From assembly GCA_002118135.1 (NCBI GenBank), contig BDIU01000053.1:310001-374000 (forward strand): a stretch of 64,000 nucleotides of DNA, in the 5' to 3' direction. The stretch comes from Trebouxia sp. TZW2008 (lineage: Eukaryota; Chlorophyta; Trebouxiophyceae; Trebouxiales; Trebouxiaceae). This document shows positions 1-64,000 of this stretch, piece by piece (position 1 is the first letter of the stretch; the number at the start of each line of letters is the position of its first letter). Made by a program: the position numbers and the translations under genes. The notes under the pieces were generated by a model, which was not told the origin of the DNA, did not search any database, and worked only from the letters and a program-made list of their open reading frames with translations.

Positions 1-540
1 GACAGGTGCTGACCTCCTGCATCTCCTCAACCTGTCATGGACCTGACTGGGTAGTAAAGCAGCTGTAGCAGCAAATGTTTCACCTGACACAATGCAACTT
101 GCCCTTCGAAAAGCAGAGTGAAGAGCTGTACGGACAGTTGCGTCAATGCACTTCACATGCAGGCATACAGCTGCTGCTTTCGCAGTCGCAACATGTGCAT
201 GTGGCTGTTGTCCCATTCTACGAATGAATGATGCAGAGAAAATCCTATTCTTTTCTCACCAATGAGGTCTATGGCAGAGGGGTTGGGAGTAAGTGCAGCA
301 CTTGTTGATGGACTGCATGGCAACAGTTGTGGCACCTAACACAGTACTTTTGGACGCTGGCATGAGCATACAATCATTGCAAATTTGTGACAGAGGGTCC
401 TAGGTTGCTTCTACTCATAAAGGCTCGCCTTGTGACGCCTGATGGCATACATCACAGCATCAAAACATCAAACAATTCTCCGTTTCAGTGATTGGTACTG
501 TAGTACATGATGACAGTACATGATTTTCTTGTCTTGCAGA

Positions 541-648
541 GGGGGTGGCGGGGGTTATAGTATCTGCTGGTGGACTGCGCGGATCTGCAGCGGCGGAAGC
601 TGCGGCATCTGAATCAGCCCGTTTGGACGCTGCCCTCTTGTCATGAGC
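541..648 (+). repeat. Degenerate copy of the 711-844 exon
   Basis: This stretch, preceded by its own CAG, repeats the start of the exon at 711-844. Both read as a GTGGC-rich start followed by ATCTGCT, GTGGACTG and CTGCAGCGGCGG blocks in the same order. The copy has at least one single-base insertion relative to the working exon, so it reads a different frame and reaches a stop at 646-648. It is best seen as a dead tandem copy of an exon start, about 170 bp upstream. The remaining sequence from 1 to 540 shows no exon I can support. Confidence 0.6.
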
Positions 649-710
649 ATCATGTGACATGCAAAACCCATATGCGCCTCATATGTTTGACTGCTGCTTT
701 ACCATTGCAG

Positions 711-1682
711 AGGGCGTGGCAGGGGTGGAGCATCTGCTAGTGGACTGTGTCGACCTGCAGCGGCGGGAGCTGTGGCAGTACGTGGCAGCCTGGGGGGCAG
801 CCACCCACCTCCTTGACCCCTTCACTCAGCGCCTCCATCCCAAGGTCAGTGCTTGTAGCACTTGTGCATTGATTTGCAGCTGTTGCACGACATACCTGAT
901 GCAGATTCAGAGATTGCTGTCAACAACATTGATGCCGGCATAGTATTAAGCATGCGTGACACACTGCATACCTGCTGTGCTGTGCAGCAATGCTTAAGTT
1001 GATTGTGTCTGTGCCGCTGCAGAACCAAGTCTTCTTCCGGCAGACAGCCGACATTGCTGCAGAATCTCACTCAGCAGTGGCCGAACCCCTGCAACCACCC
1101 CTGGACCCAAATCAGCTCCTCGTGCTGGCTACACAGCACTACCAGTCGCAAACCCACCAGCCCCTTGCTTACCCCCCGCCCCCCAGCCTGGGACCCAACA
1201 ACCCCACCTTGTCTGACCCTTCAAGGCATGAGCCAACACCCACAGCAGCAGCAGCAACAGGCTATGCACCTGGTCAGTTGATGCTCACTGGAATACCTGT
1301 AGAGAGTCACCCAAGTCAGTGGACAGGTGCAGATGCAGGCAGCAATGGGGTTGCGCAAAGTGGTCCCGGGTTCGATCCCAGGCTAGGTGCTTTGTTGGCA
1401 ACATTGCAGAATCAGCTGGCAGTGCAGAACAGTCATGCAGGCGCGGCACAGCAGATGTCTAGGAGTGCATCCTTTGACAATGCAGCCCGGCAAGAGGGGG
1501 GTTGGCCTAGGCAACCCCAGCCCTCGCCCCAACCCCCGCCCCAAAGTTCTGTGACCTCACAGTCAGGCTTGCATCAGCAGCAGCAGCCGCCACATCATCA
1601 GCAGCAGTCACAGCCGCAGTCACAGATGATGCAAGCACACCAGCCACAAGAGCAAAACCCGCCGTTACAACAAGAGTCTCAG

Positions 1683-1713
<31 letters not shown>

Positions 1714-2193
1714 CTTACTCAGCGGGCATGCCACAGTCAGCAGATCGGCAGGGCCAGGGTCAAATGGCTGCTGATGGCCCTGGCTGGGGCCCTGACCCTG
1801 CTAGCATGCAAGCCCTGCAGACTACGCTGCAGCAGGCGCGGCCACGGCGCTCTTGGGCAGTCCCAGAGGTAGGCACAGTTGTTAGTCATGTAAAGGTGTA
1901 TCACGTGTGTGAGCACAAGAGCTAGAGTGTGGGCAGCCAGTTTGTCTTGGCAGGGCAGCCTGTTTTGAATACAGCCAGAAGAGCTCAACTGCTTTGACTG
2001 ATCAACCCTCCTGGTTCATCTGCATGCTTGCGTCAGCGTGATGTGGTTTGTGCATTGTTGCATGATCTGGGTCAGACAACATTGGTGGCTAGCCTCAGAA
2101 AAACTTGTATATTTTGACAATAGTAACTCATGCGTTTTACAGGATGCTGAGGCAGCACATGAAGAGGAAGCAAGGCGTAGCCTATCCACATGA
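711..2193 (+). CDS. Gln-rich protein, 3' part of gene (unrecognised family)
   Basis: Three exons can be joined without phase conflict: 711-844, 1023-1868 and 2143-2193, ending in TGA. Each is bounded by AG and GT. The first exon encodes a globular-looking segment rich in Leu, Trp and Asp (VEHLLVDCVDLQRRELWQY). The second begins NQVFFRQTADIAAES and becomes disordered, with Pro/Gln blocks and a run of about ten Gln near 1681-1712. The last exon adds a short acidic and basic tail (DAEAAHEEEARRS). The 5' end is either an ATG at 659 read straight into the exon or further exons upstream; the AG at 709-710 favours the second. I do not recognise the family. Poly-Gln proteins of this kind are often transcription-related, but that is inference only. 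It is tail-to-tail with the CofD-like gene. Confidence 0.6.
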
Positions 2194-2848
2194 TGGCTGT
2201 ACTGAATGCATTGGTGTGCTCTGTCAATGACATGTCCAAAAGCTGCAGCTTGTCTCGGTCACAAACTTGGAGCTTGAGCTTGCACACAGATGACAACTAG
2301 GTAGCTGATCATGATCACACATGCAAGTTCACCTGCATATCCCTGCTGCAAACAGCTATGCAAACTTTCTAGCTTGTAGCTTATGCCAAATTCTTTCCCA
2401 AGTGCTTCCTGTCTGTTTGCGCCCTGCTTCTTTTCCTGCTGTAGCTGTCAAGTTCGCCTTATAATCGAGTCTTGTACTGCACCAAAAGCTGACAGTAGGG
2501 TTTTGTCATCGCGTCATTGGTTGGGTCCTATAGGATTGTTGAGCTTTTGATGATAGGGTTCTGCAGGTTTCTGCAAAGGGCTTACTGACTGCTATCAGCT
2601 TGTTGCAACTTTCGATCCACTGCAGTGGGAACAAAGCTCCAGATCCCAGCGCACAGTTCAGAGCGTACACAATTTTGATATCAGATGCATTCAAAACTGT
2701 AAACTTCATCTGTTGTACACGTACAGAGTATGACTTGTCGCCACATAAGTGACTTGCGCAACATATTCAGGCTCAGCATGTTTGCTCTGCTGTGTCAAAT
2801 GCTTTCGCTTGTCGGTCAAAAGTGGGTCAATGTCAAGCGTCAGTCAGG
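2194..2848. other. Intergenic, tail-to-tail
   Basis: This lies between the ends of a plus-strand and a minus-strand gene. I see no exon, RNA gene or clear repeat. Short open frames on both strands lack splice context or family resemblance. Confidence 0.5.
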
Positions 2849-5800
2849 CTAAAAGTCATGAAACCCAACAGGAGGAGCTTCTTTGACATCTGCTTGCACA
2901 TCATTGGTCATGATGCTGCCATTGCTTTGTGCATGGCTGCTCTCTTTGGCTGCCATATGGCTTTCAACGATGTGTTTGATTGCGTTTACAAGCGCATCTG
3001 GCTCGAATTGGCAGGATGAGCCACCATGCTTGACTGAGTCCACCTGTATGATGTGCCTGTATGCACACTCATCAGCATGAGTCAACATGCCAAAGACCGC
3101 TTGTGCGCATGTGCTCATGTCCATGTGATCCTTTCTTGCCAGACTTTGACATGAGTATGTGGTCTAGCGTGATCTTTTAGCGACTATGATCAAACCTGCA
3201 AGTATGCTGGCAAGCATTTAGTGCACATAGCATGCTTCAATTTCAGCCTGTACTTCTACACATGCACACTTGTTTCGACAACACCTGGGTCGGCAGCTGC
3301 ATGTGCACAAGACTTGAGCACTCAATGTGATGCAACAATAAAACAGTCACAGCAAAAGCCAACCATACCTGACACCTAAGGAGCGTAACCTCTGCTTGTC
3401 AACGTGCACTTCTCCTTCAGCAGGCACCAACATTGTCGTCACATATGCATCGGCCGGAAGGGAAAGCTCCGAGTCTGTGTAGCGCCTGTTCAGGCTGTCT
3501 TGCAGAGCATGCACCACATCTGCAGCTCCCATGGGGCCCTGCTGCGCTATGCATGCTGAGGTCTCACGGTCATGGCTGCCGTTCAAAATGACAATCTTGG
3601 GCACATCCCTGGATGCTATGAGCTCGCCTACACCCTGCATACACATGCAAGCTGGTTCAGTACAGCAGAGGAACTACTAGTGCACCCCACACAGCTTGGT
3701 GGCTTGTCTATGTGTCAACTGAAGTTGTGCACTTCAGCCTGTCTGACCATAATTGCCCAGTCAGTGAGAAGCATGCAGAATCAAATCAGCTTCTGAGTTC
3801 AACAAATGCACAGTCTGTCGCAGCGTGTATCTGCTGGCATTGCATGCGTAAAGCAATATCATCGATTGCAGAGAGTCGTGAGCTTGCTGATCAGCACTCC
3901 AACACAAGGGTCCTGTGCAGAGGGCAGTACCTGCAATATGAGGGAAGGGCAGATGGAGGTATAGAGGGAGCCCATGCCATAGAGCACAGCGTCACAGCAG
4001 GTCAGCTCAGTCAGCAGGGCAGCATTGGGGTCTGGGAAGACCTCGTGGTCCTGCTGCTTGCCATCGTGGCGCAGGTACAAGATACGCTGGATAGGCGCCT
4101 CCAGCTGCGGCCCCAACCGCGACTTGTCCACCTGCCCAGGGCCGGGTGTATCTGCATAGATGGGTACTATTCCTCAAATTCAGTTTGATGGGGTTCAGTG
4201 TTTCTGGCACAGGCAAAATACAGTTTTCCTGTTATCAAATTTGTCTCTAGACATGAAAAGGTGAGCTTGGTAGAAGATGCGCTGGGTAGGAGCCTCCAGC
4301 TGAGGCCTCAGCCGCAATTTGTCCACCTGACAACGGCCTGGCGTGTCTGCATATGGACAGCTTTTATTGTGGAACAGGCCAGCTTTTTGTTATTTTGTGT
4401 GTATGTGACAGGGCCACAATGAAAGCTACTCTTGTCTCAAGCGCTTTGCCCCTAGACACTGACAGGCGGGTATGGTAGAGAGCGCAAAACAGACATGTGT
4501 CAGTGCAACAGCTGCAGCCCCGGCCGCGACTTGTCCACCTGCTCTAGGCTTGGTATGTTTACATGTATGGCGCATGCCTCAATATCTTTTCGCAGTCACT
4601 TTGTGTCATCATGACTGAGGGCTCATGTGAACTTGCATGCAATGACAACACAGAGAATCAAGCGGCTGTCACACGCTACTTGGGCGTTCAATGACAGAGC
4701 AGCGATAACCGAGGGGGCCGGTGCAAACAGGTGTAGGCTTCACATTGCCTTTGTCTGGTGAATATATAGCGCTGACATCATGTCCCAACAATGGCAATGC
4801 AGTGTGTGACAAAGCCATTGTGCACAGCATTGCTAGCTGGTGTCATGACATTGCAGCACGACTGCAACAAGAGTGGCAAAGATGCTGGCCTGGCAAAGAT
4901 GGGTGTGAGATCTGGTACAGGCCCATGATGACTAGGCCATACAGGGCAGCATGACAAGCTGATATCCTGCCAGCAGAATGACTGCAGCAGGGTTGACAAA
5001 AGCACTGACCTGGCACAGATGGGTGTGGGATCTTGTTCTGGCCCTTGCTGACTAGGCCATTCAGAACAGCATTACAAGCTGATAGCCTGTCAGCAGCATG
5101 ACAGCCGCAGGGTTGGCGAAGGTACTGACCTGGTATAGACGGGTGTGAGATCTGATTCTGGCCCTTGATGACAAGGCCATTGCTCAGAACAGCCCCCAAG
5201 GTGATGCGCTCCTCTGTGGAGATGACAGGCATCACTGAACTGCCCTCAGGAATCCGAGCCACACGAGAGAAGAGGAAGATGGCCGCTTCCAAGCTGTTGA
5301 AGAAGGTCCTGGCCCCAGCAAAGAAGAAGTTGCCTGCAATATTATGGACGTTTCAATCATCAAGTTCTGCAGCCCAGTGAACCTTTGCTTTGAATCCTTG
5401 TCAGCTTGAGGGCTGCATCACACGGCAGCTGGCACATGCAATACAAAATGCACCAGCCCACGCTCTGTAGTGTCTCAAAATTCCGGCAGATGTATGCATA
5501 CAAGACAACCAAACAGGGAGCAAAAACTGTGTGCAAGTTGAAGCCAGACCTGCCAGACCTGGATGGCTCCTCAATTCGTAGACTTTGGCAGGCATAGGGT
5601 CCCTGCTGTGAGACACAGCATGACCTCTTTCCCAGCCTCACGCATAACAGATTGCAACATGCCAAGTCAGCCTCAGATCACTCATGTTGCTGAGAGCAGA
5701 CATGACTCATGCCTCATCATCGTCGTAGCAGCTGCTTCTTGCCCAGCAAATGTCTACGCATACCTCATGATGATTTTTATGAACACATGACGGCAGCTCT

Positions 5801-6732
5801 GTAAGAGGCGTTTCAAGGTTGTCAGTACGCTTCTGCCAAAACTCGGACATTGCAAATCAACTGCATGCAATGCGTTGACAAAAGGATTGCAAGTAAGGCA
5901 GTGCCACAGCAGGTAGGCATGCCCACCTACGCTGCCATTTCTGAAGTTGAAACGCTGTGATGAGCGCAGGATCTGTGTGTGGAAGTGGACCAAGAAAGCT
6001 CTGATGGTGTGCTTGTAAGGGTCTGACACCCCGTCCCACAGCGTGTGTTCCCCTTCAACAATCTCGTACCACTCTGACCTGGCCTCGTCACTGCTGCGGG
6101 GACTAAGCCTATGTGCCAGCAGCTCCCGTACTGCTTTGCCCTGCAATGCACATCTCATATTTGGAAAGAATGGTCAAACTTATTCAGTTTGAGCAACTCT
6201 GTCCAGCAGCATGGTCAGAGGGCATGCATGCATCAGCTTACATGGCAACTGTTCCAGGCTTGAGCATTCCTTGTATGGAATCAATTGGCTTCACTGGGAA
6301 GACATGTGAAGTAGATCTAGGGCAGGTTTGACACAAGCATGCAGGCCTGCAAGCAATGTATGCACCTCTGTGTTGCTGTCATCAGCGAGTCTCAGGCACC
6401 TGGATCGTATGTCCCCAACAGCTGGCCCACCTAGAACTCGAACAATCTCGGCAGTACTACCGCCGTCATCAGACACAGGCAGCACATGTGCTACTCTTGT
6501 TGTGAAGCTGCGAAGAGTGCCTGCATCAGCAAGCAGGCTTTGTTTGCTGCCAGCTTTGGGCAAGATCACCAATCATGTGCTTTTGCAACACCTGATGGCA
6601 TGCAGCATGGTTACCCTTACCTGCCACACTATTGAAGGCGGTGCCACCACTGAAAACAAGCAATGCAGGCGTCTGGGGCGCCTGCATCTCCTCATCAACG
6701 TCGTCTGTGCTTGTGCCCGAGTCTAGATGCAA
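2849..6732 (-). CDS. CofD/YvcK-like (UPF0052-type) nucleotide-binding protein
   Basis: Minus-strand exons spell a plant-type member of the family containing LPPG:FO 2-phospho-L-lactate transferase CofD and bacterial YvcK. Exons I can place: ending at 6621 (LLVFSGGTAFNSVAG), 6366-6520 (TTRVAHVLPVSDDGG, GGPAVGDIRSRCLRLAD), 5927-6140 (SEWYEIVEG, HTIRAFLVHF), about 5148-5333 (GNFFFAGARTFF, AAIFLFSRV, PVISTEERITLG), 3931-4131 (IQRILYLRHDGK, YGMGSLYTSICPS), 3369-3634 (PKIVILNGSHDRET) and 2849-3056. The SGGTAF loop and the SDDGGST motif are the nucleotide/substrate-binding signatures. Joins at 6621/6520, 6366/6140, 5927/5333 and 3369/3056 keep phase. The join between about 5148 and 4131 is unsettled because the exon edge there is multiplied. 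The start is not resolved; an open frame with an N-terminal targeting look extends to about 7038. Plant-lineage homologues exist, but their substrate is not known to me. Confidence 0.85.
4063..4570 (-). repeat. Three decayed copies of the 4131 exon edge
   Basis: The exon start at 4131, with its CAG acceptor and the codons for VDKSRLGPQLEAP, recurs upstream in the intron. The shared block beginning (g/a)a(c/t)ttgtccacct lies at 4121, 4316 and 4528, spacings of 195 and 212 bp. Flanking GCCTCCAGCTG and CAGCCGC blocks are shared too. The outer two copies are diverged. Confidence 0.7.
4790..5190 (-). repeat. Exact 120-bp tandem array of an exon-intron junction
   Basis: The motif GATCT(g/t)(g/a)TTCTGGCCC and its surroundings recur at 4909, 5029 and 5149, a spacing of exactly 120 bp. 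A more decayed fourth copy starts near 4790. Each unit holds the end of the CofD-like exon (GLVIKGQNQISHPSIPG in the working copy), the splice donor and some intron. The donor reads CAG|GTCAGT in the copies near 5128 and 5008. In the copy near 4888 it has mutated to CAG|GCCAGC. Confidence 0.85.
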
Positions 6733-7299
6733 AGTATGCTTGTCTTTGTCCTTGGGAACCGGGACGGCACTGGTCAGGGGCTTTGGAGCTGCGTTGCAGT
6801 GATGCCTTGTTTGTCATTCCTCGTACGTGCGTGTGGGTCACGAGTATGTGCACTTCGAGCTTGTGGTACGTCTGTGGCATGCCATACCTTGAAGCTCGCC
6901 TTGCGCGACAGTACAGCGGCAGCGAGATCGTTGATCTCTGGAGTGATGCAAGACCGCAGGTCTCGACCAAATTCTGGGGGAACAAGGTGTCTGGAAAAAG
7001 CTTGCGCAGAAGTGAATCCCGAATGCAGCCGAGGGCATTACCCGGGCCTCTTTGCGTCTTTGTTGGACGTGATCTGAGCGACCGTGCGGGTCACTTGGAT
7101 TGCGCTTGGCAGCTTCAACCAGTGACTAAGCGCATGCATGCACGTGTTGTGAAAGCTGTGCGCTATAGCTACGCAGCGCTCAGACTGCATTGCGCCTGAT
7201 CTTTGTAAGCCTGGTCAGTGTATGCATTCCCTCATTGCAGGCTTAACCGAAGCCGTGTTGTCACACACGCATTTCAGCGGCAGTGCTGAGTGAGCGTTC
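6733..7299. promoter_or_regulatory. Divergent region between the CofD-like and F-box genes
   Basis: The CofD-like gene reads left and the F-box gene reads right from here, so it should hold both promoters and probably the first exon of the CofD-like gene. An open minus-strand frame starting at an ATG at 7038 is Ser/Arg/Cys-rich and could be a targeting leader. I see no TATA box I would defend. Confidence 0.35.
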
Positions 7300-10200
7300 A
7301 TGGTGACAGTCGACTGCCTGCACCCTCAGACCGCTGCCTGGCTCAAAGATCTGGACTTTACTGACAGTGAAGACGTACGCTTTCAATGTAGTGTTCACAA
7401 TCATACGTCCCACCTGTCACCACCGCCTGCTAAATAAGTCTTGTTTCACAGGATGCGCCACAAGACAACTCTTCTAAGCTGAATGATTTGGCAACCACAG
7501 CGTCAAATGTCGCTGAAAGGAGCGTGACAATGCAGTCTTGTGGGCACAACCTGTTGAGCCTGCCGTCAGAGGTCTTGTTGTCAATCCTGAACCAACTGGA
7601 CCGGTCAGCCCTGGCACAGATGATGCAAACAAGCAAAGGTCTCAGATCAACGTGCTTGGCTGACAGCTTATGGGACAAATTCGGCTCAAGAAGAGTTCCA
7701 CAGACACGCTCCCACTTACAGCAGTACTACAAGCCCAGATCAGCAGCAGCAAGTGCATTCGTCCCAGCCTCAACACCAGATGGAGCAACCACAGACAGCC
7801 AATCTACCAGCCAGACGCCAATTGCTGCGTGCCCTGTGCAGACGTCACGCAACAGTCTCAGTCAGCGCTATGCTTTTCTGGATGATAAGCTGAAGCTGCA
7901 TTACTGTGGAAGTCTGGTACAGCAACCAGCATGGCTGAGCCTCTTGCCAAATGTCAGTTGTCAAGGCGCTGGCTGGCTGTACGCCAAAGCCAAGTGGCTT
8001 TCAGGTACTCTGCAAAGCGTCCAGTCTAATGCCAAATCTAAGCTGTCAAGGTGCTGCTGGCTGTATGCACAAGTCAAAGTGCTGTCAGGTATCTACCAGT
8101 GTGTCCAGGCCTGATGTGCATGGCACCATGGTACCATGAAATCTCTGTATGTACGGCGTGGCAATATTGCAATGCAAGGAGGCTGAGTTTTAGCATATCC
8201 TGCTATGAGCTTGTTGAATGATGTGGAAAGTTTGCAGAACAAGCATGCCAAGCTGTGGCATAGTCTGTTGATGCTCTAGCTATACAGCATGGAAAGTTTG
8301 CAGAACAATCATGCTGGCTGTCAGCACAATTTGCGGACTATTGCAGCTATGGCAATATTGGGTTGACTCTGCAGACTGCACTTTGAGGCAATGTGAGCTT
8401 CCGTACCAAAATCTTCACCACCATGTGCGGAGCAAGCTGCACTCAATGTGGCTTCTAGGCAAAGTCGATGACAGCCTGATGCTTCAGCGCACACTACTCA
8501 AGCTGACAAGTAAGGTTTGACGGGCCCGCATGGGATGCAGTCTTATTTGCTGCTATATGTGCTGAGTGTTATCAAGACACTTGTGCCCTTTCCTTGTGTT
8601 TAAACACAAGGGCAGTTCTTGAGCTTGTGGTGGCTCCAACGCATACTGATGGTTAGCAAGCACAAAAGCTGCTTCAAAAGCGGGAGCAAGCAGCAATGCA
8701 AAGTACTCTGCTTGGATTTTTGACTTGGTCAAAGCCAGGCACATCAAAACTTTGGCAGTGCATTCATGTGGACTGCTGTGCTGGCAAACTGCACTGTCTT
8801 TATGCACAATGCTCGCTTGTCTTGGGCGGCAAGCACCCATTCAAAGCAATCTATATGAACATAGGATTCAGCTGGAGCAAGGCGTATAAGACCCTGGGCA
8901 ATGCATTCTTGTGCCTTCACTGCTCTCACAAGATACTGTGTATCATGCACTGCCCCAATGGCCAGCACCTGCTCAAAGCAATCTAAATGCAGGAATCAGC
9001 TGGAGCAAGGCATAAGAGACCCTGGACAATGCATGTAACATATCGTCTGTGCTGCAAAAAGATGTTTGTCATACACAATGCTCGGCTTCTTGAATAGGCC
9101 AGCACTTCACATGATCTGTTATAGTGCAGGAATCAGCTGGAGCAAGGCATACGAGACCCTGGGCAATGCATTCGTGTACGTCAGCGACTGCATTGCTATG
9201 GACCTGAAAACGGACTTCATCAACCCAGAACTGCAGACCTCTCCCACAGGCTCACAAGCCCAGTCTCTGTGGCATACTGTGCTGCAAGTGTGGCAAGACT
9301 ACAGAACATGGCTGACAAGAGTGTGCAGTCTATGTACACGCCTGGTGGAATGCATTTCAGCAGAAAGAGCAGCAGAGATGATGTCGCGTGCCAAAGCAGA
9401 CACACCAACCCTGTTTGATATGGGCAAAGCAGCGTTTCGTTCCGAGGTGAAATGCCAGCATGGCCGCCTCTTGTCCATGGAATGATTGTGTATTACAGAA
9501 CCTGCTAAAATGTCTTTGCTCAAGAACTCGCCAGTGCCTGAAAGCAAGCACGACATGTAAAACTGCCTTGGCCTTTGAGTGTTGAAGCAAGATCAATCCT
9601 TCACGCTTGCAAGACCAAGGCATTTCTGCATGACATGTTTGATTGCAGGCAGCGCCTAGTCCTTGGCTACCTCAGCAAGATACACCTGAATATCCCTGTA
9701 CCTTCCTTGCTGCATTGGCAAGATCAAAGCATGTGATCTAAACACACAGAACAAAAGGGGTTGTGAAAGGTAATCTTGTCCTCTGGTTCTATTCTTGTGT
9801 CTCAGATGTAGCTGCATCACCATGCTCTTGCTCCTCATGCTGATAGCTGGGTGAAACAGTTGACTCCTCCATGGGGTGTTCTGGACCATGCTGACCTTTG
9901 TCACGTAGGGCATTGGACTGCTCAGCCCTTATGCGCAGAAGAATAGAAAGAAAATGCAAGAACAGAAAAGAATGGCTGCCATGATTACATGACCAATCTC
10001 CATTTGCAGGTGATCTTGGCATACCAATTACGCTCAGCATTGCAGTCAAGCTGGGAGGCACTTCTATCATCAGCCAACTCCAACGCACAAAGTGCTGAGG
10101 ACGCCCATGTGCTTCTGGATGTGTCACGGCTGCTGCAAGAGCTTGATGTGGCAGATGACGGCACAAGACCAGAGGATTATCACACTCAAGAGAGAATGAG

Positions 10201-10375
10201 GGAGGTTTATGGTCTTGGGGAGTATAAGCATGAACATGCCCGAAACCTCCTACAGCTACATTTGTGTAGCTGTCACAAGCCACGGCAATGTGATGACTTA
10301 TTAATGCCAACTCATGATGCGTACTACGGGAAGCAGTACCAGCAAACATGGGATGACGCTCGACTCAGTCAATAG
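7300..10375 (+). CDS. F-box protein with cullin-repeat-like C-terminal region
   Basis: Five exons join in phase: 7300-7374, 7452-8004, 8375-8509, 9130-9446 and 10010-10375, giving about 481 residues from the ATG at 7300. The second exon has a clear F-box: LLSLPSEVLLSILNQLD, then MMQTSKGLR and DSLWDKF. The later exons resemble cullin N-terminal repeats. WSKAYETLGNAFVYV matches the place of the cullin LYR helix. LWHTVLQVWQDYRTWL matches the next repeat. TPTLFDMGKAAFRSEV resembles the NLGLIIFRDQV stretch of CUL3-type proteins. LRSALQSSWEALLS follows in the same order. F-box proteins and cullin N-termini normally meet at Skp1 in an SCF ubiquitin ligase, so having both in one chain is unusual. No cullin-homology or RING-binding domain is seen. 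The F-box call is strong; the cullin call is by eye. Confidence 0.7.
7961..8110 (+). repeat. Duplicated exon end (85-bp offset)
   Basis: TCAAGG(c/t)GCTG..GGCTGTA..CAAAG...CTTTCAG|GT is present at 7961-8006 and again at 8046-8086, including the splice donor. The first is taken as the working donor because its phase fits the next exon; the second is a ghost or an alternative donor. Confidence 0.6.
8864..9180 (+). repeat. Three copies of the 9130 exon start
   Basis: The block GGA(a)TTCAGCTGGAGCAAGGC followed by GACCCTGG(g/a)CAATGCAT occurs at 8864, 8992 and 9129. The working acceptor GTGCAG is at the third. The second copy has the CAG but a one-base loss (ATAAGAGACC), and the first lacks the acceptor AG. 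Spacings are 128 and 137 bp. Confidence 0.75.
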
Positions 10376-10888
10376 ATTGATGGCGGACTTTGGTGAGAGG
10401 CCAGGCTCACGCTGACGCACATTTAATGAAAAGCACCATGATCTGAAACTGCCTTACACATGTGCAGCGCTTGCAACAGTGCGCAGCTAGCCTGCATGCT
10501 GACATAATCAGCGTTTGATGTGAAATTTTGTGATTGTAAGGTCTGAACGATGCGGAAATTGTAGTTGACAGTTTCTCACGCGGCTACATCTGTTGGACTG
10601 TGCAGCTTGATGTATCATAGCAGGGCCTGTAGAATTACTGCAAAAGCACTTGCAACTGATGCCGGCAGCTAGTTAGTCATTTCACCCATTTGTGACGTCT
10701 GAACTTGTTGAAGACAGTAGCGTCAAATCAAACACGAAATGAAATCAGGTGAGGCTTCCGAATCAACTGTCAATGTTGCCTTGCCAACAAATAGATGTAA
10801 CAGTACAACGACTCAGCGCTGAACCTAATATAATGGGACCAAAACAGCTTGACGTCATAATACCAAGCCAACAGAATGTGAAGCTGGG
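10376..10888. other. Tail-to-tail intergenic region with a TGTAA signal
   Basis: No gene is seen. A TGTAA at 10535-10539, about 160 bp after the F-box gene's stop, fits the green-algal poly(A) signal and could end that transcript. Confidence 0.4.
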
Positions 10889-13617
10889 TCAGAGATTTGG
10901 TTTCTGAAGGAGCTGATAGATTCGATTCAGCACTGACTCTACTTGCAGCTTGTCCTGTGCATGTGGAGTGAGCGCCAGGTACTGCTGCAGCAGCTCAGCA
11001 CTGTCTGTATACCTCTGCACTGAAAACAGGCACAAGCCAGCATCTCGCAAGTCTTCAGACTGGTCTCGTGTTGCCCTGCATAGGGACACCTGCTGAGAGC
11101 TTTGCAGTCACATGCTTAGTAAAGTCAGACTGCAGAAGCACTCCTGATGTCAACTGCAGAACACAGTGAGGCATGTCTGTGACACGCCTGATGCTAACTG
11201 CAGAAGACAGTGAAGCATGCCAGTGCCATGCAATGCAACCACTTTCAGCCGAGCTTGAAGGTTGCTGCACAAAACGCAGCTGCAACAGCATGTGTGCTTG
11301 TACTTCAGATTGCTTTGTGAAGGAGATGTGTCAAATGCCAACATCACTGTCACAGAACTCACCAAACCACATCACTGCTTTCAAATGTTGCATCACTTCT
11401 TGCAACTATCACGGCTGAAAGCTGTCTGCACGCACATGACATGCACAGCCCAAACTCAGTGGCAATACAACTTCCGCCCCAAATAGCCAATTCCCACTCA
11501 ACCAAGCAAGTCAAGCATGTACGCTTTCAAAACCAACCTGAGATACACAGTGATCTGTAACACCTTGTCTGCCTGATGCAGGCCTGTGTGGGTATTGCTT
11601 CAAGAAAAGAACGCACACTGCCAACATTGATGCCATTCACGTTCGTGAATCATTGCTCTCCAAACCCATTGCCTAAAGCTGACTGTGGGCGTATGACATG
11701 CACAGCCCAGGCTCAGTGGGCAATGCACTTTTCATCCCACACAGCTATACAACCTTTTGAACAAGCCAACTTCAGCATCCACAGAAAAAACCCACCTGAG
11801 ATACTCAGTGATCTGCAACACCTTGTCCGCCTGTCGAAGGCCTGTGTAGATGTTCTTCAGGTTCAGCAGCATCCGCACCAGCACATCAGGTGTGCCCATC
11901 ACGAGTTCACCCCTTCTTAACAGTGGTGCAAGAGGAGCAGCAGCAGAAAACATGCTGCCGTACTGCTGCTTGAACATCTCGTCTACCTCAGCAGGACTGC
12001 ATAGCTTGAAACCTGCAGCCAGTGGTTGCAAGCAATTTTGTAACAGTACAGCAGACCCTGGAAAAGCTTTGCCATCTGAAGATGGCTCTGAGCTCTTTGA
12101 CAATGCAAGAAGCCAATGTGTAATTTGCTTTTGCGTCTATTGTTTTCGTCATGTTTAAAATTGTGTACAAGTGCTGCTGGCTGGATTTGGACTACGTCTG
12201 TATGCACGGTCATTCACACCTATTTTCACTGCTAAGAATAATGAAAGAGTACCACTGAAAGGATCCACAATCAGGTCAATTGTGCGCTCCGCACTGTTGC
12301 CCACCATAAAATGGCCAGGCAATTGATGGCCATGCATCTTCAGCCCAAGGCACTAAGCTGCTGTCATCCATCAAAAAACCAAATAGCTTACCAGTAACAG
12401 GGTCCACAATCAGGTTCGTGGTGCCTTCCACACTGTTGCCCACCATAAAGTGGCCAGGTAATTGGAGGCCATGCAATTTTGGGCATCAACAATCAAAAGT
12501 GTATAGCTGGATACCAGAGGACTTACCAGTAAAAGGATCCACAATAAGGTTGGTGGTGCCTTCCACGCTGTTGCCCACCATAAAGTGGCCCGGCAACTGG
12601 AGGCCATGCATCTTCAGCCCCAGGCGCTGAGCTACTGCCATATACAGCACTCCCAGTGTGATAGGAATCCCGGTTTGCCTCTCAAGAACCATGTTGATGC
12701 AGCTGTTGTCAGGATCATAGTAGTCCTTCTCATTGCCTTTGAAGCCTGCAACTTCACCCAATTGCCTGCATATACACACAGGAGATTCCTGCTGCACTGT
12801 AGTGCAAGAATGCACTGACATGTTCTGCAACCAAACACTGCTGTGCGCCTAGCAACAACTGCAATGCTGAGATTGAACTGAAATGTTCTGCAACAAGGTA
12901 CTGCTATATAGCAAGCATCAACTGAAGTGCTAAGGGTGCACTGACATACTCTGCAGCCAGAGACTTTTTGAGAAAAAACATAAAAAAGAACAGGTGAGGG
13001 AAGCATCAACTGCAATGCTGCAAGGATGTCCTGAGACAAGCTGCTGTCAGATACTGGAATGTACCAACCAAAGCTGCTTGGATCTGCTCAAGTGACAAAT
13101 GAATTATGCAAGGACGAATTGTTTGCATGAGTGAAATAGGCAGAGCTGTACACGAGATCTGTGGGGCATGCTGCCCTGTCAGGACTTGACATGTATGCTG
13201 AATCGGACTGAAGCAGGGATGCAATACGCAGTGTTGTCAGACCTGGTGATGTAGCTTAGCTCAAAGCCTTTTTGGTCATGAGCTTTTGGGAGGCTAGCCT
13301 GCACTGCCTTGACTTGGTCATCTATGTCGTGCTGACACTTGTCCTCATCCTGCTCGAGGGGCACACAAGTAAGCGTATTGAGTTGCGGAGAAAGCAGGAT
13401 GAGCTTGGCATATGGGTGAGCATTGCATATGGTCAAGCTTTACATATGCAAGGCAAATGTGTTATGTTATCACATGGCACATAAGTGACAGATTTGCAGA
13501 GTGCTCACCAGCAGTGGATGCCTGTGCTTTGCAATCAGCAGTGCTGCTCGAAACAAATCGATGTCGCCAGGTTTCTGTGTAAGTAGCTCACGGTATGCTT
13601 CAAGCGCCTGCACTCGC
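10889..13617 (-). CDS. SirB1-type transglutaminase-like/TPR protein
   Basis: Five exons join in phase on the minus strand: 13509-13617, 13243-13349, 12527-12765, 11796-12012 and 10889-11075, about 285 residues plus an unresolved start. The core at 12527-12765 reads KDYYDPDNSCINMVLE, RQTGIPITLGVLYM and LPGHFMVGN, the SirB1/UPF0162 transglutaminase-like signature. It is followed by the usual C-terminal TPR-like half: VLVRMLLNLKNIYTGLRQ, DAGLCLFSVQRYTDSAELLQQYLAL. The first exon placed (QALEAYRELLTQKPGD) also looks TPR-like. Bacterial SirB1 is about 270 residues and animal FBXO21 shares this domain, but no F-box or YccV domain is visible here. The 5' end lies beyond 13617; open segments at 13880-14720 may contain it. 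Function is not firmly known for the family. Confidence 0.85.
11440..11860 (-). repeat. Duplicated exon end in a SirB1 intron
   Basis: The sequence around the 11796 donor (ACCTGAGATACTCAGTGATCTG on the plus strand, with the upstream CATGCACAGCCCA block) recurs near 11440-11600, offset by about 245 bp. The copy carries the donor context but is diverged. Confidence 0.7.
12258..12622 (-). repeat. Three copies of the SirB1 LPGHFMVGN exon edge
   Basis: The block GTTGCCCACCATAAA lies at 12296, 12435 and 12570, spacings of 139 and 135 bp. Each copy encodes a version of HGLQLPGHFMVGNSVEGT then LIVDPFTG and a donor. The working donor is ACTG|GTAAGT, the middle copy keeps ACTG|GTAAGC, and the outer copy has only GTGGTACTC. 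Both ghosts still read open across the exon part. Confidence 0.85.
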
Positions 13618-14851
13618 CTGACAACAGCAACACCTCAGCAATCATGCAGCTGAAACTAACACAGCGATCATGCAGCTGAAACTAACACACTGCTATAGAG
13701 GCAGCAAATGTATATGTACTTTGTAGCTGAAAGGAGCTGTGTCTGGAAGCTAGCTTCACTGCTTTCGCCGCTTTCGGTTGCCCTGCTACTGACCCCTCGC
13801 CTGTACAGATCTCGTGTTGTCAGATGCGTGCATGAGGAATGCAGTGCCAGCAAGGAGTCATGCTACCAACCTGCTGGGTGGCTTAACAACACGAGGAATT
13901 CTGCAATGTAAGCTTTTGCACCGGCTGCGCAGCGGTCGGCACCGCGCGTGATCTGCACCAATCCGCTCAAGGAGATGTAGTGACGCGCTCATGGAACATA
14001 GCTTCACGACTGGTCGCAAATTGCGTTGAGCAGTTTAGCATGCATGCAGGTGGGCTGATGACTGCAGCCTAAATTGCAATGCTGCCTGCAACAAGGCTCT
14101 GCCAGAAGTCAGCGTTTACATCCGCCAGCAGGAAGAAGTTGATGCGGATGACGGCTGACAGGAGCGCTTTAGAGTGCTGCTCCTGCATGTTAAGATGACC
14201 CATAAACGAAGCAGAATCTAAAGCATAGCATGTTCTGCATTTGTTTGCTATCATAATGCATGCCAGCGCCTCGAAAAGATTTTTTCCAGGCCAAAGCCGT
14301 GACTGCACTGACAACTTTGTCCGCAAAGCAGAGTGAGCTTTTACAGTAGGTATTCTGCCACAGTGGGCTTCAGCTGCGGTGTTGTGCGCTGTGTTTCAAG
14401 ACCCTGGAAGAAAGTGCAGCACCCTTGTTTGGACAAAGCTCTCTGTTGTTGGGAAACTGCGCAACTTAGAAGCTTCAAATAGGGTGAACAGCAAAGCACA
14501 GGCCGAAAAGCTGACACACAGCAATGACTGCAATAGCATGCCCCACCTGACATGGATTCAGATCAAATGCAGAAGTTGGTTCATCTGCAATGACACCGAC
14601 AAAAGGATTCTGGCAACGACAGGAGACTCTTTCATCTTGGAACCCAACAGGGTCTGCGGGCAAATCCTGCAGTCTGCATGCTGCTATGAATGTCTTGCCA
14701 TGCATCTGTCCATGCAGCTGTGTGTGTCATCTGCTGTAATCTTCAGTTCAAGATAAGCAATTGACTTCGAGATCGCGACACAGCACCGCGCGTCTCGTTG
14801 GCTTGCGGATCCTTGCTAAACGCCGTCACCCCTAAATCAGGCTTTTCGAAG
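13618..14851 (-). other. Unresolved 5' region, possible upstream exons
   Basis: Several open minus-strand segments have plausible splice edges. One starts at 14705 and ends at a CCATGTCAG|GTGGGG donor near 14548. Others lie at 14341-14470 and 14100-14190. They could be the 5' exons of the SirB1-type gene or a short separate gene head-to-head with the plastid protein at 14852. I recognise no domain. Confidence 0.3.
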
Positions 14852-15439
14852 ATGCAGCACGCCATACTTTCATCGCCGGTACGTCAAGCCCGCCTTGCAT
14901 CTGCCGGTGCGTGACGCGTGATCTTCACAGTCTGCCTCGCGAATGCAGGTGACCACTGTTCCCCGGACTCCGGCGCGCGCTGGCCTGCGTGTGAGAGCAC
15001 AGAAGGCTGACGCGACGCAGCGACGAGTGGCTCCGTTGGCCATGATCGTGCCAGGTACACTGCTCAACCTATTGCTCGCGGTGTGTGTCCAACGGCACAT
15101 CTGAGAACTGTGACTTGTTGCAGCCGTGGCGGCAGCTATATTGGCGGTCAGTGGACCGGTAGAAGCCAAGCCTCGCCCAAGCAACGGCACAGAGGCTTCT
15201 GCTTCAGCGTATGACATGACAGGCAAGACTTGCACGCACTAGATGCCACTGTTTGCATAACCTCTCTTCGTGCTTGACATGTTGCATCAAAAGGACAGCT
15301 TCAAATTCCTTCATGCTGCATCCTTGCAGGCATCAAACATTCTGGTCTCAAGCCTGGTCAGCGTAAAGAGCTTCTGGCGAATGCAAGGGCAGAAGCCCTG
15401 AAGGTAGCACAGGGTGCTGAAAAGGCAGTCAAGAAATAG
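14852..15439 (+). CDS. Small plastid protein with thylakoid-type leader
   Basis: Four exons join in phase: 14852-14878, 14949-15054, 15124-15222 and 15330-15439, ending in TAG, about 113 residues. The N-terminus is basic and Ala/Thr/Arg-rich (TPARAGLRVRAQK), as in a chloroplast transit peptide. A hydrophobic stretch, MIVPAVAAAILAVSG, ends at VEA, suggesting a thylakoid-transfer signal or one membrane span. The mature part ends in a conserved-looking basic helix (IKHSGLKPGQRKELLANAR). The third intron starts with GC rather than GT (CAG|GCAAGA), which phase and reading frame require. Without that splice the frame stops after seven codons. It may be a small photosystem-associated subunit, but I cannot match it to a named one. 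Confidence 0.65.
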
Positions 15440-16542
15440 TCTCTTGGAAGCATGCAACATATAAAGCAGGAGCTCTGTCACGATGTTTTGACAGGTCAGA
15501 TTGTCGAGAAGAGTAAAAGTAGTCAGTAAAGTCAGGCCCTGTTTGCTGCTCTTGTGGCGTTGCCAAATGTATCATACCAGTAGGTTGATTTACCAGTGGT
15601 CATTTTCTGCTGTGTCTAAGCGTTGACGAGCACAAGTGCGTGAGCCTGTCAAGTACGCATGAGGGAAGAAGTTTTGAATGTCCACAGTCGCAGTCAAGAG
15701 CAGATTTGATGCCTCATTTGTTAAAGCAGAATGCTGAGGGCTGGAGGTCTTACTGCACAGCTTGCAGCATGCTGTGTAGTAATTGCTCAGGGGCTTGTCA
15801 ATGGAAACAAGGTTGTGGCTAAGACCTCATACCAGTACTGCAATCACCAACTGTATTCCACACCTGTTTGTAAAATGTATGACATACAAGCGCATGATAG
15901 CACCACGCCACATCAAAACAGCATATACTTGAGCAATGTGCTGAAGAGGGTGGTAGTGTGCATCATGAAATTGCAAGATAATATAGGCTGCTGTGCATTG
16001 AACATATTTCGTCTAGCCAGTCGCTTCCGGAAGCCTGCACATGCAGGACAGCCGGACAGAATGATGCACAGAAGATGTGCTGCTGTCCTGACTCTCTGTT
16101 CACTCAAAAGTTCATGAAACGCTTGACTCTGAGGTAAAGTTTCCCAAGTTGCCATGCAATACTGACGAGCTCAAGATAGTTTGTGCTGTGGCTGGTCAAC
16201 ACATCTCAGTGCAATACTAATGGCAAACAATACTCTAGCTACCAATGTGCAGCAAGCAGGGATTGTGCATCAAACGTTTCTATTACTGCCACTACCCTCA
16301 CAATGCAGCACTGACATAGGGTTACTAATAGTCTACGCTGACTGGACATTGACTGTGCTCAGGGATGAGTCATGCAAGGTGCCGCGATGACCACACAGCA
16401 GCAGGCAATGCAGACCAAATCAAGTTTCAACAGCACTGCCTACACGCAAATCGATGAATGACAAGCTGCAGAAGACACTGTGTTATCAATCTTTTTACGC
16501 AGCTGATCTATCTGTATGAGTCACAAGGAAGTAAAGCCATGG
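15440..16542. other. Tail-to-tail intergenic region
   Basis: It separates the plastid-protein gene from the Gln-rich minus-strand exon. I see no exon or RNA gene. Open frames such as the one at 15731-16117 have no domain, splice support or biased codon use. Confidence 0.45.
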
Positions 16543-17104
16543 TCATTGCCGTGGCACAAGCCAGGGAGGCATATCAGATTGCATGCCCCCGCTGTGCATG
16601 CCAAAATGTCCAGGCCCTAAAGACGGTGAAGACTGTGACTGCACAAACCCAGGTAGATTTGTCAATGACATGTGGTGTTGCCCCATGCCTTGATGCTGTG
16701 CAGATAACATTTGCTGCCTATCGGCAAGCTGGCCTTGCATTGTTGCCCCAGACCCTTGGCTGAGATCCAAAACTGTTGCCTGCTGCTGTGCATCAGCTGG
16801 CAGCAGACCACCTGACAACAAACCACCAAACTGATGCTGTTGTAACTGAGCCTGCTGCTGTTGCATCTGTGCCTGTTGCTGCCAACCAGCTTGAGATTGT
16901 GGAAGGCCTGTTTGGTTCTGAAATTGCCATGGTGGCCGTTCAACTAGCTGGTGTGACTGCTCAGACTGTAGGGCATGCAGCTGACCCTGGGGCTGCCCAT
17001 ACATCTGCTGCAGAGCCTGTTGCATGGCCAGGTTGGCTTGAAAAGGGCCCTGCTGGGAGGGCAGTTGCCCTTGTTGCTGCTGGAAGATGCCCTGCCCTGC
17101 TAGC

Positions 17105-17136
<32 letters not shown>

Positions 17137-17985
17137 GTGTTGCAGCTGCTGCTGCTGTTGCATCTGCTGCTGCTGCTGCAGCACCAGTGACTGCTGTTGC
17201 AGCGCCACTGATTGCTGATGCATTGCAGCAGGCTGCTGCTGCTGCTGAGTCAGTCTAGAAGAGGTCTGATGCACCTGCCTATCACTATCATATGATCTAG
17301 CAGCAGCAGCGACAGGCAACTGGACTTGAGGAGGGTGTTGCTGCTCAGTGTATGTCCTGTGGAGTTCAGTCACATGCCTGCTTGATGATTTATGGCTTGC
17401 TGGTATCTTAGGAAAGCCTCCTGCAGGCAGCAATGGCTGTTTCTGCAGCACGCTTGACGTTCCTGCAGACTTGACACCCGCTTTAGGTCCAGAAACCTGT
17501 GGTGATGAAGCAGCTTGTCTGGCCGTGACAGCAGGCGGTGGCGGTGTGGCTGTTGGCGGTGGCGGTGGGACCACCTCCTGAGTTTTGGAGGAAGCTGTGG
17601 GGGAGCCAGGAGGGGCCTGGGGGGGTTGCTGCTGGCTGACCCCACCCTTTCCACTATTTCCCGCCTGCTGGGAGGCGATCTTGTTGACAGTCACTGGCAC
17701 CGTATCAATTGACTTTGCTGTCCCGCCACCAGCAGTGCTGCCAGACTTGGCAGCAGAACTTTTGGCGGGAATGTCAGCGTTTGAAAGCCTGCTGCGCTTG
17801 GTGGGAGGGTGACTGTCAGCCTCATGTGCCTGACTGCCACTGGCAGCCTGTGAGGTTCTGCCTTGAGAGACAGTAGACTGACTCACAGCGCCAGAGGTGG
17901 CCTTGGCTGCCTTGGAGGCGAGCTCTACAGCCGGTGTGCCACTGCTGTGGTATCCTGACTGTGGAGCAGGTGACAAGCCTGGGCC
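16543..17985 (-). CDS. Terminal Gln-rich exon of a minus-strand gene
   Basis: A single exon of about 480 codons follows an acceptor TTTGCAG at 17986 and ends at a stop at 16543. It opens with Ser/Ala/Thr-rich sequence including a basic PPTKRSRL patch. It continues through Pro-rich blocks (VVPPPPPTATPPPP) into a long Gln-rich region with runs of ten Gln (about 17100-17190). It ends in a Gly/Met/His-rich tail, PPWLVPRQ. The PTKRSRL patch could be a nuclear localisation signal. Upstream, exon-like pieces at 18392-18516 and about 18590-18690 lie on the same strand, but their phases do not agree, so I do not join them. Family unrecognised. Confidence 0.55.
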
Positions 17986-19078
17986 CTGCAAATGCACAAA
18001 AGTACATTCAGCCATATCACTTTGGCAAAGAACAGCATCCTTTTGTGAACTCTGCAAGCAGCACAGGGAAAGGTGCATAGGACCCCATGCAGTGGATGCA
18101 GTATTAGGTGACAGCGCATATGCCATATGAGTAAGGATGCAAGTGGTCATGCTGACAGCAGATGCTTGCAGTGAGCACTCTCATAGCATCAGCTGCATGC
18201 AAAGATGGCAATGTTGTGATGTGTGTATGGTCAGCAAGCTGCTTTTGGTGAAGAAGCCTGTAGACACATTATTTGCAGCACCCATCACTGTGTATTACAG
18301 ACTGTGGCATGTGGCACACAGTCAGGTGACTTCTGTGTTCCATGTGAGCTGTGAGCATGATGTGCACAGTCCGTGCTTCAAGACGTACCTGTGGTGATGC
18401 AGTCGGGTCTCTGGTGGGTGAAAACTGGTCAGCAGGCAAGGCATGACTCAAGTCTGGTTGGCTCCCTGCTGCTGATGCAGGTCGCAAAATGAATGATACC
18501 TCACCAGGCCCATGTCCTGCATGCAAACGCAGCACTGTTGAAGTCATGCTGAAAACTAGTCACTGCCTCGTACATACCCACAGGTATCGTTGGAACTACC
18601 TGTTGCTGCATGACACACTTGAGCTCACGCTCAATAAGATCTGTTTGCATGATGCTCTTTGAGGCATCATGGCGCTGCCTGGCATGCATGCAAATTGTGC
18701 GTCAAGCAGAGAATGGCGTTACCTAGCTAGACTGGAAGCTGGTGGTCATAGATATAAGTCTCTCACAAAGACGTCAGCCTGGTGCCAGTACAACTAGCAA
18801 GGTAATTGCAGATGCTTGCTGCAAGCAGGCTTTGCCTCCTGTGAATCACTTGTGTCGTTTGTGTCCCTTTTGGTCCTGAATGCAAGACATGCAACATGTG
18901 CATCTTGGGCAGTGTGCCCACAATAAGCTTGTCAGCCGCCTCTATATAGATGGTGAGAAAGATATGCACGCTTGCAAGCACACTGTACATCACTGAGCTC
19001 CAGCCCCGAATACATTCCCTTGCAGCTTTGTGAATATCGAACCCACTTGATGAATTTGCTCCCGCTGCAATGCAAAGG

Positions 19079-19420
19079 TCAAGAGTGTGACATTAGCCAA
19101 CACTCTGAGCTCAGACCAGCATGAGGAAGTTCACCCTGAGGTCCTTCAGGCTCGCCAGCAAACCTGCCTTCCTCCTCTTCACTAAGGCTAGCTGCCCTCT
19201 CACCAGGCCTTAGCTCCCCTTCTTCTGCTTCCTCATCAGCTTCCATGATGACTGAATCTGCATCCTCAGCTTGCGGCACTGTCGCAGCTATGGAATCTGC
19301 AGTAACCCTAGGGTTCTCGGCAGACAAGGTGGCCACTCTACCTAGAGGGGATGCAGTGCACAAGGCTGGCTGCAACTGCCCTGCCCTGCCAAACGCTGCC
19401 CTTCTGCCGTCATCCTGCAT
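19079..19420 (-). CDS. Acidic low-complexity exon, possible
   Basis: An open minus-strand segment encodes an acidic stretch (EADEEAEEGELRPGE, LSEEEEGRF) in an otherwise undistinguished sequence. It is on the same strand and between the Gln-rich and Ser/Arg-rich exons, so it may be part of the same gene. There is no recognised domain and exon edges are not certain. Confidence 0.3.
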   Translation of the reverse strand: MQDDGRRAAFGRAGQLQPALCTASPLGRVATLSAENPRVTADSIAATVPQAEDADSVIMEADEEAEEGELRPGERAASLSEEEEGRFAGEPEGPQGELPHAGLSSECWLMSHS

Positions 19421-19626
19421 GTCATGGGTGCAGTCATGAGTTTGGACTTAGTCGCTGCAACACTGACTTGAAATCAAATATTCATTGTCTTGCTGTTTCT
19501 CAGATTAGAGGAATATTCATTATCTGCTGAAATAATGACCAATGGCTCTTTACTTTTCTTTGTCTTTTGTCCAGCGCAGGGCATCACGATTGGATCAAAT
19601 GCGGGCAGCCCCAAGATGAGCTACAG

Positions 19627-20499
19627 TCACCACAGGGCGCTCGCACAGGCAGCAGGCATGCAAGTCTCAATGTGCAGGGCACCATGCGCATCAAAAGGTT
19701 GATCGAAAGTACGACACGGGGGAAAAGGGAAGGGGGGGGGCAGGGGCCTACCGCTGCAGAAGTTCTCAGGACGGCCACTCCTTGAGAAAATTTTGGCTGG
19801 ACATGCAGCATATACTGCAATGCAGAGAGGGCGGTAAGAGCTTGAACTTGCCTGTGCAGAGGTTGTTGTATCTCTGACAGGGCTACCGCTCTGGCTTTGC
19901 CTACCATCTTGATGTACAGGACTGTTCTGCCTGGAAACAGACTGCCTTGCATTGGTACTGTGCTGCCTTTGGTGAGCGCCAAAGCTTCCTCTCCTCTCTG
20001 CATGATTGCTCTGTTCAGCCTGATTGTGATCATTTGCGTCTGTGCGCCTGTTCGTTGCCCTGTCTGAGGGCTGTTTTGGGGACTGGCACTGCTGGGAGCT
20101 GCCAGATGCGCCCCTGCCCCTAGGGCTCTTGTTTGACCCGCCCCCGCCCCCAGGGCTCTTGGTTGACCTATCCCTGCCCACAGGGCTCTTGATCGACCCG
20201 CCCCTGCCCCTAGCATTCTGTACTGAACTGCCCCTAGGGCTTTGCATTGACCTGCCCCGCGAGCTTTGTACAATTCTACCCCTTGAGCTTTGTATTGACT
20301 TGCCCCTGGGGCTTTGCATAGCCCGCTTGCTGGGGCTGTGCTTGGCAGCCCTGCCCTGGGGGCTGTGCCGGGCGGCCGTGCCCCAGGGGCTGTCTGGCAC
20401 AGCCCCTGAAGTGTCATCCTGTGCATCTGACCTGCCCAAACTGACCATGGCGGCAGTTGAGTGAGCCTGCTTCTGCATCTGTCGCTGAGTTAGCTGCAT
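19627..20499 (-). CDS. Ser/Arg/Gly repeat exon (SPRG repeats)
   Basis: This open minus-strand exon encodes a run of imperfect repeats of about eight to nine residues: QSPRGKS, QSSRGRI, QSSRGRS, QSPRGSS, then KSPVGRD, KSPGGGG, KSPRGRG. The DNA shows the same pattern as repeats of GGGCTCTTG-like units between about 20090 and 20350. SR/RG-rich repeats are common in RNA-binding or splicing-associated proteins, but there is no folded domain here to confirm that. A Glu/Arg/Ser/Gln-rich tail follows. It may be an internal exon of the 16543-28950 block. Confidence 0.5.
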   Translation of the reverse strand: MQLTQRQMQKQAHSTAAMVSLGRSDAQDDTSGAVPDSPWGTAARHSPQGRAAKHSPSKRAMQSPRGKSIQSSRGRIVQSSRGRSMQSPRGSSVQNARGRGGSIKSPVGRDRSTKSPGGGGGSNKSPRGRGASGSSQQCQSPKQPSDRATNRRTDANDHNQAEQSNHAERRGSFGAHQRQHSTNARQSVSRQNSPVHQDGRQSQSGSPVRDTTTSAQASSSSYRPLCIAVYAACPAKIFSRSGRPENFCSGRPLPPPFPFPPCRTFDQPFDAHGALHIETCMPAACASALW

Positions 20500-20763
20500 C
20501 AGATCACAATGAAAATCGTCTCATGACACTCGACCCGCAGATTTTATAGATCAATATTTGCTAGTCTCGCCCTTTTCCGGACATTGTCTACTCTGTCCAC
20601 AGGTACTTTTGTGTATAGCGCATTGAGCTTGTTGATGCCATGCATGGCAGACAAGCAAGTTGAGCACCAGCAAGAGAAACACAGAGATTGGCTTGCCCAT
20701 TGTTGGTGATTTTGCAAGAGCATGACATGATGGGACGCAGAGGTACAAGCTGGATAGACAAGG

Positions 20764-23190
20764 TCATGCACCAATGTCTGCAAGGGTTTTGGACTGAGCA
20801 CGCATTGACGCTGTTGCATGACTTGGGCTGCAGCAACCCTGGGCTGCCTCTATAAACAGAGGTTTCCATTCTGACGCCTCACAGCGAAGACTTTTGTTTT
20901 TGCATCTTCTCTTTTTCATGACTTGGGCAGCAGCAGCCGGTGTTGATGCTGATGGCAAAGCTGTCTTGCCTAAATGTATGCAAAGCTCAACAACAAGCAA
21001 AACATCGTGTCGGCAATATTGAAGCCAGCTATATGCCAGCCCACAAAAATAGGTCCTGAGTTGTTGAGCAGAGTATGAGGTATGGTTGAGCGTGCCAAAC
21101 TGCTCAGTTACACTGTTGCAATATGCCAAGTTTCTAACATAATGTAGACAGGCACTGTCATTGTTAGTCACAGCATGACGTGAGCACACCTGTTGTGCGC
21201 TGCCATCCCAGCTGTTGGTGCTGGCAGGGCTGTTGCCAGCAGCCCTAGCAGAGCCCCGGGCTACAAACTCAGCGGGAGCCCCAGGCACCTGCGGCAGCTC
21301 CTTTGTCTCCCACAACAGCTTCTGATTATGCTTCCTCTTCTTGGATTTGCCCCTTGGGTTGGGACTGTTCTGTGTGATGCCATCCTGTGACTGCCCCACT
21401 AAAGCTGCGGCTGGCTGGACGTTGGCTGCGGCCGCAGCTGCAGCGGTAGGCTGGCTGGGGTCAGCCACCACAGCCGCGGCTGCTGCAGACGGCGGCGGGA
21501 GGGAGACTGGCTGCTGCAAGTCATGCCTTGCCAGGTTCCTGAGGCGGAGTGCTTCCATTCGGGCAGCATGGTGCAGACCTTGGTCATTGCTGGCAGTTTG
21601 GGTGGCTCGCTTTGCCTTCATGGCCTGCTCATGCATGAGCTTGTCAGCCGCAGCCAAAGCCGCCGCTTTGGTAGCCTCAGAAAGGTTGACAGGCTGAGCA
21701 ACTGTTGAGGCAGGAAGGGTTTTGGAGACCAGGGTCTGGTTTGATTGGTGCTGCTGTGCAAACTCTGCTGCCAGCCGTGAGGCTGCCTCCTTCCCTGTCT
21801 TCATCAGTGCAGATGTTGGAGACAGGAAAGTTGATTGTGCCGCCTCTGCCACTGCAGGCTGCGTAAGCCCTGTTGTCGCCATTGGGATTGGCAATAGCGC
21901 TGGGACTGAGCTGCTCAATGGCAGGGTGACTGCACCTGAAAAAGCTAGTCTGCTTGCTGCGCCCGTCTCACTTGTTGGCATTTGCCCTTGAGCTGCTGAT
22001 ACAGCAGCCAAGCTTGTGCTTGCTGGAGCACTGCTGCTGATTGGAAGTCCAACAAGCGCTCCATTTGCTGCAGGTACAGCTGTCAGTGGCGCAGCAGAAG
22101 CTTGGGCAAGAGTCACAGGCACTGCTGTCACCGCAGCAGCAGCAGTCGGGCTAGCCACAGCTGTGGTGACATTCACAGACTCCTCACGTGTCATGGCGTC
22201 CCACTTGCGCTTTGAGGCGGGCTTGAGGGCGGGTTGAAGGGGTACAGGCACAGATACCTGTGGGGCACCCCCCAGGGCATCAAGAACCGCCTCAGAGCGA
22301 CCAGCTGCCGCCAAATATTTAGCAAGGACAGCCTCGATGTCATAAGGCGCTGCCCCAGACACAGCAGCTGCAGCAGAAGTGGCTGTGGCGGGAGGGGCAG
22401 TGGCCACAGCCTCAGGGGTACTAGCTGCCACAACAGGCCCAGCAAATATGGCCTCAGAGGCGTCAGGAACTGCCCCAGACAAGCCAGCTATAGCAGTGGT
22501 GGCAGCGGCAGGTGCTGTTCCTGTGGTCAGCTTGGGCTGAGGTGCTGCAGCTGTGGCAGAACTTACAGGTGGCTGCCGCTGCTGCACTTTGGTTGCAGCA
22601 CTGCTGATTTGATGGACACTCTGAGCAGCATTGGCCCTTGCAGAGGAAGGCGCACCTTTATTGCTAGGCTTTGCTGGCTTTGATGCTGCGGCAGAGGCTG
22701 TGCCCAGCTGTGATGCGGCTGATGCCACAGCTGTGGTTGTGACTGGAGCCACGCTGCTGTTGGGACCGCCACTCACAGCAGGCTGCGCCACAGCTATGGT
22801 GGTCACAAGTGGGGCCACCCTACTGTCTGGTTTAGCACTTACAGCAGGCTGAGGAAAAGTCAGAGTGTTAGCAACTGCATCAGCCAGGGCTGGCTGAGCA
22901 GGTCCTGTCCTGCCATCAGGGCCTTTGGAAGTGTGCTGGCTGCTGTAAATGGGCAGTGGCAGCTGTGCTGTGAGCTGTGGTGACTGAGATACACTTGTGT
23001 TGACAGCCTGAGGAACAGTGGGAGTGACCACAGCCTGAGACATGCAAGCAAGGAGGATGGCACGTAACTCGTCAGCTGTGTAACTCTGTAGCAGCTCCTC
23101 GGCTGATGCTGCGCCAGCTGCCTTGTCTAGAAATGCTGTTCTGCTGGTTGAAGCTGCTGCAGTTCTGCTGCTTAAGGCTCCTGCAACTGG
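20764..23190 (-). CDS. Large Ala/Thr/Ser-rich disordered exon
   Basis: A minus-strand reading frame of about 800 codons is mostly Ala, Val, Thr, Ser and Pro with little order. Near its start is a short helical segment, SAEELLQSYTADELRAILLA. Near 21190-21360 is a basic patch (RGKSKKRKHNQKLLWETKEL) ending at a CAACAG|GTGTGC donor. The true exon start is probably the acceptor AGTTGCAG near 23180, because the longer open frame begins inside a transposon-like repeat at 23206-23377. The part after 21190 (KKRRCKNKSLRC, SEWKPLFIEAA) may be read through or spliced. Family unrecognised; a nuclear protein is a fair guess from the basic patch. Confidence 0.5.
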   Translation of the reverse strand, partial: PVAGALSSRTAAASTSRTAFLDKAAGAASAEELLQSYTADELRAILLACMSQAVVTPTVPQAVNTSVSQSPQLTAQLPLPIYSSQHTSKGPDGRTGPAQPALADAVANTLTFPQPAVSAKPDSRVAPLVTTIAVAQPAVSGGPNSSVAPVTTTAVASAASQLGTASAAASKPAKPSNKGAPSSARANAAQSVHQISSAATKVQQRQPPVSSATAAAPQPKLTTGTAPAAATTAIAGLSGAVPDASEAIFAGPVVAASTPEAVATAPPATATSAAAAVSGAAPYDIEAVLAKYLAAAGRSEAVLDALGGAPQVSVPVPLQPALKPASKRKWDAMTREESVNVTTAVASPTAAAAVTAVPVTLAQASAAPLTAVPAANGALVGLPISSSAPASTSLAAVSAAQGQMPTSETGAASRLAFSGAVTLPLSSSVPALLPIPMATTGLTQPAVAEAAQSTFLSPTSALMKTGKEAASRLAAEFAQQHQSNQTLVSKTLPASTVAQPVNLSEATKAAALAAADKLMHEQAMKAKRATQTASNDQGLHHAARMEALRLRNLARHDLQQPVSLPPPSAAAAAVVADPSQPTAAAAAAANVQPAAALVGQSQDGITQNSPNPRGKSKKRKHNQKLLWETKELPQVPGAPAEFVARGSARAAGNSPASTNSWDGSAQQVCSRHAVTNNDSACLHYVRNLAYCNSVTEQFGTLNHTSYSAQQLRTYFCGLAYSWLQYCRHDVLLVVELCIHLGKTALPSASTPAAAAQVMKKRRCKNKSLRCEASEWKPLFIEAAQGCCSPSHATASMRAQSKTLADIGA

Positions 23191-23205
23191 AATGGTGCCA
23201 TGTGT

Positions 23206-23377
23206 TACTGTCCTCGTTGTAAGGACACTTGATGTCAAGACATTCTTGATGCAAGGACAATGCAATTGGGAGCCAATCACTGTGTTCTGACTGCAATGGC
23301 ACCTCTCATTAAGGACAATTCAGTGTAAGGCTTTTTCTTGGCAACCCCAGCAGTTGCTAAAAAGAGAATTTACTGTA
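23206..23377 (-). mobile_element. Short pogo/Tc1-like MITE, copy 1
   Basis: On the minus strand this reads TA then CAGTAAATTCTC at one end and ...GTCCTTACAACGAGGACAGTAA at the other. It shares its whole length with copies at 33160-33337 and 56966-57143: TTGCCAAGAAAAA, TGAATTGTCCTTA, CATTGCAGTCAGAAC and CTTGCATCAAGAATGT. TA flanks and CAGTA ends fit the pogo branch of Tc1/mariner. There is no transposase, so it would be non-autonomous. Confidence 0.7.
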
Positions 23378-23989
23378 CAATGAATGCAGAAAGCAACATC
23401 AAAATTGCTGTTACACCTTAGGGAATGCTGGGTCATGCTGCAACTATACAATCAGCTGCTTGCAAAGATTATGCTGCAGGTGACATGGCAATCTGTACAG
23501 CTTGGCACAAGTAAGGTCCACTTAGCATGGTGCACAAATGCCAAAATGCATTGAGTTGGCATTTGGGCAGAAAAAAGCAGGTGCAGAGCAGCATCGACAC
23601 TGCACCATGCAAGAGGACAGGCGACATTGTGACAAGTAAACAATGCAGGCTCTGCTGTCCATCTCAAGATCAGCAAACCCCGGCAATAGCTTTGTACAAC
23701 AGCTTTGTACCTCTGCTTTTCTCTTTCTTGGAGCTTGTATCACAAGACAGTAGCAGCCACACCACATTTGTAGAGAGCGCTGGCAGACTCATGGCCCAAC
23801 AGGATGAGCATTGTGCTCCAATGTTCCTGGGCTGCGGGCTTGCTAAACATGTAAGACTGGGAGCAACTAAAAGATTGCAAGACTGCCACTGCTGGGCAAA
23901 ACTGATCCTTCTCACGAAAGGCTCCTGCTAGGATGCCTGATGGCAAAGACATTTCTGATTGTGTTCCTTTCAGCATAAGCGATGCTTTG

Positions 23990-26900
23990 AATACCTGCTG
24001 GTGTGCCTGGCAGCAGCGCAATGAGCTGCGCCATCTGCTGCTTCATTCCCGCCAATTCCTGCAGCTGTGGCGTAACGGTGGCCAGGAGGCCCCTGAGGGC
24101 TCCCATCTCCTGCGCCAGCCCTGCCCCTGCCTCATTGAGCCCCGTTGCCTGCTGTGATGGGACCACAGCCAAAGCTGCTGATGGCTCAGCTGCATCCCTG
24201 CACTTAGACTTAGCACATCAATCCCATCAGCTTTCAGAACTTGCTGGTTTTCCCCTATACCTTTCCCGTTGCCTGCTGCATTGGGAGCCCAGCCAGAACA
24301 TTGAATGGCTCAGCTATCCGCTGCTATGTACTGATATAGGGGGTAGCTGAGCCATAGTACATAGCAGTTTATTCACAACAGTAGTTGCGTAGTGCTGCGT
24401 AAGGTGCCTTTCCCTTGTCTGACGGTTTGCAAATCAGTCCAAAGGCCCTGCCTGGTTTTGAGCAAGCCTTGCAGGTGACACTTGAGCGCACTAGCAGGTA
24501 CCTGAAGAGGCATGCAAGTGCTTGTTTGAACGCAAACTTAGACGCAGCATCAATGCCACCTCTGCTGGCAAAAGAGAAAATTATCACCACTGAGAAGATG
24601 CAGTATCAGTATGATTGCTGGGCAAGACAGGACATATTTGCAACAGGCTCGTGTGCTGTACTTTCCAACACACATGGCAACTCAAATCCTGAGCTGTGCG
24701 ATGGAGAAGTCAGAAGCTTGTAGTCTGGGCAGTAGCTGGGGTCACAGGAAGCACTGTTGAAGGTGCATGACACCGTCAAGGGTCAGTAACAGGTGCATGT
24801 GCTTGCCTGTTTGCAATTGCGCTTTCCTCATCAGGATTAGCAACAACAGCCCTGCTGCAGCATCCTTTGTTCCCTGTGCTGTGAAAGTGCACTGTAGTAA
24901 AGATACCCAAATCAGTTTGTCGAGAAATCGAGACAAACAGGGTGGTTGCAAAGTGACACCTGCCACTTTCATCTTGATGGGCTATGAGCTGCTCAGTCTC
25001 TGCTGCTGCTATGTGCTTGGGCCTTGACTGATGCTGCCTGAGCATTCTGTCTATCGCAAGCTGATGGCCAGCATCTGCTGCTTCCTTGTCGGCTTTGGAG
25101 GCCTCCAGATCTTTCTTGGCTGCCTGCAAGGACTTGTGCAGGCGCTGAACCTCATCCTTGTGCAGCTGCTGGCTCTGCTGCAAGGCGTCCTTCTGCTTCT
25201 GGATCAACTCATTCTGCTGATGCATCAAGTCCTTGTCTTTCTGGATCACTCCCTTGTCCTGCATTGCAGCTCTGAACATTCACCGTCACCATCACCATCA
25301 CCACTACTGCTGACATGCGCTACAGAGAGGTTGTATGACCCAGTTTGGCTACAGCAGCATACAGAAGCAACAAATAACTCTGTCCCTGCTCTGAAAATTG
25401 CTGCTGCGAAGGCATAACATAACAATGTCACATCACGGCAAGCAACAGGACCGCAACTTTGAATGACAATCATGCATGACTCTGCCCTTTCTGCCATGCA
25501 TTGATAGCTAGATGCCCATATTGCAATGGTACAACCAGTGACGACGCGCCGCGCTTGCACAGGTGACACCTGATCAATTGTGCAATGCAGTCAGACAGCT
25601 GCATGCACAGACTGCAAATGAGAAGCATCCAAACATGTGGGTAAAGCATGGCTTTCTGTTCAAACCATCATGATCAGCTTTGACACACTGAAGTCTTGTT
25701 ACCTTTTGAACAATGGCTTCAGAGGCTGTCAGGCTTTGCTCCAGCAGGCTGAGCTTGTCGGTGTGTTGCTTTGAAGCCTGCATGCAAGCAATGCCAACTC
25801 TTTAAGGCAGCAACAGCAGTGCTGACCATCACCTTGCCAGCGCAACAGCGGCAGCAGCAGCAGCAGCAGCACTGATCTTGTTTTGGCAGTGCACAACTGC
25901 CCACCTGCCGTTTGAGAGCATGCACAGCACAAACAGGATGCAGCAGATTTAGGCAGAACCTTGACAGCTTGCCAATCAAATGCACACAAAACGGCTGCTG
26001 ACAGCTGATTAAGCTGCAGGTGTGTTTGTCAATGCAATGTAAGCACACAGTACAAGGGACACAGGCAATGTGTACAAAATGGAGCTTACCTCATCAGCTT
26101 TCTTCTGAGCAGCAACTGCAGCAGCACACTGGGATCTACTGGTGGCCAGCTGTACAGTCAACTGTGCAATCCGTTGCTTTGCTGCGTCTGATGCCTGCAC
26201 ACCAGCAGTCACATCTGAATCTGGCAATGTGTGATGTATCAATTCACATCTGCATTGGTGAGACCTGCACTACATGTTGGTGCAGTCCACAATTGTTGTT
26301 GCGACACTACACTCAGTATGTCATCATTTTCGCTCAGTGAGAGCAGATATGCTTGCTGCACAAAGAGGAGGAAAGCGCAAATTAAGGGTTGCATACGGTT
26401 CTTGTTGCTCAACTTGATTGTATAAATGACAAGCAGTATGCAGGCATGTGCGATGTACTTGTGAGCAGCAAACGCAGCCCGACATGTCCGCTTGCTGCTT
26501 CAGTTCCTCCAGACACAAAATGCTTTTTGCAGCCTTGCGCAACCCAAATGAGGCTGCGCTGCCCTGAAATCTATTGCTGATGGGTGCACGCACGTTGTTG
26601 CCTTGCAACTACCTGCAAGTCTTCCAGTCTTTTAGCTTTGAGCTCTAACAGCTGCATCTCCACCAAAGATAGCTTGGACACAGCTTGGTCATGAGCGCTT
26701 TGCACCTGCAGCCCATCCACATATATAAGTCTCTTCATGCAGGCAGCTCAAACTCTGCAGGCTGTGGTGACAGTGGGCTGTTGTGATGATGGATGCTTCT
26801 GTGAAGCCCAGCTTGACAGCAATTGTCAACATATCTGCATGCAATGTAGCGCTGAGCTTTAGCTCTTGTAGCTGCATGCTCAAGATCGCCAGGACAGCAG

Positions 26901-28950
26901 GTGGGACCTGCGCTGTCCTGATTAGATGCTGACTTTGGGGTGCAGCATTGCTTGGCACTGATCATGCACGTTGTCGACTTTGAAAAGTTGAATATCAGAC
27001 GTCCCTACATAAACGCTTACAACAAGCCTGCCTGGCGAGACAGGGCGTGGGCGACACACACCTAGCGCATGTGCTGGAATGTATAATGATTATTATCATG
27101 CACATGTGCACAGGTGATGTTTCTCACAGTGGACCAGAACATGTCCAGAAGCCCGCGTAAGTTTGATGCTGTACTGTGGCGCAGACATAAAGAGCACACT
27201 GCGCATAACGCTGTGTCGGACACATGCCAAGACACACAAGATGTACCGCGCTCTGTCGTACTGTAACCGCCATGTGCACCTGACATACCAACAGCGACCA
27301 AACATGCACATGCATGGGTGCAGATGTCAGCCATGGTCTGGGAGAGCAAAGCGCACCTTCTGCTGCTGAGCTTGAGCCGCCTGCTGAGCTGCTTTGGCTT
27401 CCTGCTGAGCTGCTTTAGCTTCCTGCTGAGCTGCTTTGGCTCCCTGCTGAGCTGCTTTGGCTTCCTGTTTGGCGGTTCCCACCTCCTTGGCATGCTGCTG
27501 ACTGCTTGCCTCTGCTGCCTGCAATAGTACACAATGTGTACGTATGCAACATATGCATATGCACCATATGTACATGTGTTTGTGCATGTGTATTTGTGCA
27601 ATAGTATATGATCACATGTACGAGTATATGTATGTCATGGAAATCTATGAGACAGGGCCTAGCACAAGCAATTTGCGCGCGATGCGCGCAAGTGTCAGCC
27701 CAGGACAATGCTCTGGCACACAGCCAAAGCTACAACCTAGGACGCAGCTGCATGCGATGCAAGCAAAGATTGGGCACTTTCGGATGGTGGTCGTGGTGGT
27801 ACCTGTTGTAGCTGCCTGCTAGACACCCTCAACTCAGCATTAGCTGTTTCCAGCTGTGCAACCTTCTGACCAGCAGCCTTGACAGCCTGTATACATACCA
27901 CTAGCAACAATACAGAAAGGATAGAGTGGTATTTCGACTTGTTGTTTTGATGAGGTAACATATGAAAGGCTAACCTTCAACTGACAGAAGCGCTTGGTGA
28001 CAGCAAATGCATCATGACTTGGTGTCTCAGGCATGACAGTCAGGATATCATGACAGTCATCTGAGCTGCGCTGGAGCACTGCTGTTGCTGGAGAGGTTGC
28101 CAGTTCAGGGCACTGCAGCTTTCATGTGATTCAGATAAGCTGCTGATCTGTGATGCAATTGGATGGCAAGGTAATCAACAGCAAACAAGCGCTGTGAGTC
28201 ACACAATGAGGCGCTGTTGTGCTGATGTAGCTGATGACATGCTGTTTGACATTGTGAAATATCAGGAAAGCAATACTATGATATCCTGACCTGCACTGCC
28301 TGTGTGTGGGCCGAGCTTGCTTCTGCTGCTGTGAGCTGCAACTCCGCTGCAAGCACACAGAATATGCTCGCACCAATGTCAAGCCTTGCATCAGCACAAC
28401 ATCTATAATGAGTGCTTCTCCAAGGCGCATCACAGCTCTCCTAATGACACACCAAACGACTTATACACGACATTACAAATGAACCTTGAAATGGTCAGCA
28501 AGCAATGAAGTGTTTGGCAAGCACAGACCAGCAAGCTATGACAGGGCAATGTAGCAATGTCATGGCTAGCAATGCACATAGCTGCAACATTGTGATAATT
28601 CTTACCATTCTGATCTAGTAGCTTGTCCAATTCCTCGTCATCAGCCTGTTTCACCTCTGCAAGCTCAGTTTGCAAAGCTCGGATCTGCTCCTGAAGCTCA
28701 AGAGTGTCTCCAAACTCTGTGTGGTCATCCAGCTGACCTTGCACCATCTGCAGGCACGGTACGTCAATGATCTAGTCATCATGCATGTGCTTACCAACTG
28801 TGTCTTTGCTTGTGGCGCACTTGCCAGCAAAGCAACTTGCCTGTAGCAGCAGCCTCTTCTGATGTGAGCCGACATCGCTCGACTGACGTCTTGGGACGGA
28901 GGCTCTGGCCTGCAGAGCAGTATTAGAGCCTTTTGGCAAAGCTGTTGCAT
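23990..28950 (-). CDS. Multi-exon coiled-coil protein
   Basis: At least eight minus-strand exons encode long heptad-rich helices. In reading order they are: about 28850-28910 (RRQSSDVGSHQKRLLLQ), 28747 down to about 28615 (LELQEQIRALQTELAEVKQ, EELDKLLDQN), about 27810-27890 (GQKVAQLETANAELRVSSRQ), about 27350-27520 (EAKAAQQ repeats), about 26090-26200 (AKQRIAQLTVQLATSRSQC), about 25700-25780, about 25040-25260 (NELIQKQKDALQQSQQLHKD, KSLQAAKKDLEASKADKEA) and about 24000-24150 (LAQEMGALRGLL, GMKQQMAQLIALLPG). Exon edges are approximate. Such proteins are usually scaffolds of the cytoskeleton, centrosome or nuclear envelope; I cannot say which. The low-complexity exons down to 16543 on the same strand may be its C-terminal part. 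Confidence 0.6.
27366..27470 (-). repeat. 21-bp coding minisatellite, five units
   Basis: The plus-strand unit GAGCTGCTTTGGCTTCCTGCT repeats about five times. On the minus strand each unit encodes EAKAAQQ, exactly one coiled-coil heptad, so copy-number change keeps helix register. Confidence 0.8.
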
Positions 28951-29592
28951 GCACTTGACACCTATCCGCAGTTTGACAAGCCAGCAGAGTTAGAGCACTA
29001 AGATGGCTTTGACACGAACCTGCGGTAGCGTCACCAGCGCAGTGCTCATCTTACAGCCCTACGCCGACCTGAAGAGGAACGCATCCGACGACGACGCAGA
29101 TGTCGCACTGGTGTGCAAGGTGTAATACAACTTGGATCGCACAGGCCAACCTGAGACGCATGACATGAGATCGCAATTTGCAAATGCTTCTGTTGACGTG
29201 CTCGCTTTTTGCATTGCTCTATTCAAGCGGCAACAGTAGCTGGTCAAAGCGGCAGGTTGCGATCAGGGAAGCGAAAAATGATCGGCTGCTCCTGTTCTTC
29301 TTCATCACTGTCCGAGAATGGTTGAAATTTTAGTCCATGTGCACGAGCTGACGCAGAAATGGTGTTGACCTTGAGGTAAGGAACTGCGATTAGCGCGGGA
29401 TCCAGGCTCAGCCTTTCGACACTCGCAACCCCCTGTTAGAGATCAGCTCGCGACGCAGCTGCTTGCGATCCTGCCCTGACAGCTTGCTCGCTGCGGGCAG
29501 GCGCTGGCCTATCGGGCCTGTGTCGTGACGTCGCATGCCCAGCTCCTCTACGAGGGCACAGAGTTTTCCAGGTCTGGGGTGAACAGACGCGC
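28951..29592. promoter_or_regulatory. Divergent region between coiled-coil and BSD genes
   Basis: The minus-strand coiled-coil gene and the plus-strand BSD gene read away from this segment, so both promoters should lie here. ATGs at 29003 and elsewhere open only short frames. I see no distinctive motif. Confidence 0.35.
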
Positions 29593-32500
29593 ATGGACTT
29601 TTTAGGCGATGTGTTTGGTGAGTTCGACTCTGATTGTTGGTATGATCGTGAATGATGCGCAAAGACTTGACCCGAATACACCTTGCAGGGCCCTCAGCTT
29701 CGAAAGCACTCTTTGAGGGCCTTAACCGTGTTGTCGGAGAGGGCCTGGTTGCTCATGACTGGTTCGCACCACAAGAAGTAATAGAAGAGCCTGTCAGGCT
29801 GCCGTGGCAGGCTGTGACTTCGGAAGAACAAAGCTATGAAAGGTAACACGTGCTGTCATGCCTCGGTACATGCATGGATAGGTTCCGGGCACCACCACGA
29901 ATCCAAGGCAACCTCTCTTGATGGTTGCTAAATCTGACTTGACTGTTCTGCCGATGTTTGACTGCTTCGCTGCTTGCGGATGGTTTGACCCGGTCACCAA
30001 AAACCTACGACATCCTCCTGACGTCTTTTGTTGACACAGGCAACTTCGAGACGCCATCTTGCTCATTTCTCAGGTAACGTTACAGCCCGGATTTGGAGTG
30101 ATTCTTTTGCCTGCTATCTGTCACTTACAGCTGACACCAGACTGGCCCTGCTGCAGAGTCCTCAGATCTTCCTGCAAGATGCTCAGGTTGCAGCTAGTGA
30201 GCTGCCAGCAGACGTTCTTGCTTCAGCTGGCGCTGTTCTGGAGGTGACTTTCTCTTTCCCTTATTGCAGTAATCGTGCTCATGACGTCAAAAGCTGCAGC
30301 TCTTGCAAGCTGCGCGCTTTCAACCAGGACTTGACCTTGATTTGCACCATTACACAGTAACTGATTGCGCCCACAAGGAATTGGATCTGTTCTGTTCATG
30401 CCATTCCTGCCATGCAGGCTGCAGGCCTGTCTGATTGTCTATAACTGCCAGCTGCCTTTGAAGCAAGCCATGAGATACTGAGAGACACTCAAACATCATC
30501 ACCCGACTTGAGCAACAAAAGTGACACTCTCAGTCAGCCAACTTATAAAGAAATCAATGTAACAATTCTATGCAGGCTGATGAGGGGCTGCGGCAGCTGC
30601 GTTTCCGCTTGGTTCCTAAGTACTGCAGTGAGGAGCAGTTTTGGGACAGGTACTTTGCAGCTGTGGAGAGGGTGAGGCAGCAAGTCAGGGAGGAGCAGAT
30701 GTGGGGCGATTTTGACATGCTGGATGCTGAGCCAGATCAACCAAAGGGTATGCTGACAAGCAACCCTCGTGATTAGCGATATCTGGTCAACCATTGTTGT
30801 CCCATGAGCATTCAATGCAAAGGATGGGGAACATTAAACTGCCTGTTGCAGTACTCTCGGTGCATTGCTCTGCAGCATCCTTACGTGATTCTAAAATTGA
30901 AAGCACGATGGCTCAAACTGGACTCCTGCACGGTCTTGTTGACTCTGCACAACTGATGTGCGTCACCATCCATTACCGCATGCTTGATTGTTGGCATGAC
31001 AAGATTGTATGGTCAGCTTCCATACTTGCCAAACACTGGATTCGGTAAGCACTTGCCACTCAGGCACATTCTGAAGCGCAGCTCACTTGCTGGTCTCACA
31101 ACCACCACGCCAGACACAGCTGTTGACACTCTTCCTGATCAGCCAATAACATGCCTTCTCTCTCAGCTGGCGTGCTTGAGTCACTCATCATGGCTGAGTC
31201 TGCTGGCTAGGCCTGCAAACCCGCTCATACTTTGCTTGATACCATCATTGGGAATGGTATGGTAAAGGGCACTTTGGCTTCTGACATCTACTGATACATC
31301 CCTCCGCCACCCCAATGTGAAACAGCGGCTCTTCCCCCTTCTTGCAGTCCACATGCTTGCAGATTGAACGAATCAATGAATGGATAACCATCTGAAGAGG
31401 ACGATGCTGGTTCCTGCAGCAAAATAGGAAACAAGCAGACAGCGTATTGAACTGCCATCACAAGGCAGCCTGCCAATGCCAAAGACATGTGTGCGTGTTG
31501 CTGCTGCAAAAGCTGCCAATGCCATGGAGACTGCTACCCACATGGTGCTCTCAGGCCATTCATCTCACAGTAACAGGATGCTATTGCTACGTGTAACCAA
31601 TTCACGATGTCAAGTTATTGCTGCCTGCAGCAAAAGCGGAAGCAAGCAGACAGCGCGTTGAACTGCCATCAGCAAGGCAGCCTGCCAATGCAACAGAGAC
31701 AGCCACCCACATGACACTCTCAGTCCAGTCTACAGGCAGTACCCACTCAGGCCAGACTGCTCGCCATGCCACAAATGGTGCTGCTGCAAAGCCCAGGCGC
31801 ATCAGGTGCAAGCAACAGGGACCAGAGCAGGGCTGTTCAGAACAGATGGTCATGTCAGGAGACCTGGGCAGTCAGGTGAACAATAAGCTGCTTTGTTTCA
31901 AGGAGATCTTTCCTTCTTATGATGCTGATGACAAGTCTCACAGCAAGCATGCATCATCATGAAAATTCTGACAGGCACATGCGGCATCGGCTTTGGCAAC
32001 ATAAGGCACATGGGACAAGCTGTATGTTATGCTGTCAGAAGCTGTGCATGAGTCTTTACAGTACCACTGACAGTGTTGGCCTGTGCAATGCAGGCTAGCA
32101 GTGCAACAGAGGCTTTGCTGCTGTCACCACGCAGTGTCGACTCCACTAGTACCAAGATGCCTACAGCAACATCTTGCCTATCGTCTCCAGCAGGCCCAGC
32201 TCCAATGGCACTTTTGCCTTCTGGGCCTTTGCCCCTCGGCCCAGGCTCGGTGGGCAACTCTCCTCCTGGGCCTTTCCCATTGGACCCAGCTTCAACAAGC
32301 AACTCCCCTTCTGGCCCACAGCCCATGGGCATGGAAGCGCTGGACACTCGCACTGCTTCCAGTTTGCCCAATGTCAGAGCCTCATCAGCAAACCGAGAAA
32401 CACATCAAACTGTAGCAGATACCTCCCTTCAAGGGCCTGGCAAGGGTAAGGTTGCAGCAGAGTCTGTCTCAACACAGCAGCGCAGCCCTAGCAACAGGCC

Positions 32501-35201
32501 AGTCAGAAGAAGCCTGCAAATTGAGCCTGGTCCAGCTGTCCAGCTTCCTAGTGACCAATCTCGAGACGATGGTTCTGGTACAGCACAGGACAGCAGCAAC
32601 ATACCAGCAGCAGCAGCAGCAGCAGCAGAAGCAGCAGAAGCAAGTGAGCTGACAATGCCTTTCAAAGCAGCTCATCTGCAGCAGCTGGCTCAAGCAGTGC
32701 TGGACTCCAAGAAGGCAGGCACCATGCAGCAGCTAGTACAGCAGCTTCAGGCCAGCAGCAGGTCAGCTGCAGGCAGCGACAGGGCAGCTTTTGGCCAGCA
32801 GCAGTCAGCACACTGGCAGCTTCAGCCCAGCAGCAGGAGCAGCAGGCAGTTTGCCAGCAGTGACAGAGCAGCGGCAGCTGCTTGGCAGCTGTTTGATCCC
32901 ATGCATGTGGAAGCACAGGGGCAGTTGGCAGCAAGCAGTGGGGCAGGGCAGGGGCTAGTGGAGGGCATTGCCCAAGCCATGTGCGGCATGCAGGGCACTT
33001 GTGAGATGGCCCTGCTGTGGCTTGAGGTTGGTCATAAGCAAGCTATGCATTCATGTGTGAACTGTATCAAGTTTTGCAGATCAAGCCCACTACAAACAGC
33101 AGCGTAGCAACAGTGCTGCTTTGCTGGTGCTCTATCTTTGGGCATGAGCTGTTCAGGCTTAAGTGACTTCTCTGTATAGCGATCACTTTCGTTACCAAGA
33201 AGACTGCTCCTGCATCGAATTCTCCTTGCTGAGAGGTGCCATTGCAGTCGGAACACAGCCCTTGGTTCACAATAACAAAGTCTTTCACATCAAGAATGTC
33301 TCTGCATTATGTGTCCCTACAAGGAGAAGTCACCGTATTGTATTGCAGAATGTATGCGTCAAGCTGCTGCCTGTGATGTGCAGCCATGTAAGCTGTCCTT
33401 GATTATCAACATGCTCAGTGTTTTGCAGCGCCACGCATATACAAAGCTTGTGACACAAAGCTGTGCAATCGTCACATGTCTTGCCAAGGTCAAGTGTTGC
33501 TTAGGCTTAATACCAACAACACTGATCATACTAAGAGTAATGGTTATAATGATAACAATGGTAATAATAATCATCATCATCATTGTAACAAGAATGACAG
33601 TATGAATATTAGTATTGATAGTAATAGTACTAGTGCTAGTGATACTGCTAACAGTAATAGTAGCAATAACGGTAGTAATAATGGTAACAACAGTAGCAAT
33701 GAAGTAATAAAAATAAAAACGATGACAAACAACAACAGGAATACAACGCTTGCTGGTGCTGTGCTGCTCAACTTAAGCCTGGCTATAAGATGATCCATTC
33801 CCTGACATGCAGGTTGTACAAGAGGTGGAGTCGCATTGGGTGTCAGCTGGTATGCTACCGCATTGTGGTTCAGCTGCACCAACAAGGCAGCAACACACAC
33901 GGCTGCAGTCCTGCCTGCTCAGTATGGCTGACGCCATTGCCTGCCAAAAGACCAGCACCCCTTCAGCACAGGTACACTGCTATGCGTGCTGCTTCTGCTG
34001 TGCTAGAAATGCCTGGTCAGCTTCAACATACTGCGCAGTTTTGGCATGTTGAACTTGTCACAAATCTGCCAAGTATGTCACTAGAGTTCATTCAATCAGG
34101 ATTCTCAGAAGACAAAAACAGCTGTACAAAATAGAAATGTACATAGACAGAGGCGGGTTCCAGCTGACTCTGGTGTGCTTGGCAGGAAGCTCATGCAGGC
34201 AGTGCACAGCAGGGCGCTGCATCACTGATAGCACTGCAGCAGCTACCAGCCAGGCAGATCTTTGAGGAGCTGTTTGCAGTGGAGGCCTGCAGAAGCCTAT
34301 GCATTGCCACAGCTGCGGCCAGGCAGGCTCATGACAATAGCGTGCTGCTGACTGCGCTTCGGGAAGTGGAGGGCTTGACCGTTTCTGCCCTCAGCCAGCC
34401 CTCCCTCACCCGCCACCAGCTGACTAAACTGTGCCAGGTCAGTTGCTTTCTGCGAATCCCACATGACCATGACTGTTTTCCATACTTCCTGGCCACATTT
34501 CTGGAGTCGCATGCAGCTTGTGGCGCACTAGCAATAGTGGCTGGCTGCCTGGATACCTCGTATGACCATAAGCACTTCTTGTCTGGGTTGTTCTCAAACC
34601 TGCGGTGTTTTTCTTGCCTGCAGATCTCACATGCCCTGTTTACGTCTCACCTGCAGATACTGTCCAAACTGACGTGATCTGATCACTGCAGTGTTACACA
34701 TGTTTTCAGCCATGATGTCAATTACGTGCGCACACAATGCACTCGTTCACCAGATGTACGCCCACATGGTGTGCATGCTGAGCATAGCAACACCTTCACG
34801 TGTAGTAGCAGCTTTTATGCTTCTTGAATGAATTGACTTGCACACCCGGCATGGTCTACAGTTCATTGGGAATGTCACATGTGTGCTTGCCTGCCTTGGA
34901 TGTCGTCAAGCCTTTCAACAGTGCAACCACGTCATTCCATCATTTTGACTTGTGCCCTGCTCAATCTGAACCCTGTGTACTGCAATGCCAGGTCTTCAAC
35001 AAACTTGAAGTGATGTTCCAAGTGGCCATTGAGCATGACAACTTGAAGCACCAGACACAGCAGCAGGCAGCCTGGCTTGCATCAGCGTCACAGCAAGGCA
35101 TGCGTGCTAGCAGCCCCGCCTCTACTCGTTCTGCAGATCGTTCTGCTGATGAAGACCCGACATGGTCTGACCTTGGATATGAATCTTGGACATTGCTGTA
35201 A
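29593..35201 (+). CDS. BSD-domain protein with long disordered region
   Basis: Exon 1 (29593-29617, MDFLGDVF) and exons 29689-29842 and 30040-30073 lead to a BSD domain at 30576-30750 (LRQLRFRLVP, EEQFWDRYFAAVERV), the two-helix module with the FWxxYF signature. Phase then carries into 31631-31875, 32094-33026, 33813-33971, 34186-34437 and 34992-35201 (TAA). The exon near 30130-30242 (RLALLQSPQIFLQDAQVAA) fits the family but its join is unsettled. The middle is Ser/Pro/Gln-rich with a short Ala run from a CAG repeat (about 32605-32640). The C-terminal third is helical (ARQIFEELFAVEACRSL, VFNKLEVMFQVAIEHD). BSD proteins occur in basal transcription (TFIIH p62) and in SYAP1-like proteins; the role here is unknown. 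Introns hold a MITE and an AT-rich repeat. Confidence 0.7.
31412..31730 (+). repeat. Duplicated exon start in the BSD gene
   Basis: The start of the exon at 31631, with CCTGCAG, AAACAAGCAGACAGCG, TTGAACTGCCATC and GGCAGCCTGCCAATGC, also appears at 31412-31500, about 200 bp upstream. The upstream copy is out of frame and interrupted. Confidence 0.75.
33160..33337 (+). mobile_element. Short pogo/Tc1-like MITE, copy 2
   Basis: It begins TA-AGTGACTTCTC and ends GGAGAAGTCACCG-TA, and runs in step with the copy at 56966 (GTTACCAAGAA, GAGAGGTGCCATTGCAGTC, ATCAAGAATGTC, GTCCCTACAAGGAGAA). It sits inside a BSD-gene intron and is the most diverged of the three. Confidence 0.65.
33530..33735 (+). repeat. 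AT-rich degenerate trinucleotide repeat
   Basis: About 200 bp of AAT/AGT/AAC-type triplets (TAATGGTAATAATAAT, CATCATCATCAT, AGTAATAGTA) lies in an intron of the BSD gene. Its composition is unlike the rest of the window. It reads open as Asn/Ser-rich on the plus strand only because of the repeat. Confidence 0.8.
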
Positions 35202-35885
35202 ACAAACCACTTGAACACTGTCAATGTATTGGGAATGAACCCCACTTGGGCTTTGGGACTGCTGCTGTTCTGGTAACAAATTGTTTTTTCAGCTGCACAC
35301 AAAGTCGTTGCGATCTCATTGATCACCTTTGTACTACTGCTGTGATATGTTGTACATTGCCCCCTTGCCTCGAGTTTGAGCTGCATACATTCAGGTTTGC
35401 CTATCAGATTCTGCCCATTATGTCTTACATGCGTCTACGCTGTGTACATATGTCCAGAGCATTCTTAAATTTTGCATGTTCTGTGTACTCGTTGTAATAG
35501 ATACCAGTATCGTACAAGATCTCAAACAGTGATTCTGATTGTTGCCACAATCGTCTGCAGTGAGCGACTTGGTTACATGGAACGCTGATGCGTCGCTCAC
35601 ATGAAGTAGTGTGTGACTGGAAAGTTTGTCCTGATGACTGTACACAATGAGCACAAACTTGAGTTATCCTTTCAGCCATAATAAACGTAGTTCAAAACCT
35701 TGCCTCGGCACAGCACAATGCAGTAATGTGACAATGGCAGCAAGCAGGGAGGGCAGCCAACTACACGTTGTCAAGTTGTACAGCGGCAATGAGGTACGGA
35801 CAGTACCAAACTAGAGACACCAGAATCAACTGCCCTTAACTTGAGATAAGGAAGTACAACATAAGCAATGTACAGGTATGTGCAA
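35202..35885. other. Tail-to-tail intergenic region
   Basis: This separates the ends of the BSD and OSB genes. No exon or RNA gene is evident; AT content is somewhat raised near 35460-35520. Confidence 0.45.
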
Positions 35886-37951
35886 TCAGTTCATGTCAGT
35901 GTATCCACTGGGCTGGTAAGAATTGACGCCATTCTTCTCAAGTTGCTCTTTGACCCATGCTGGTGTGTCTCTGCTGTCGATCCACAATGCAATCATGCCA
36001 GTGGGGTCGTTCTTAAGTTTGTAGTCAGGTGCCCTTGGGTTACGCTTGCTTGCTGTGTTGTCCCACCACAGACTGGGAGTCTCAAACACAGACTTCCACT
36101 TCTCATCTGCGCTGCTTTCCTTTGTCTGTAGGAAAACGTGTGCAGGTCAAGTCATGTGTGCTACAGGCAGTACACATTGCAGCAATCTCATGTCAATGCA
36201 TGCAGCATACACTACGGTGCATATGCAGAAGAAAGTGTGCCTTCCAAATGCAGATTAGCATAACATGTCATGGGCAGCTATGACAGCATGCCACGGTTGG
36301 ACGGAAGCACCCAATCCTAAGCAAATCAAGCCGAAACAACACCAATTTTAGCTAGGTTCAGCTGCACTCACATTACGAGCTAAGACATACAATTGACTGC
36401 CATTTGCATCACAAGACGCGGATTGACGCAACTTCACAGCAAGAGTTGTGTGAATGCTTTGCAGATAAACAGCATCGGCTGCATGATGCTTCATACATGC
36501 ACAGCAAGCTTGATACCATGCAAAGCATGTCATGCGGGGAGGGCGCACCAGGCTGCCTGCAGCTGCCTGGGTTTGCAGAGGAATGCTACTGGCAGCACCC
36601 CACTCAGAGCCTTGAGATGCTGAGTCCTGCCCACTTGTACCCACTCCCCAACCCTGTCAGGCAAGAGATGAAGCTTTAGCTATAGACCACACCACACTTG
36701 ATCAACTTGAAAAGCACGCGAGCAACCAACTTGATCACCTTGTAAAGCACGCGAGCAACCAATTTGATCACCTTGTAAAGCACGCGAGCAACCAACTTAC
36801 CAACCAAGCACAATGGTGTCGTTGTACAAAAGCTGAGCTGGAGGAAGCAATGCAATAAGACATTCAACGGCATGACGAAATGCACAAATTAGCTTACTTC
36901 ATATTCAGGCGCAGACACCCAAGGACAGCGTAGCAGACCCTAACATGTAGCGACATCTCAGAACCAGGCATTGCTTGCTGCTGTAGCTCAGGTGCTTCAG
37001 CAGTTCTGTTGCTGTGTCACTGCAGTATGCAATATTGAGGCGGCAATTTACCTGCGATTGCTCACCCTGAGCTTGATTGTAGCGGGGTTGCTGGGTGGTG
37101 GGATCAAACTTCTCCACAAATCTAACCTCAGTTGCAGTAATCTGCAACTATTCACTCTGTCATACAATGCTCTAGGTGGCATCTAAACGCATCAGGTAGA
37201 TGCAATCTGTTTGCACTAACGTGTAAGGGAACGTAGCGCAAATGTGACCTGAAAGGCCTTTAACACAGCTTGCCTGGAATTTAGTTTGCTTGACGCCTTC
37301 CCGGTTGACCCATGTTGAAGGGTTGAGTTTGCCTTGAATGCAAATCTGTGAGCCTTTTGGCACTTGCGCAGCAATGCGTTCTGCCATGGGACCCCAGAAG
37401 GTTACATCATACCTGTCCAAGACAAAAAGTGTCTACTTTTCGAAAATGGAGGCAGTGCTCGCCTACTTGGGTCACGAGAACATATGCAATCGTGGAAGCA
37501 ACCTTGGCACGTACCAGGTTGTCTCGCCAGCTTTGTGGCTGCAGGCTAGTCTGACGTTACCGATGATGGTGCCAGTCTGAAGGTGTTTGACCTCGACTTC
37601 GTTGCCTGTGTTACCGATGAGCGAAACAGCATTGGCGGCCAGATGATCCCAAGGTATGGTTTTGACTTCATATCCAACTGCTGCTTCCTGGTCCAGGCCG
37701 TACTGCGCAGAGTAAGCAAGGGTTCGGGTGAGCCTTAAAGGAACTGAAGCTGCAGACGCCTTGCGTGCTGCTGAAGTACTGCTCTGTGCGCTCAAGTCCC
37801 TGCCCAAATATGCACGCGCTCGTGCATGCACATTTCTCGCACGTGAGGGCAGGCTGTCCGTCGCGCTTGCGTGCAGCAAACTTGCTTGACCGGTTGTCAG
37901 ATCACACACTGCTCCCAGTCGCATGGCCATGTTGGCAACAGCTTTGCGCAT
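35886..37951 (-). CDS. Organellar single-stranded DNA-binding protein, OSB type
   Basis: Five exons join in phase on the minus strand: 37515-37951, 37274-37412, 37052-37141, 36549-36653 and 35886-36125, about 336 residues. Exon 1 encodes a long Ala/Ser/Arg-rich leader typical of mitochondrial or plastid targeting, then the start of an SSB/OB-fold (VSLIGNTGNEVEVKHLQTG). Exons 2 and 3 continue the fold (YDVTFWGPMAERIA, GSQICIQGKLNPSTW, TEVRFVEKF). The last exon has the plant-specific PDF motif: WWDNTASKRNPRAPDYK, then ALWIDSRDTPAWV. OSB proteins bind organellar ssDNA and limit illegitimate recombination in plant mitochondria. The second intron starts with GC (CCAG|GCAAGC). The exon 4 donor at 36548 is the least certain edge. 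Confidence 0.9.
36690..36800. repeat. 33-bp minisatellite in an OSB intron
   Basis: AAAGCACGCGAGCAACC begins at 36711, 36744 and 36777, a strict 33-bp period, with CTTGATCACCTTGT between. Three nearly identical units lie in intron 3. Confidence 0.85.
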
Positions 37952-38218
37952 GCACAGCTCGATGTTTCCTTAGGTTTCTGCTTGGATCAAGCAGCAGATG
38001 CTCCAGGCTACCGCTGACTCGACGCAATCAGAGCTTGCAAGCGCACCACACTAGTGGTACCGGCATCCTCCTTTTTCTTCTCGATTGGCGTTACGTCAGG
38101 CGTTATGTCGGGCTTATATGCAGAACCCCAACGCGCTCAACGCTGTAGCTTCACTCTGCGCTCGAGCGCTCAGTTGAAGCCTGTGTGACTAGCTCATTGT
38201 CTTCCTGTGCTGTTCACC
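37952..38218. promoter_or_regulatory. Compact bidirectional promoter, OSB/CREG
   Basis: Only 267 bp separate the start codons of the minus-strand OSB gene (37951) and the plus-strand CREG gene (38219). Both promoters and 5' UTRs must fit here or overlap. Confidence 0.6.
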
Positions 38219-39552
38219 ATGGCAGCGGGTTCATTGCTGTTTCTGGTTGCCAGAGCTCTGGTGCTGTTGCATCTGTGGCTCGCTGCTCGCGCCAGCGAAA
38301 GACCGATGTTCATGACAGCCTCGGAGATTGCGTGTCAGAGGTGTTCAAACAAGTTGCTCTGGTCTTGATGTCTTCCTGCGTATGTGTGATGAGCAATTTC
38401 GTGTGATCAGGCCTGCACACGCCGAGCACGCGAGCATGGCGAGGTACGTGGCACACATGAACAGCTGGGGCAGCATAGCCAGTCTGAGTTCTCGTCTCGG
38501 GGATCTGCCATACGCGTAAGACAATCGCCTTGATAGATGAAGTCCGAAATTGTTGCTTGCGAGAAAGTGCTTGTTGTGCAGTGCCCGTCCCAGGGGCCCA
38601 CACATAATCACATTAGTCCTCGTTTTGTTTGACTCTCTTGCCACAAACGCAAAATATATCAAGCATCAGCAAACCTCCGATTGTGCATGCATACGCTGCC
38701 ACGGCGCCCTGTTTGCCTGTGACACATGGCGCATGAGTGAGCACACAAGCGTGCATCTCAGACAGACAACAAGCACAATGCAATGTCCTGCATTTCTAAA
38801 GAGAACTCTGACACAGGGCTGTGGAATCTTACAGCGATGGACCTCTTGGCAACTCGACAGGGCGCCTACTCTTCTTTCTTACTGCTCTTGATGACACTGG
38901 CATGAATGTCATGGTATGAGCACATTGCCCAACAACTTCTGTCCAAATAGCATCGCCAAGTCTGTGTGATACTATGTAACTCACTGTGGCATGCAGGCCA
39001 ATAGCAATGTGACATTCAGCCTAGCTGAGATCCAAATACCAGGCTCATGTCAGGGCACAGACCCAGAGGTATTGTTTTGCCTTTTAGTGCAGCCAGATAT
39101 GTCGTTTTGCAAACAGCAAAAGCACCAGACATGCACTCACGGTGATGACAAGACAGCAGAAGAGTGCTGACATGAACGAAGTGAGTGCAGGACCCTACGT
39201 GTGCCAAGGTTTCAATCACAGGGCAGATGCTGCCTGTTCCTGCAAAAGAGTTGGAGCAGGCAGAGGAGCTACTATTCAGCAGGCATCCAGCTATGCAAAG
39301 TTGGCCTGTTGGTCATCACTTCATACTGTGAGCCATTGGACAGCTTCCTTGCTATCCACAGCAGCATGCTGCTGGTGCTGTGCAGCAACGGCAGAGCCTA
39401 AATTGATGCTGCCTGCCTGCAGATTTGAGCTGCACGTTTCAGCAATACGGCTTTTGGACTTCTATGGCGGAGCGGCTGATTTGGCAGCGCAAGAGTATTT
39501 TGATGCAAAGGTCTCTTGCAGTGCAGTACCACGTCTTGGGCTGCAAAGCTAG
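38219..39552 (+). CDS. CREG-family secreted/lumenal protein
   Basis: Seven exons close in phase: 38219-38340, 38411-38515, 38817-38913, 38997-39068, 39093-39141, 39222-39327 and 39423-39552, about 226 residues, near the usual 220. The N-terminus is a signal peptide (LLFLVARALVLLHLWLAA). The body follows the CREG/pyridoxamine-oxidase-like fold: MARYVAHMNSWGSIASLS, SYSDGPLGNSTG, NVTFSLAE, ELEQAEELLFSRHPAMQSWP and RLLDFYGGAADLAAQEYF. The last two match the FIRHPEM..WP and LDYFGGP..EEYY stretches of animal CREG1. CREG proteins are glycosylated lysosomal or secreted proteins; NSTG and NVTF are possible N-glycosylation sites. The small exon 39093-39141 rests on phase only. It is head-to-head with OSB. 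Confidence 0.85.
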
Positions 39553-39937
39553 CAGCTGATGCTGTGCGATGACAACTGAAGCTGTGGGCAGCTTACTCAG
39601 AGGGCTGTTGTCATGATAGCAGATGCTGTCAATGGCGTGCTGCTGGTGCTACAATGTCATGGCGTCATATTACTCTTTGCTGTACTATACAACTTTCTCT
39701 GTCTGAGCCATGACGCACCTGTGAAGGCACACATGTGTTGAGTGACAGTAAGGCAGGCACTGCATTCCAGATTGATTCTGCAGCTGACGCAACATCTACG
39801 CTCCTTGACAGCCAGATCCTGACATATTTTCTTTTGCCACTCTGTTTTGTCACACCACCGCTCAATTCAGGCCTGACTACTTTGACAGATTCGACCAAAA
39901 CTGATGCGTTGCTCAGTGGCCATCTGCCTACTCGCCA
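39553..39937. other. Tail-to-tail intergenic region
   Basis: It lies between the CREG and TBCC stop codons. A plus-strand open frame at 39735-39944 has no splice or domain support. Nothing else is seen. Confidence 0.4.
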
Positions 39938-41891
39938 CTACTGATCACAACAAACAAACCAAAAGAAGCAAATTTGCCAAGAGTTGGCGATGCAACAATT
40001 TCTGTGCAGACATAGATCAACATCATTCATGTTTTGCACATACCAGTTGGGAGAATGTGTCTGCTTGAGCCATCCAAAGTCTTGCACTTGCTGCCACAGG
40101 CCATTGTCTTCTTGCAAGTTGGCAGCTTGCAAATGCTGCTGAGACCCAGGGTAATCTGGACTGTAGGGAGCAAACTGAAGCGCATCTGAATGCTCTATAA
40201 TTGGATTGCTTCTTGCCCGTATGTACATTTTGCATTTGTGTGCATCATGTATTCGGATCTGATGTGAAGCCAGCTGCAAGCAGCAGTCTTGTGCACCTGT
40301 TGACACCACATCAATGCCTGAAAATCCCTTAGCGCCAAAACCACTTGACAAATCTACAAATCGACCAAAAGTCTTCAGAAATGCTTCGCCAATTTTGGTC
40401 TTTTAGCCTTCAAATCAAACCTTACACAAGCTTACCAAAAGTTGCAGTCACTGATTGAGGTGCACATGGCAATCTGCGCATCGGTGACTTGCAGCACATG
40501 TCAGATTGCCAGGAATGTGTTGAGCAATTGACTTGAGACATCTTGAACATGTTTGTCAAGAGCTTACCATACACGAATGTTGGCCCAGCTACTGCACCTG
40601 TTGCCACAGTGCAATCTGTTAGGTTCCGGATGTGTAGGGATGCCATGGGCCCATTCAACTTGACTGTACACTCTGTCAAGTTTGTAAGGCTGTATTCACC
40701 GCCAGACAATTCTTCAGCATTGACAGTGATTGTCTGCTGATGCAGATTTGACAAGCCTCTGCAGCCAAAGCCAATACAGAGCTTAACATTCTGGACATGT
40801 CAATCATGCCATGTATGAAGTGTGAAACAGCTGCTTGCGCAACAAAGCCCAAAAAATTTGTAGTCCGGTAAGCAACAGCTTGCACAGCTGTTCAAGTCTC
40901 TGAGGCCCTGAGCAGAGCAACTATCACAGCGTGATTACAGCACAGCTGTGCTGTCAGATAAGCATCACGAATACACGTGCTGCAGATGGCTGCGGCTCAG
41001 CTTACTTGCGTTGCAGTGCTGCAGATTCTGCTGCTGGCTGTGTCTGGGTGCTTGAAGATGGCTGATCAGTGACGGATTTTGGCAGAGAAGGCGACTGCTG
41101 AGTAGCTGGCTTGGCTGCTGGCTGAGCAGACTGCTGTTTAGGCTTGCGGCTGAAGCCAAACTTCTTCTTGCCCAGGTGCGTTTTTTTAGCAGCCTCTATC
41201 TGCTGTCTCAATGCACTGATGGCATTTGCAATCTGCCTTGAGTCATAAGATGGCAGAAAGTAAGACGCTTGCGCAGCTGCCTGCAGTGCATTCAGCATCA
41301 CCTCTCCACAAATGCTGTCACCTGCAAATGTGGCTAATTAGCACACAATGCATGATCAGCACACGCAGATGTGCATTGACCTGCTCTTGTGAAGATGCTG
41401 CAGCTGCAAGCCTGTCCAGCTGCTCTTTCAGCTCTGACTCCTGAGGCGGGTGCCTGTGGAAGCCGCATCAGTGTTGGCAAGAAAGCTAAAGCATGTAACA
41501 GTGTGCAATCTGGCAATCGCCTTGCAAACTTAGTCTGACCTGCTCACGCTGTCTAATTCAGCCTGTGATGACTGCTGCCAGACATCAAACTGCTGCAAGA
41601 AGGCTTTGCTGGACTCGCTGGGAGCTGCAGCGGCACTGCAGTGACAGCCTCTCTTGGTACGCACTCAGCGTCCGCTGGTTCACAGTGAGATAACTTTTTC
41701 TAACTTAGTATCAGAGCCATGTCTTGCCTGCTTGATGCAGCCTGTTGCTCGGCCTGAACACGTCTATCAGCTTCCCGCGAGGCTAGCTTTTGTAGTATTG
41801 AAGTAGCCTTGTCACCTTGCAAACCTTCCTTCGTTCCTACGCTTGCTGTCATGCTGTCGAGACCTTCTTCGTGAAGCTGTGCAGCTGACAT
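39938..41891 (-). CDS. TBCC: Tubulin-folding cofactor C (TBCC)
   Basis: Minus-strand exons: 41728-41891 (MSAAQLHEE start), 41540-41635, 41381-41453, 41006 to about 41303, 40568-40758 and 39938-40317. The N-terminal part is helical, with KKKFGFSRKPK before a Ser/Pro/Gln linker. The TBCC domain follows: GLSNLHQQTITV, YSLTNLTECTVKLNG, LHIRNLTDCTV, then HQIRIHDAHKC and LQFAPYSPDYPG, with a GWLKQTHSPNW ending. TBCC is the GTPase-activating cofactor in the last step of alpha/beta-tubulin assembly. The catalytic Arg of the family is expected in the Q-x-R-x-H stretch, seen here as HQIRIHD. Intron 1 needs a GC donor (AGCAG|GCAAGA) to keep phase. The acceptor near 41303 is uncertain, and the last residues may be spliced elsewhere. 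Confidence 0.88.
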
Positions 41892-42583
41892 TGTGGCGCG
41901 CGACAGCGTTCGCAGGAGCGAAAAGGCTCTAGAAGGGTGACTGCTCCAAGTGAGTTTGGCACTGATCACACTCACTTGCAACCACTGTCAAGCACTTGCG
42001 CGGCACTGACGAGCGTAACTTGGTAACTTGACGGGTACAGCGAGGTGTCTGCTGTCCGTCACATCCATTGCTAGCCTGTATCGCCGCATGAGCCATCATG
42101 CTTGTTCCCACGCAAAGTCCATCTTCTCGCTCAAGATGAAGAAGAGAATTGATTGAGAGTGCCTGAACTGTGCCCTGGATCGCAATGCTGGTTGATAGCT
42201 CATAAGCTGGCGCTGTGCATGATCTGTCACAGCACAAAATAGTTTTTCAGACTACGAAATCAAGAAAAAATGTGCTCGAAGACATGCAAGGCCTGGTCTG
42301 CCATTCACTAGGCCAATCCAAACTGCATCGCATATGACACTATAACAGGTGTGGCAGAAAGGGACCGTTGTCAAAGCATCAGTATACAAGGAAAATAGCT
42401 GAAAAGACTGTGAAAACAGTGCACATCTCTTGAGACCAGTGGAGCTTGGGATGCATGTGAAGGGTGCTACAATGTACACTGCGTCAATGGGCAATATTAA
42501 TCACTGTGACAGGTCAGTAACCTAGAAAAGACGCTGGTTGGCACACTTAGCTCAAGCCCCTGTGTTACAATCACTAAGTCTGG
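41892..42583. other. Intergenic, TBCC upstream and dynamin 3' end
   Basis: It should hold the TBCC promoter and the 3' end of the dynamin-related gene. An open minus-strand frame at 41929-42237 has no recognisable domain. Confidence 0.4.
42565..42569 (-). terminator. TGTAA poly(A)-type signal
   Basis: TGTAA on the minus strand lies 15 bases past the dynamin-related stop codon. TGTAA is the usual polyadenylation element of green algae. Confidence 0.5.
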
Positions 42584-45500
42584 TCACTCATAACCAAAGG
42601 GGTTAGCCAGAGACTCTGCCCGCCGCATGTCAACGTCATGTTGCCCAGTTACAGAAGAAATGGCATCTGATGCCATTTTGGCAGCCTGAGACATGGCCCT
42701 TGGGTTGTATGGACCCCTCCTGCCTCTAAGGCTTGAGTACGGTGGTGATGCGGACATGAGTGCAGCATCATAGTCATTGGATGGTAGTCGGGTGGTAGCA
42801 GCTGCAGAAGTGACAGTTGGACCTCTGCCGGACGTGCTTGCGGTGCCTTGGCTGCTGCTAGTGCTGGTGCCGGGCTTACTTTGGGCTTGCAACCGCTGCA
42901 TGAGATTGTCAGGAAGGGCTTCTAGGGCAGTTAGAGCCTCCCGTAGGGCTTTGACAGCATTTTGGCATTGGGTACGCTTTGCTGCTACATCTTCCCTCTC
43001 TGCCATAATGTCTGCAAACTGCTCCTCCCTGTAAAGCCACGACAGCATTTTCAGGCCCAAAAACGTTTACAGGGCTCAGGGATAAGGCGCAAGTCTTTCC
43101 TCTCTGCATGAGCCTTTTAGGAAGGGCTTCTAGGGCAGTTTGAGCCTCCCATAGGGCTTTGACAGCATTTTAGCATTGGGTGCGGTTTGCTGCTACATCT
43201 TCCCTCTCTGCCATGATGTCTGCAAATTGCTCCTCCCTGCAACACCACAAGCAGTTGCAAACATTCAATTCCACAAATTTGGAGGGGCCAGAGGGGCGTA
43301 TGCAATATTTCCTCCTGTGGCATGATGTCTGCAAACTGCTTCTGCCTGTGAGACCACATCAGCGTCTCAGACGTAACTTCCACAGGCTGAGGGTGTGGGC
43401 GCCATCTGTAGACTGCTCCTCCATGTAACACCACGGGTGCCGCTAGACCTTTGACATGCCGCGCATAAATGTACACAAGCAGGCGATCAGCTTGGGATCC
43501 TATGCAATATGCAGCTTACACAGATGTGAGGCCTCCAACCCAATCTAGTGATCTGCTGGCCAGGAACATTTCATTCCGCTGTCAGAGTGATCAGCATTAT
43601 TGCATACACCATAGCATCGCCTTGCACAATCAAGTCCTTCTGGCCCTGTGGACTCAGCTTCACACACAGCCACAGATACACCATGAGAACTGACCCTGCT
43701 GGCTTGGCTGAAGTCTATGTGTTTGGAAACAGAAATTTGATGAGCTGTTGCATCAAGCATCACCTGTAGAGGATATGTATGAAGTGTTGCTGCATGCCAC
43801 GTGATGCTATCACATCAGTCCTGTTGCCAACACGCTCCTGAGCTATAGCCTTGAATCATGGAGTCTTTCCAATGCTTGTTGATGAGGTCCTGTACAGCGT
43901 CCATGACCCTGCTAGGTGCGTATGATGTGTCAAACAATTATGCGCCGAGCATCACCTGTAGAGCGTGTGTATGAGATGTTGCTGAAGGCCCCGCTGCACG
44001 CTGTTCACCAAGAAGTGCATGACAGCCTTGGGTACGGCATCTTGCAGGTTCTTGCGCACAACGTCAAAGTAGGATTCCACCAACAGCCTGGTGACTTGAA
44101 CCTGCACCTCTTCTTGCTCGCTTACGCTGCCTGGCACCCGCAGTATCTGCACCAGACAGCACGTCTGACTGCTTCTTTACTTTGCAACTTCAGCGAGAAA
44201 GCCTGAAAACTGCCATCAAGGCATTCATCATGGCATCAACCATAGCAAGGGAAAATGCCCAGCAGCAGATGCACTGACAACTGAGACAGTAGACACGAGG
44301 GCACTGGAATTCAGTGCTTTCGGTGAAACTCACTGTCATGTAGTGCGACTACGATGTATGAAAGTGACACTGGCTGACAAGTATCTGGCATTTGTTTTAT
44401 TTTGATCATATAGCTTGCTTAGTAGCAATGACTATGGTATATGAAACTGACACTCACCATTGGCGGCTGATTCAAGGGGTACCCCCTGTCATGACCAGAG
44501 ACCCGTCTGCTGCTGGGCGCATCATCCTGCTGACTAATCCTCCATGGTAGCTGAAACCAGCTGGTGCTAGGCTGCTGATCAGTCACCTCTGCATCACCAT
44601 TCTGCAGGGGCAACTGTTGGGGTGATGGGGTCTGACCCCCCACAGGAGGTCTGAAAGACGAGGGTTGGGGCAGCCGCCTTGACCCCCCTAGCAGTTCCTC
44701 GGGTGAGTACAGCTCTGGCTCCACTCCCTTCAGGGGATGCGACCGCACTGAATGCCTGAGTTTCTGCAGGGCGCCCCAGGCAGCCTCAGGGGGGCGCCCC
44801 ACAGGATCATATATGAGGCATGAATGCATGAACTCATGCTGAATGAACACATGAATGACTGACTGGTTGCAGGGCGCCTTACAGAGTCACAACCTTGCAC
44901 ACTTGCAAAAGCAGGTTGTGCGTTTGAGACATGTGTACTTGATGTACACAGGCTTCTTCTGCTTGCTACTCATGATCATGTCAAATGAATGCGCGTTGCA
45001 CACAATGTCCACAGTAAACTTGTCAAGCTGTTTCTCCATTTGGCACAAGAAAAGCGTACATCAATGCTTTGCACAGGAGCCAATATGCTTGTCTGATGAG
45101 GCCAGTGCCACATACTTTTCAGATCAGGCTCATGGTGCAGAGTTATCAAGAGTGGTGTCAAGCGCAGTGTGGTCGTCTTTTGCACAATCTGTGTACACTG
45201 GTATGAGTACCCATGCCCAAGCTGTGCATCAGTGACAAGCATCAAGAGCAGTGTTCTGACCTTGAACCCATGCCTATTGGTTGAAGTTGTCTCAGCCAAG
45301 GGCGGTCTGCCAGCTCTATGTGAGGCAGTAGCAGTGTGGCCAGCTGCTTGTTCTACCAGATTGTTGGCAGATTTGGGCCGCCCATGTTCCCGTAGGCCCT
45401 GCTGTGCATCTTCTTGGTGATCAGCATCACCATCTTGCTCCTCAGCAGGAGCGCCATGCATCTGAAACAGAACCTGAACAACAAGAAATGGGTCAGTTTA

Positions 45501-48500
45501 GAAGAAAGGCAGCAGCTCCTGCTGTGCATCTGCTTGGTGGTCAGCATCTGAAACAGGATCTGAACACAGCTCATGGGGTCAGCCGCTTGGTCAATCAGGT
45601 TGTTTACAGTTGTAAGCCACCCATAATCCTGGCCATGCAGACCTTGATATGCATCTCTTGGTGGTCAGTAGCCACTATCTTGCTCCTCAGTAGGAGCGCC
45701 GTGCATCCGAAAAATAACCTGAACACAGCTCACGGGGTCAGCTGCTTAGTTGACCAGATTCCCAGCAGACTTGGATTGCCCACAATGCTGACCCCGCAGG
45801 CCACTGTCTTGCTGCTTGGTGGGAGGCGTCATGCATCTGAACCAGAGCCTGGAAAACAGCTCATAGCGTTAGCCGCTTGATCAATCAGATTGTTGTCAGG
45901 TTTGGGGTGCCCATATTGTCCCAGGATCACGTTCAGGACAGCTGTACCTGATCAATGCTGCAGGTGCAAAGCATACACTTTGCATTGGTCCTTACGTGTG
46001 GCAGGGCACTGATGCCAAACAAGATTGTAGGCGCCAAGCAACAAACTTACCTCATTGCTCACCTGTGACAGAGCCCTGTTACCACCTAGGAAGTGGGGGT
46101 GGTCAGTGTCGATGTAGGTAAGCTTATGCTTCGCAATGCTTGTGCAGTTGCAACATCATTGCCAGGGTCACAGTGCAGGACAGTTGTGCCTGATGAAATC
46201 TGTACAGGCAGAGCAGGATGCTCAGTGCCCGTGACGGAGGGTTTTTACCACCAGGGTAGTCAGTGTTGATGCAGGCAAGCTACCACTGTCATTGCCAAAG
46301 CCACAATGCAATGCAGCTGTCTTTGAACAAAGCTGCAGGTGATGGGCAATGAGTTTGAATCAGTGCACACCTGTGACAGAGCCCTGTTCCCACCCAGGAA
46401 CTGAGGGTGGTCAGTGTTGATGTAGGCAAGCTCACAGTCCACAAGGTCCTGAATCATTCGCTCAGCAGGAGCTGCTCCTTCGCTGATGAAGTCCTCAACA
46501 GCTGCCCTTAGCCGCACCTAAACCACATACAGACTCAGCGTGAATGCCCTGATGGTTGCACTGTTTAGCAACAGCGATGTACATAACAGCTGCCCTTGGC
46601 CACACCTGCATTGCATACAGATGCAGCATAACAATGACGCGTGGGGCATTGTCACAGCTGCTGTCAGTACTGTAGACCAGTCTAGAGCCAGTAGCACCAG
46701 GCAACAGAAACACAGCGCATGCAAATGCCCATGCCGTTTGGACCTGAATATTAAACAGACAAGGCTGCAGGCGGAAGCATTTGATGTTAAACATGTGTTT
46801 CTGAGAAGTATTGGGCAAAGATATCTGGGTGCATGTTGGCTGGCATAGCTGCTCTGCATATATGACATATTGCAATTGCATCCCATGCGTATGGACGTTG
46901 TGGAAAAACAAACAAAAACTGCCAGTGCATGACATATTTATTGGTACTCACACACAAAAGCTCCCTATGCATGACATGTGCATTGGCCTCGTGACAGATG
47001 GACAAACAGTACCTAGAGGTTGGAAAAGCAGCTGACATCAGCAGGTGCACACTGGCTGGCAATGCGCAGAAGCTCAGCATGCACAAACTGCTGCAGATAC
47101 ATGAAATGCTTATTGAAACCGTGGAAGTTGAACAAAAAAATACCTGTAGGTTGGGAAAGCGGCTGACATCTGCAGGTGCACACTGGCTGGCAATGCGCAG
47201 CAGCTCAGCATGCACAAACTGCTGACACTGTAGGGCTGAGGGCAGTAGACAGCTGATGGCCCTGCGCACCAACAGCTCAAATGGAGCTTCTGGGAGCAGG
47301 ACGCTGCCCCTCACACCACCACTGTTCTTGATGGCTGTTCTGACATCCTCGTCTGTCAGCTCACTGCAGAGCAACAAAAGAGTCAACATGTTTGGCTGCG
47401 ACCAATGAGCACTTGCTGCTGCATCAGGGCAAGATATGAAGCAGCAGAGGGGTGGCGACTAAGTGCAAGCTTGGGACTGCCAGTAGATGTTGCTCAACAT
47501 GTCAACCCAAGCTAGCAAACCATGCCCTTGATGAGAAATGAGCATGAAGATCGTGGCGTTTACCTAGATGGGTCCAGCTCGCCAACTCCTTGCACAAAGA
47601 TGTCTTGGAAAATATGTCGGATGCGTGCTCCTCCAGCCAGTTCTGAAGTGGGCAGCTGCTCACTGCGCCCATCCAGCATCTCCCCATATCGCACAGCATA
47701 TGCGTCCAGCAGCCGCAATAGCAAAGCACCGCTGCAGTCATCAGCAGCACAGCATTGATACATCTGGGATGAGCAGCTGCCCTTTGCGCCCGTCTAGCAT
47801 GTCACCATACTGCACAGCATAAGAGTCAAGCAGCCGCAGCAGCAGGGCACCGCTGCAGTCATACTTTTACATTGCTCTGCACCCTCATCTGTCCGTGCTG
47901 ATGACTGCAGCAATGCCCTGCTGCTACAGTCATGATCACAGATAGTTGAGCGTGCAGAGAAATGTGAAAGTGCAGGTGATGAGTGCAAGCTGCCACACAG
48001 GACAGATTAGCAGCATTGTCTTTAGCGATGTCAGGCATGCATTGTGTTGCAAGGGGTGCAGAAGCTGAGCCAACAGCAAGATGCACTCCCACAGAATTTA
48101 AGACTGGAATGCATGAAGCTTCACAACGCAAATGGGCAATGCAGCAAGCATCATGATCGGATTGATATGGACTGTGAGATGTTGACCATGCGTCCAGACC
48201 AGCTGTGGTGGCATTATGCTGCTGCCCAATTGCCTCTCCGACTCGTGACTGAGGCGAGATGCAGCTGTATAATTTTCAACCTGACCACAGTCCTGCAAGA
48301 GGCTGCCCACCTGGTGCCAGAAGACTGCCCATTCAAGGGGTCGCCATACAGCTTCAGCTCATGAAAGTGCTTGTCCAGCATGTCCTCTATGCTGGTTTTC
48401 AGACTTGGCAGCAATGCCTTGATGTGCTCCACAAGGATGTGATTCAGGGCCTTGGCCAGGTTGTGTAGGCCGCATTGGGCAGCAACACTGTTGTATTCAG

Positions 48501-50239
48501 GATGCGTGCTGAAGAAATCCAGCTCTGCTGCTTGTGCTTCGCCAATGTTGCGCTGGCTTATGATATCCTCTTGACTGCGATTGACAACTCCTGCATTCGA
48601 CACATGGATTGATGGCCTCTGGACGCCAGATTTACAGTCAATGCATGGCTGCTGTTTAGACGCACACTGCAGCTTGTCACAAAGTATAGGTACATTCTGC
48701 AGCTGAGTGCAATGCAGAAAGCTGATGCAGGCTTGGGTGTTTGCAAAGGAAGAAAATTGAGATCACTGGCAAGCACCACAGGCTGATGGCAGAAGGCTGT
48801 CAAACCTATGTAGCCAAGTCGCAAAGGGACAACCTCATTCTTCAACAGTCTCAGCGCATTTGTACCCCTGTCCATGATGTCAAGCTTTGTCAAGACACCT
48901 GCATGCAGTCAAGCCAAGTCACACAGCAACAACACACCTGATCAGCATGACAAGCTCGGCAGAATGACACAAGGCGCTCGAAGTTTGGCCATTCAGCTGA
49001 CGTGAAGCTTGAACCACAAAAGTCACAGAACTGGCACAATCAAAACAAACAGTCTGTGATCTCTCCTGTAAATGTAAAAAGTTGGGAATGCGCACAGGGC
49101 TGGTGCTGCAGGCACTCTTACCAACAGTTCTCAAGCCTTGAGGGTCAACGCTGCGCGCTAGCTCAATTGCATCTGAGTTCACCAGGTCATGATTGGCAGC
49201 AGACACAGCCAGTATGACGCATGTGGGGTGCCTGATATACTCCAGCACCATGTTCCTGATGCGGCTCTCTATGTCTGATGGCTGATCGCCAACAGGCACC
49301 TTAGCAATGCCTGGCAGATCCACTAAAGTCATAGTCCTGTACACACATGATGCTACCTGTTCATGGTCTGCATGGGCTTGCTTAAGCCCAACATCATGTT
49401 CACGGTGATTGAAGACTGCTCAAGCACAACAGAATGTTGTAGCAAGTGGTGCTGCAAGCCAGCAGTGGGGTGAGCTCAGGAACAGATGGGCACTTACAAG
49501 ACGTGTGGGCTGCAGATCTTCAGTCTGATTGCTTTGTCTGAAATGCCCTTGTTGGCACCAGTCACGCGCTCTGTTTCCTGCAAGATCTCCTGGCGCATCT
49601 GCTCAAAGTCAAAGAACCGCCTGCCTGCAATGTCATCAACAGAATCAAGATCCAACTGTAGTTGATTGACTTGTGTAGACCTGCAGACAGTGATCAGCAC
49701 CTGGCAGGTGTAAGAACTCGCCCCAGTCGCTTCCAGTAGTGCTTGCTTTGACCAGCTGCAGGACCAGTGGACGCCTTGTACATATTTCTGGTCCCCTGGG
49801 CAAAAAGTCTCGGCCAACCTGCAAGTTCGAGCTCCGCAGACTGCAGGTCAGACTGGATAGACAGCCGTGTTGCAAATTCTGGTCCTGGGTGATGCAACAA
49901 GCCTCACCAGAGCTTCCAGCACACTTGATTTGCCGCTGCTTTGGCTGCCGATTACAGCAACTTGAGGCAGTTCCAGGCGGAAATCCAGAGTCACCTGCAT
50001 GGCATACACAGCTCACCTGTGTCTCTTGGCAGCATAGCAGCAACATGAGCGATGGCTTGTCGGGCGTGAAGCAAGCACGTTCTTGAAGATGCAGATACAA
50101 AGCAACAATTTGCTTGGATGCAACTTATGTGCGACCGAGTTGGCGAGATTGACACCTGACTGAAGATGTCTTGCAGACGGTTTATAGCAGGTATGAGGGT
50201 TTCCCCGAGCCCCTCGACATGGCCGGATGTGCTTGCCAT
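42584..50239 (-). CDS. Dynamin-related GTPase (DRP/Dnm1 type)
   Basis: Fourteen exons close in phase to about 918 residues: 50156-50239, 49908-49994, 49701-49818, 49498-49624, 49122-49336, 48806-48898, 48311-48590, 47564-47731, 47144-47363, 46371-46517, 45261-45461, 44458-44838, 43956-44146 and 42584-43028. The GTPase domain shows G1 GSQSSGKS, G3 DLPG and G4 TKLD, with WGEFLH and HPTCVILAV. The middle domain follows ([63 protein letters not shown]). A disordered insert at 44458-45461 stands where classical dynamins have a PH domain. The GED is at 42900-44146 ([33 protein letters not shown]), then a Ser/Thr-rich tail. No PH domain fits the mitochondrial/peroxisomal fission type. It is longer than usual because of insert and tail. 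Five of its introns carry ghost exon copies. Confidence 0.92.
42897..43445 (-). repeat. Ghost copies of the dynamin GED exon
   Basis: The exon start at 42897-43040 is repeated at 43106-43250, offset by about 206 bp and nearly identical. The copy keeps the acceptor (TTGCAG|GGAGGAGCA) and most codons, but a TGC-TAA stop follows the stretch matching KRTQC. Shorter pieces recur near 43320 and 43400 (GTCTGCAAACTGCT, GTAGACTGCTCCTCC). Confidence 0.85.
43750..43990 (-). repeat. Duplicated donor end of the GED exon
   Basis: CATCACCTGTAGAG(c/g)(g/a)T(g/a)TGTATGA(g/a)(a/g)TGTTGCTG is found at about 43760 and about 43950. The second is the working exon end (HTLYR and its donor); the first is a partial copy about 190 bp further into the intron. 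Confidence 0.65.
45410..45900 (-). repeat. Four copies of a dynamin exon start
   Basis: The acceptor region of the exon beginning at 45461 (CATCTGAAACAG with CTTGCTCCTCAGCAGGAGCGCC) recurs with the motif at 45459, 45545, 45704 and 45834. Flanking GTTGTT/GATTTGG.CGCCCA blocks recur with it. The outer copies have lost the acceptor or gained changes. Confidence 0.7.
46063..46440 (-). repeat. Three copies of a dynamin exon end
   Basis: CTGTGACAGAGCCCTGTT..CCACC.AGGAA and GGTGGTCAGTGT(t/c)GATG mark copies at 46063, about 46229 and 46371; the last is the working exon end ([14 protein letters not shown]). Spacings are about 166 and 142 bp. Confidence 0.75.
47010..47225 (-). repeat. Two copies of a dynamin exon end
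   Basis: GCAGGTGCACACTGGCTGGCAATGCGCAG.AGCTCAGCATGCACAAACTGCTG is at 47041 and 47172, a 131-bp offset. The second is the working exon; the first lies in the intron and keeps the reading frame for most of its length. Confidence 0.8.
47640..47935 (-). repeat. Two to three copies of a dynamin exon start
   Basis: The exon start at 47731 (GCTGCAGTCA with upstream CAGCCGCA, GCACAGCATA and CATCTCCCCATA blocks) recurs with its acceptor at 47852, 121 bp away. A shorter piece lies near 47921. Confidence 0.75.
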
Positions 50240-50900
50240 ACCGCCCGATGCCGGCTGGGGCTTTTGCGGAGCGTCAATGAAGTCTCAGTCGCCGACCCGG
50301 CGCAAGTATTTCTTTGTTCGAAGGTGCAGCGTGCGCTTGTGTCTTGGGTGCGCGACCCGCCTACACAGTGGCGGGCATCATCGACGGTTCTGATGACGTT
50401 GGGGATCGTTGTTGCACGTCGAGATCTGCAGGATCAGTATATGTCGCGCTTGAGTGCAAGGACTAGGAAGTTGACAGTGCTCTCGCTGCTGTGACTAAAC
50501 TTGACAACAGATTCAAAGCATGCTGAGCCTGCGGCGCATTCAGATGAGCGATCATCACAGGACTGGCCGTGAGTGATCAGCAGCCGTTGCGCTATTCAAT
50601 GCCATGCTAGTGAACCTGGTTGGGAGTCGCATCGGTGAGTTGTCAGCTTGGCTGTTTACGCAGATGTCAGCTTGACAGCTTAAACGAGTACACTGCCGTG
50701 CAGTTTGTTGCCGACCTTTCGCCGTTCGAAGGGGCAGTTCGTCACAGCATTGGCTCACCGTCAGGCAAATTGGTGAGTGACTGCGCATCATAGCTGCTGC
50801 GTCACGGTATACGCCCTGAGCACGCACCTAATTGGCCCTGTGGTCGGGTGACATCTTTGACTTCGAGCACACTATTAGCCAAATCAGTGCTGTTGCGGCG
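50240..50900. promoter_or_regulatory. Divergent region between dynamin and ArgRS genes
   Basis: The two genes read away from each other here. Possible extra 5' exons of the ArgRS gene lie within: a frame at 50608-50637 ending in CATCG|GTGAGT and another at 50704-50772 ending in AATTG|GTGAGT. I could not join them to 50901 in phase. Confidence 0.35.
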
Positions 50901-53900
50901 ATGTCACAATACATTCAGGAAGCAATACAACAAATAGACAGCTTGCTCAGCTCTCAGGCAAATGGCACAACCACTGCAGCTCCACCCAAAGCCCCTGCGC
51001 AAAAGTCAGGTGCCAAACAGGCTTCAGAAAGCATGCCTGGCTAAAGCGGGATAAGGCAAGTAAGCCTGACGCCATCATTACTGCTGCAGGGTCTGCGCCT
51101 CGTGCAGCCACAATGGCAAAGGCAAAAGGCAAGCAACCTGCTGATAAACCTTCCGTGACCCCAACAACAATGAAAGCAGCAGCTCCTGCAAAAGATCCGG
51201 TTCTGTTACCTGCCAGGCAGCAAACAGATGGCGCGCAACCTAGTGAAATTGTTCCCAGTGTGCGAGCAGAGCTGACTGATGCCTTCAAGCATGCACTGGA
51301 CGCAGCATACCCATCAGCCAATGTTGAGGCTGTTGTTGCACAAACAAATGAACCTAAATTTGGAGACTATCAATGCAACAATGCCATGGCATTGTTTGGT
51401 CAGCTCAAGGGCAAGGTACGATTCTGTTTGAAGTCATGCTTGCCAGTGTCACTGTTGAGCTGAAGCTGTCTGCTGTATGATGGCCTGATTTTGCTTCACC
51501 AGAACGCTCAACTGACTGTGGATCCTGTCATCACACAATGACTGTGCCACTACAAGACACCATGCTCACTAATGCGGCTACACAGGCAAAGCTTGCCACA
51601 GCGTTGCCAAGCTTTGCCTGCCAACATTACGACAAGCTTGGCACAACATGCTGATCCGCCATCAAATTATCTTCTTCTCCTGTTGCAGCCTGATGCTCCA
51701 AAGAACCCCAGAGCAGTAGCAGAGAGCATTGTGGCTGCTCTCCCCAGCACTGAGTACCTACAAGACAAGCCCACCTTAGCAGGGCCAGGTTTCATCAATG
51801 CCAAGATCTCCAGTCAGTGGATGGGCGTCAGAATACAGAACATGCTCAGACAAGGCATCAAGACATGGGCACCTCGACTGAATCGCAAAAGGGTTGTTGT
51901 TGACTTCTCTTCGCCGAATGTAGCAAAGGAGATGCATGTGGGTCATCTGCGGTCGACCATCATTGGAGACACAATCTCTCGCACACTGGAGTTCTGTGGA
52001 GCTGATGTACTGCGACTCAACCACATTGTGAGTCCCTGCAGCCTCCCACACAGCTTCTGTGGTATCCAGTGTTCATCTGCATGCAACCAGTTGCGTCGTA
52101 TACCTTGACGGCCATTGTCTGCACCACTTTCAGAGCTGTACTGGCATCCAGGCAGGATGTGGCTGCTACATCTGCTGTTGTGGAGTGTGTGATGATGTTT
52201 GATGCTATGCTATGCTGTCACTCTATGCAAGACAGCTTGCTGGATACATGAATGTCTGCAGTCTAGGCTCTTAAAGCACTGTCCATGGCAATCATAGCAT
52301 GAAAAGGTGCATTGACCATCTTTTCAGGCTTGCAACTTTCTGCATTTCACACACAGGCATTGCACTGCACAGCGTTCCACTCAGCTGAAGCTCATGACAT
52401 GATGAGTATTTTCAACAACACCTTTGGCATTGCAGGGGGACTGGGGAACGCAATTCGGTATGCTGATCCAGTATCTAGATGAGGCAAGGGAAGGAGGTCT
52501 TGCAGACCCCACTATTGCTGATCTGTCCCTTCCTGAGCTTCAGGTTTGTGCCTTTCTCTTTCTCCATCTTGGGGCACATTTCAGCACCAACAGCTCTATC
52601 ATGCTCAGAAGGATGTAGAAAACAGCTTTCACTGTTGCATGTTGGGCCTTTCTGGATACAGCTTTACCTAGTTCTGCACTCTATAGTCCAATGTGCACAG
52701 TGTGTCAGTGCTGCTGCTTGAGGCACAGGCTGCAATTGCAAAACTCTTTCTCGCTCAAGCTCATGTGTGTCAGCATACGCTCAACCATCATGTGCAATGT
52801 GTACATTTGGGCGTGTTCGCCTGTTTTGCAAAGGTGACTGTGCTGTTTTGATTTGTGAGCCACATCTTTGTAGCCGCAAGCCAGCTCACTGAACTGGTCA
52901 CCTCAGTCGATCTGCAGTGTATGTTGCATGCGGAATCATTTTACAGATGCAGGTCTCATCTGACCTGATCTGTCTTACATGCCACGCAAGGCTTGCATTA
53001 TCTCCTACTTACACGCAATGAACACAGCTTTGATATTACCTGTTGCACGCAGACCATGTACAAAGCGTCCAAGCAGAGGTTTGATGCTGACGCTGACTTC
53101 AAGGAGAGAGCCAGGAAAGCAGTCACAAAACTACAAGGCGGAGATGCCCAGTTCATCAAAGCTTGGGAGCGCATCTGTGAAGCATCCCGCAAGGTCACAC
53201 CTTTGACATGCACCCTGCACTGCATTCAGCCAGTCATTCAAGTCAAACAGACAAGCCATCAATCACCCACAAAGTTTGAAGAACGCTCTGTGAGGCCTCC
53301 TGCAAGAAGATGTGTTGACATGCACCCTGCTCTGTAGTCAGCCTGCTGGTCTATTGGGTAACCAATCAAACACTAAGTTTGAGTGGCGCACCCTGAAGCA
53401 TCTTGCAGTTCATCTGGACACACACCGTCTACTCACAAGCAAACAATTGGTCACCTGTGCTGTGATGTCAATCTGGTCCGCAGCAAGGGCATACATAGCA
53501 GCAGTCCACTGTCTGCAAGTAAGGCACGCTCTCTGCCTCTCTGTCATCCAAATCCTTCAATAGCTTCACTCAAGAAATGAATGAAGCTTTTGCAGGCCTT
53601 GAACGCCTGTGTAAGGATTGAGGTGCCTTCTGCTGCTTTTGGTTGTTTGTCACAGTCAGGATGCCTATGCATGTGGTCCTACTGCAGTGCTTCAGGCTAC
53701 CTGCCTGTGTAAGGCTTGAGGTGCTTTCTACTGCGCATGGCTGTTTAGTCACAGTCTGGCTCAAAATGCCGACGTAGTAGGTCCCACTGCAGTGCTCCAG
53801 AATGGTAGCACAGTTGCTGACAATGCAAGATACAAATCTGCCCTCTTGAGGTGCATGAGTGTGCGCACCACTGCTGTTTTGCAACACACAGGTTCAGGCA

Positions 53901-56900
53901 GTGTGTGCCAAACAACATGTGTGCGTCTACAAGACAGGAGGAGAGCTATTATAACCCAATGTACACAGATGCCCACTTGAGGTACGAGGGTCATCGGCGC
54001 TGCCCTTATGTAGTGTGTGAGAGGGGTATGCAGCAGTATACGCTTGACTGAGTGTGCGCTTGGGAGACAGGGGTGAAAGCTATAACAATCCTATGCTGCA
54101 ATGTTGAGGTGCATGTGCATATCATCAGTACTGTGCAATGCAGGGGTATGAGGCAGAGTATGCTCAACTTGCTGTGCACTTGTAAGACAGGGGAGAGCTA
54201 CTACAAGCCAATGTGCGCTGTTGAGATGCATTGACTTTATCATCTAGTAGTGTCATTATCTCTGCTTCTCGATGCAGGGGTATGAGGCAATGTATATACC
54301 ACTCGCGGTGCGCTTAGAAAGGGGAGAGGGCTATCACACCCCGATGTGCCCTACTGAGGTGCATGCGCATTTTCGCTACTGTGCAATGCAGGGTCCGAGG
54401 CAGCGTATGCCTGACTGGGTGTGCGCTTACAAGACAGGGGAGATAGCTACTACAAGCCAATGCTGCCCTGTGTATGCGCATCATCATGGCTATTGTGCAA
54501 CGCAGGGGTACGAGGCAGTATATGCCCGACTTGCTGTGCGCTTACAAGACAGGGGAGAGAGCTACTACAACTCGATGCTGCCAGGCCTGGTGCAATGGCT
54601 TGTACAGGAACAGATTGCAGAGGAGAGTGAAGGTGCCAAGGTCATATTTGTTAAGGTAAGCGCAATTGCTTGCTGAGGCATCTCTCCCTCCTCCCCTTGC
54701 GGTTGTCGTCGCAAATCATGCTTGCTGCCAAACCATTGTGGGCTGTTGATGCATGCAGCATCTCTGTGAGCACAGCACCAAATCGCCACACAGTTTGCGT
54801 ATGTGTGTGGATGAGTTGCTGCAGCAATCAGTAACGTTCTGAAGATACGGAAAAGTCTGCAGACTGCTCAGCTTTACTACACCGGTTTCTGCTGTACTTG
54901 CCTGGTCAGCGTCGCTGCAGTACAACTTATACAGCAATGCAATGCAGCATCTTGAAATCAAGTATTACTCACCTGCTGATACCACAAACACTTGGACATC
55001 AACACAAAGAAATGTTGTTCCACCAGTTCACTGCACTGCATCTGTATGTTTCATATCTGCCTCAGCTCATACAGCTTGTCACTGCTGCACGTGTAAGATC
55101 ATCTATGCAAGCTAATGTCAAGCTGTTGTGGGTGCAGGAGAAAGACAAGGGTCCACCCTTGATAGTCCAGAAAACAGATGGGGGTTATGGCTATGCAACC
55201 ACGGATATGGCAGCCATCAGAAATAGGCTGCAAGATGAGAAAGGCGAATGGCTCATATATGTGACAGACATGGGTCAAGCACCGCATTTTGAGGCAATCT
55301 TTGCTGGTGCTGAGAAGGCTGGTTTCATTAAGCCTTTGCCTAGCGGGAGATTGCCTCGTTTGGACCATGTTGGGTTTGGTGTTGTTTTGGGTGAAGATGG
55401 CAAAAGGATAGCCACCAGATCTGGAGAGGTGAGTGCTTTTGCCAAGTTATCATGATCAGCTCCGTCACCTTTGACTATAGCATAGTTGCTTGTCCTTGTC
55501 TAGATGTGTCAGCATATGTGTTGACTTGCTTCGTAGCCTGAGTCATTTGGCAAAATTGTATTTGTGTTGCTACAGATGCCGTGGCTTGGTCCATGCTTGA
55601 GTCAGGGTGTCCAAAGCTGCAGGCGTTGCTTGGCATTGCATACTTCACAAGCAAGTCTAATTTGGAAATTGACGCTGACATCAGTCAACTGATTGATAAT
55701 GCATGCTCAAGGATTTGCTTGGAGAGCATTCTCCTATAGCACTGTCAGCATGTGTTGTAGAGACTGGTAAATGCATTTTTGGATGACAATCTTCAATGCT
55801 TTTCACTCGTTCACAGTGACTAACCACTGCTGCAGTCCGCTTGGTTGGTTTGTTGGATGAGGCTAAGGCAAAATGCGCCGGCACTCTCAAGGACAGGCAG
55901 GAGGACATCAGCGATCAGGCAATATACAATTTGTCTGTTCTTGCAGTCAGTTCAGCTGGCCGAGTTGCTGAATGAGGCTCTGGCAAAATGCACTAGCACA
56001 CGCACTCGTGAAGGTCCACTGTGATTGCAGTCAGTGCGATTGGTGGAGTTGTTGGATGAGGCCAAGGCAAAATGCGCTGGCACTCTCAAGGACAGGCGGG
56101 AGGATATCAGCGATGAGGAACTAGACAAGAGCGCTGGCATCATGGGCTATGCAGCTGTCAAATATGCTGACCTCAAGAACAACAGGACCACAAACTACAA
56201 GTAAGCTCCATGAAGCTTTTGCCCTTGTTGCTTGAATATTGTCTTTGACTGCATTCGTACAATGATGAATGCAAATCATGCCATACAATTTGGTGGACCT
56301 TTTGCATTTGCGGGCTATGTCGCTGTGCTCGTGCTCAGGAACGACTGGTCTTGTAACTTTTGTATGCTATTTATGCAATGCGCCTGTGAGTCCTCCTCTG
56401 CCTCAGGGTTTGTCACAAGCACTGGGGCTGCGTGGGCATGCCCCTACCTAGTGTCATGTGATCACCAAATGCTGGTCAGAGCTTCAATCTAGTTCGTCAT
56501 CGTACGTCATGTTGCATCATCATACGTCATGATGCATTCAGAGTATTGAGTGCCCACAAAAACATCACGGGATACGAAACAGAAAGTGTCTCCAAGGGAT
56601 TTTTTCTCCTCTTTCTCTGTCAGAGAAAAAGCTGATGATGAGCTGCCTGCATGATGAGCAAATGCACACTAGCCAGAAAGGCTATCTTTGTCCACTGAAT
56701 CTGCGACGCAGGTATCATTCAGCTTGCTGTGTTGTGCAGATTCATGTTGGATGACATGCTGAGCTTGCAAGGCAACACAGCAGTGTACCTGCTGTACGCA
56801 CATGCCAGAATAGCAGCCATTGGGCGCAAGGCAGGCATTGAAGACATTGCAGCTCTGGCGCATGACCACCCAATAGAGGTGGACCATGAGAAAGAGCGCA

Positions 56901-57999
56901 CCCTTGCTATGCATGTAAGTGCCCAGCTGTCACTGTACCACAAAATGACAAAGAAACAAATTCTGTAAAGTAAGCTCTCTTTGTAACAACTGCCTTGGTT
57001 ACCAAGAAAAATGTCCTTACATTGAATTGTCCTTACTCCAAGGGACCACTGCAGTCAGAATGCAGTGATTGGGTACCAATGGCGTGGTCCTTACATCATG
57101 ATTGTCCTTACATTGAGTGTCCTTACAACGAGAATCTACTGTACTGTCAAACAGCCTCAAGGGGGCTTCTGTCAGCAGGAGCAGCTCAAAGCATGTGCAG
57201 CATCTTGAACGCATGGCTTGTCTGATCCCATGTCATGGCGCTCTTTACTGCCTCTTTGGCTGAGCAGGAAATGTATGAACTTTGATGCAAAGCCACGTCT
57301 GTCGGCACTGCTGCTGACAGCGCTGAATTACGTTGCCCCAGCAGGGATGGATGTTGTGAATCATTTACAGCCTTGGTGTTTAGCTGCCCTACCTTTGTCA
57401 AGTGCACTGCTGCAAGCAGAAACAAAGGACATCTGTGATGCTGGATGCACAAAGTTGTGCTAGTGCGTTGTTGTTATATTCATCTGACACGTGCCCAACC
57501 CCTTGCTGTTTGAAAAGATGCTGACCCTGTCACCTGGCTCTTTGTAGGTTGTACGCTTTCCAGAGGCAATAGAAGCATCAGTAGAGGAGCTCATGCCCAA
57601 CAGGATTACTGACTACCTGTACGATCTTTCAGAGAAGTTTAACGGCTTCTACACAGAGTGCAAGGTAAATGCTGCTCTCACTGTACTTTACGTTATTATG
57701 CTGCAGCTCATGGCAATTGTCAACATGACCCCTCATGTCTTACAAAGTAGGCCAGCAGGTTTGCACGCTACAGCTTGTATGGTATTGTTTTGGAAGCTTG
57801 CCATTCATTACAGTTGTATGCTGTCATGGCCAGCACGGCAACATCGCTACACATCAGAGTGGCACTCATGACCCGTGTATGTGTGCAGGTGGTTGGGGAC
57901 AAGCAGCAGACCTCTCGATTGTTGTTGTGTGAAGCTACAGCAGTTGTCATGCGGCAGTGTTTTGACTTGCTTGGGATGACACCAATGTACCAGATCTAG
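50901..57999 (+). CDS. RARS: Arginyl-tRNA synthetase, eukaryotic cytosolic type
   Basis: Eleven exons close in phase to about 678 residues: 50901-51009, 51090-51415, 51689-52027, 52436-52543, 53053-53193, 54506-54655, 55138-55428, 56031-56200, 56740-56914, 57548-57664 and 57889-57999. The order is a basic N-terminal extension, the N-terminal domain (EPKFGDYQCNNAMA), the class I HIGH motif in DFSSPNVAKEMHVGHLRST, GDWGTQFGMLI, RGESYYNSML, TDGGYGYATTDMAAI, VTDMGQAPHF, the KMSKS region GEDGKRIATRSGE, then the anticodon-binding domain (LDEAKAKCAG, NTAVYLLYAHARI, VVMRQCFDLLGM). The degenerate KMSKS is normal for many ArgRS. It charges tRNA-Arg and, as usual for the enzyme, would need the tRNA for activation. 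The N-terminus may extend upstream of 50901. The introns before 54506 and 56031 are packed with ghost exons. Confidence 0.93.
53590..53810 (+). repeat. Two-copy repeat in an ArgRS intron
   Basis: CCTGTGTAAGG.TTGAGGTGC(c/t)TTCT.CTGC and GTCACAGTC(a/t)GG occur near 53605 and 53705, followed each time by GTCC(t/c)ACTGCAGTGCT. The unit is about 105-115 bp and does not match a working exon that I can see. Confidence 0.65.
53891..54620 (+). repeat. Six-copy array of the ArgRS exon start
   Basis: The exon start coding GYEAVYARLAVRLQDRGESYYNSML is present six times. The GGTATGAGG-type block lies at 53891, 54025, 54145, 54279, 54392 and 54507 (spacings 134, 120, 134, 113 and 115 bp). Most copies keep GCAG|GGGTATGAGGCAG, the TACAAGACAGGGGAGAG block and part of the downstream intron or exon. 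Only the last has the full exon and a correct donor. Others carry stops (for example TGA after a Leu codon in the second) or are cut short. Confidence 0.9.
55836..56130 (+). repeat. Three copies of the ArgRS 56031 exon start
   Basis: Acceptor-plus-exon copies start at 55836, 55947 and 56031. The first keeps LLDEAKAKCAGTLKDRQEDIS in an open frame but is 4 bases short near the acceptor, so splicing it would shift frame. The second matches for about 16 codons, then diverges to a stop. The third is the working exon. Confidence 0.85.
56966..57143 (+). mobile_element. Short pogo/Tc1-like MITE, copy 3
   Basis: It begins TA-AAGTAAGCTCTC and ends GAGAATCTACTG-TA. The inside contains GTTACCAAGAAAAATGTCC, TGAATTGTCCTTAC, GCAGTCAGAA and three TGTCCTTAC blocks. 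It lies in an ArgRS intron and aligns end to end with the copies at 23206 and 33160. Confidence 0.75.
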
Positions 58000-58473
58000 T
58001 CATCTCAAGCATTGAAAGCACTTCACCGCCGTGCTTGCCGAATTTGCTCAATTGGCATGCATGGAGCAGGAGTCGCATCTGGAATAGGCTCAAGGTACTA
58101 ATCAGGATGCAGCCAGTTGAACAATCAACAGATCCAGCAGACAAGCAGCAACAATTGTCGAGATGTCTCAGCAGCAAGTCATGTGGGTGCACATGATGAC
58201 TTCCTTGTTCCTGCCGATGACTTCCGACACTGTTACCACAAAGATCGGCTGGGAGAGAAGCTGCAAGCTCGCGCCCTACTATCAAATCGTTTGCATCTGC
58301 AGCCCAGTTTGTCCCTTTTGAAATTTGGCCCGGTATAGAAGCGCACCCTTAGGTGGGCAGGCAGATGCATGTCGCTGCAGCAGACAGCAGGCCCACTTGA
58401 GTCATGTTGACAAGCTGGGGACCCACCCAGACACACAAGGCGTCAACAGCATGCCATCACCGGCGTTCGAAGC
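58000..58473. other. Intergenic, ArgRS to membrane-protein gene
   Basis: Both neighbours read plus. It holds the ArgRS 3' UTR and the next gene's promoter. I see no other gene. Confidence 0.4.
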
Positions 58474-61400
58474 ATGACTCGCAATAGCGTGCTCGCGCAA
58501 CGAGCTGTGCTGACACTGATCTCCACGTTGTTGCTTCTTGCTTCGGCTGTGTCAGGTGCCCGTTTACACTTGCAACACGTCAATACCAAAGCATTTGTAT
58601 CACTTCAGCACACCACGCAGCTGCCAGTCGGGCCATGTGTTGACCTTTGCACCCTGCAGGCCTTGAGGTGTACTTGAGACAGCTCAATGTCCACCAGATC
58701 CGCAGAGTTCCAGTGTAGGCATCATGCATTGTGCAGCGTGCACAAAATGCTGTGCTGCTGGAGCTATGGGTCAATGCGTTGTTGCAACTGCAGGTTTGAG
58801 GGAGAGGCTTCCATATATTTCCAGTGTGCAAGTAAGCTTTCACAAGTGTTGAACAGCAGCTGCAAGCATTGTGACAGTGACTGCAAGCAGTGAGTCGATG
58901 ATTGCAAGCATTGTGACAGCAGCTACATGTGACCAGCCCATTGACTAGCCAAGCAGCAGGCAGACGGTGCCCAAATGGGAGCTGATGAGTCCTGTGAATG
59001 CAGATGAAGGTCAACTCTTCCTGCCCAAAGTACAGACCACGGTACGACTCAGTTGGTGCGAAATGCAGGCAATCTTGCATTCCATAGTGTCTTGAGCCTT
59101 GTGCGTTGCAACAGCGCAAACGTTCACCTGCACAGGGAACAAGAGCATAGTGGGTCACAATGGCCATCATACTTTACTGTATCACCAACATCATGAGCGG
59201 TTGTACAAGTATGTTCACTTTGCATGACATCAATGCAGTCTTGTAGCCCATTGAGCAAGCTCTTTCAACATTGCACTGCGCTCCAACACAATATAATGCA
59301 TAGCAGAAATTCAGCTGATAAGCCGCCTGAGCTGGTGAAGCTGTCGAACATACATAACAAAGACATGTACCATGCAAGAGGGTGGATTGCAGTTGTGTGT
59401 GCCCCACAGGATGTTGAGTACTACTGGAATGCTGGTGACCTCGCTGTGGCTTCAGTCCCGCCCAGATCCTGCAAAGCGTGTGCTTTCTGGGAAGAGCGCA
59501 AGTTCCCTTTCAGAAAGGTCAGACAGTGCCCTACGCTGTGCCTAGATTCTGTGCATCAGTGAGCATCAGCATACATTATGCCTCAATAGAATGTGTCGAC
59601 TCAGACTATGCAGACACTTGACACTGCTCAACAAGCAGCATGTGCAACTCAATTGATGCCTGACCGTCTGCAACATGTGTGTGCTAAGGAGACTGTCCAG
59701 TTGCATGTCACTGTTCATGATGCTCAGACAGCAAATGGCATGCAACATTGCACAACACCTTGGCGCAGGCCACATGCTGGACCCCCTGAAATAGCTGCAC
59801 AAAAGTTGCACAGGGTGCTACAGCATTAGCAGCAGCAACTGTAAACTCTGTACTCTGTGCAGTATTGTGCAGCATATGCATCAGCTTAGGTGTGAGTGGT
59901 GTCACAGATACTCTCATGCCCAAGTGACCTCTGAGTCTCAAAAGATGCACAGGGTAGGCCAGCAATACCAAGTCAGGATCTGCTGTTACTGCTTTTTGGA
60001 AGCACCTGCTTTGGCTCCTGGCAATGTCATGCAACATCGCTAGCAGGCATGTCAATAATCCTGACAATGACTTGCTGAGGGCATTCACTCATGCGCACTC
60101 ACAGTGTTGCCAAGTGTTTGCCATCACCTCGTTTGTTTGTGTCTACTGCACAGCTGGGCCGTGGTTTTAAGTGCAATCATACGCAAACCACGTAAGAGAC
60201 GACGATGACTTGCTGAGTGCAGGATGACATACTGGGCCTTGAGTTCCAAGTGTGTGAAGTGGATTTTGCAGAGAATGGTCTGACCATCAAGTCAGCGCAA
60301 GATGCTTTTGACGCTACTTTCGAGTGTCAGGATTGCAAGGCTGTTCCACCAGCCCCTCCTCCACCTGCCCCTTCTGCTCCTGCTGCCCCATCTGGCCAAG
60401 ATACTCAACACAGGTAAGCTATGGCCAGGTGATGTCAGGTTACAACAGACTGGGCTAGGCCAGGTTGTCGATCAGTAGACTTTACAGTTCAGACAGTTCC
60501 ATAAGCCCCTGTCCCTCCCCCTCCCCCTGCCCCTGCTGCCCCATCTAGTCAAGATGCTCAACACAGGCTAGCATCCGGTTGCTCACAACTTTTGACATCA
60601 AGATGCCTGCGCACATTGTCATGCTTTTTCACGCCACCTGCATGTTGTCTTAGAATCAAGCAAGGGACAAGCCCCACCAGCCAATCTCATTGCAAATTAC
60701 CAAAGTCAACAAACTCCAGTCTGTTTGTGTCTTAAAAACTGGACGAGGACTGCTTCATTTGGCGCTATGGCATGACTGTTGCAGTGCGCCAAGAGTTTAA
60801 TCTGCTTGTGCATTCAGGCGGGCTGGGTTTTCTGCTCTTTCCAAAAAGATCATCAAATCCTGTTTTATCCTTCAACTTGCTTGTGTCTCCTTGCAGGTCA
60901 AGATGGCTGTCAGGAGGAGGCATTGCAGCCATTGTCATCATTGCCAGCATGAGTGGCATCCTGCTAGGCGTGATTGGCTTTGCTGTGGTTCAGCATGTAA
61001 AGGCTAAGCAACGGGCACAAGCTGCAGTTGCATTTGAAGCAGCCCAGTCAGAGTTGGGCCTTGACGAGACCTTTGAGCAGGTGAAATTGCCACAGTCATC
61101 ACAATCATCCTCATTTTCACGCTTGCTAGTGACCCTGATAGGGGTGCTCGGCTTTGTATGGTAGGGGTAGTTGGCATTGCCGTGTCCCAGCACGTGAGAA
61201 GCCAAGCAAAGGGCTCAGGCTGCAATTGCATTTGAAGCAGCCCAGTCAGAGTAAGGTCTTGATGAGACCTTTGAGCAGGTGAGTCTACCCATGCAGAAGC
61301 CATGCACAGTGTGGCATTGCAGATCAAGCTGTTATGGGTGGCTTTGCTGTGTTTTCCAGCATACAAAAGCAACGGGCTCAGGCTGCAGTTGTCTTTGAAG

Positions 61401-62133
61401 CAGCCCAGTCAGAGTTGGGCCTTGATGAGACCTTTGAGCAGGTGAACTTGCCACAGTCATCACAGTAGTCAGCATTTGCATGCTTGCTAGCAAATATCCA
61501 TGGGGTTAGAATGGTTGGCATTGCCATGTCCCAGCATGTGAGAAGCCAAGCAAAGGGCTCAGGCTGCAGTTGCCTTTGAAGCAGCACAGTCAGAGTGGGT
61601 CTTGACAAGGCCTTTGAGCAGGTGAACTCGCCATAGTCATCACAATTATCCTCATTTGCATGCTTGATAGTGAAGTTCTGTGACCCTGATAGGTGGGTTT
61701 GGCTTTGTATGGTAGGGGTAGTTGGCTTTGCTGTGGTTCAGCATGTGAAAGGTAGGCGCAGGGCTCAGGCTGCAGCTGCCATTGAATCAGCTCAAGCAGA
61801 GTTGGGTCTTGACAGAACCTCTGAGCAGGTGACAATACTGCATCAGGCATGCACAAATTATGGCTCTTCAACGGGCTCAACTCAGTCATTTGGCTGTTCA
61901 TGCATGAGGCCCTGCACGGAGCGAATCACGGTCAAAGCTCAAACGTACTGACCTGCTGACCGTTCTCAAATGAGTGTCCATGTACTGTATGGCCATCATG
62001 GCACTGTGTTGCTTCGAGCATTGAGTGCTCAGACTTTTAGCTGTGTGTGCAGGATACAGAGGCCTTCCATCAGAGTTTGTTGCACCCCAGTGCATGGTAC
62101 AAGCTCAAAGATGGACCTTCTGACGGAGACTGA
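58474..62133 (+). CDS. Type I membrane protein of unknown family
   Basis: Exons that join in phase: 58474-58555 (signal peptide, AVLTLISTLLLLASAVSG), 58660-58714 (LEVYLRQLNVHQIRRVPV), 58794-58831 (FEGEASIYFQCA), 59004-59041 and 59323-59517 (LSNIHNKDMYHARGWIAV, VEYYWNAGDLAVASVPP). After an unresolved stretch come 60223-60413 (LGLEFQVCEVDFAENGL, then a Pro/Ala stalk), 60897-61080 and 62053-62133. The exon at 60897 has one membrane span (GGIAAIVIIASMSGILLGV) and a basic-then-acidic helical tail (KAKQRAQAAVAFEAAQ). The last exon ends AWYKLKDGPSDGD. The layout is an ectodomain with several Cys, a Pro-rich stalk, one span and a short cytosolic tail. I considered p24/emp24 and LAMP and found no match. 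The ectodomain has at least one further exon between 59518 and 60222. Confidence 0.6.
60340..60566 (+). repeat. Duplicated Pro-rich exon end
   Basis: CCTGCCCCTGCTGCCCCATCT..CAAGAT.CTCAACACAGG is present at the working exon end (60413) and again ending at 60566, 153 bp on. The ghost has a GC in place of the donor GT and an in-frame TAG. Confidence 0.75.
60960..61828 (+). repeat. Five-copy array of the membrane-tail exon end
   Basis: The block coding QRAQAAVAFEAAQSELGLDETFEQ with its GAGCAG|GT donor ends at 61080, 61278, 61441, 61621 and 61828 (spacings 198, 163, 180 and 207 bp). The second copy has a TAA stop and the fourth a one-base loss. The third and fifth remain open in the correct frame; the fifth reads VQHVKGRRRAQAAAAI with a donor. 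They could be alternative exons. Confidence 0.88.
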
Positions 62134-63106
62134 TGGGTAAAAAAGAACACATGCTTGCCAGAGTGGCTGCTGTCCTGCCCCAACATAACAGTCCGTCAAG
62201 GAGACAGAAAACAAGAATGTACACTGGTGTCATAACGGGCGGTCCTTGTGACCAGAAGCAGTCCTTCAATACATGTGTATTTGCCTGTCAGCCATGTGGT
62301 GGCTTCTTTGGGTGCAGCAGTGTTGAATGGGCAAATTGGCTTGCAACATTGAGCCATAAGCGGTGCTGTTGCTGCTTTTGAAGCATACACGTAGTGAGGC
62401 AACGTTCTGCTGTAAGGAGAAAAGGGGTCGGCATTGATGAAAACTGGCTTGGAAACAAGCAAAAATCCGTTTTGCTCTGCACAGGGGTTGTCTTAATGGC
62501 CAGCCACATATGCATTCTGCTATTAAGGCTTTCTGCTGTGACTTTTTGAGCTTCTGCGTGTCACAAGTGTGTTGTGACATTTGAACTCAAAATACTGCTG
62601 ACTGGACCCAACGCCACCAGCACAAGCAACTTCATATGCAAACTCATTGACACTCAACTCGAGCATTGGCAATGTAACAGGGCGCTGCTGATGCGTGCAT
62701 TGCGCGCCCAGCTGTGACATGTCAGTCCACCGACATGAGCCTGTCCAAATAACTCCAGCTATGGAGAGCAGAAGAGCTTTGCTGATTCTGGTGCTTAGCT
62801 GCACGTTGATATCACAAATGTACTCTTCAGCCACTGTCATGCATGCAATTTGCATGTGTGGTCTAGTAGTGTATGCAGCTGATATGAGTGTCGAGCAATA
62901 CTGTCAAATGCGGCTAATTTGCTGCCAATCTCATGCAGTTCTACGACCCAATGACGAACTACAAGACCAGTCAAAAAGCTGACTGCAGCAGCACAACCAG
63001 GAGTGCTACTGACAGACAGCTTTTTGCCACATATTGCGCCACAACAACCTAGGGACAAAGCAGAAATGAGCAGACAGAGTTATCAAGTTTGAAATGGCTG
63101 TGGCCA
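62134..63106. other. Tail-to-tail intergenic region
   Basis: No gene is supported. An open minus-strand frame at 62523-62855 has no domain or splice context, and short frames elsewhere are random in character. Confidence 0.4.
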
Positions 63107-64000
63107 TCAGTACTGAGACAGCATCAAATTTTTGAATTCAGGAAGGGTCCGCCAGTACAGCCTGTCTGTCTCTGTACTGTGCGTCTGAAGCCAGCCCAGG
63201 AATGCGGATGTGATGCTAGCATCCCCTCCGGTGGCCCGCCAGTCAATGACATTCCCACCAATGTCAGCTTCTGTTGTCTTCTGGTCAAACCAGTTGATCA
63301 TCTTGATCATTGGGAAGGTCTGAGGAACATCAGCAGCGTTTGCTGTGTCACCCAGCACATTGAACACCTGCAATTCACGACACAAATGAGTCCTGTGGGA
63401 TCAGAGACGCATGATGTTGGCAGACGTGGCGCAGCATCATCTCGTAAGTAATACACATACAACAGCACAAGTAATCAGAACTGAACTGCTGGCAAGAACA
63501 TGGCACAAATGAGACTTTTGTGCTCAGAGAGACATGATCCTGGGAGGCTGTTGTGCCATGTGGGCTTTCTGATGTATGCATGATGCAATAGCAGCACTGC
63601 TGAAGCAGCAGCAAGGCAGGCTCTGTGATGTTGATCATTTGTGCATCTGTTGGTCTCTGTACTTGTGTTTAGAGACTGATCAGTGCAGTACATGATGAGC
63701 TGCGCACCCAATGCTTGCAAAAATGCAGATGTCATCAGTCAGCAAGGCACAGCTGCTGGACCATCTTGGCATGTAGCATTGCTCCACCAAATTCACCAAA
63801 ACCAGCTGTGCATAGGCAGCAATGTAGGCTGTCATAACTCAAAGGGCACTGCTGCTGTTCTCCCTTGCACACAATGCTACTTGATTTCGACCTACGACAA
63901 CCTGGTTGTGCAACAGCATGCAAAACAGCGAAAGCACACAGAGTGTACTGACCTGCTCCATCCACTTGACCTTTATATGGTAAGCATCCACAGTGGCATC
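63107..64000 (-). CDS. Probable GH26-type glycoside hydrolase, 3' end only
   Basis: Two minus-strand exons are seen: from the window edge to 63953 (DATVDAYHIKVKWMEQ) and 63107-63367 (VFNVLGDTANAADVPQTF, PMIKMINWFDQKT, NVIDWRATG, ITSAFLGWLQ), ending at a stop. The order WMEQVFN - FPMIKMINWF - IDWR - AFLGWL resembles the C-terminal end of GH26 beta-mannanases and related fungal and bacterial enzymes, where INWF lies near the last barrel strand. The catalytic Glu residues would be off the window. If right, it acts on mannan-like polysaccharide. The call rests on a short C-terminal stretch, so another clan GH-A family is possible. Confidence 0.5.

What the first reader, a model, noticed from the sequence alone, without database searches (positions are those of the whole stretch)
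541..61828. Introns built from tandem copies of splice junctions (ghost exons)
Seen directly: in at least twelve places across seven genes, a segment spanning an exon-intron boundary is repeated in tandem inside the adjoining intron. Units are about 85-210 bp, often near 120-135 bp. Copies occur on the acceptor side and on the donor side, always next to the working exon, and range from near-identical to barely visible. Inference: introns in this genome lengthen by serial duplication of the splice-site region, leaving decayed exon edges that could act as decoy or alternative splice sites. I know of no described system where this is the main mode of intron growth, though tandem exon duplication itself is well known.
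Basis: partly seen in the sequence, partly recalled or inferred. Interest (0 to 1): 0.92.

Follow-up and report, generated by a model that had tools for sequence, protein, structure and literature searches.

The report
Ghost exon edges from tandem duplications
The genes of this Trebouxia-like green alga carry many decayed, roughly 130-base local copies, some of which bring a piece of an exon and its splice site into the neighbouring intron; they look mainly like by-products of a general duplication process, though a mild preference for exon edges is not excluded.

Summary
In the window, 13 of 116 tested junctions have a copy of the exon edge in the adjoining intron; three of the 13 belong to a true coding-exon array and one exon call is doubtful. 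Clearest is arginyl-tRNA synthetase, with exons fixed by homology: one exon is preceded by five decayed copies of its own start. It is genome-wide: 28 of 265 sampled junctions, 6 of 20 kinase exons chosen by rank. Copies also lie inside exons, introns and between genes (12.7%, 11.4%, 6.2% of bases), without a peak at junctions. Exon edges have copies 2.6 times as often as intron segments (95% 1.4-4.6); position-blind duplication with one-sided decay predicts 1.25-2.16, so targeting is neither needed nor excluded. Most likely a general short duplication process (median offset 129) made them, and junction-spanning ones survive because one splice-site copy still works. Ghost splice sites decay neutrally. 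Young copies are nearly absent. In eight ghosts the exon block is preserved but its intron flank is not: unexplained.

The parts
540..607 (+). Ghost copy of the start of exon 711-844 (acceptor side), offset 171; TTGCAG kept at 534-539
711..844 (+). Working exon (predicted) whose start is copied
   Evidence: gene model
4807..5130 (-). CofD-like gene: two tandem copies (period about 120) of the donor end of the exon that by eye ends near 5130; ghost donors near 5010 and 4890. The gene finder put the donor at 5010, so which donor works is not certain
4269..4353 (-). Copy of 4074-4158 (82%, offset 195), CofD region; a further copy at 4509-4570
8030..8091 (+). Copy of 7945-8007 (79%, offset 85), read by eye as a donor-side ghost; the gene finder did not place a donor at 8005
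8863..9034 (+). Two copies (8863-8912, 8998-9034) of the sequence at 9128-9177, which by eye starts an exon; the gene finder called this region intergenic
11418..11602 (-). Copy (121 intron + 64 exon bases) across the donor of exon 11796-12012, offset 257
12250..12475 (-). Two donor-side ghosts (period about 135-139) of exon 12527-12745 of a Transglut_core2 (SirB1-like) gene
31413..31485 (+). Acceptor-side ghost of exon 31631-31875 (BSD-domain gene), 89%, offset 211; intron flank hardly recognisable as copied
43104..43248 (-). Acceptor-side ghost of exon 42588-43028 (dynamin GED), 90% over 145 bp, with a stop; a further copy at 43309-43363
43756..43801 (-). Copy of the donor edge of exon 43956-44146, offset 192
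47770..47862 (-). Acceptor-side ghost of exon 47564-47731 (dynamin), offset 121
53270..53343 (+). Donor-side ghost of ArgRS exon 53053-53193
53873..54504 (+). Five ghost copies (spacing about 110-135) of the start of ArgRS exon 54506-54655; three carry stops, the one at 54278-54355 is open but has lost a codon, the farthest has indels
54506..54655 (+). Working ArgRS exon (GYEAVYARLAVRLQDRGESYYNSMLPGLV...), placed by homology
55833..55999 (+). Two ghosts (55833-55929, 55935-55999) of the start of ArgRS exon 56031-56200
60496..60567 (+). Donor-side ghost of exon 60223-60413, offset 153
60962..61856 (+). Tandem array of open coding exons (RAQAAxAFEAAQSELGLDETFEQ): exon duplication, not ghosts

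Best explanation
A general process in this genome duplicated short stretches (mostly about 80-200 bp) in place, head-to-tail or with a spacer, with little or no regard to splice sites. When a copied stretch spans an acceptor, the order becomes intron-edge, exon-edge, intron-edge, exon-edge, rest of exon. Only the downstream copy continues into the exon body, so the upstream copy becomes intron and decays as a ghost. At donors the mirror image holds. Such events cost the gene little, so they persist, and the intron lengthens by the unit. Ghosts stay recognisable longer than copies inside introns because the working exon is held by selection and only the ghost drifts. Shown: the copies, their size, direct orientation, decay, and that they also occur away from junctions. 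Inferred: the neutral fate and the absence of targeting.
For: 173 of 174 direct pairs lie within 1 kb, against 6 inverted and a shuffle mean of 0.67. 89 arrays in 231.5 kb, smallest offset median 129, quartiles 108-162. Coverage flat from 0 to 300 bp from junctions; exon 12.7%, intron 11.4%, intergenic 6.2%. Pairs touching no exon cover 5.5-5.8% of mid-intron (200-500 bp from a junction) and of intergenic bases. Exon-edge excess 2.6 (1.4-4.6), overlapping the simulated 1.25-2.16. 17 of 31 ghosts (nearest copy) show a stop or an indel in the aligned edge, and more than half of the differences alter the amino acid (predicted frames). AG/GT retention is neutral. Queries spanning two arrays match nowhere else in 68.5 Mb. 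Four relatives' ArgRS proteins lack ghost-derived inserts. In rice, tandem duplications dominate 50-200 bp insertions and are ascribed to repair of adjacent nicks (passages).
Against: My first ratio (2.23) counted ghosts on the intron side too; cleaned, it is 22 of 314 exon edges against 180 of 6696 intron segments, 2.6-fold, above every simulated value although the interval overlaps them. Pairs touching no exon cover only 0.3-3.2% of intron within 200 bp of a junction, so most copies there involve an exon (partly by construction). In 14 of 30 junction ghosts with a testable flank the intron part is less alike than simulated for equal-age copies; in eight of these (seven acceptors, one donor; 11796 left out because its blastn alignment crosses the junction) it is no better than unrelated flanks. 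Positions over 500 bp from a predicted exon have almost no copies (0.7% of 11.5 kb). In-exon offsets are multiples of three in 10 of 16 (p 0.016 against one third) but also in 13 of 28 within introns or between genes, so the selection filter is not shown.
Confidence: 0.62

Rival explanations
1. The splice-site region itself is preferred or targeted: introns lengthen by a process favouring splice junctions.
For: Exon edges have copies 2.6 times as often as intron segments (22 of 314 against 180 of 6696; 95% 1.4-4.6), above the simulated 1.25-2.16. Most copies within 200 bp of a junction involve an exon. Alignments often stop within 1-20 bp of the junction.
Against: The interval overlaps the position-blind expectation; coverage is flat with distance from junctions up to 300 bp; exon-free copies are as dense in mid-intron as between genes.
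Confidence: 0.17
2. The copies are functional alternative or mutually exclusive exons.
For: 60962-61856 is a tandem coding-exon array; one ghost (SirB1-like donor, 12392-12475) differs from its exon by 7 synonymous and 1 non-synonymous change; one ArgRS ghost is open; the first CofD ghost is 120 bp (40 codons) downstream and stop-free.
Against: Many hold only one edge of a longer exon; 17 of 31 have a stop or indel in the aligned edge; AG/GT retention fits neutrality. Relatives' proteins contain none (ArgRS only, four proteins).
Confidence: 0.06
3. In the poorly flanked subset, the exon block was refreshed by conversion from the working exon, or copied with an end at the splice site, instead of being part of a simple tandem duplication.
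For: Eight ghosts with exon blocks at 81-92% and flanks no better than unrelated flanks; 9 of 12 spacers examined had no forward local match above control.
Against: Weak flank similarity shows in several with laxer scoring (for example p 0.008 and 0.018); later indels and gene-model errors could mimic it; non-tandem local duplications are known in rice.
Confidence: 0.2
4. Dispersed element or introner insertion.
For: None found beyond the resemblance to intron-borne repeats.
Against: Queries spanning two arrays match only their own place (that search skips very common words); copies match the adjoining exon.
Confidence: 0.01
5. Assembly artefact.
For: Only a draft (527 contigs) was available and reads were not.
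Against: As whole alignments copies differ by 9-35%, which mis-joins do not produce; local pairs were found on 18 of the 27 other contigs sampled.
Confidence: 0.01

Closest known systems
Tandem duplications from repair of adjacent nicks or breaks in rice (Vaughn & Bennetzen 2014, seen only through PMC7971508 and PMC7407515, passages read)
   Same: In-place duplications of about 50-200 bp, also partly tandem and non-tandem local copies; structural changes fewer in exons than in introns
   Different: There they are young and scored between varieties; here they are old (9-35% diverged) and recognised through exon edges. Breakpoints cannot be read here
Tandem exon duplication and mutually exclusive exons (PMC9013439, part 1 of 4 read)
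   Same: Copies of an exon in the same gene, found by aligning exons to their own gene
   Different: Here often one edge of the exon, with decay; only 60962-61856 resembles the known kind
[quoted passage not shown] potato RdRp, PMC4974935, passages read)
   Same: Tandem duplication across an intron-exon boundary, splice signals copied from the parent junction
   Different: Here, as far as seen, no new intron is made; an existing one grows and the copy decays
Introners and transposon-borne introns (recalled)
   Same: Lengthen or create introns by inserted copies
   Different: Dispersed through the genome; the two arrays tested here are single-locus

Membership tests
Patch-repair type short tandem duplication | Direct, local copies of about 50-200 bp | tested here: met
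   offset median 129, quartiles 108-162; 173 direct local pairs against 6 inverted. Short units would be missed after decay
Patch-repair type short tandem duplication | Copies adjacent, copy length equal to inserted length | tested here: inconclusive
   best alignment covers at least 90% of the offset in 28 of 89 arrays, less in 61; age blurs the ends
Patch-repair type short tandem duplication | Origin by offset nicks with fill-in, not slippage | not testable with these tools
   needs fresh events with an unduplicated ancestor
Mutually exclusive or duplicated coding exons | Copy is a whole exon with both splice sites and an open frame | tested here: not met
   partial exons, stop or indel in 17 of 31 (an open ArgRS ghost is an exception); met for 60962-61856
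Mutually exclusive or duplicated coding exons | Copies are transcribed and spliced | not testable with these tools
   no RNA reads for this genome
Intron gain by tandem duplication | A new intron absent from relatives | not tested
   no related DNA could be searched
Introner or transposable element | Many dispersed copies of the same sequence | tested here: not met
   one match each, the array itself (2 arrays tested)

The most novel reading that the evidence does not exclude
In the subset of ghosts whose exon block is well preserved but whose intron flank is not, the copy really ends at the splice junction: exon edges are re-copied into the intron, or refreshed from the working exon, by a process that sees the exon-intron boundary (for instance an RNA-involving repair or exon-limited conversion), on top of general tandem duplication. 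The cleaned 2.6-fold excess at exon edges would fit this.
Probability: 0.1. Interest if true: 0.85.

Novelty: new variant of a known kind. Interest (0 to 1): 0.55.

Why it matters
About one tested junction in nine (41 of 381; a few in true exon arrays or doubtful exons) has a lookalike of its own splice edge within 1 kb, and 23 of the 31 ghosts that start at the edge keep AG or GT. That makes a natural, replicated test of how a spliceosome ignores close decoys, and a fossil record of how introns lengthen without transposons. It also warns gene finders: the self-trained model here took an ArgRS ghost for the real exon. If the scarcity of young copies is real, the genome records a finished burst of a duplication-type mutator.

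Tried and rejected
The first gene-finder training collapsed into tiny exons and was replaced by a stricter one; its exons are predictions, and several (in L005, L010 3435-3492, window 5010) are doubtful. One search read the first gene from the window edge in a wrong frame, and some predicted proteins there include ghost pieces taken for exons. Splice-site targeting: my first test let ghosts count on the intron side; the repeat without them moved the ratio from 2.23 to 2.6, so I lowered confidence in the position-blind reading from 0.72 to 0.62 and raised its rival from 0.10 to 0.17 and the novel case from 0.08 to 0.10. Multiple-of-three filtering in exons: suggestive only. Acceptor versus donor difference in the poorly flanked class: 8 of 16 against 2 of 15 by my labels, p 0.054, not claimed. 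Strong constraint on ghosts as a cause of that class: synonymous to non-synonymous changes 61:72 there against 82:128 elsewhere (two donors labelled in that class then, 11796 and 12527, do have flank homology by blastn), so not supported, though a mild difference remains. No baseline from another alga or plant could be computed: no eukaryotic relative is held for this genome and metagenome scans were capped at zero. The organism's name is inferred from proteins: ArgRS 84% identical to Trebouxia sp. C0010, 87% to an unnamed entry. Paper searches for a prior description (listings capped) showed none; the library lacks most subscription papers. Papers: passages of PMC7407515, PMC7971508, PMC6652019, PMC4974935 and part 1 of 4 of PMC9013439 were seen, the rest only as listings.
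Full report
What the window is. The window is bases 310001-374000 of contig 52 of a 68.5-Mb, 527-contig genome. Its arginyl-tRNA synthetase is 84% identical to that of Trebouxia sp. C0010, 87% to an unnamed entry and 68% to an entry labelled Astpho2 (Asterochloris, as I recall), so it comes from a Trebouxia or near relative, a lichen-type green alga. Recognisable genes include CofD-like, BSD-domain, Transglut_core2 (SirB1-like), dynamin (N, M and GED parts), tubulin cofactor C and ArgRS.

The observation. Aligning the window with itself gave 45 direct pairs, 44 closer than 750 bp. Adding thirteen 10-kb stretches from other places, 194 kb in all, gave 174 direct pairs, 173 with offset under 1 kb, the commonest class 100-150 bp (39 pairs), against 6 inverted pairs and a mean of 0.67 direct pairs in three dinucleotide shuffles. 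The copies are local, direct and far beyond chance. Twelve of the fourteen sequences have at least one such pair; L003 and L011 have none.

Homology-anchored cases. ArgRS exons can be placed without a gene finder. Exon 54506-54655 (GYEAVYARLAVRLQDRGESYYN...) is preceded in its intron by five copies of its first 75-85 bases, most of them with some intron attached; three of the five have TGCAG just before them. Three of the copies carry a stop, one of these also a frameshift; the copy at 54278-54355 is open but has lost a codon and changed elsewhere; the farthest has indels. Exon 56031-56200 has two ghosts of its start, and exon 53053-53193 one of its donor end. Four relatives' proteins show no such inserts. 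By eye, the ghosts share residues that the window's exon has and both nearest relatives lack (E, A, D and Y in GYEA..LAV..QD..SYY; not every ghost has all of them, and one has the relatives' G for A), while the exon itself later changed a P, still seen in four ghosts, to S. The copies thus appear to post-date the split from those relatives. The self-trained gene finder took the open ghost for the exon.

Genome-wide rate. With predicted exons, 13 of 116 window junctions and 28 of 265 sample junctions have a copy scoring at least 44 within 1 kb on the intron side. Three of the window's 13 lie in the coding-exon array at 60962-61856, and several predicted exons are doubtful. Independent of my gene models, I took from a whole-genome Pfam search the first twenty protein-kinase matches whose open frame was at most 172 codons. 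Six of 20, in 7 of 40 flanks, had a copy above the 99th percentile of mismatched flanks (that null contains other kinase exons and reaches 97; all six also have blastn pairs at E 4e-15 or better). The 37.5 kb held 31 direct pairs and no inverted ones at E 0.001.

Is it tied to splice sites? Coverage by copies is 12.7% of predicted exon, 11.4% of intron and 6.2% of intergenic bases. In introns it is 12-14% at every distance from 0 to 300 bp from a junction, 8.7% at 300-500 and 0.7% beyond 500. Counting only pairs that touch no exon, coverage is 0.3% within 50 bp of a junction, 2.4% at 50-100, 3.2% at 100-200, 5.8% at 200-300, 5.7% at 300-500, 0.7% beyond, and 5.5% between genes. So the process works away from exons, and equally in mid-intron and between genes, but near junctions most copies involve an exon, partly by construction. 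A first comparison gave exon edges 2.23 times the rate of intron segments (29 of 313 against 92 of 2217). That count let ghosts score on the intron side; without them it is 22 of 314 against 180 of 6696, 2.6-fold, bootstrap 1.4-4.6. A position-blind simulation, in which the ghost drifts while the working exon is held, gives 1.25-2.16. Targeting is therefore not needed, but a modest preference is not excluded. Exon interiors at least 60 bp from an edge have intron copies in 13 of 1517 tests. That ghosts lie beside the working exon follows from geometry.

What the copies are. 89 independent arrays in 231.5 kb have a median smallest offset of 129 bp, quartiles 108-162. In 28 of 89 the best alignment spans at least 90% of the offset; the rest have spacers or decayed ends. 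Two arrays searched against the whole genome match only themselves, so they are not dispersed elements. Splice dinucleotides survive in 12 of 16 acceptor and 11 of 15 donor ghosts, against 11.8 and 11.1 expected from the ghosts' divergence: neutral decay, no sign that decoys are kept. Short tandem and locally displaced duplications of this size are the commonest insertions in rice and are ascribed there to repair of adjacent nicks (passages). That is the closest known process; I cannot test the breakpoints.

Age. Of 78 arrays with a best pair of 45 bases or more, none exceeds 91% identity; taking any pair of that length, none of 79 exceeds 92.5%. With stringent scoring, among the 60 longest of 129 pairs, stretches of 75-242 bases reach 94-95%, two of 47 bases reach 96%, and one of 52 bases with offset 54 is exact (L010). 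A steady process should leave more young copies.

What is not explained. For 30 junction ghosts with a testable flank, 14 have an intron flank less alike than simulated for copies of equal age, and in eight of these (seven acceptors, one donor; 11796 left out because a blastn alignment crosses its junction) it is no better than unrelated flanks (window 31631 is borderline at p 0.05), although the exon block is 81-92% identical. With laxer scoring weak flank similarity shows in some. Later rearrangement, conversion from the working exon, or copying that stops at the junction are all open. The small number and the predicted exons forbid a stronger claim.

Verdict. I saw no prior description in eight paper searches.

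Noticed in passing
window 33160-33340 and 56995-57147: A dispersed repeat of about 175 bp; 40 matches in the genome including itself, the others at 70-81% identity (a lower bound). The second site has pogo-like looking ends by eye (recalled).
   Followed up: partly
window 60962-61856: Tandem array of open coding exons in a single-pass membrane protein gene.
   Followed up: partly
window 5010-5130: The first CofD ghost donor lies 120 bp (40 codons) past the likely donor with no stop between: a possible in-frame alternative donor.
   Followed up: no
window and L002-L014, introns: Positions more than 500 bp from a predicted exon are almost free of copies (0.7% of 11.5 kb), unlike the 12-14% nearer by; long predicted introns may be partly mis-modelled.
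   Followed up: partly
L010:3665-3770: The only exact copy among the 60 longest stringent pairs (52 bp, offset 54).
   Followed up: no
G000:C73:131817-132422 and C130:70887-71249: Kinase-domain matches to the same profile segment side by side, the extra C130 one with a stop: likely ghost exons found by profile search alone (C73 fetched as L019, C130 not fetched).
   Followed up: partly
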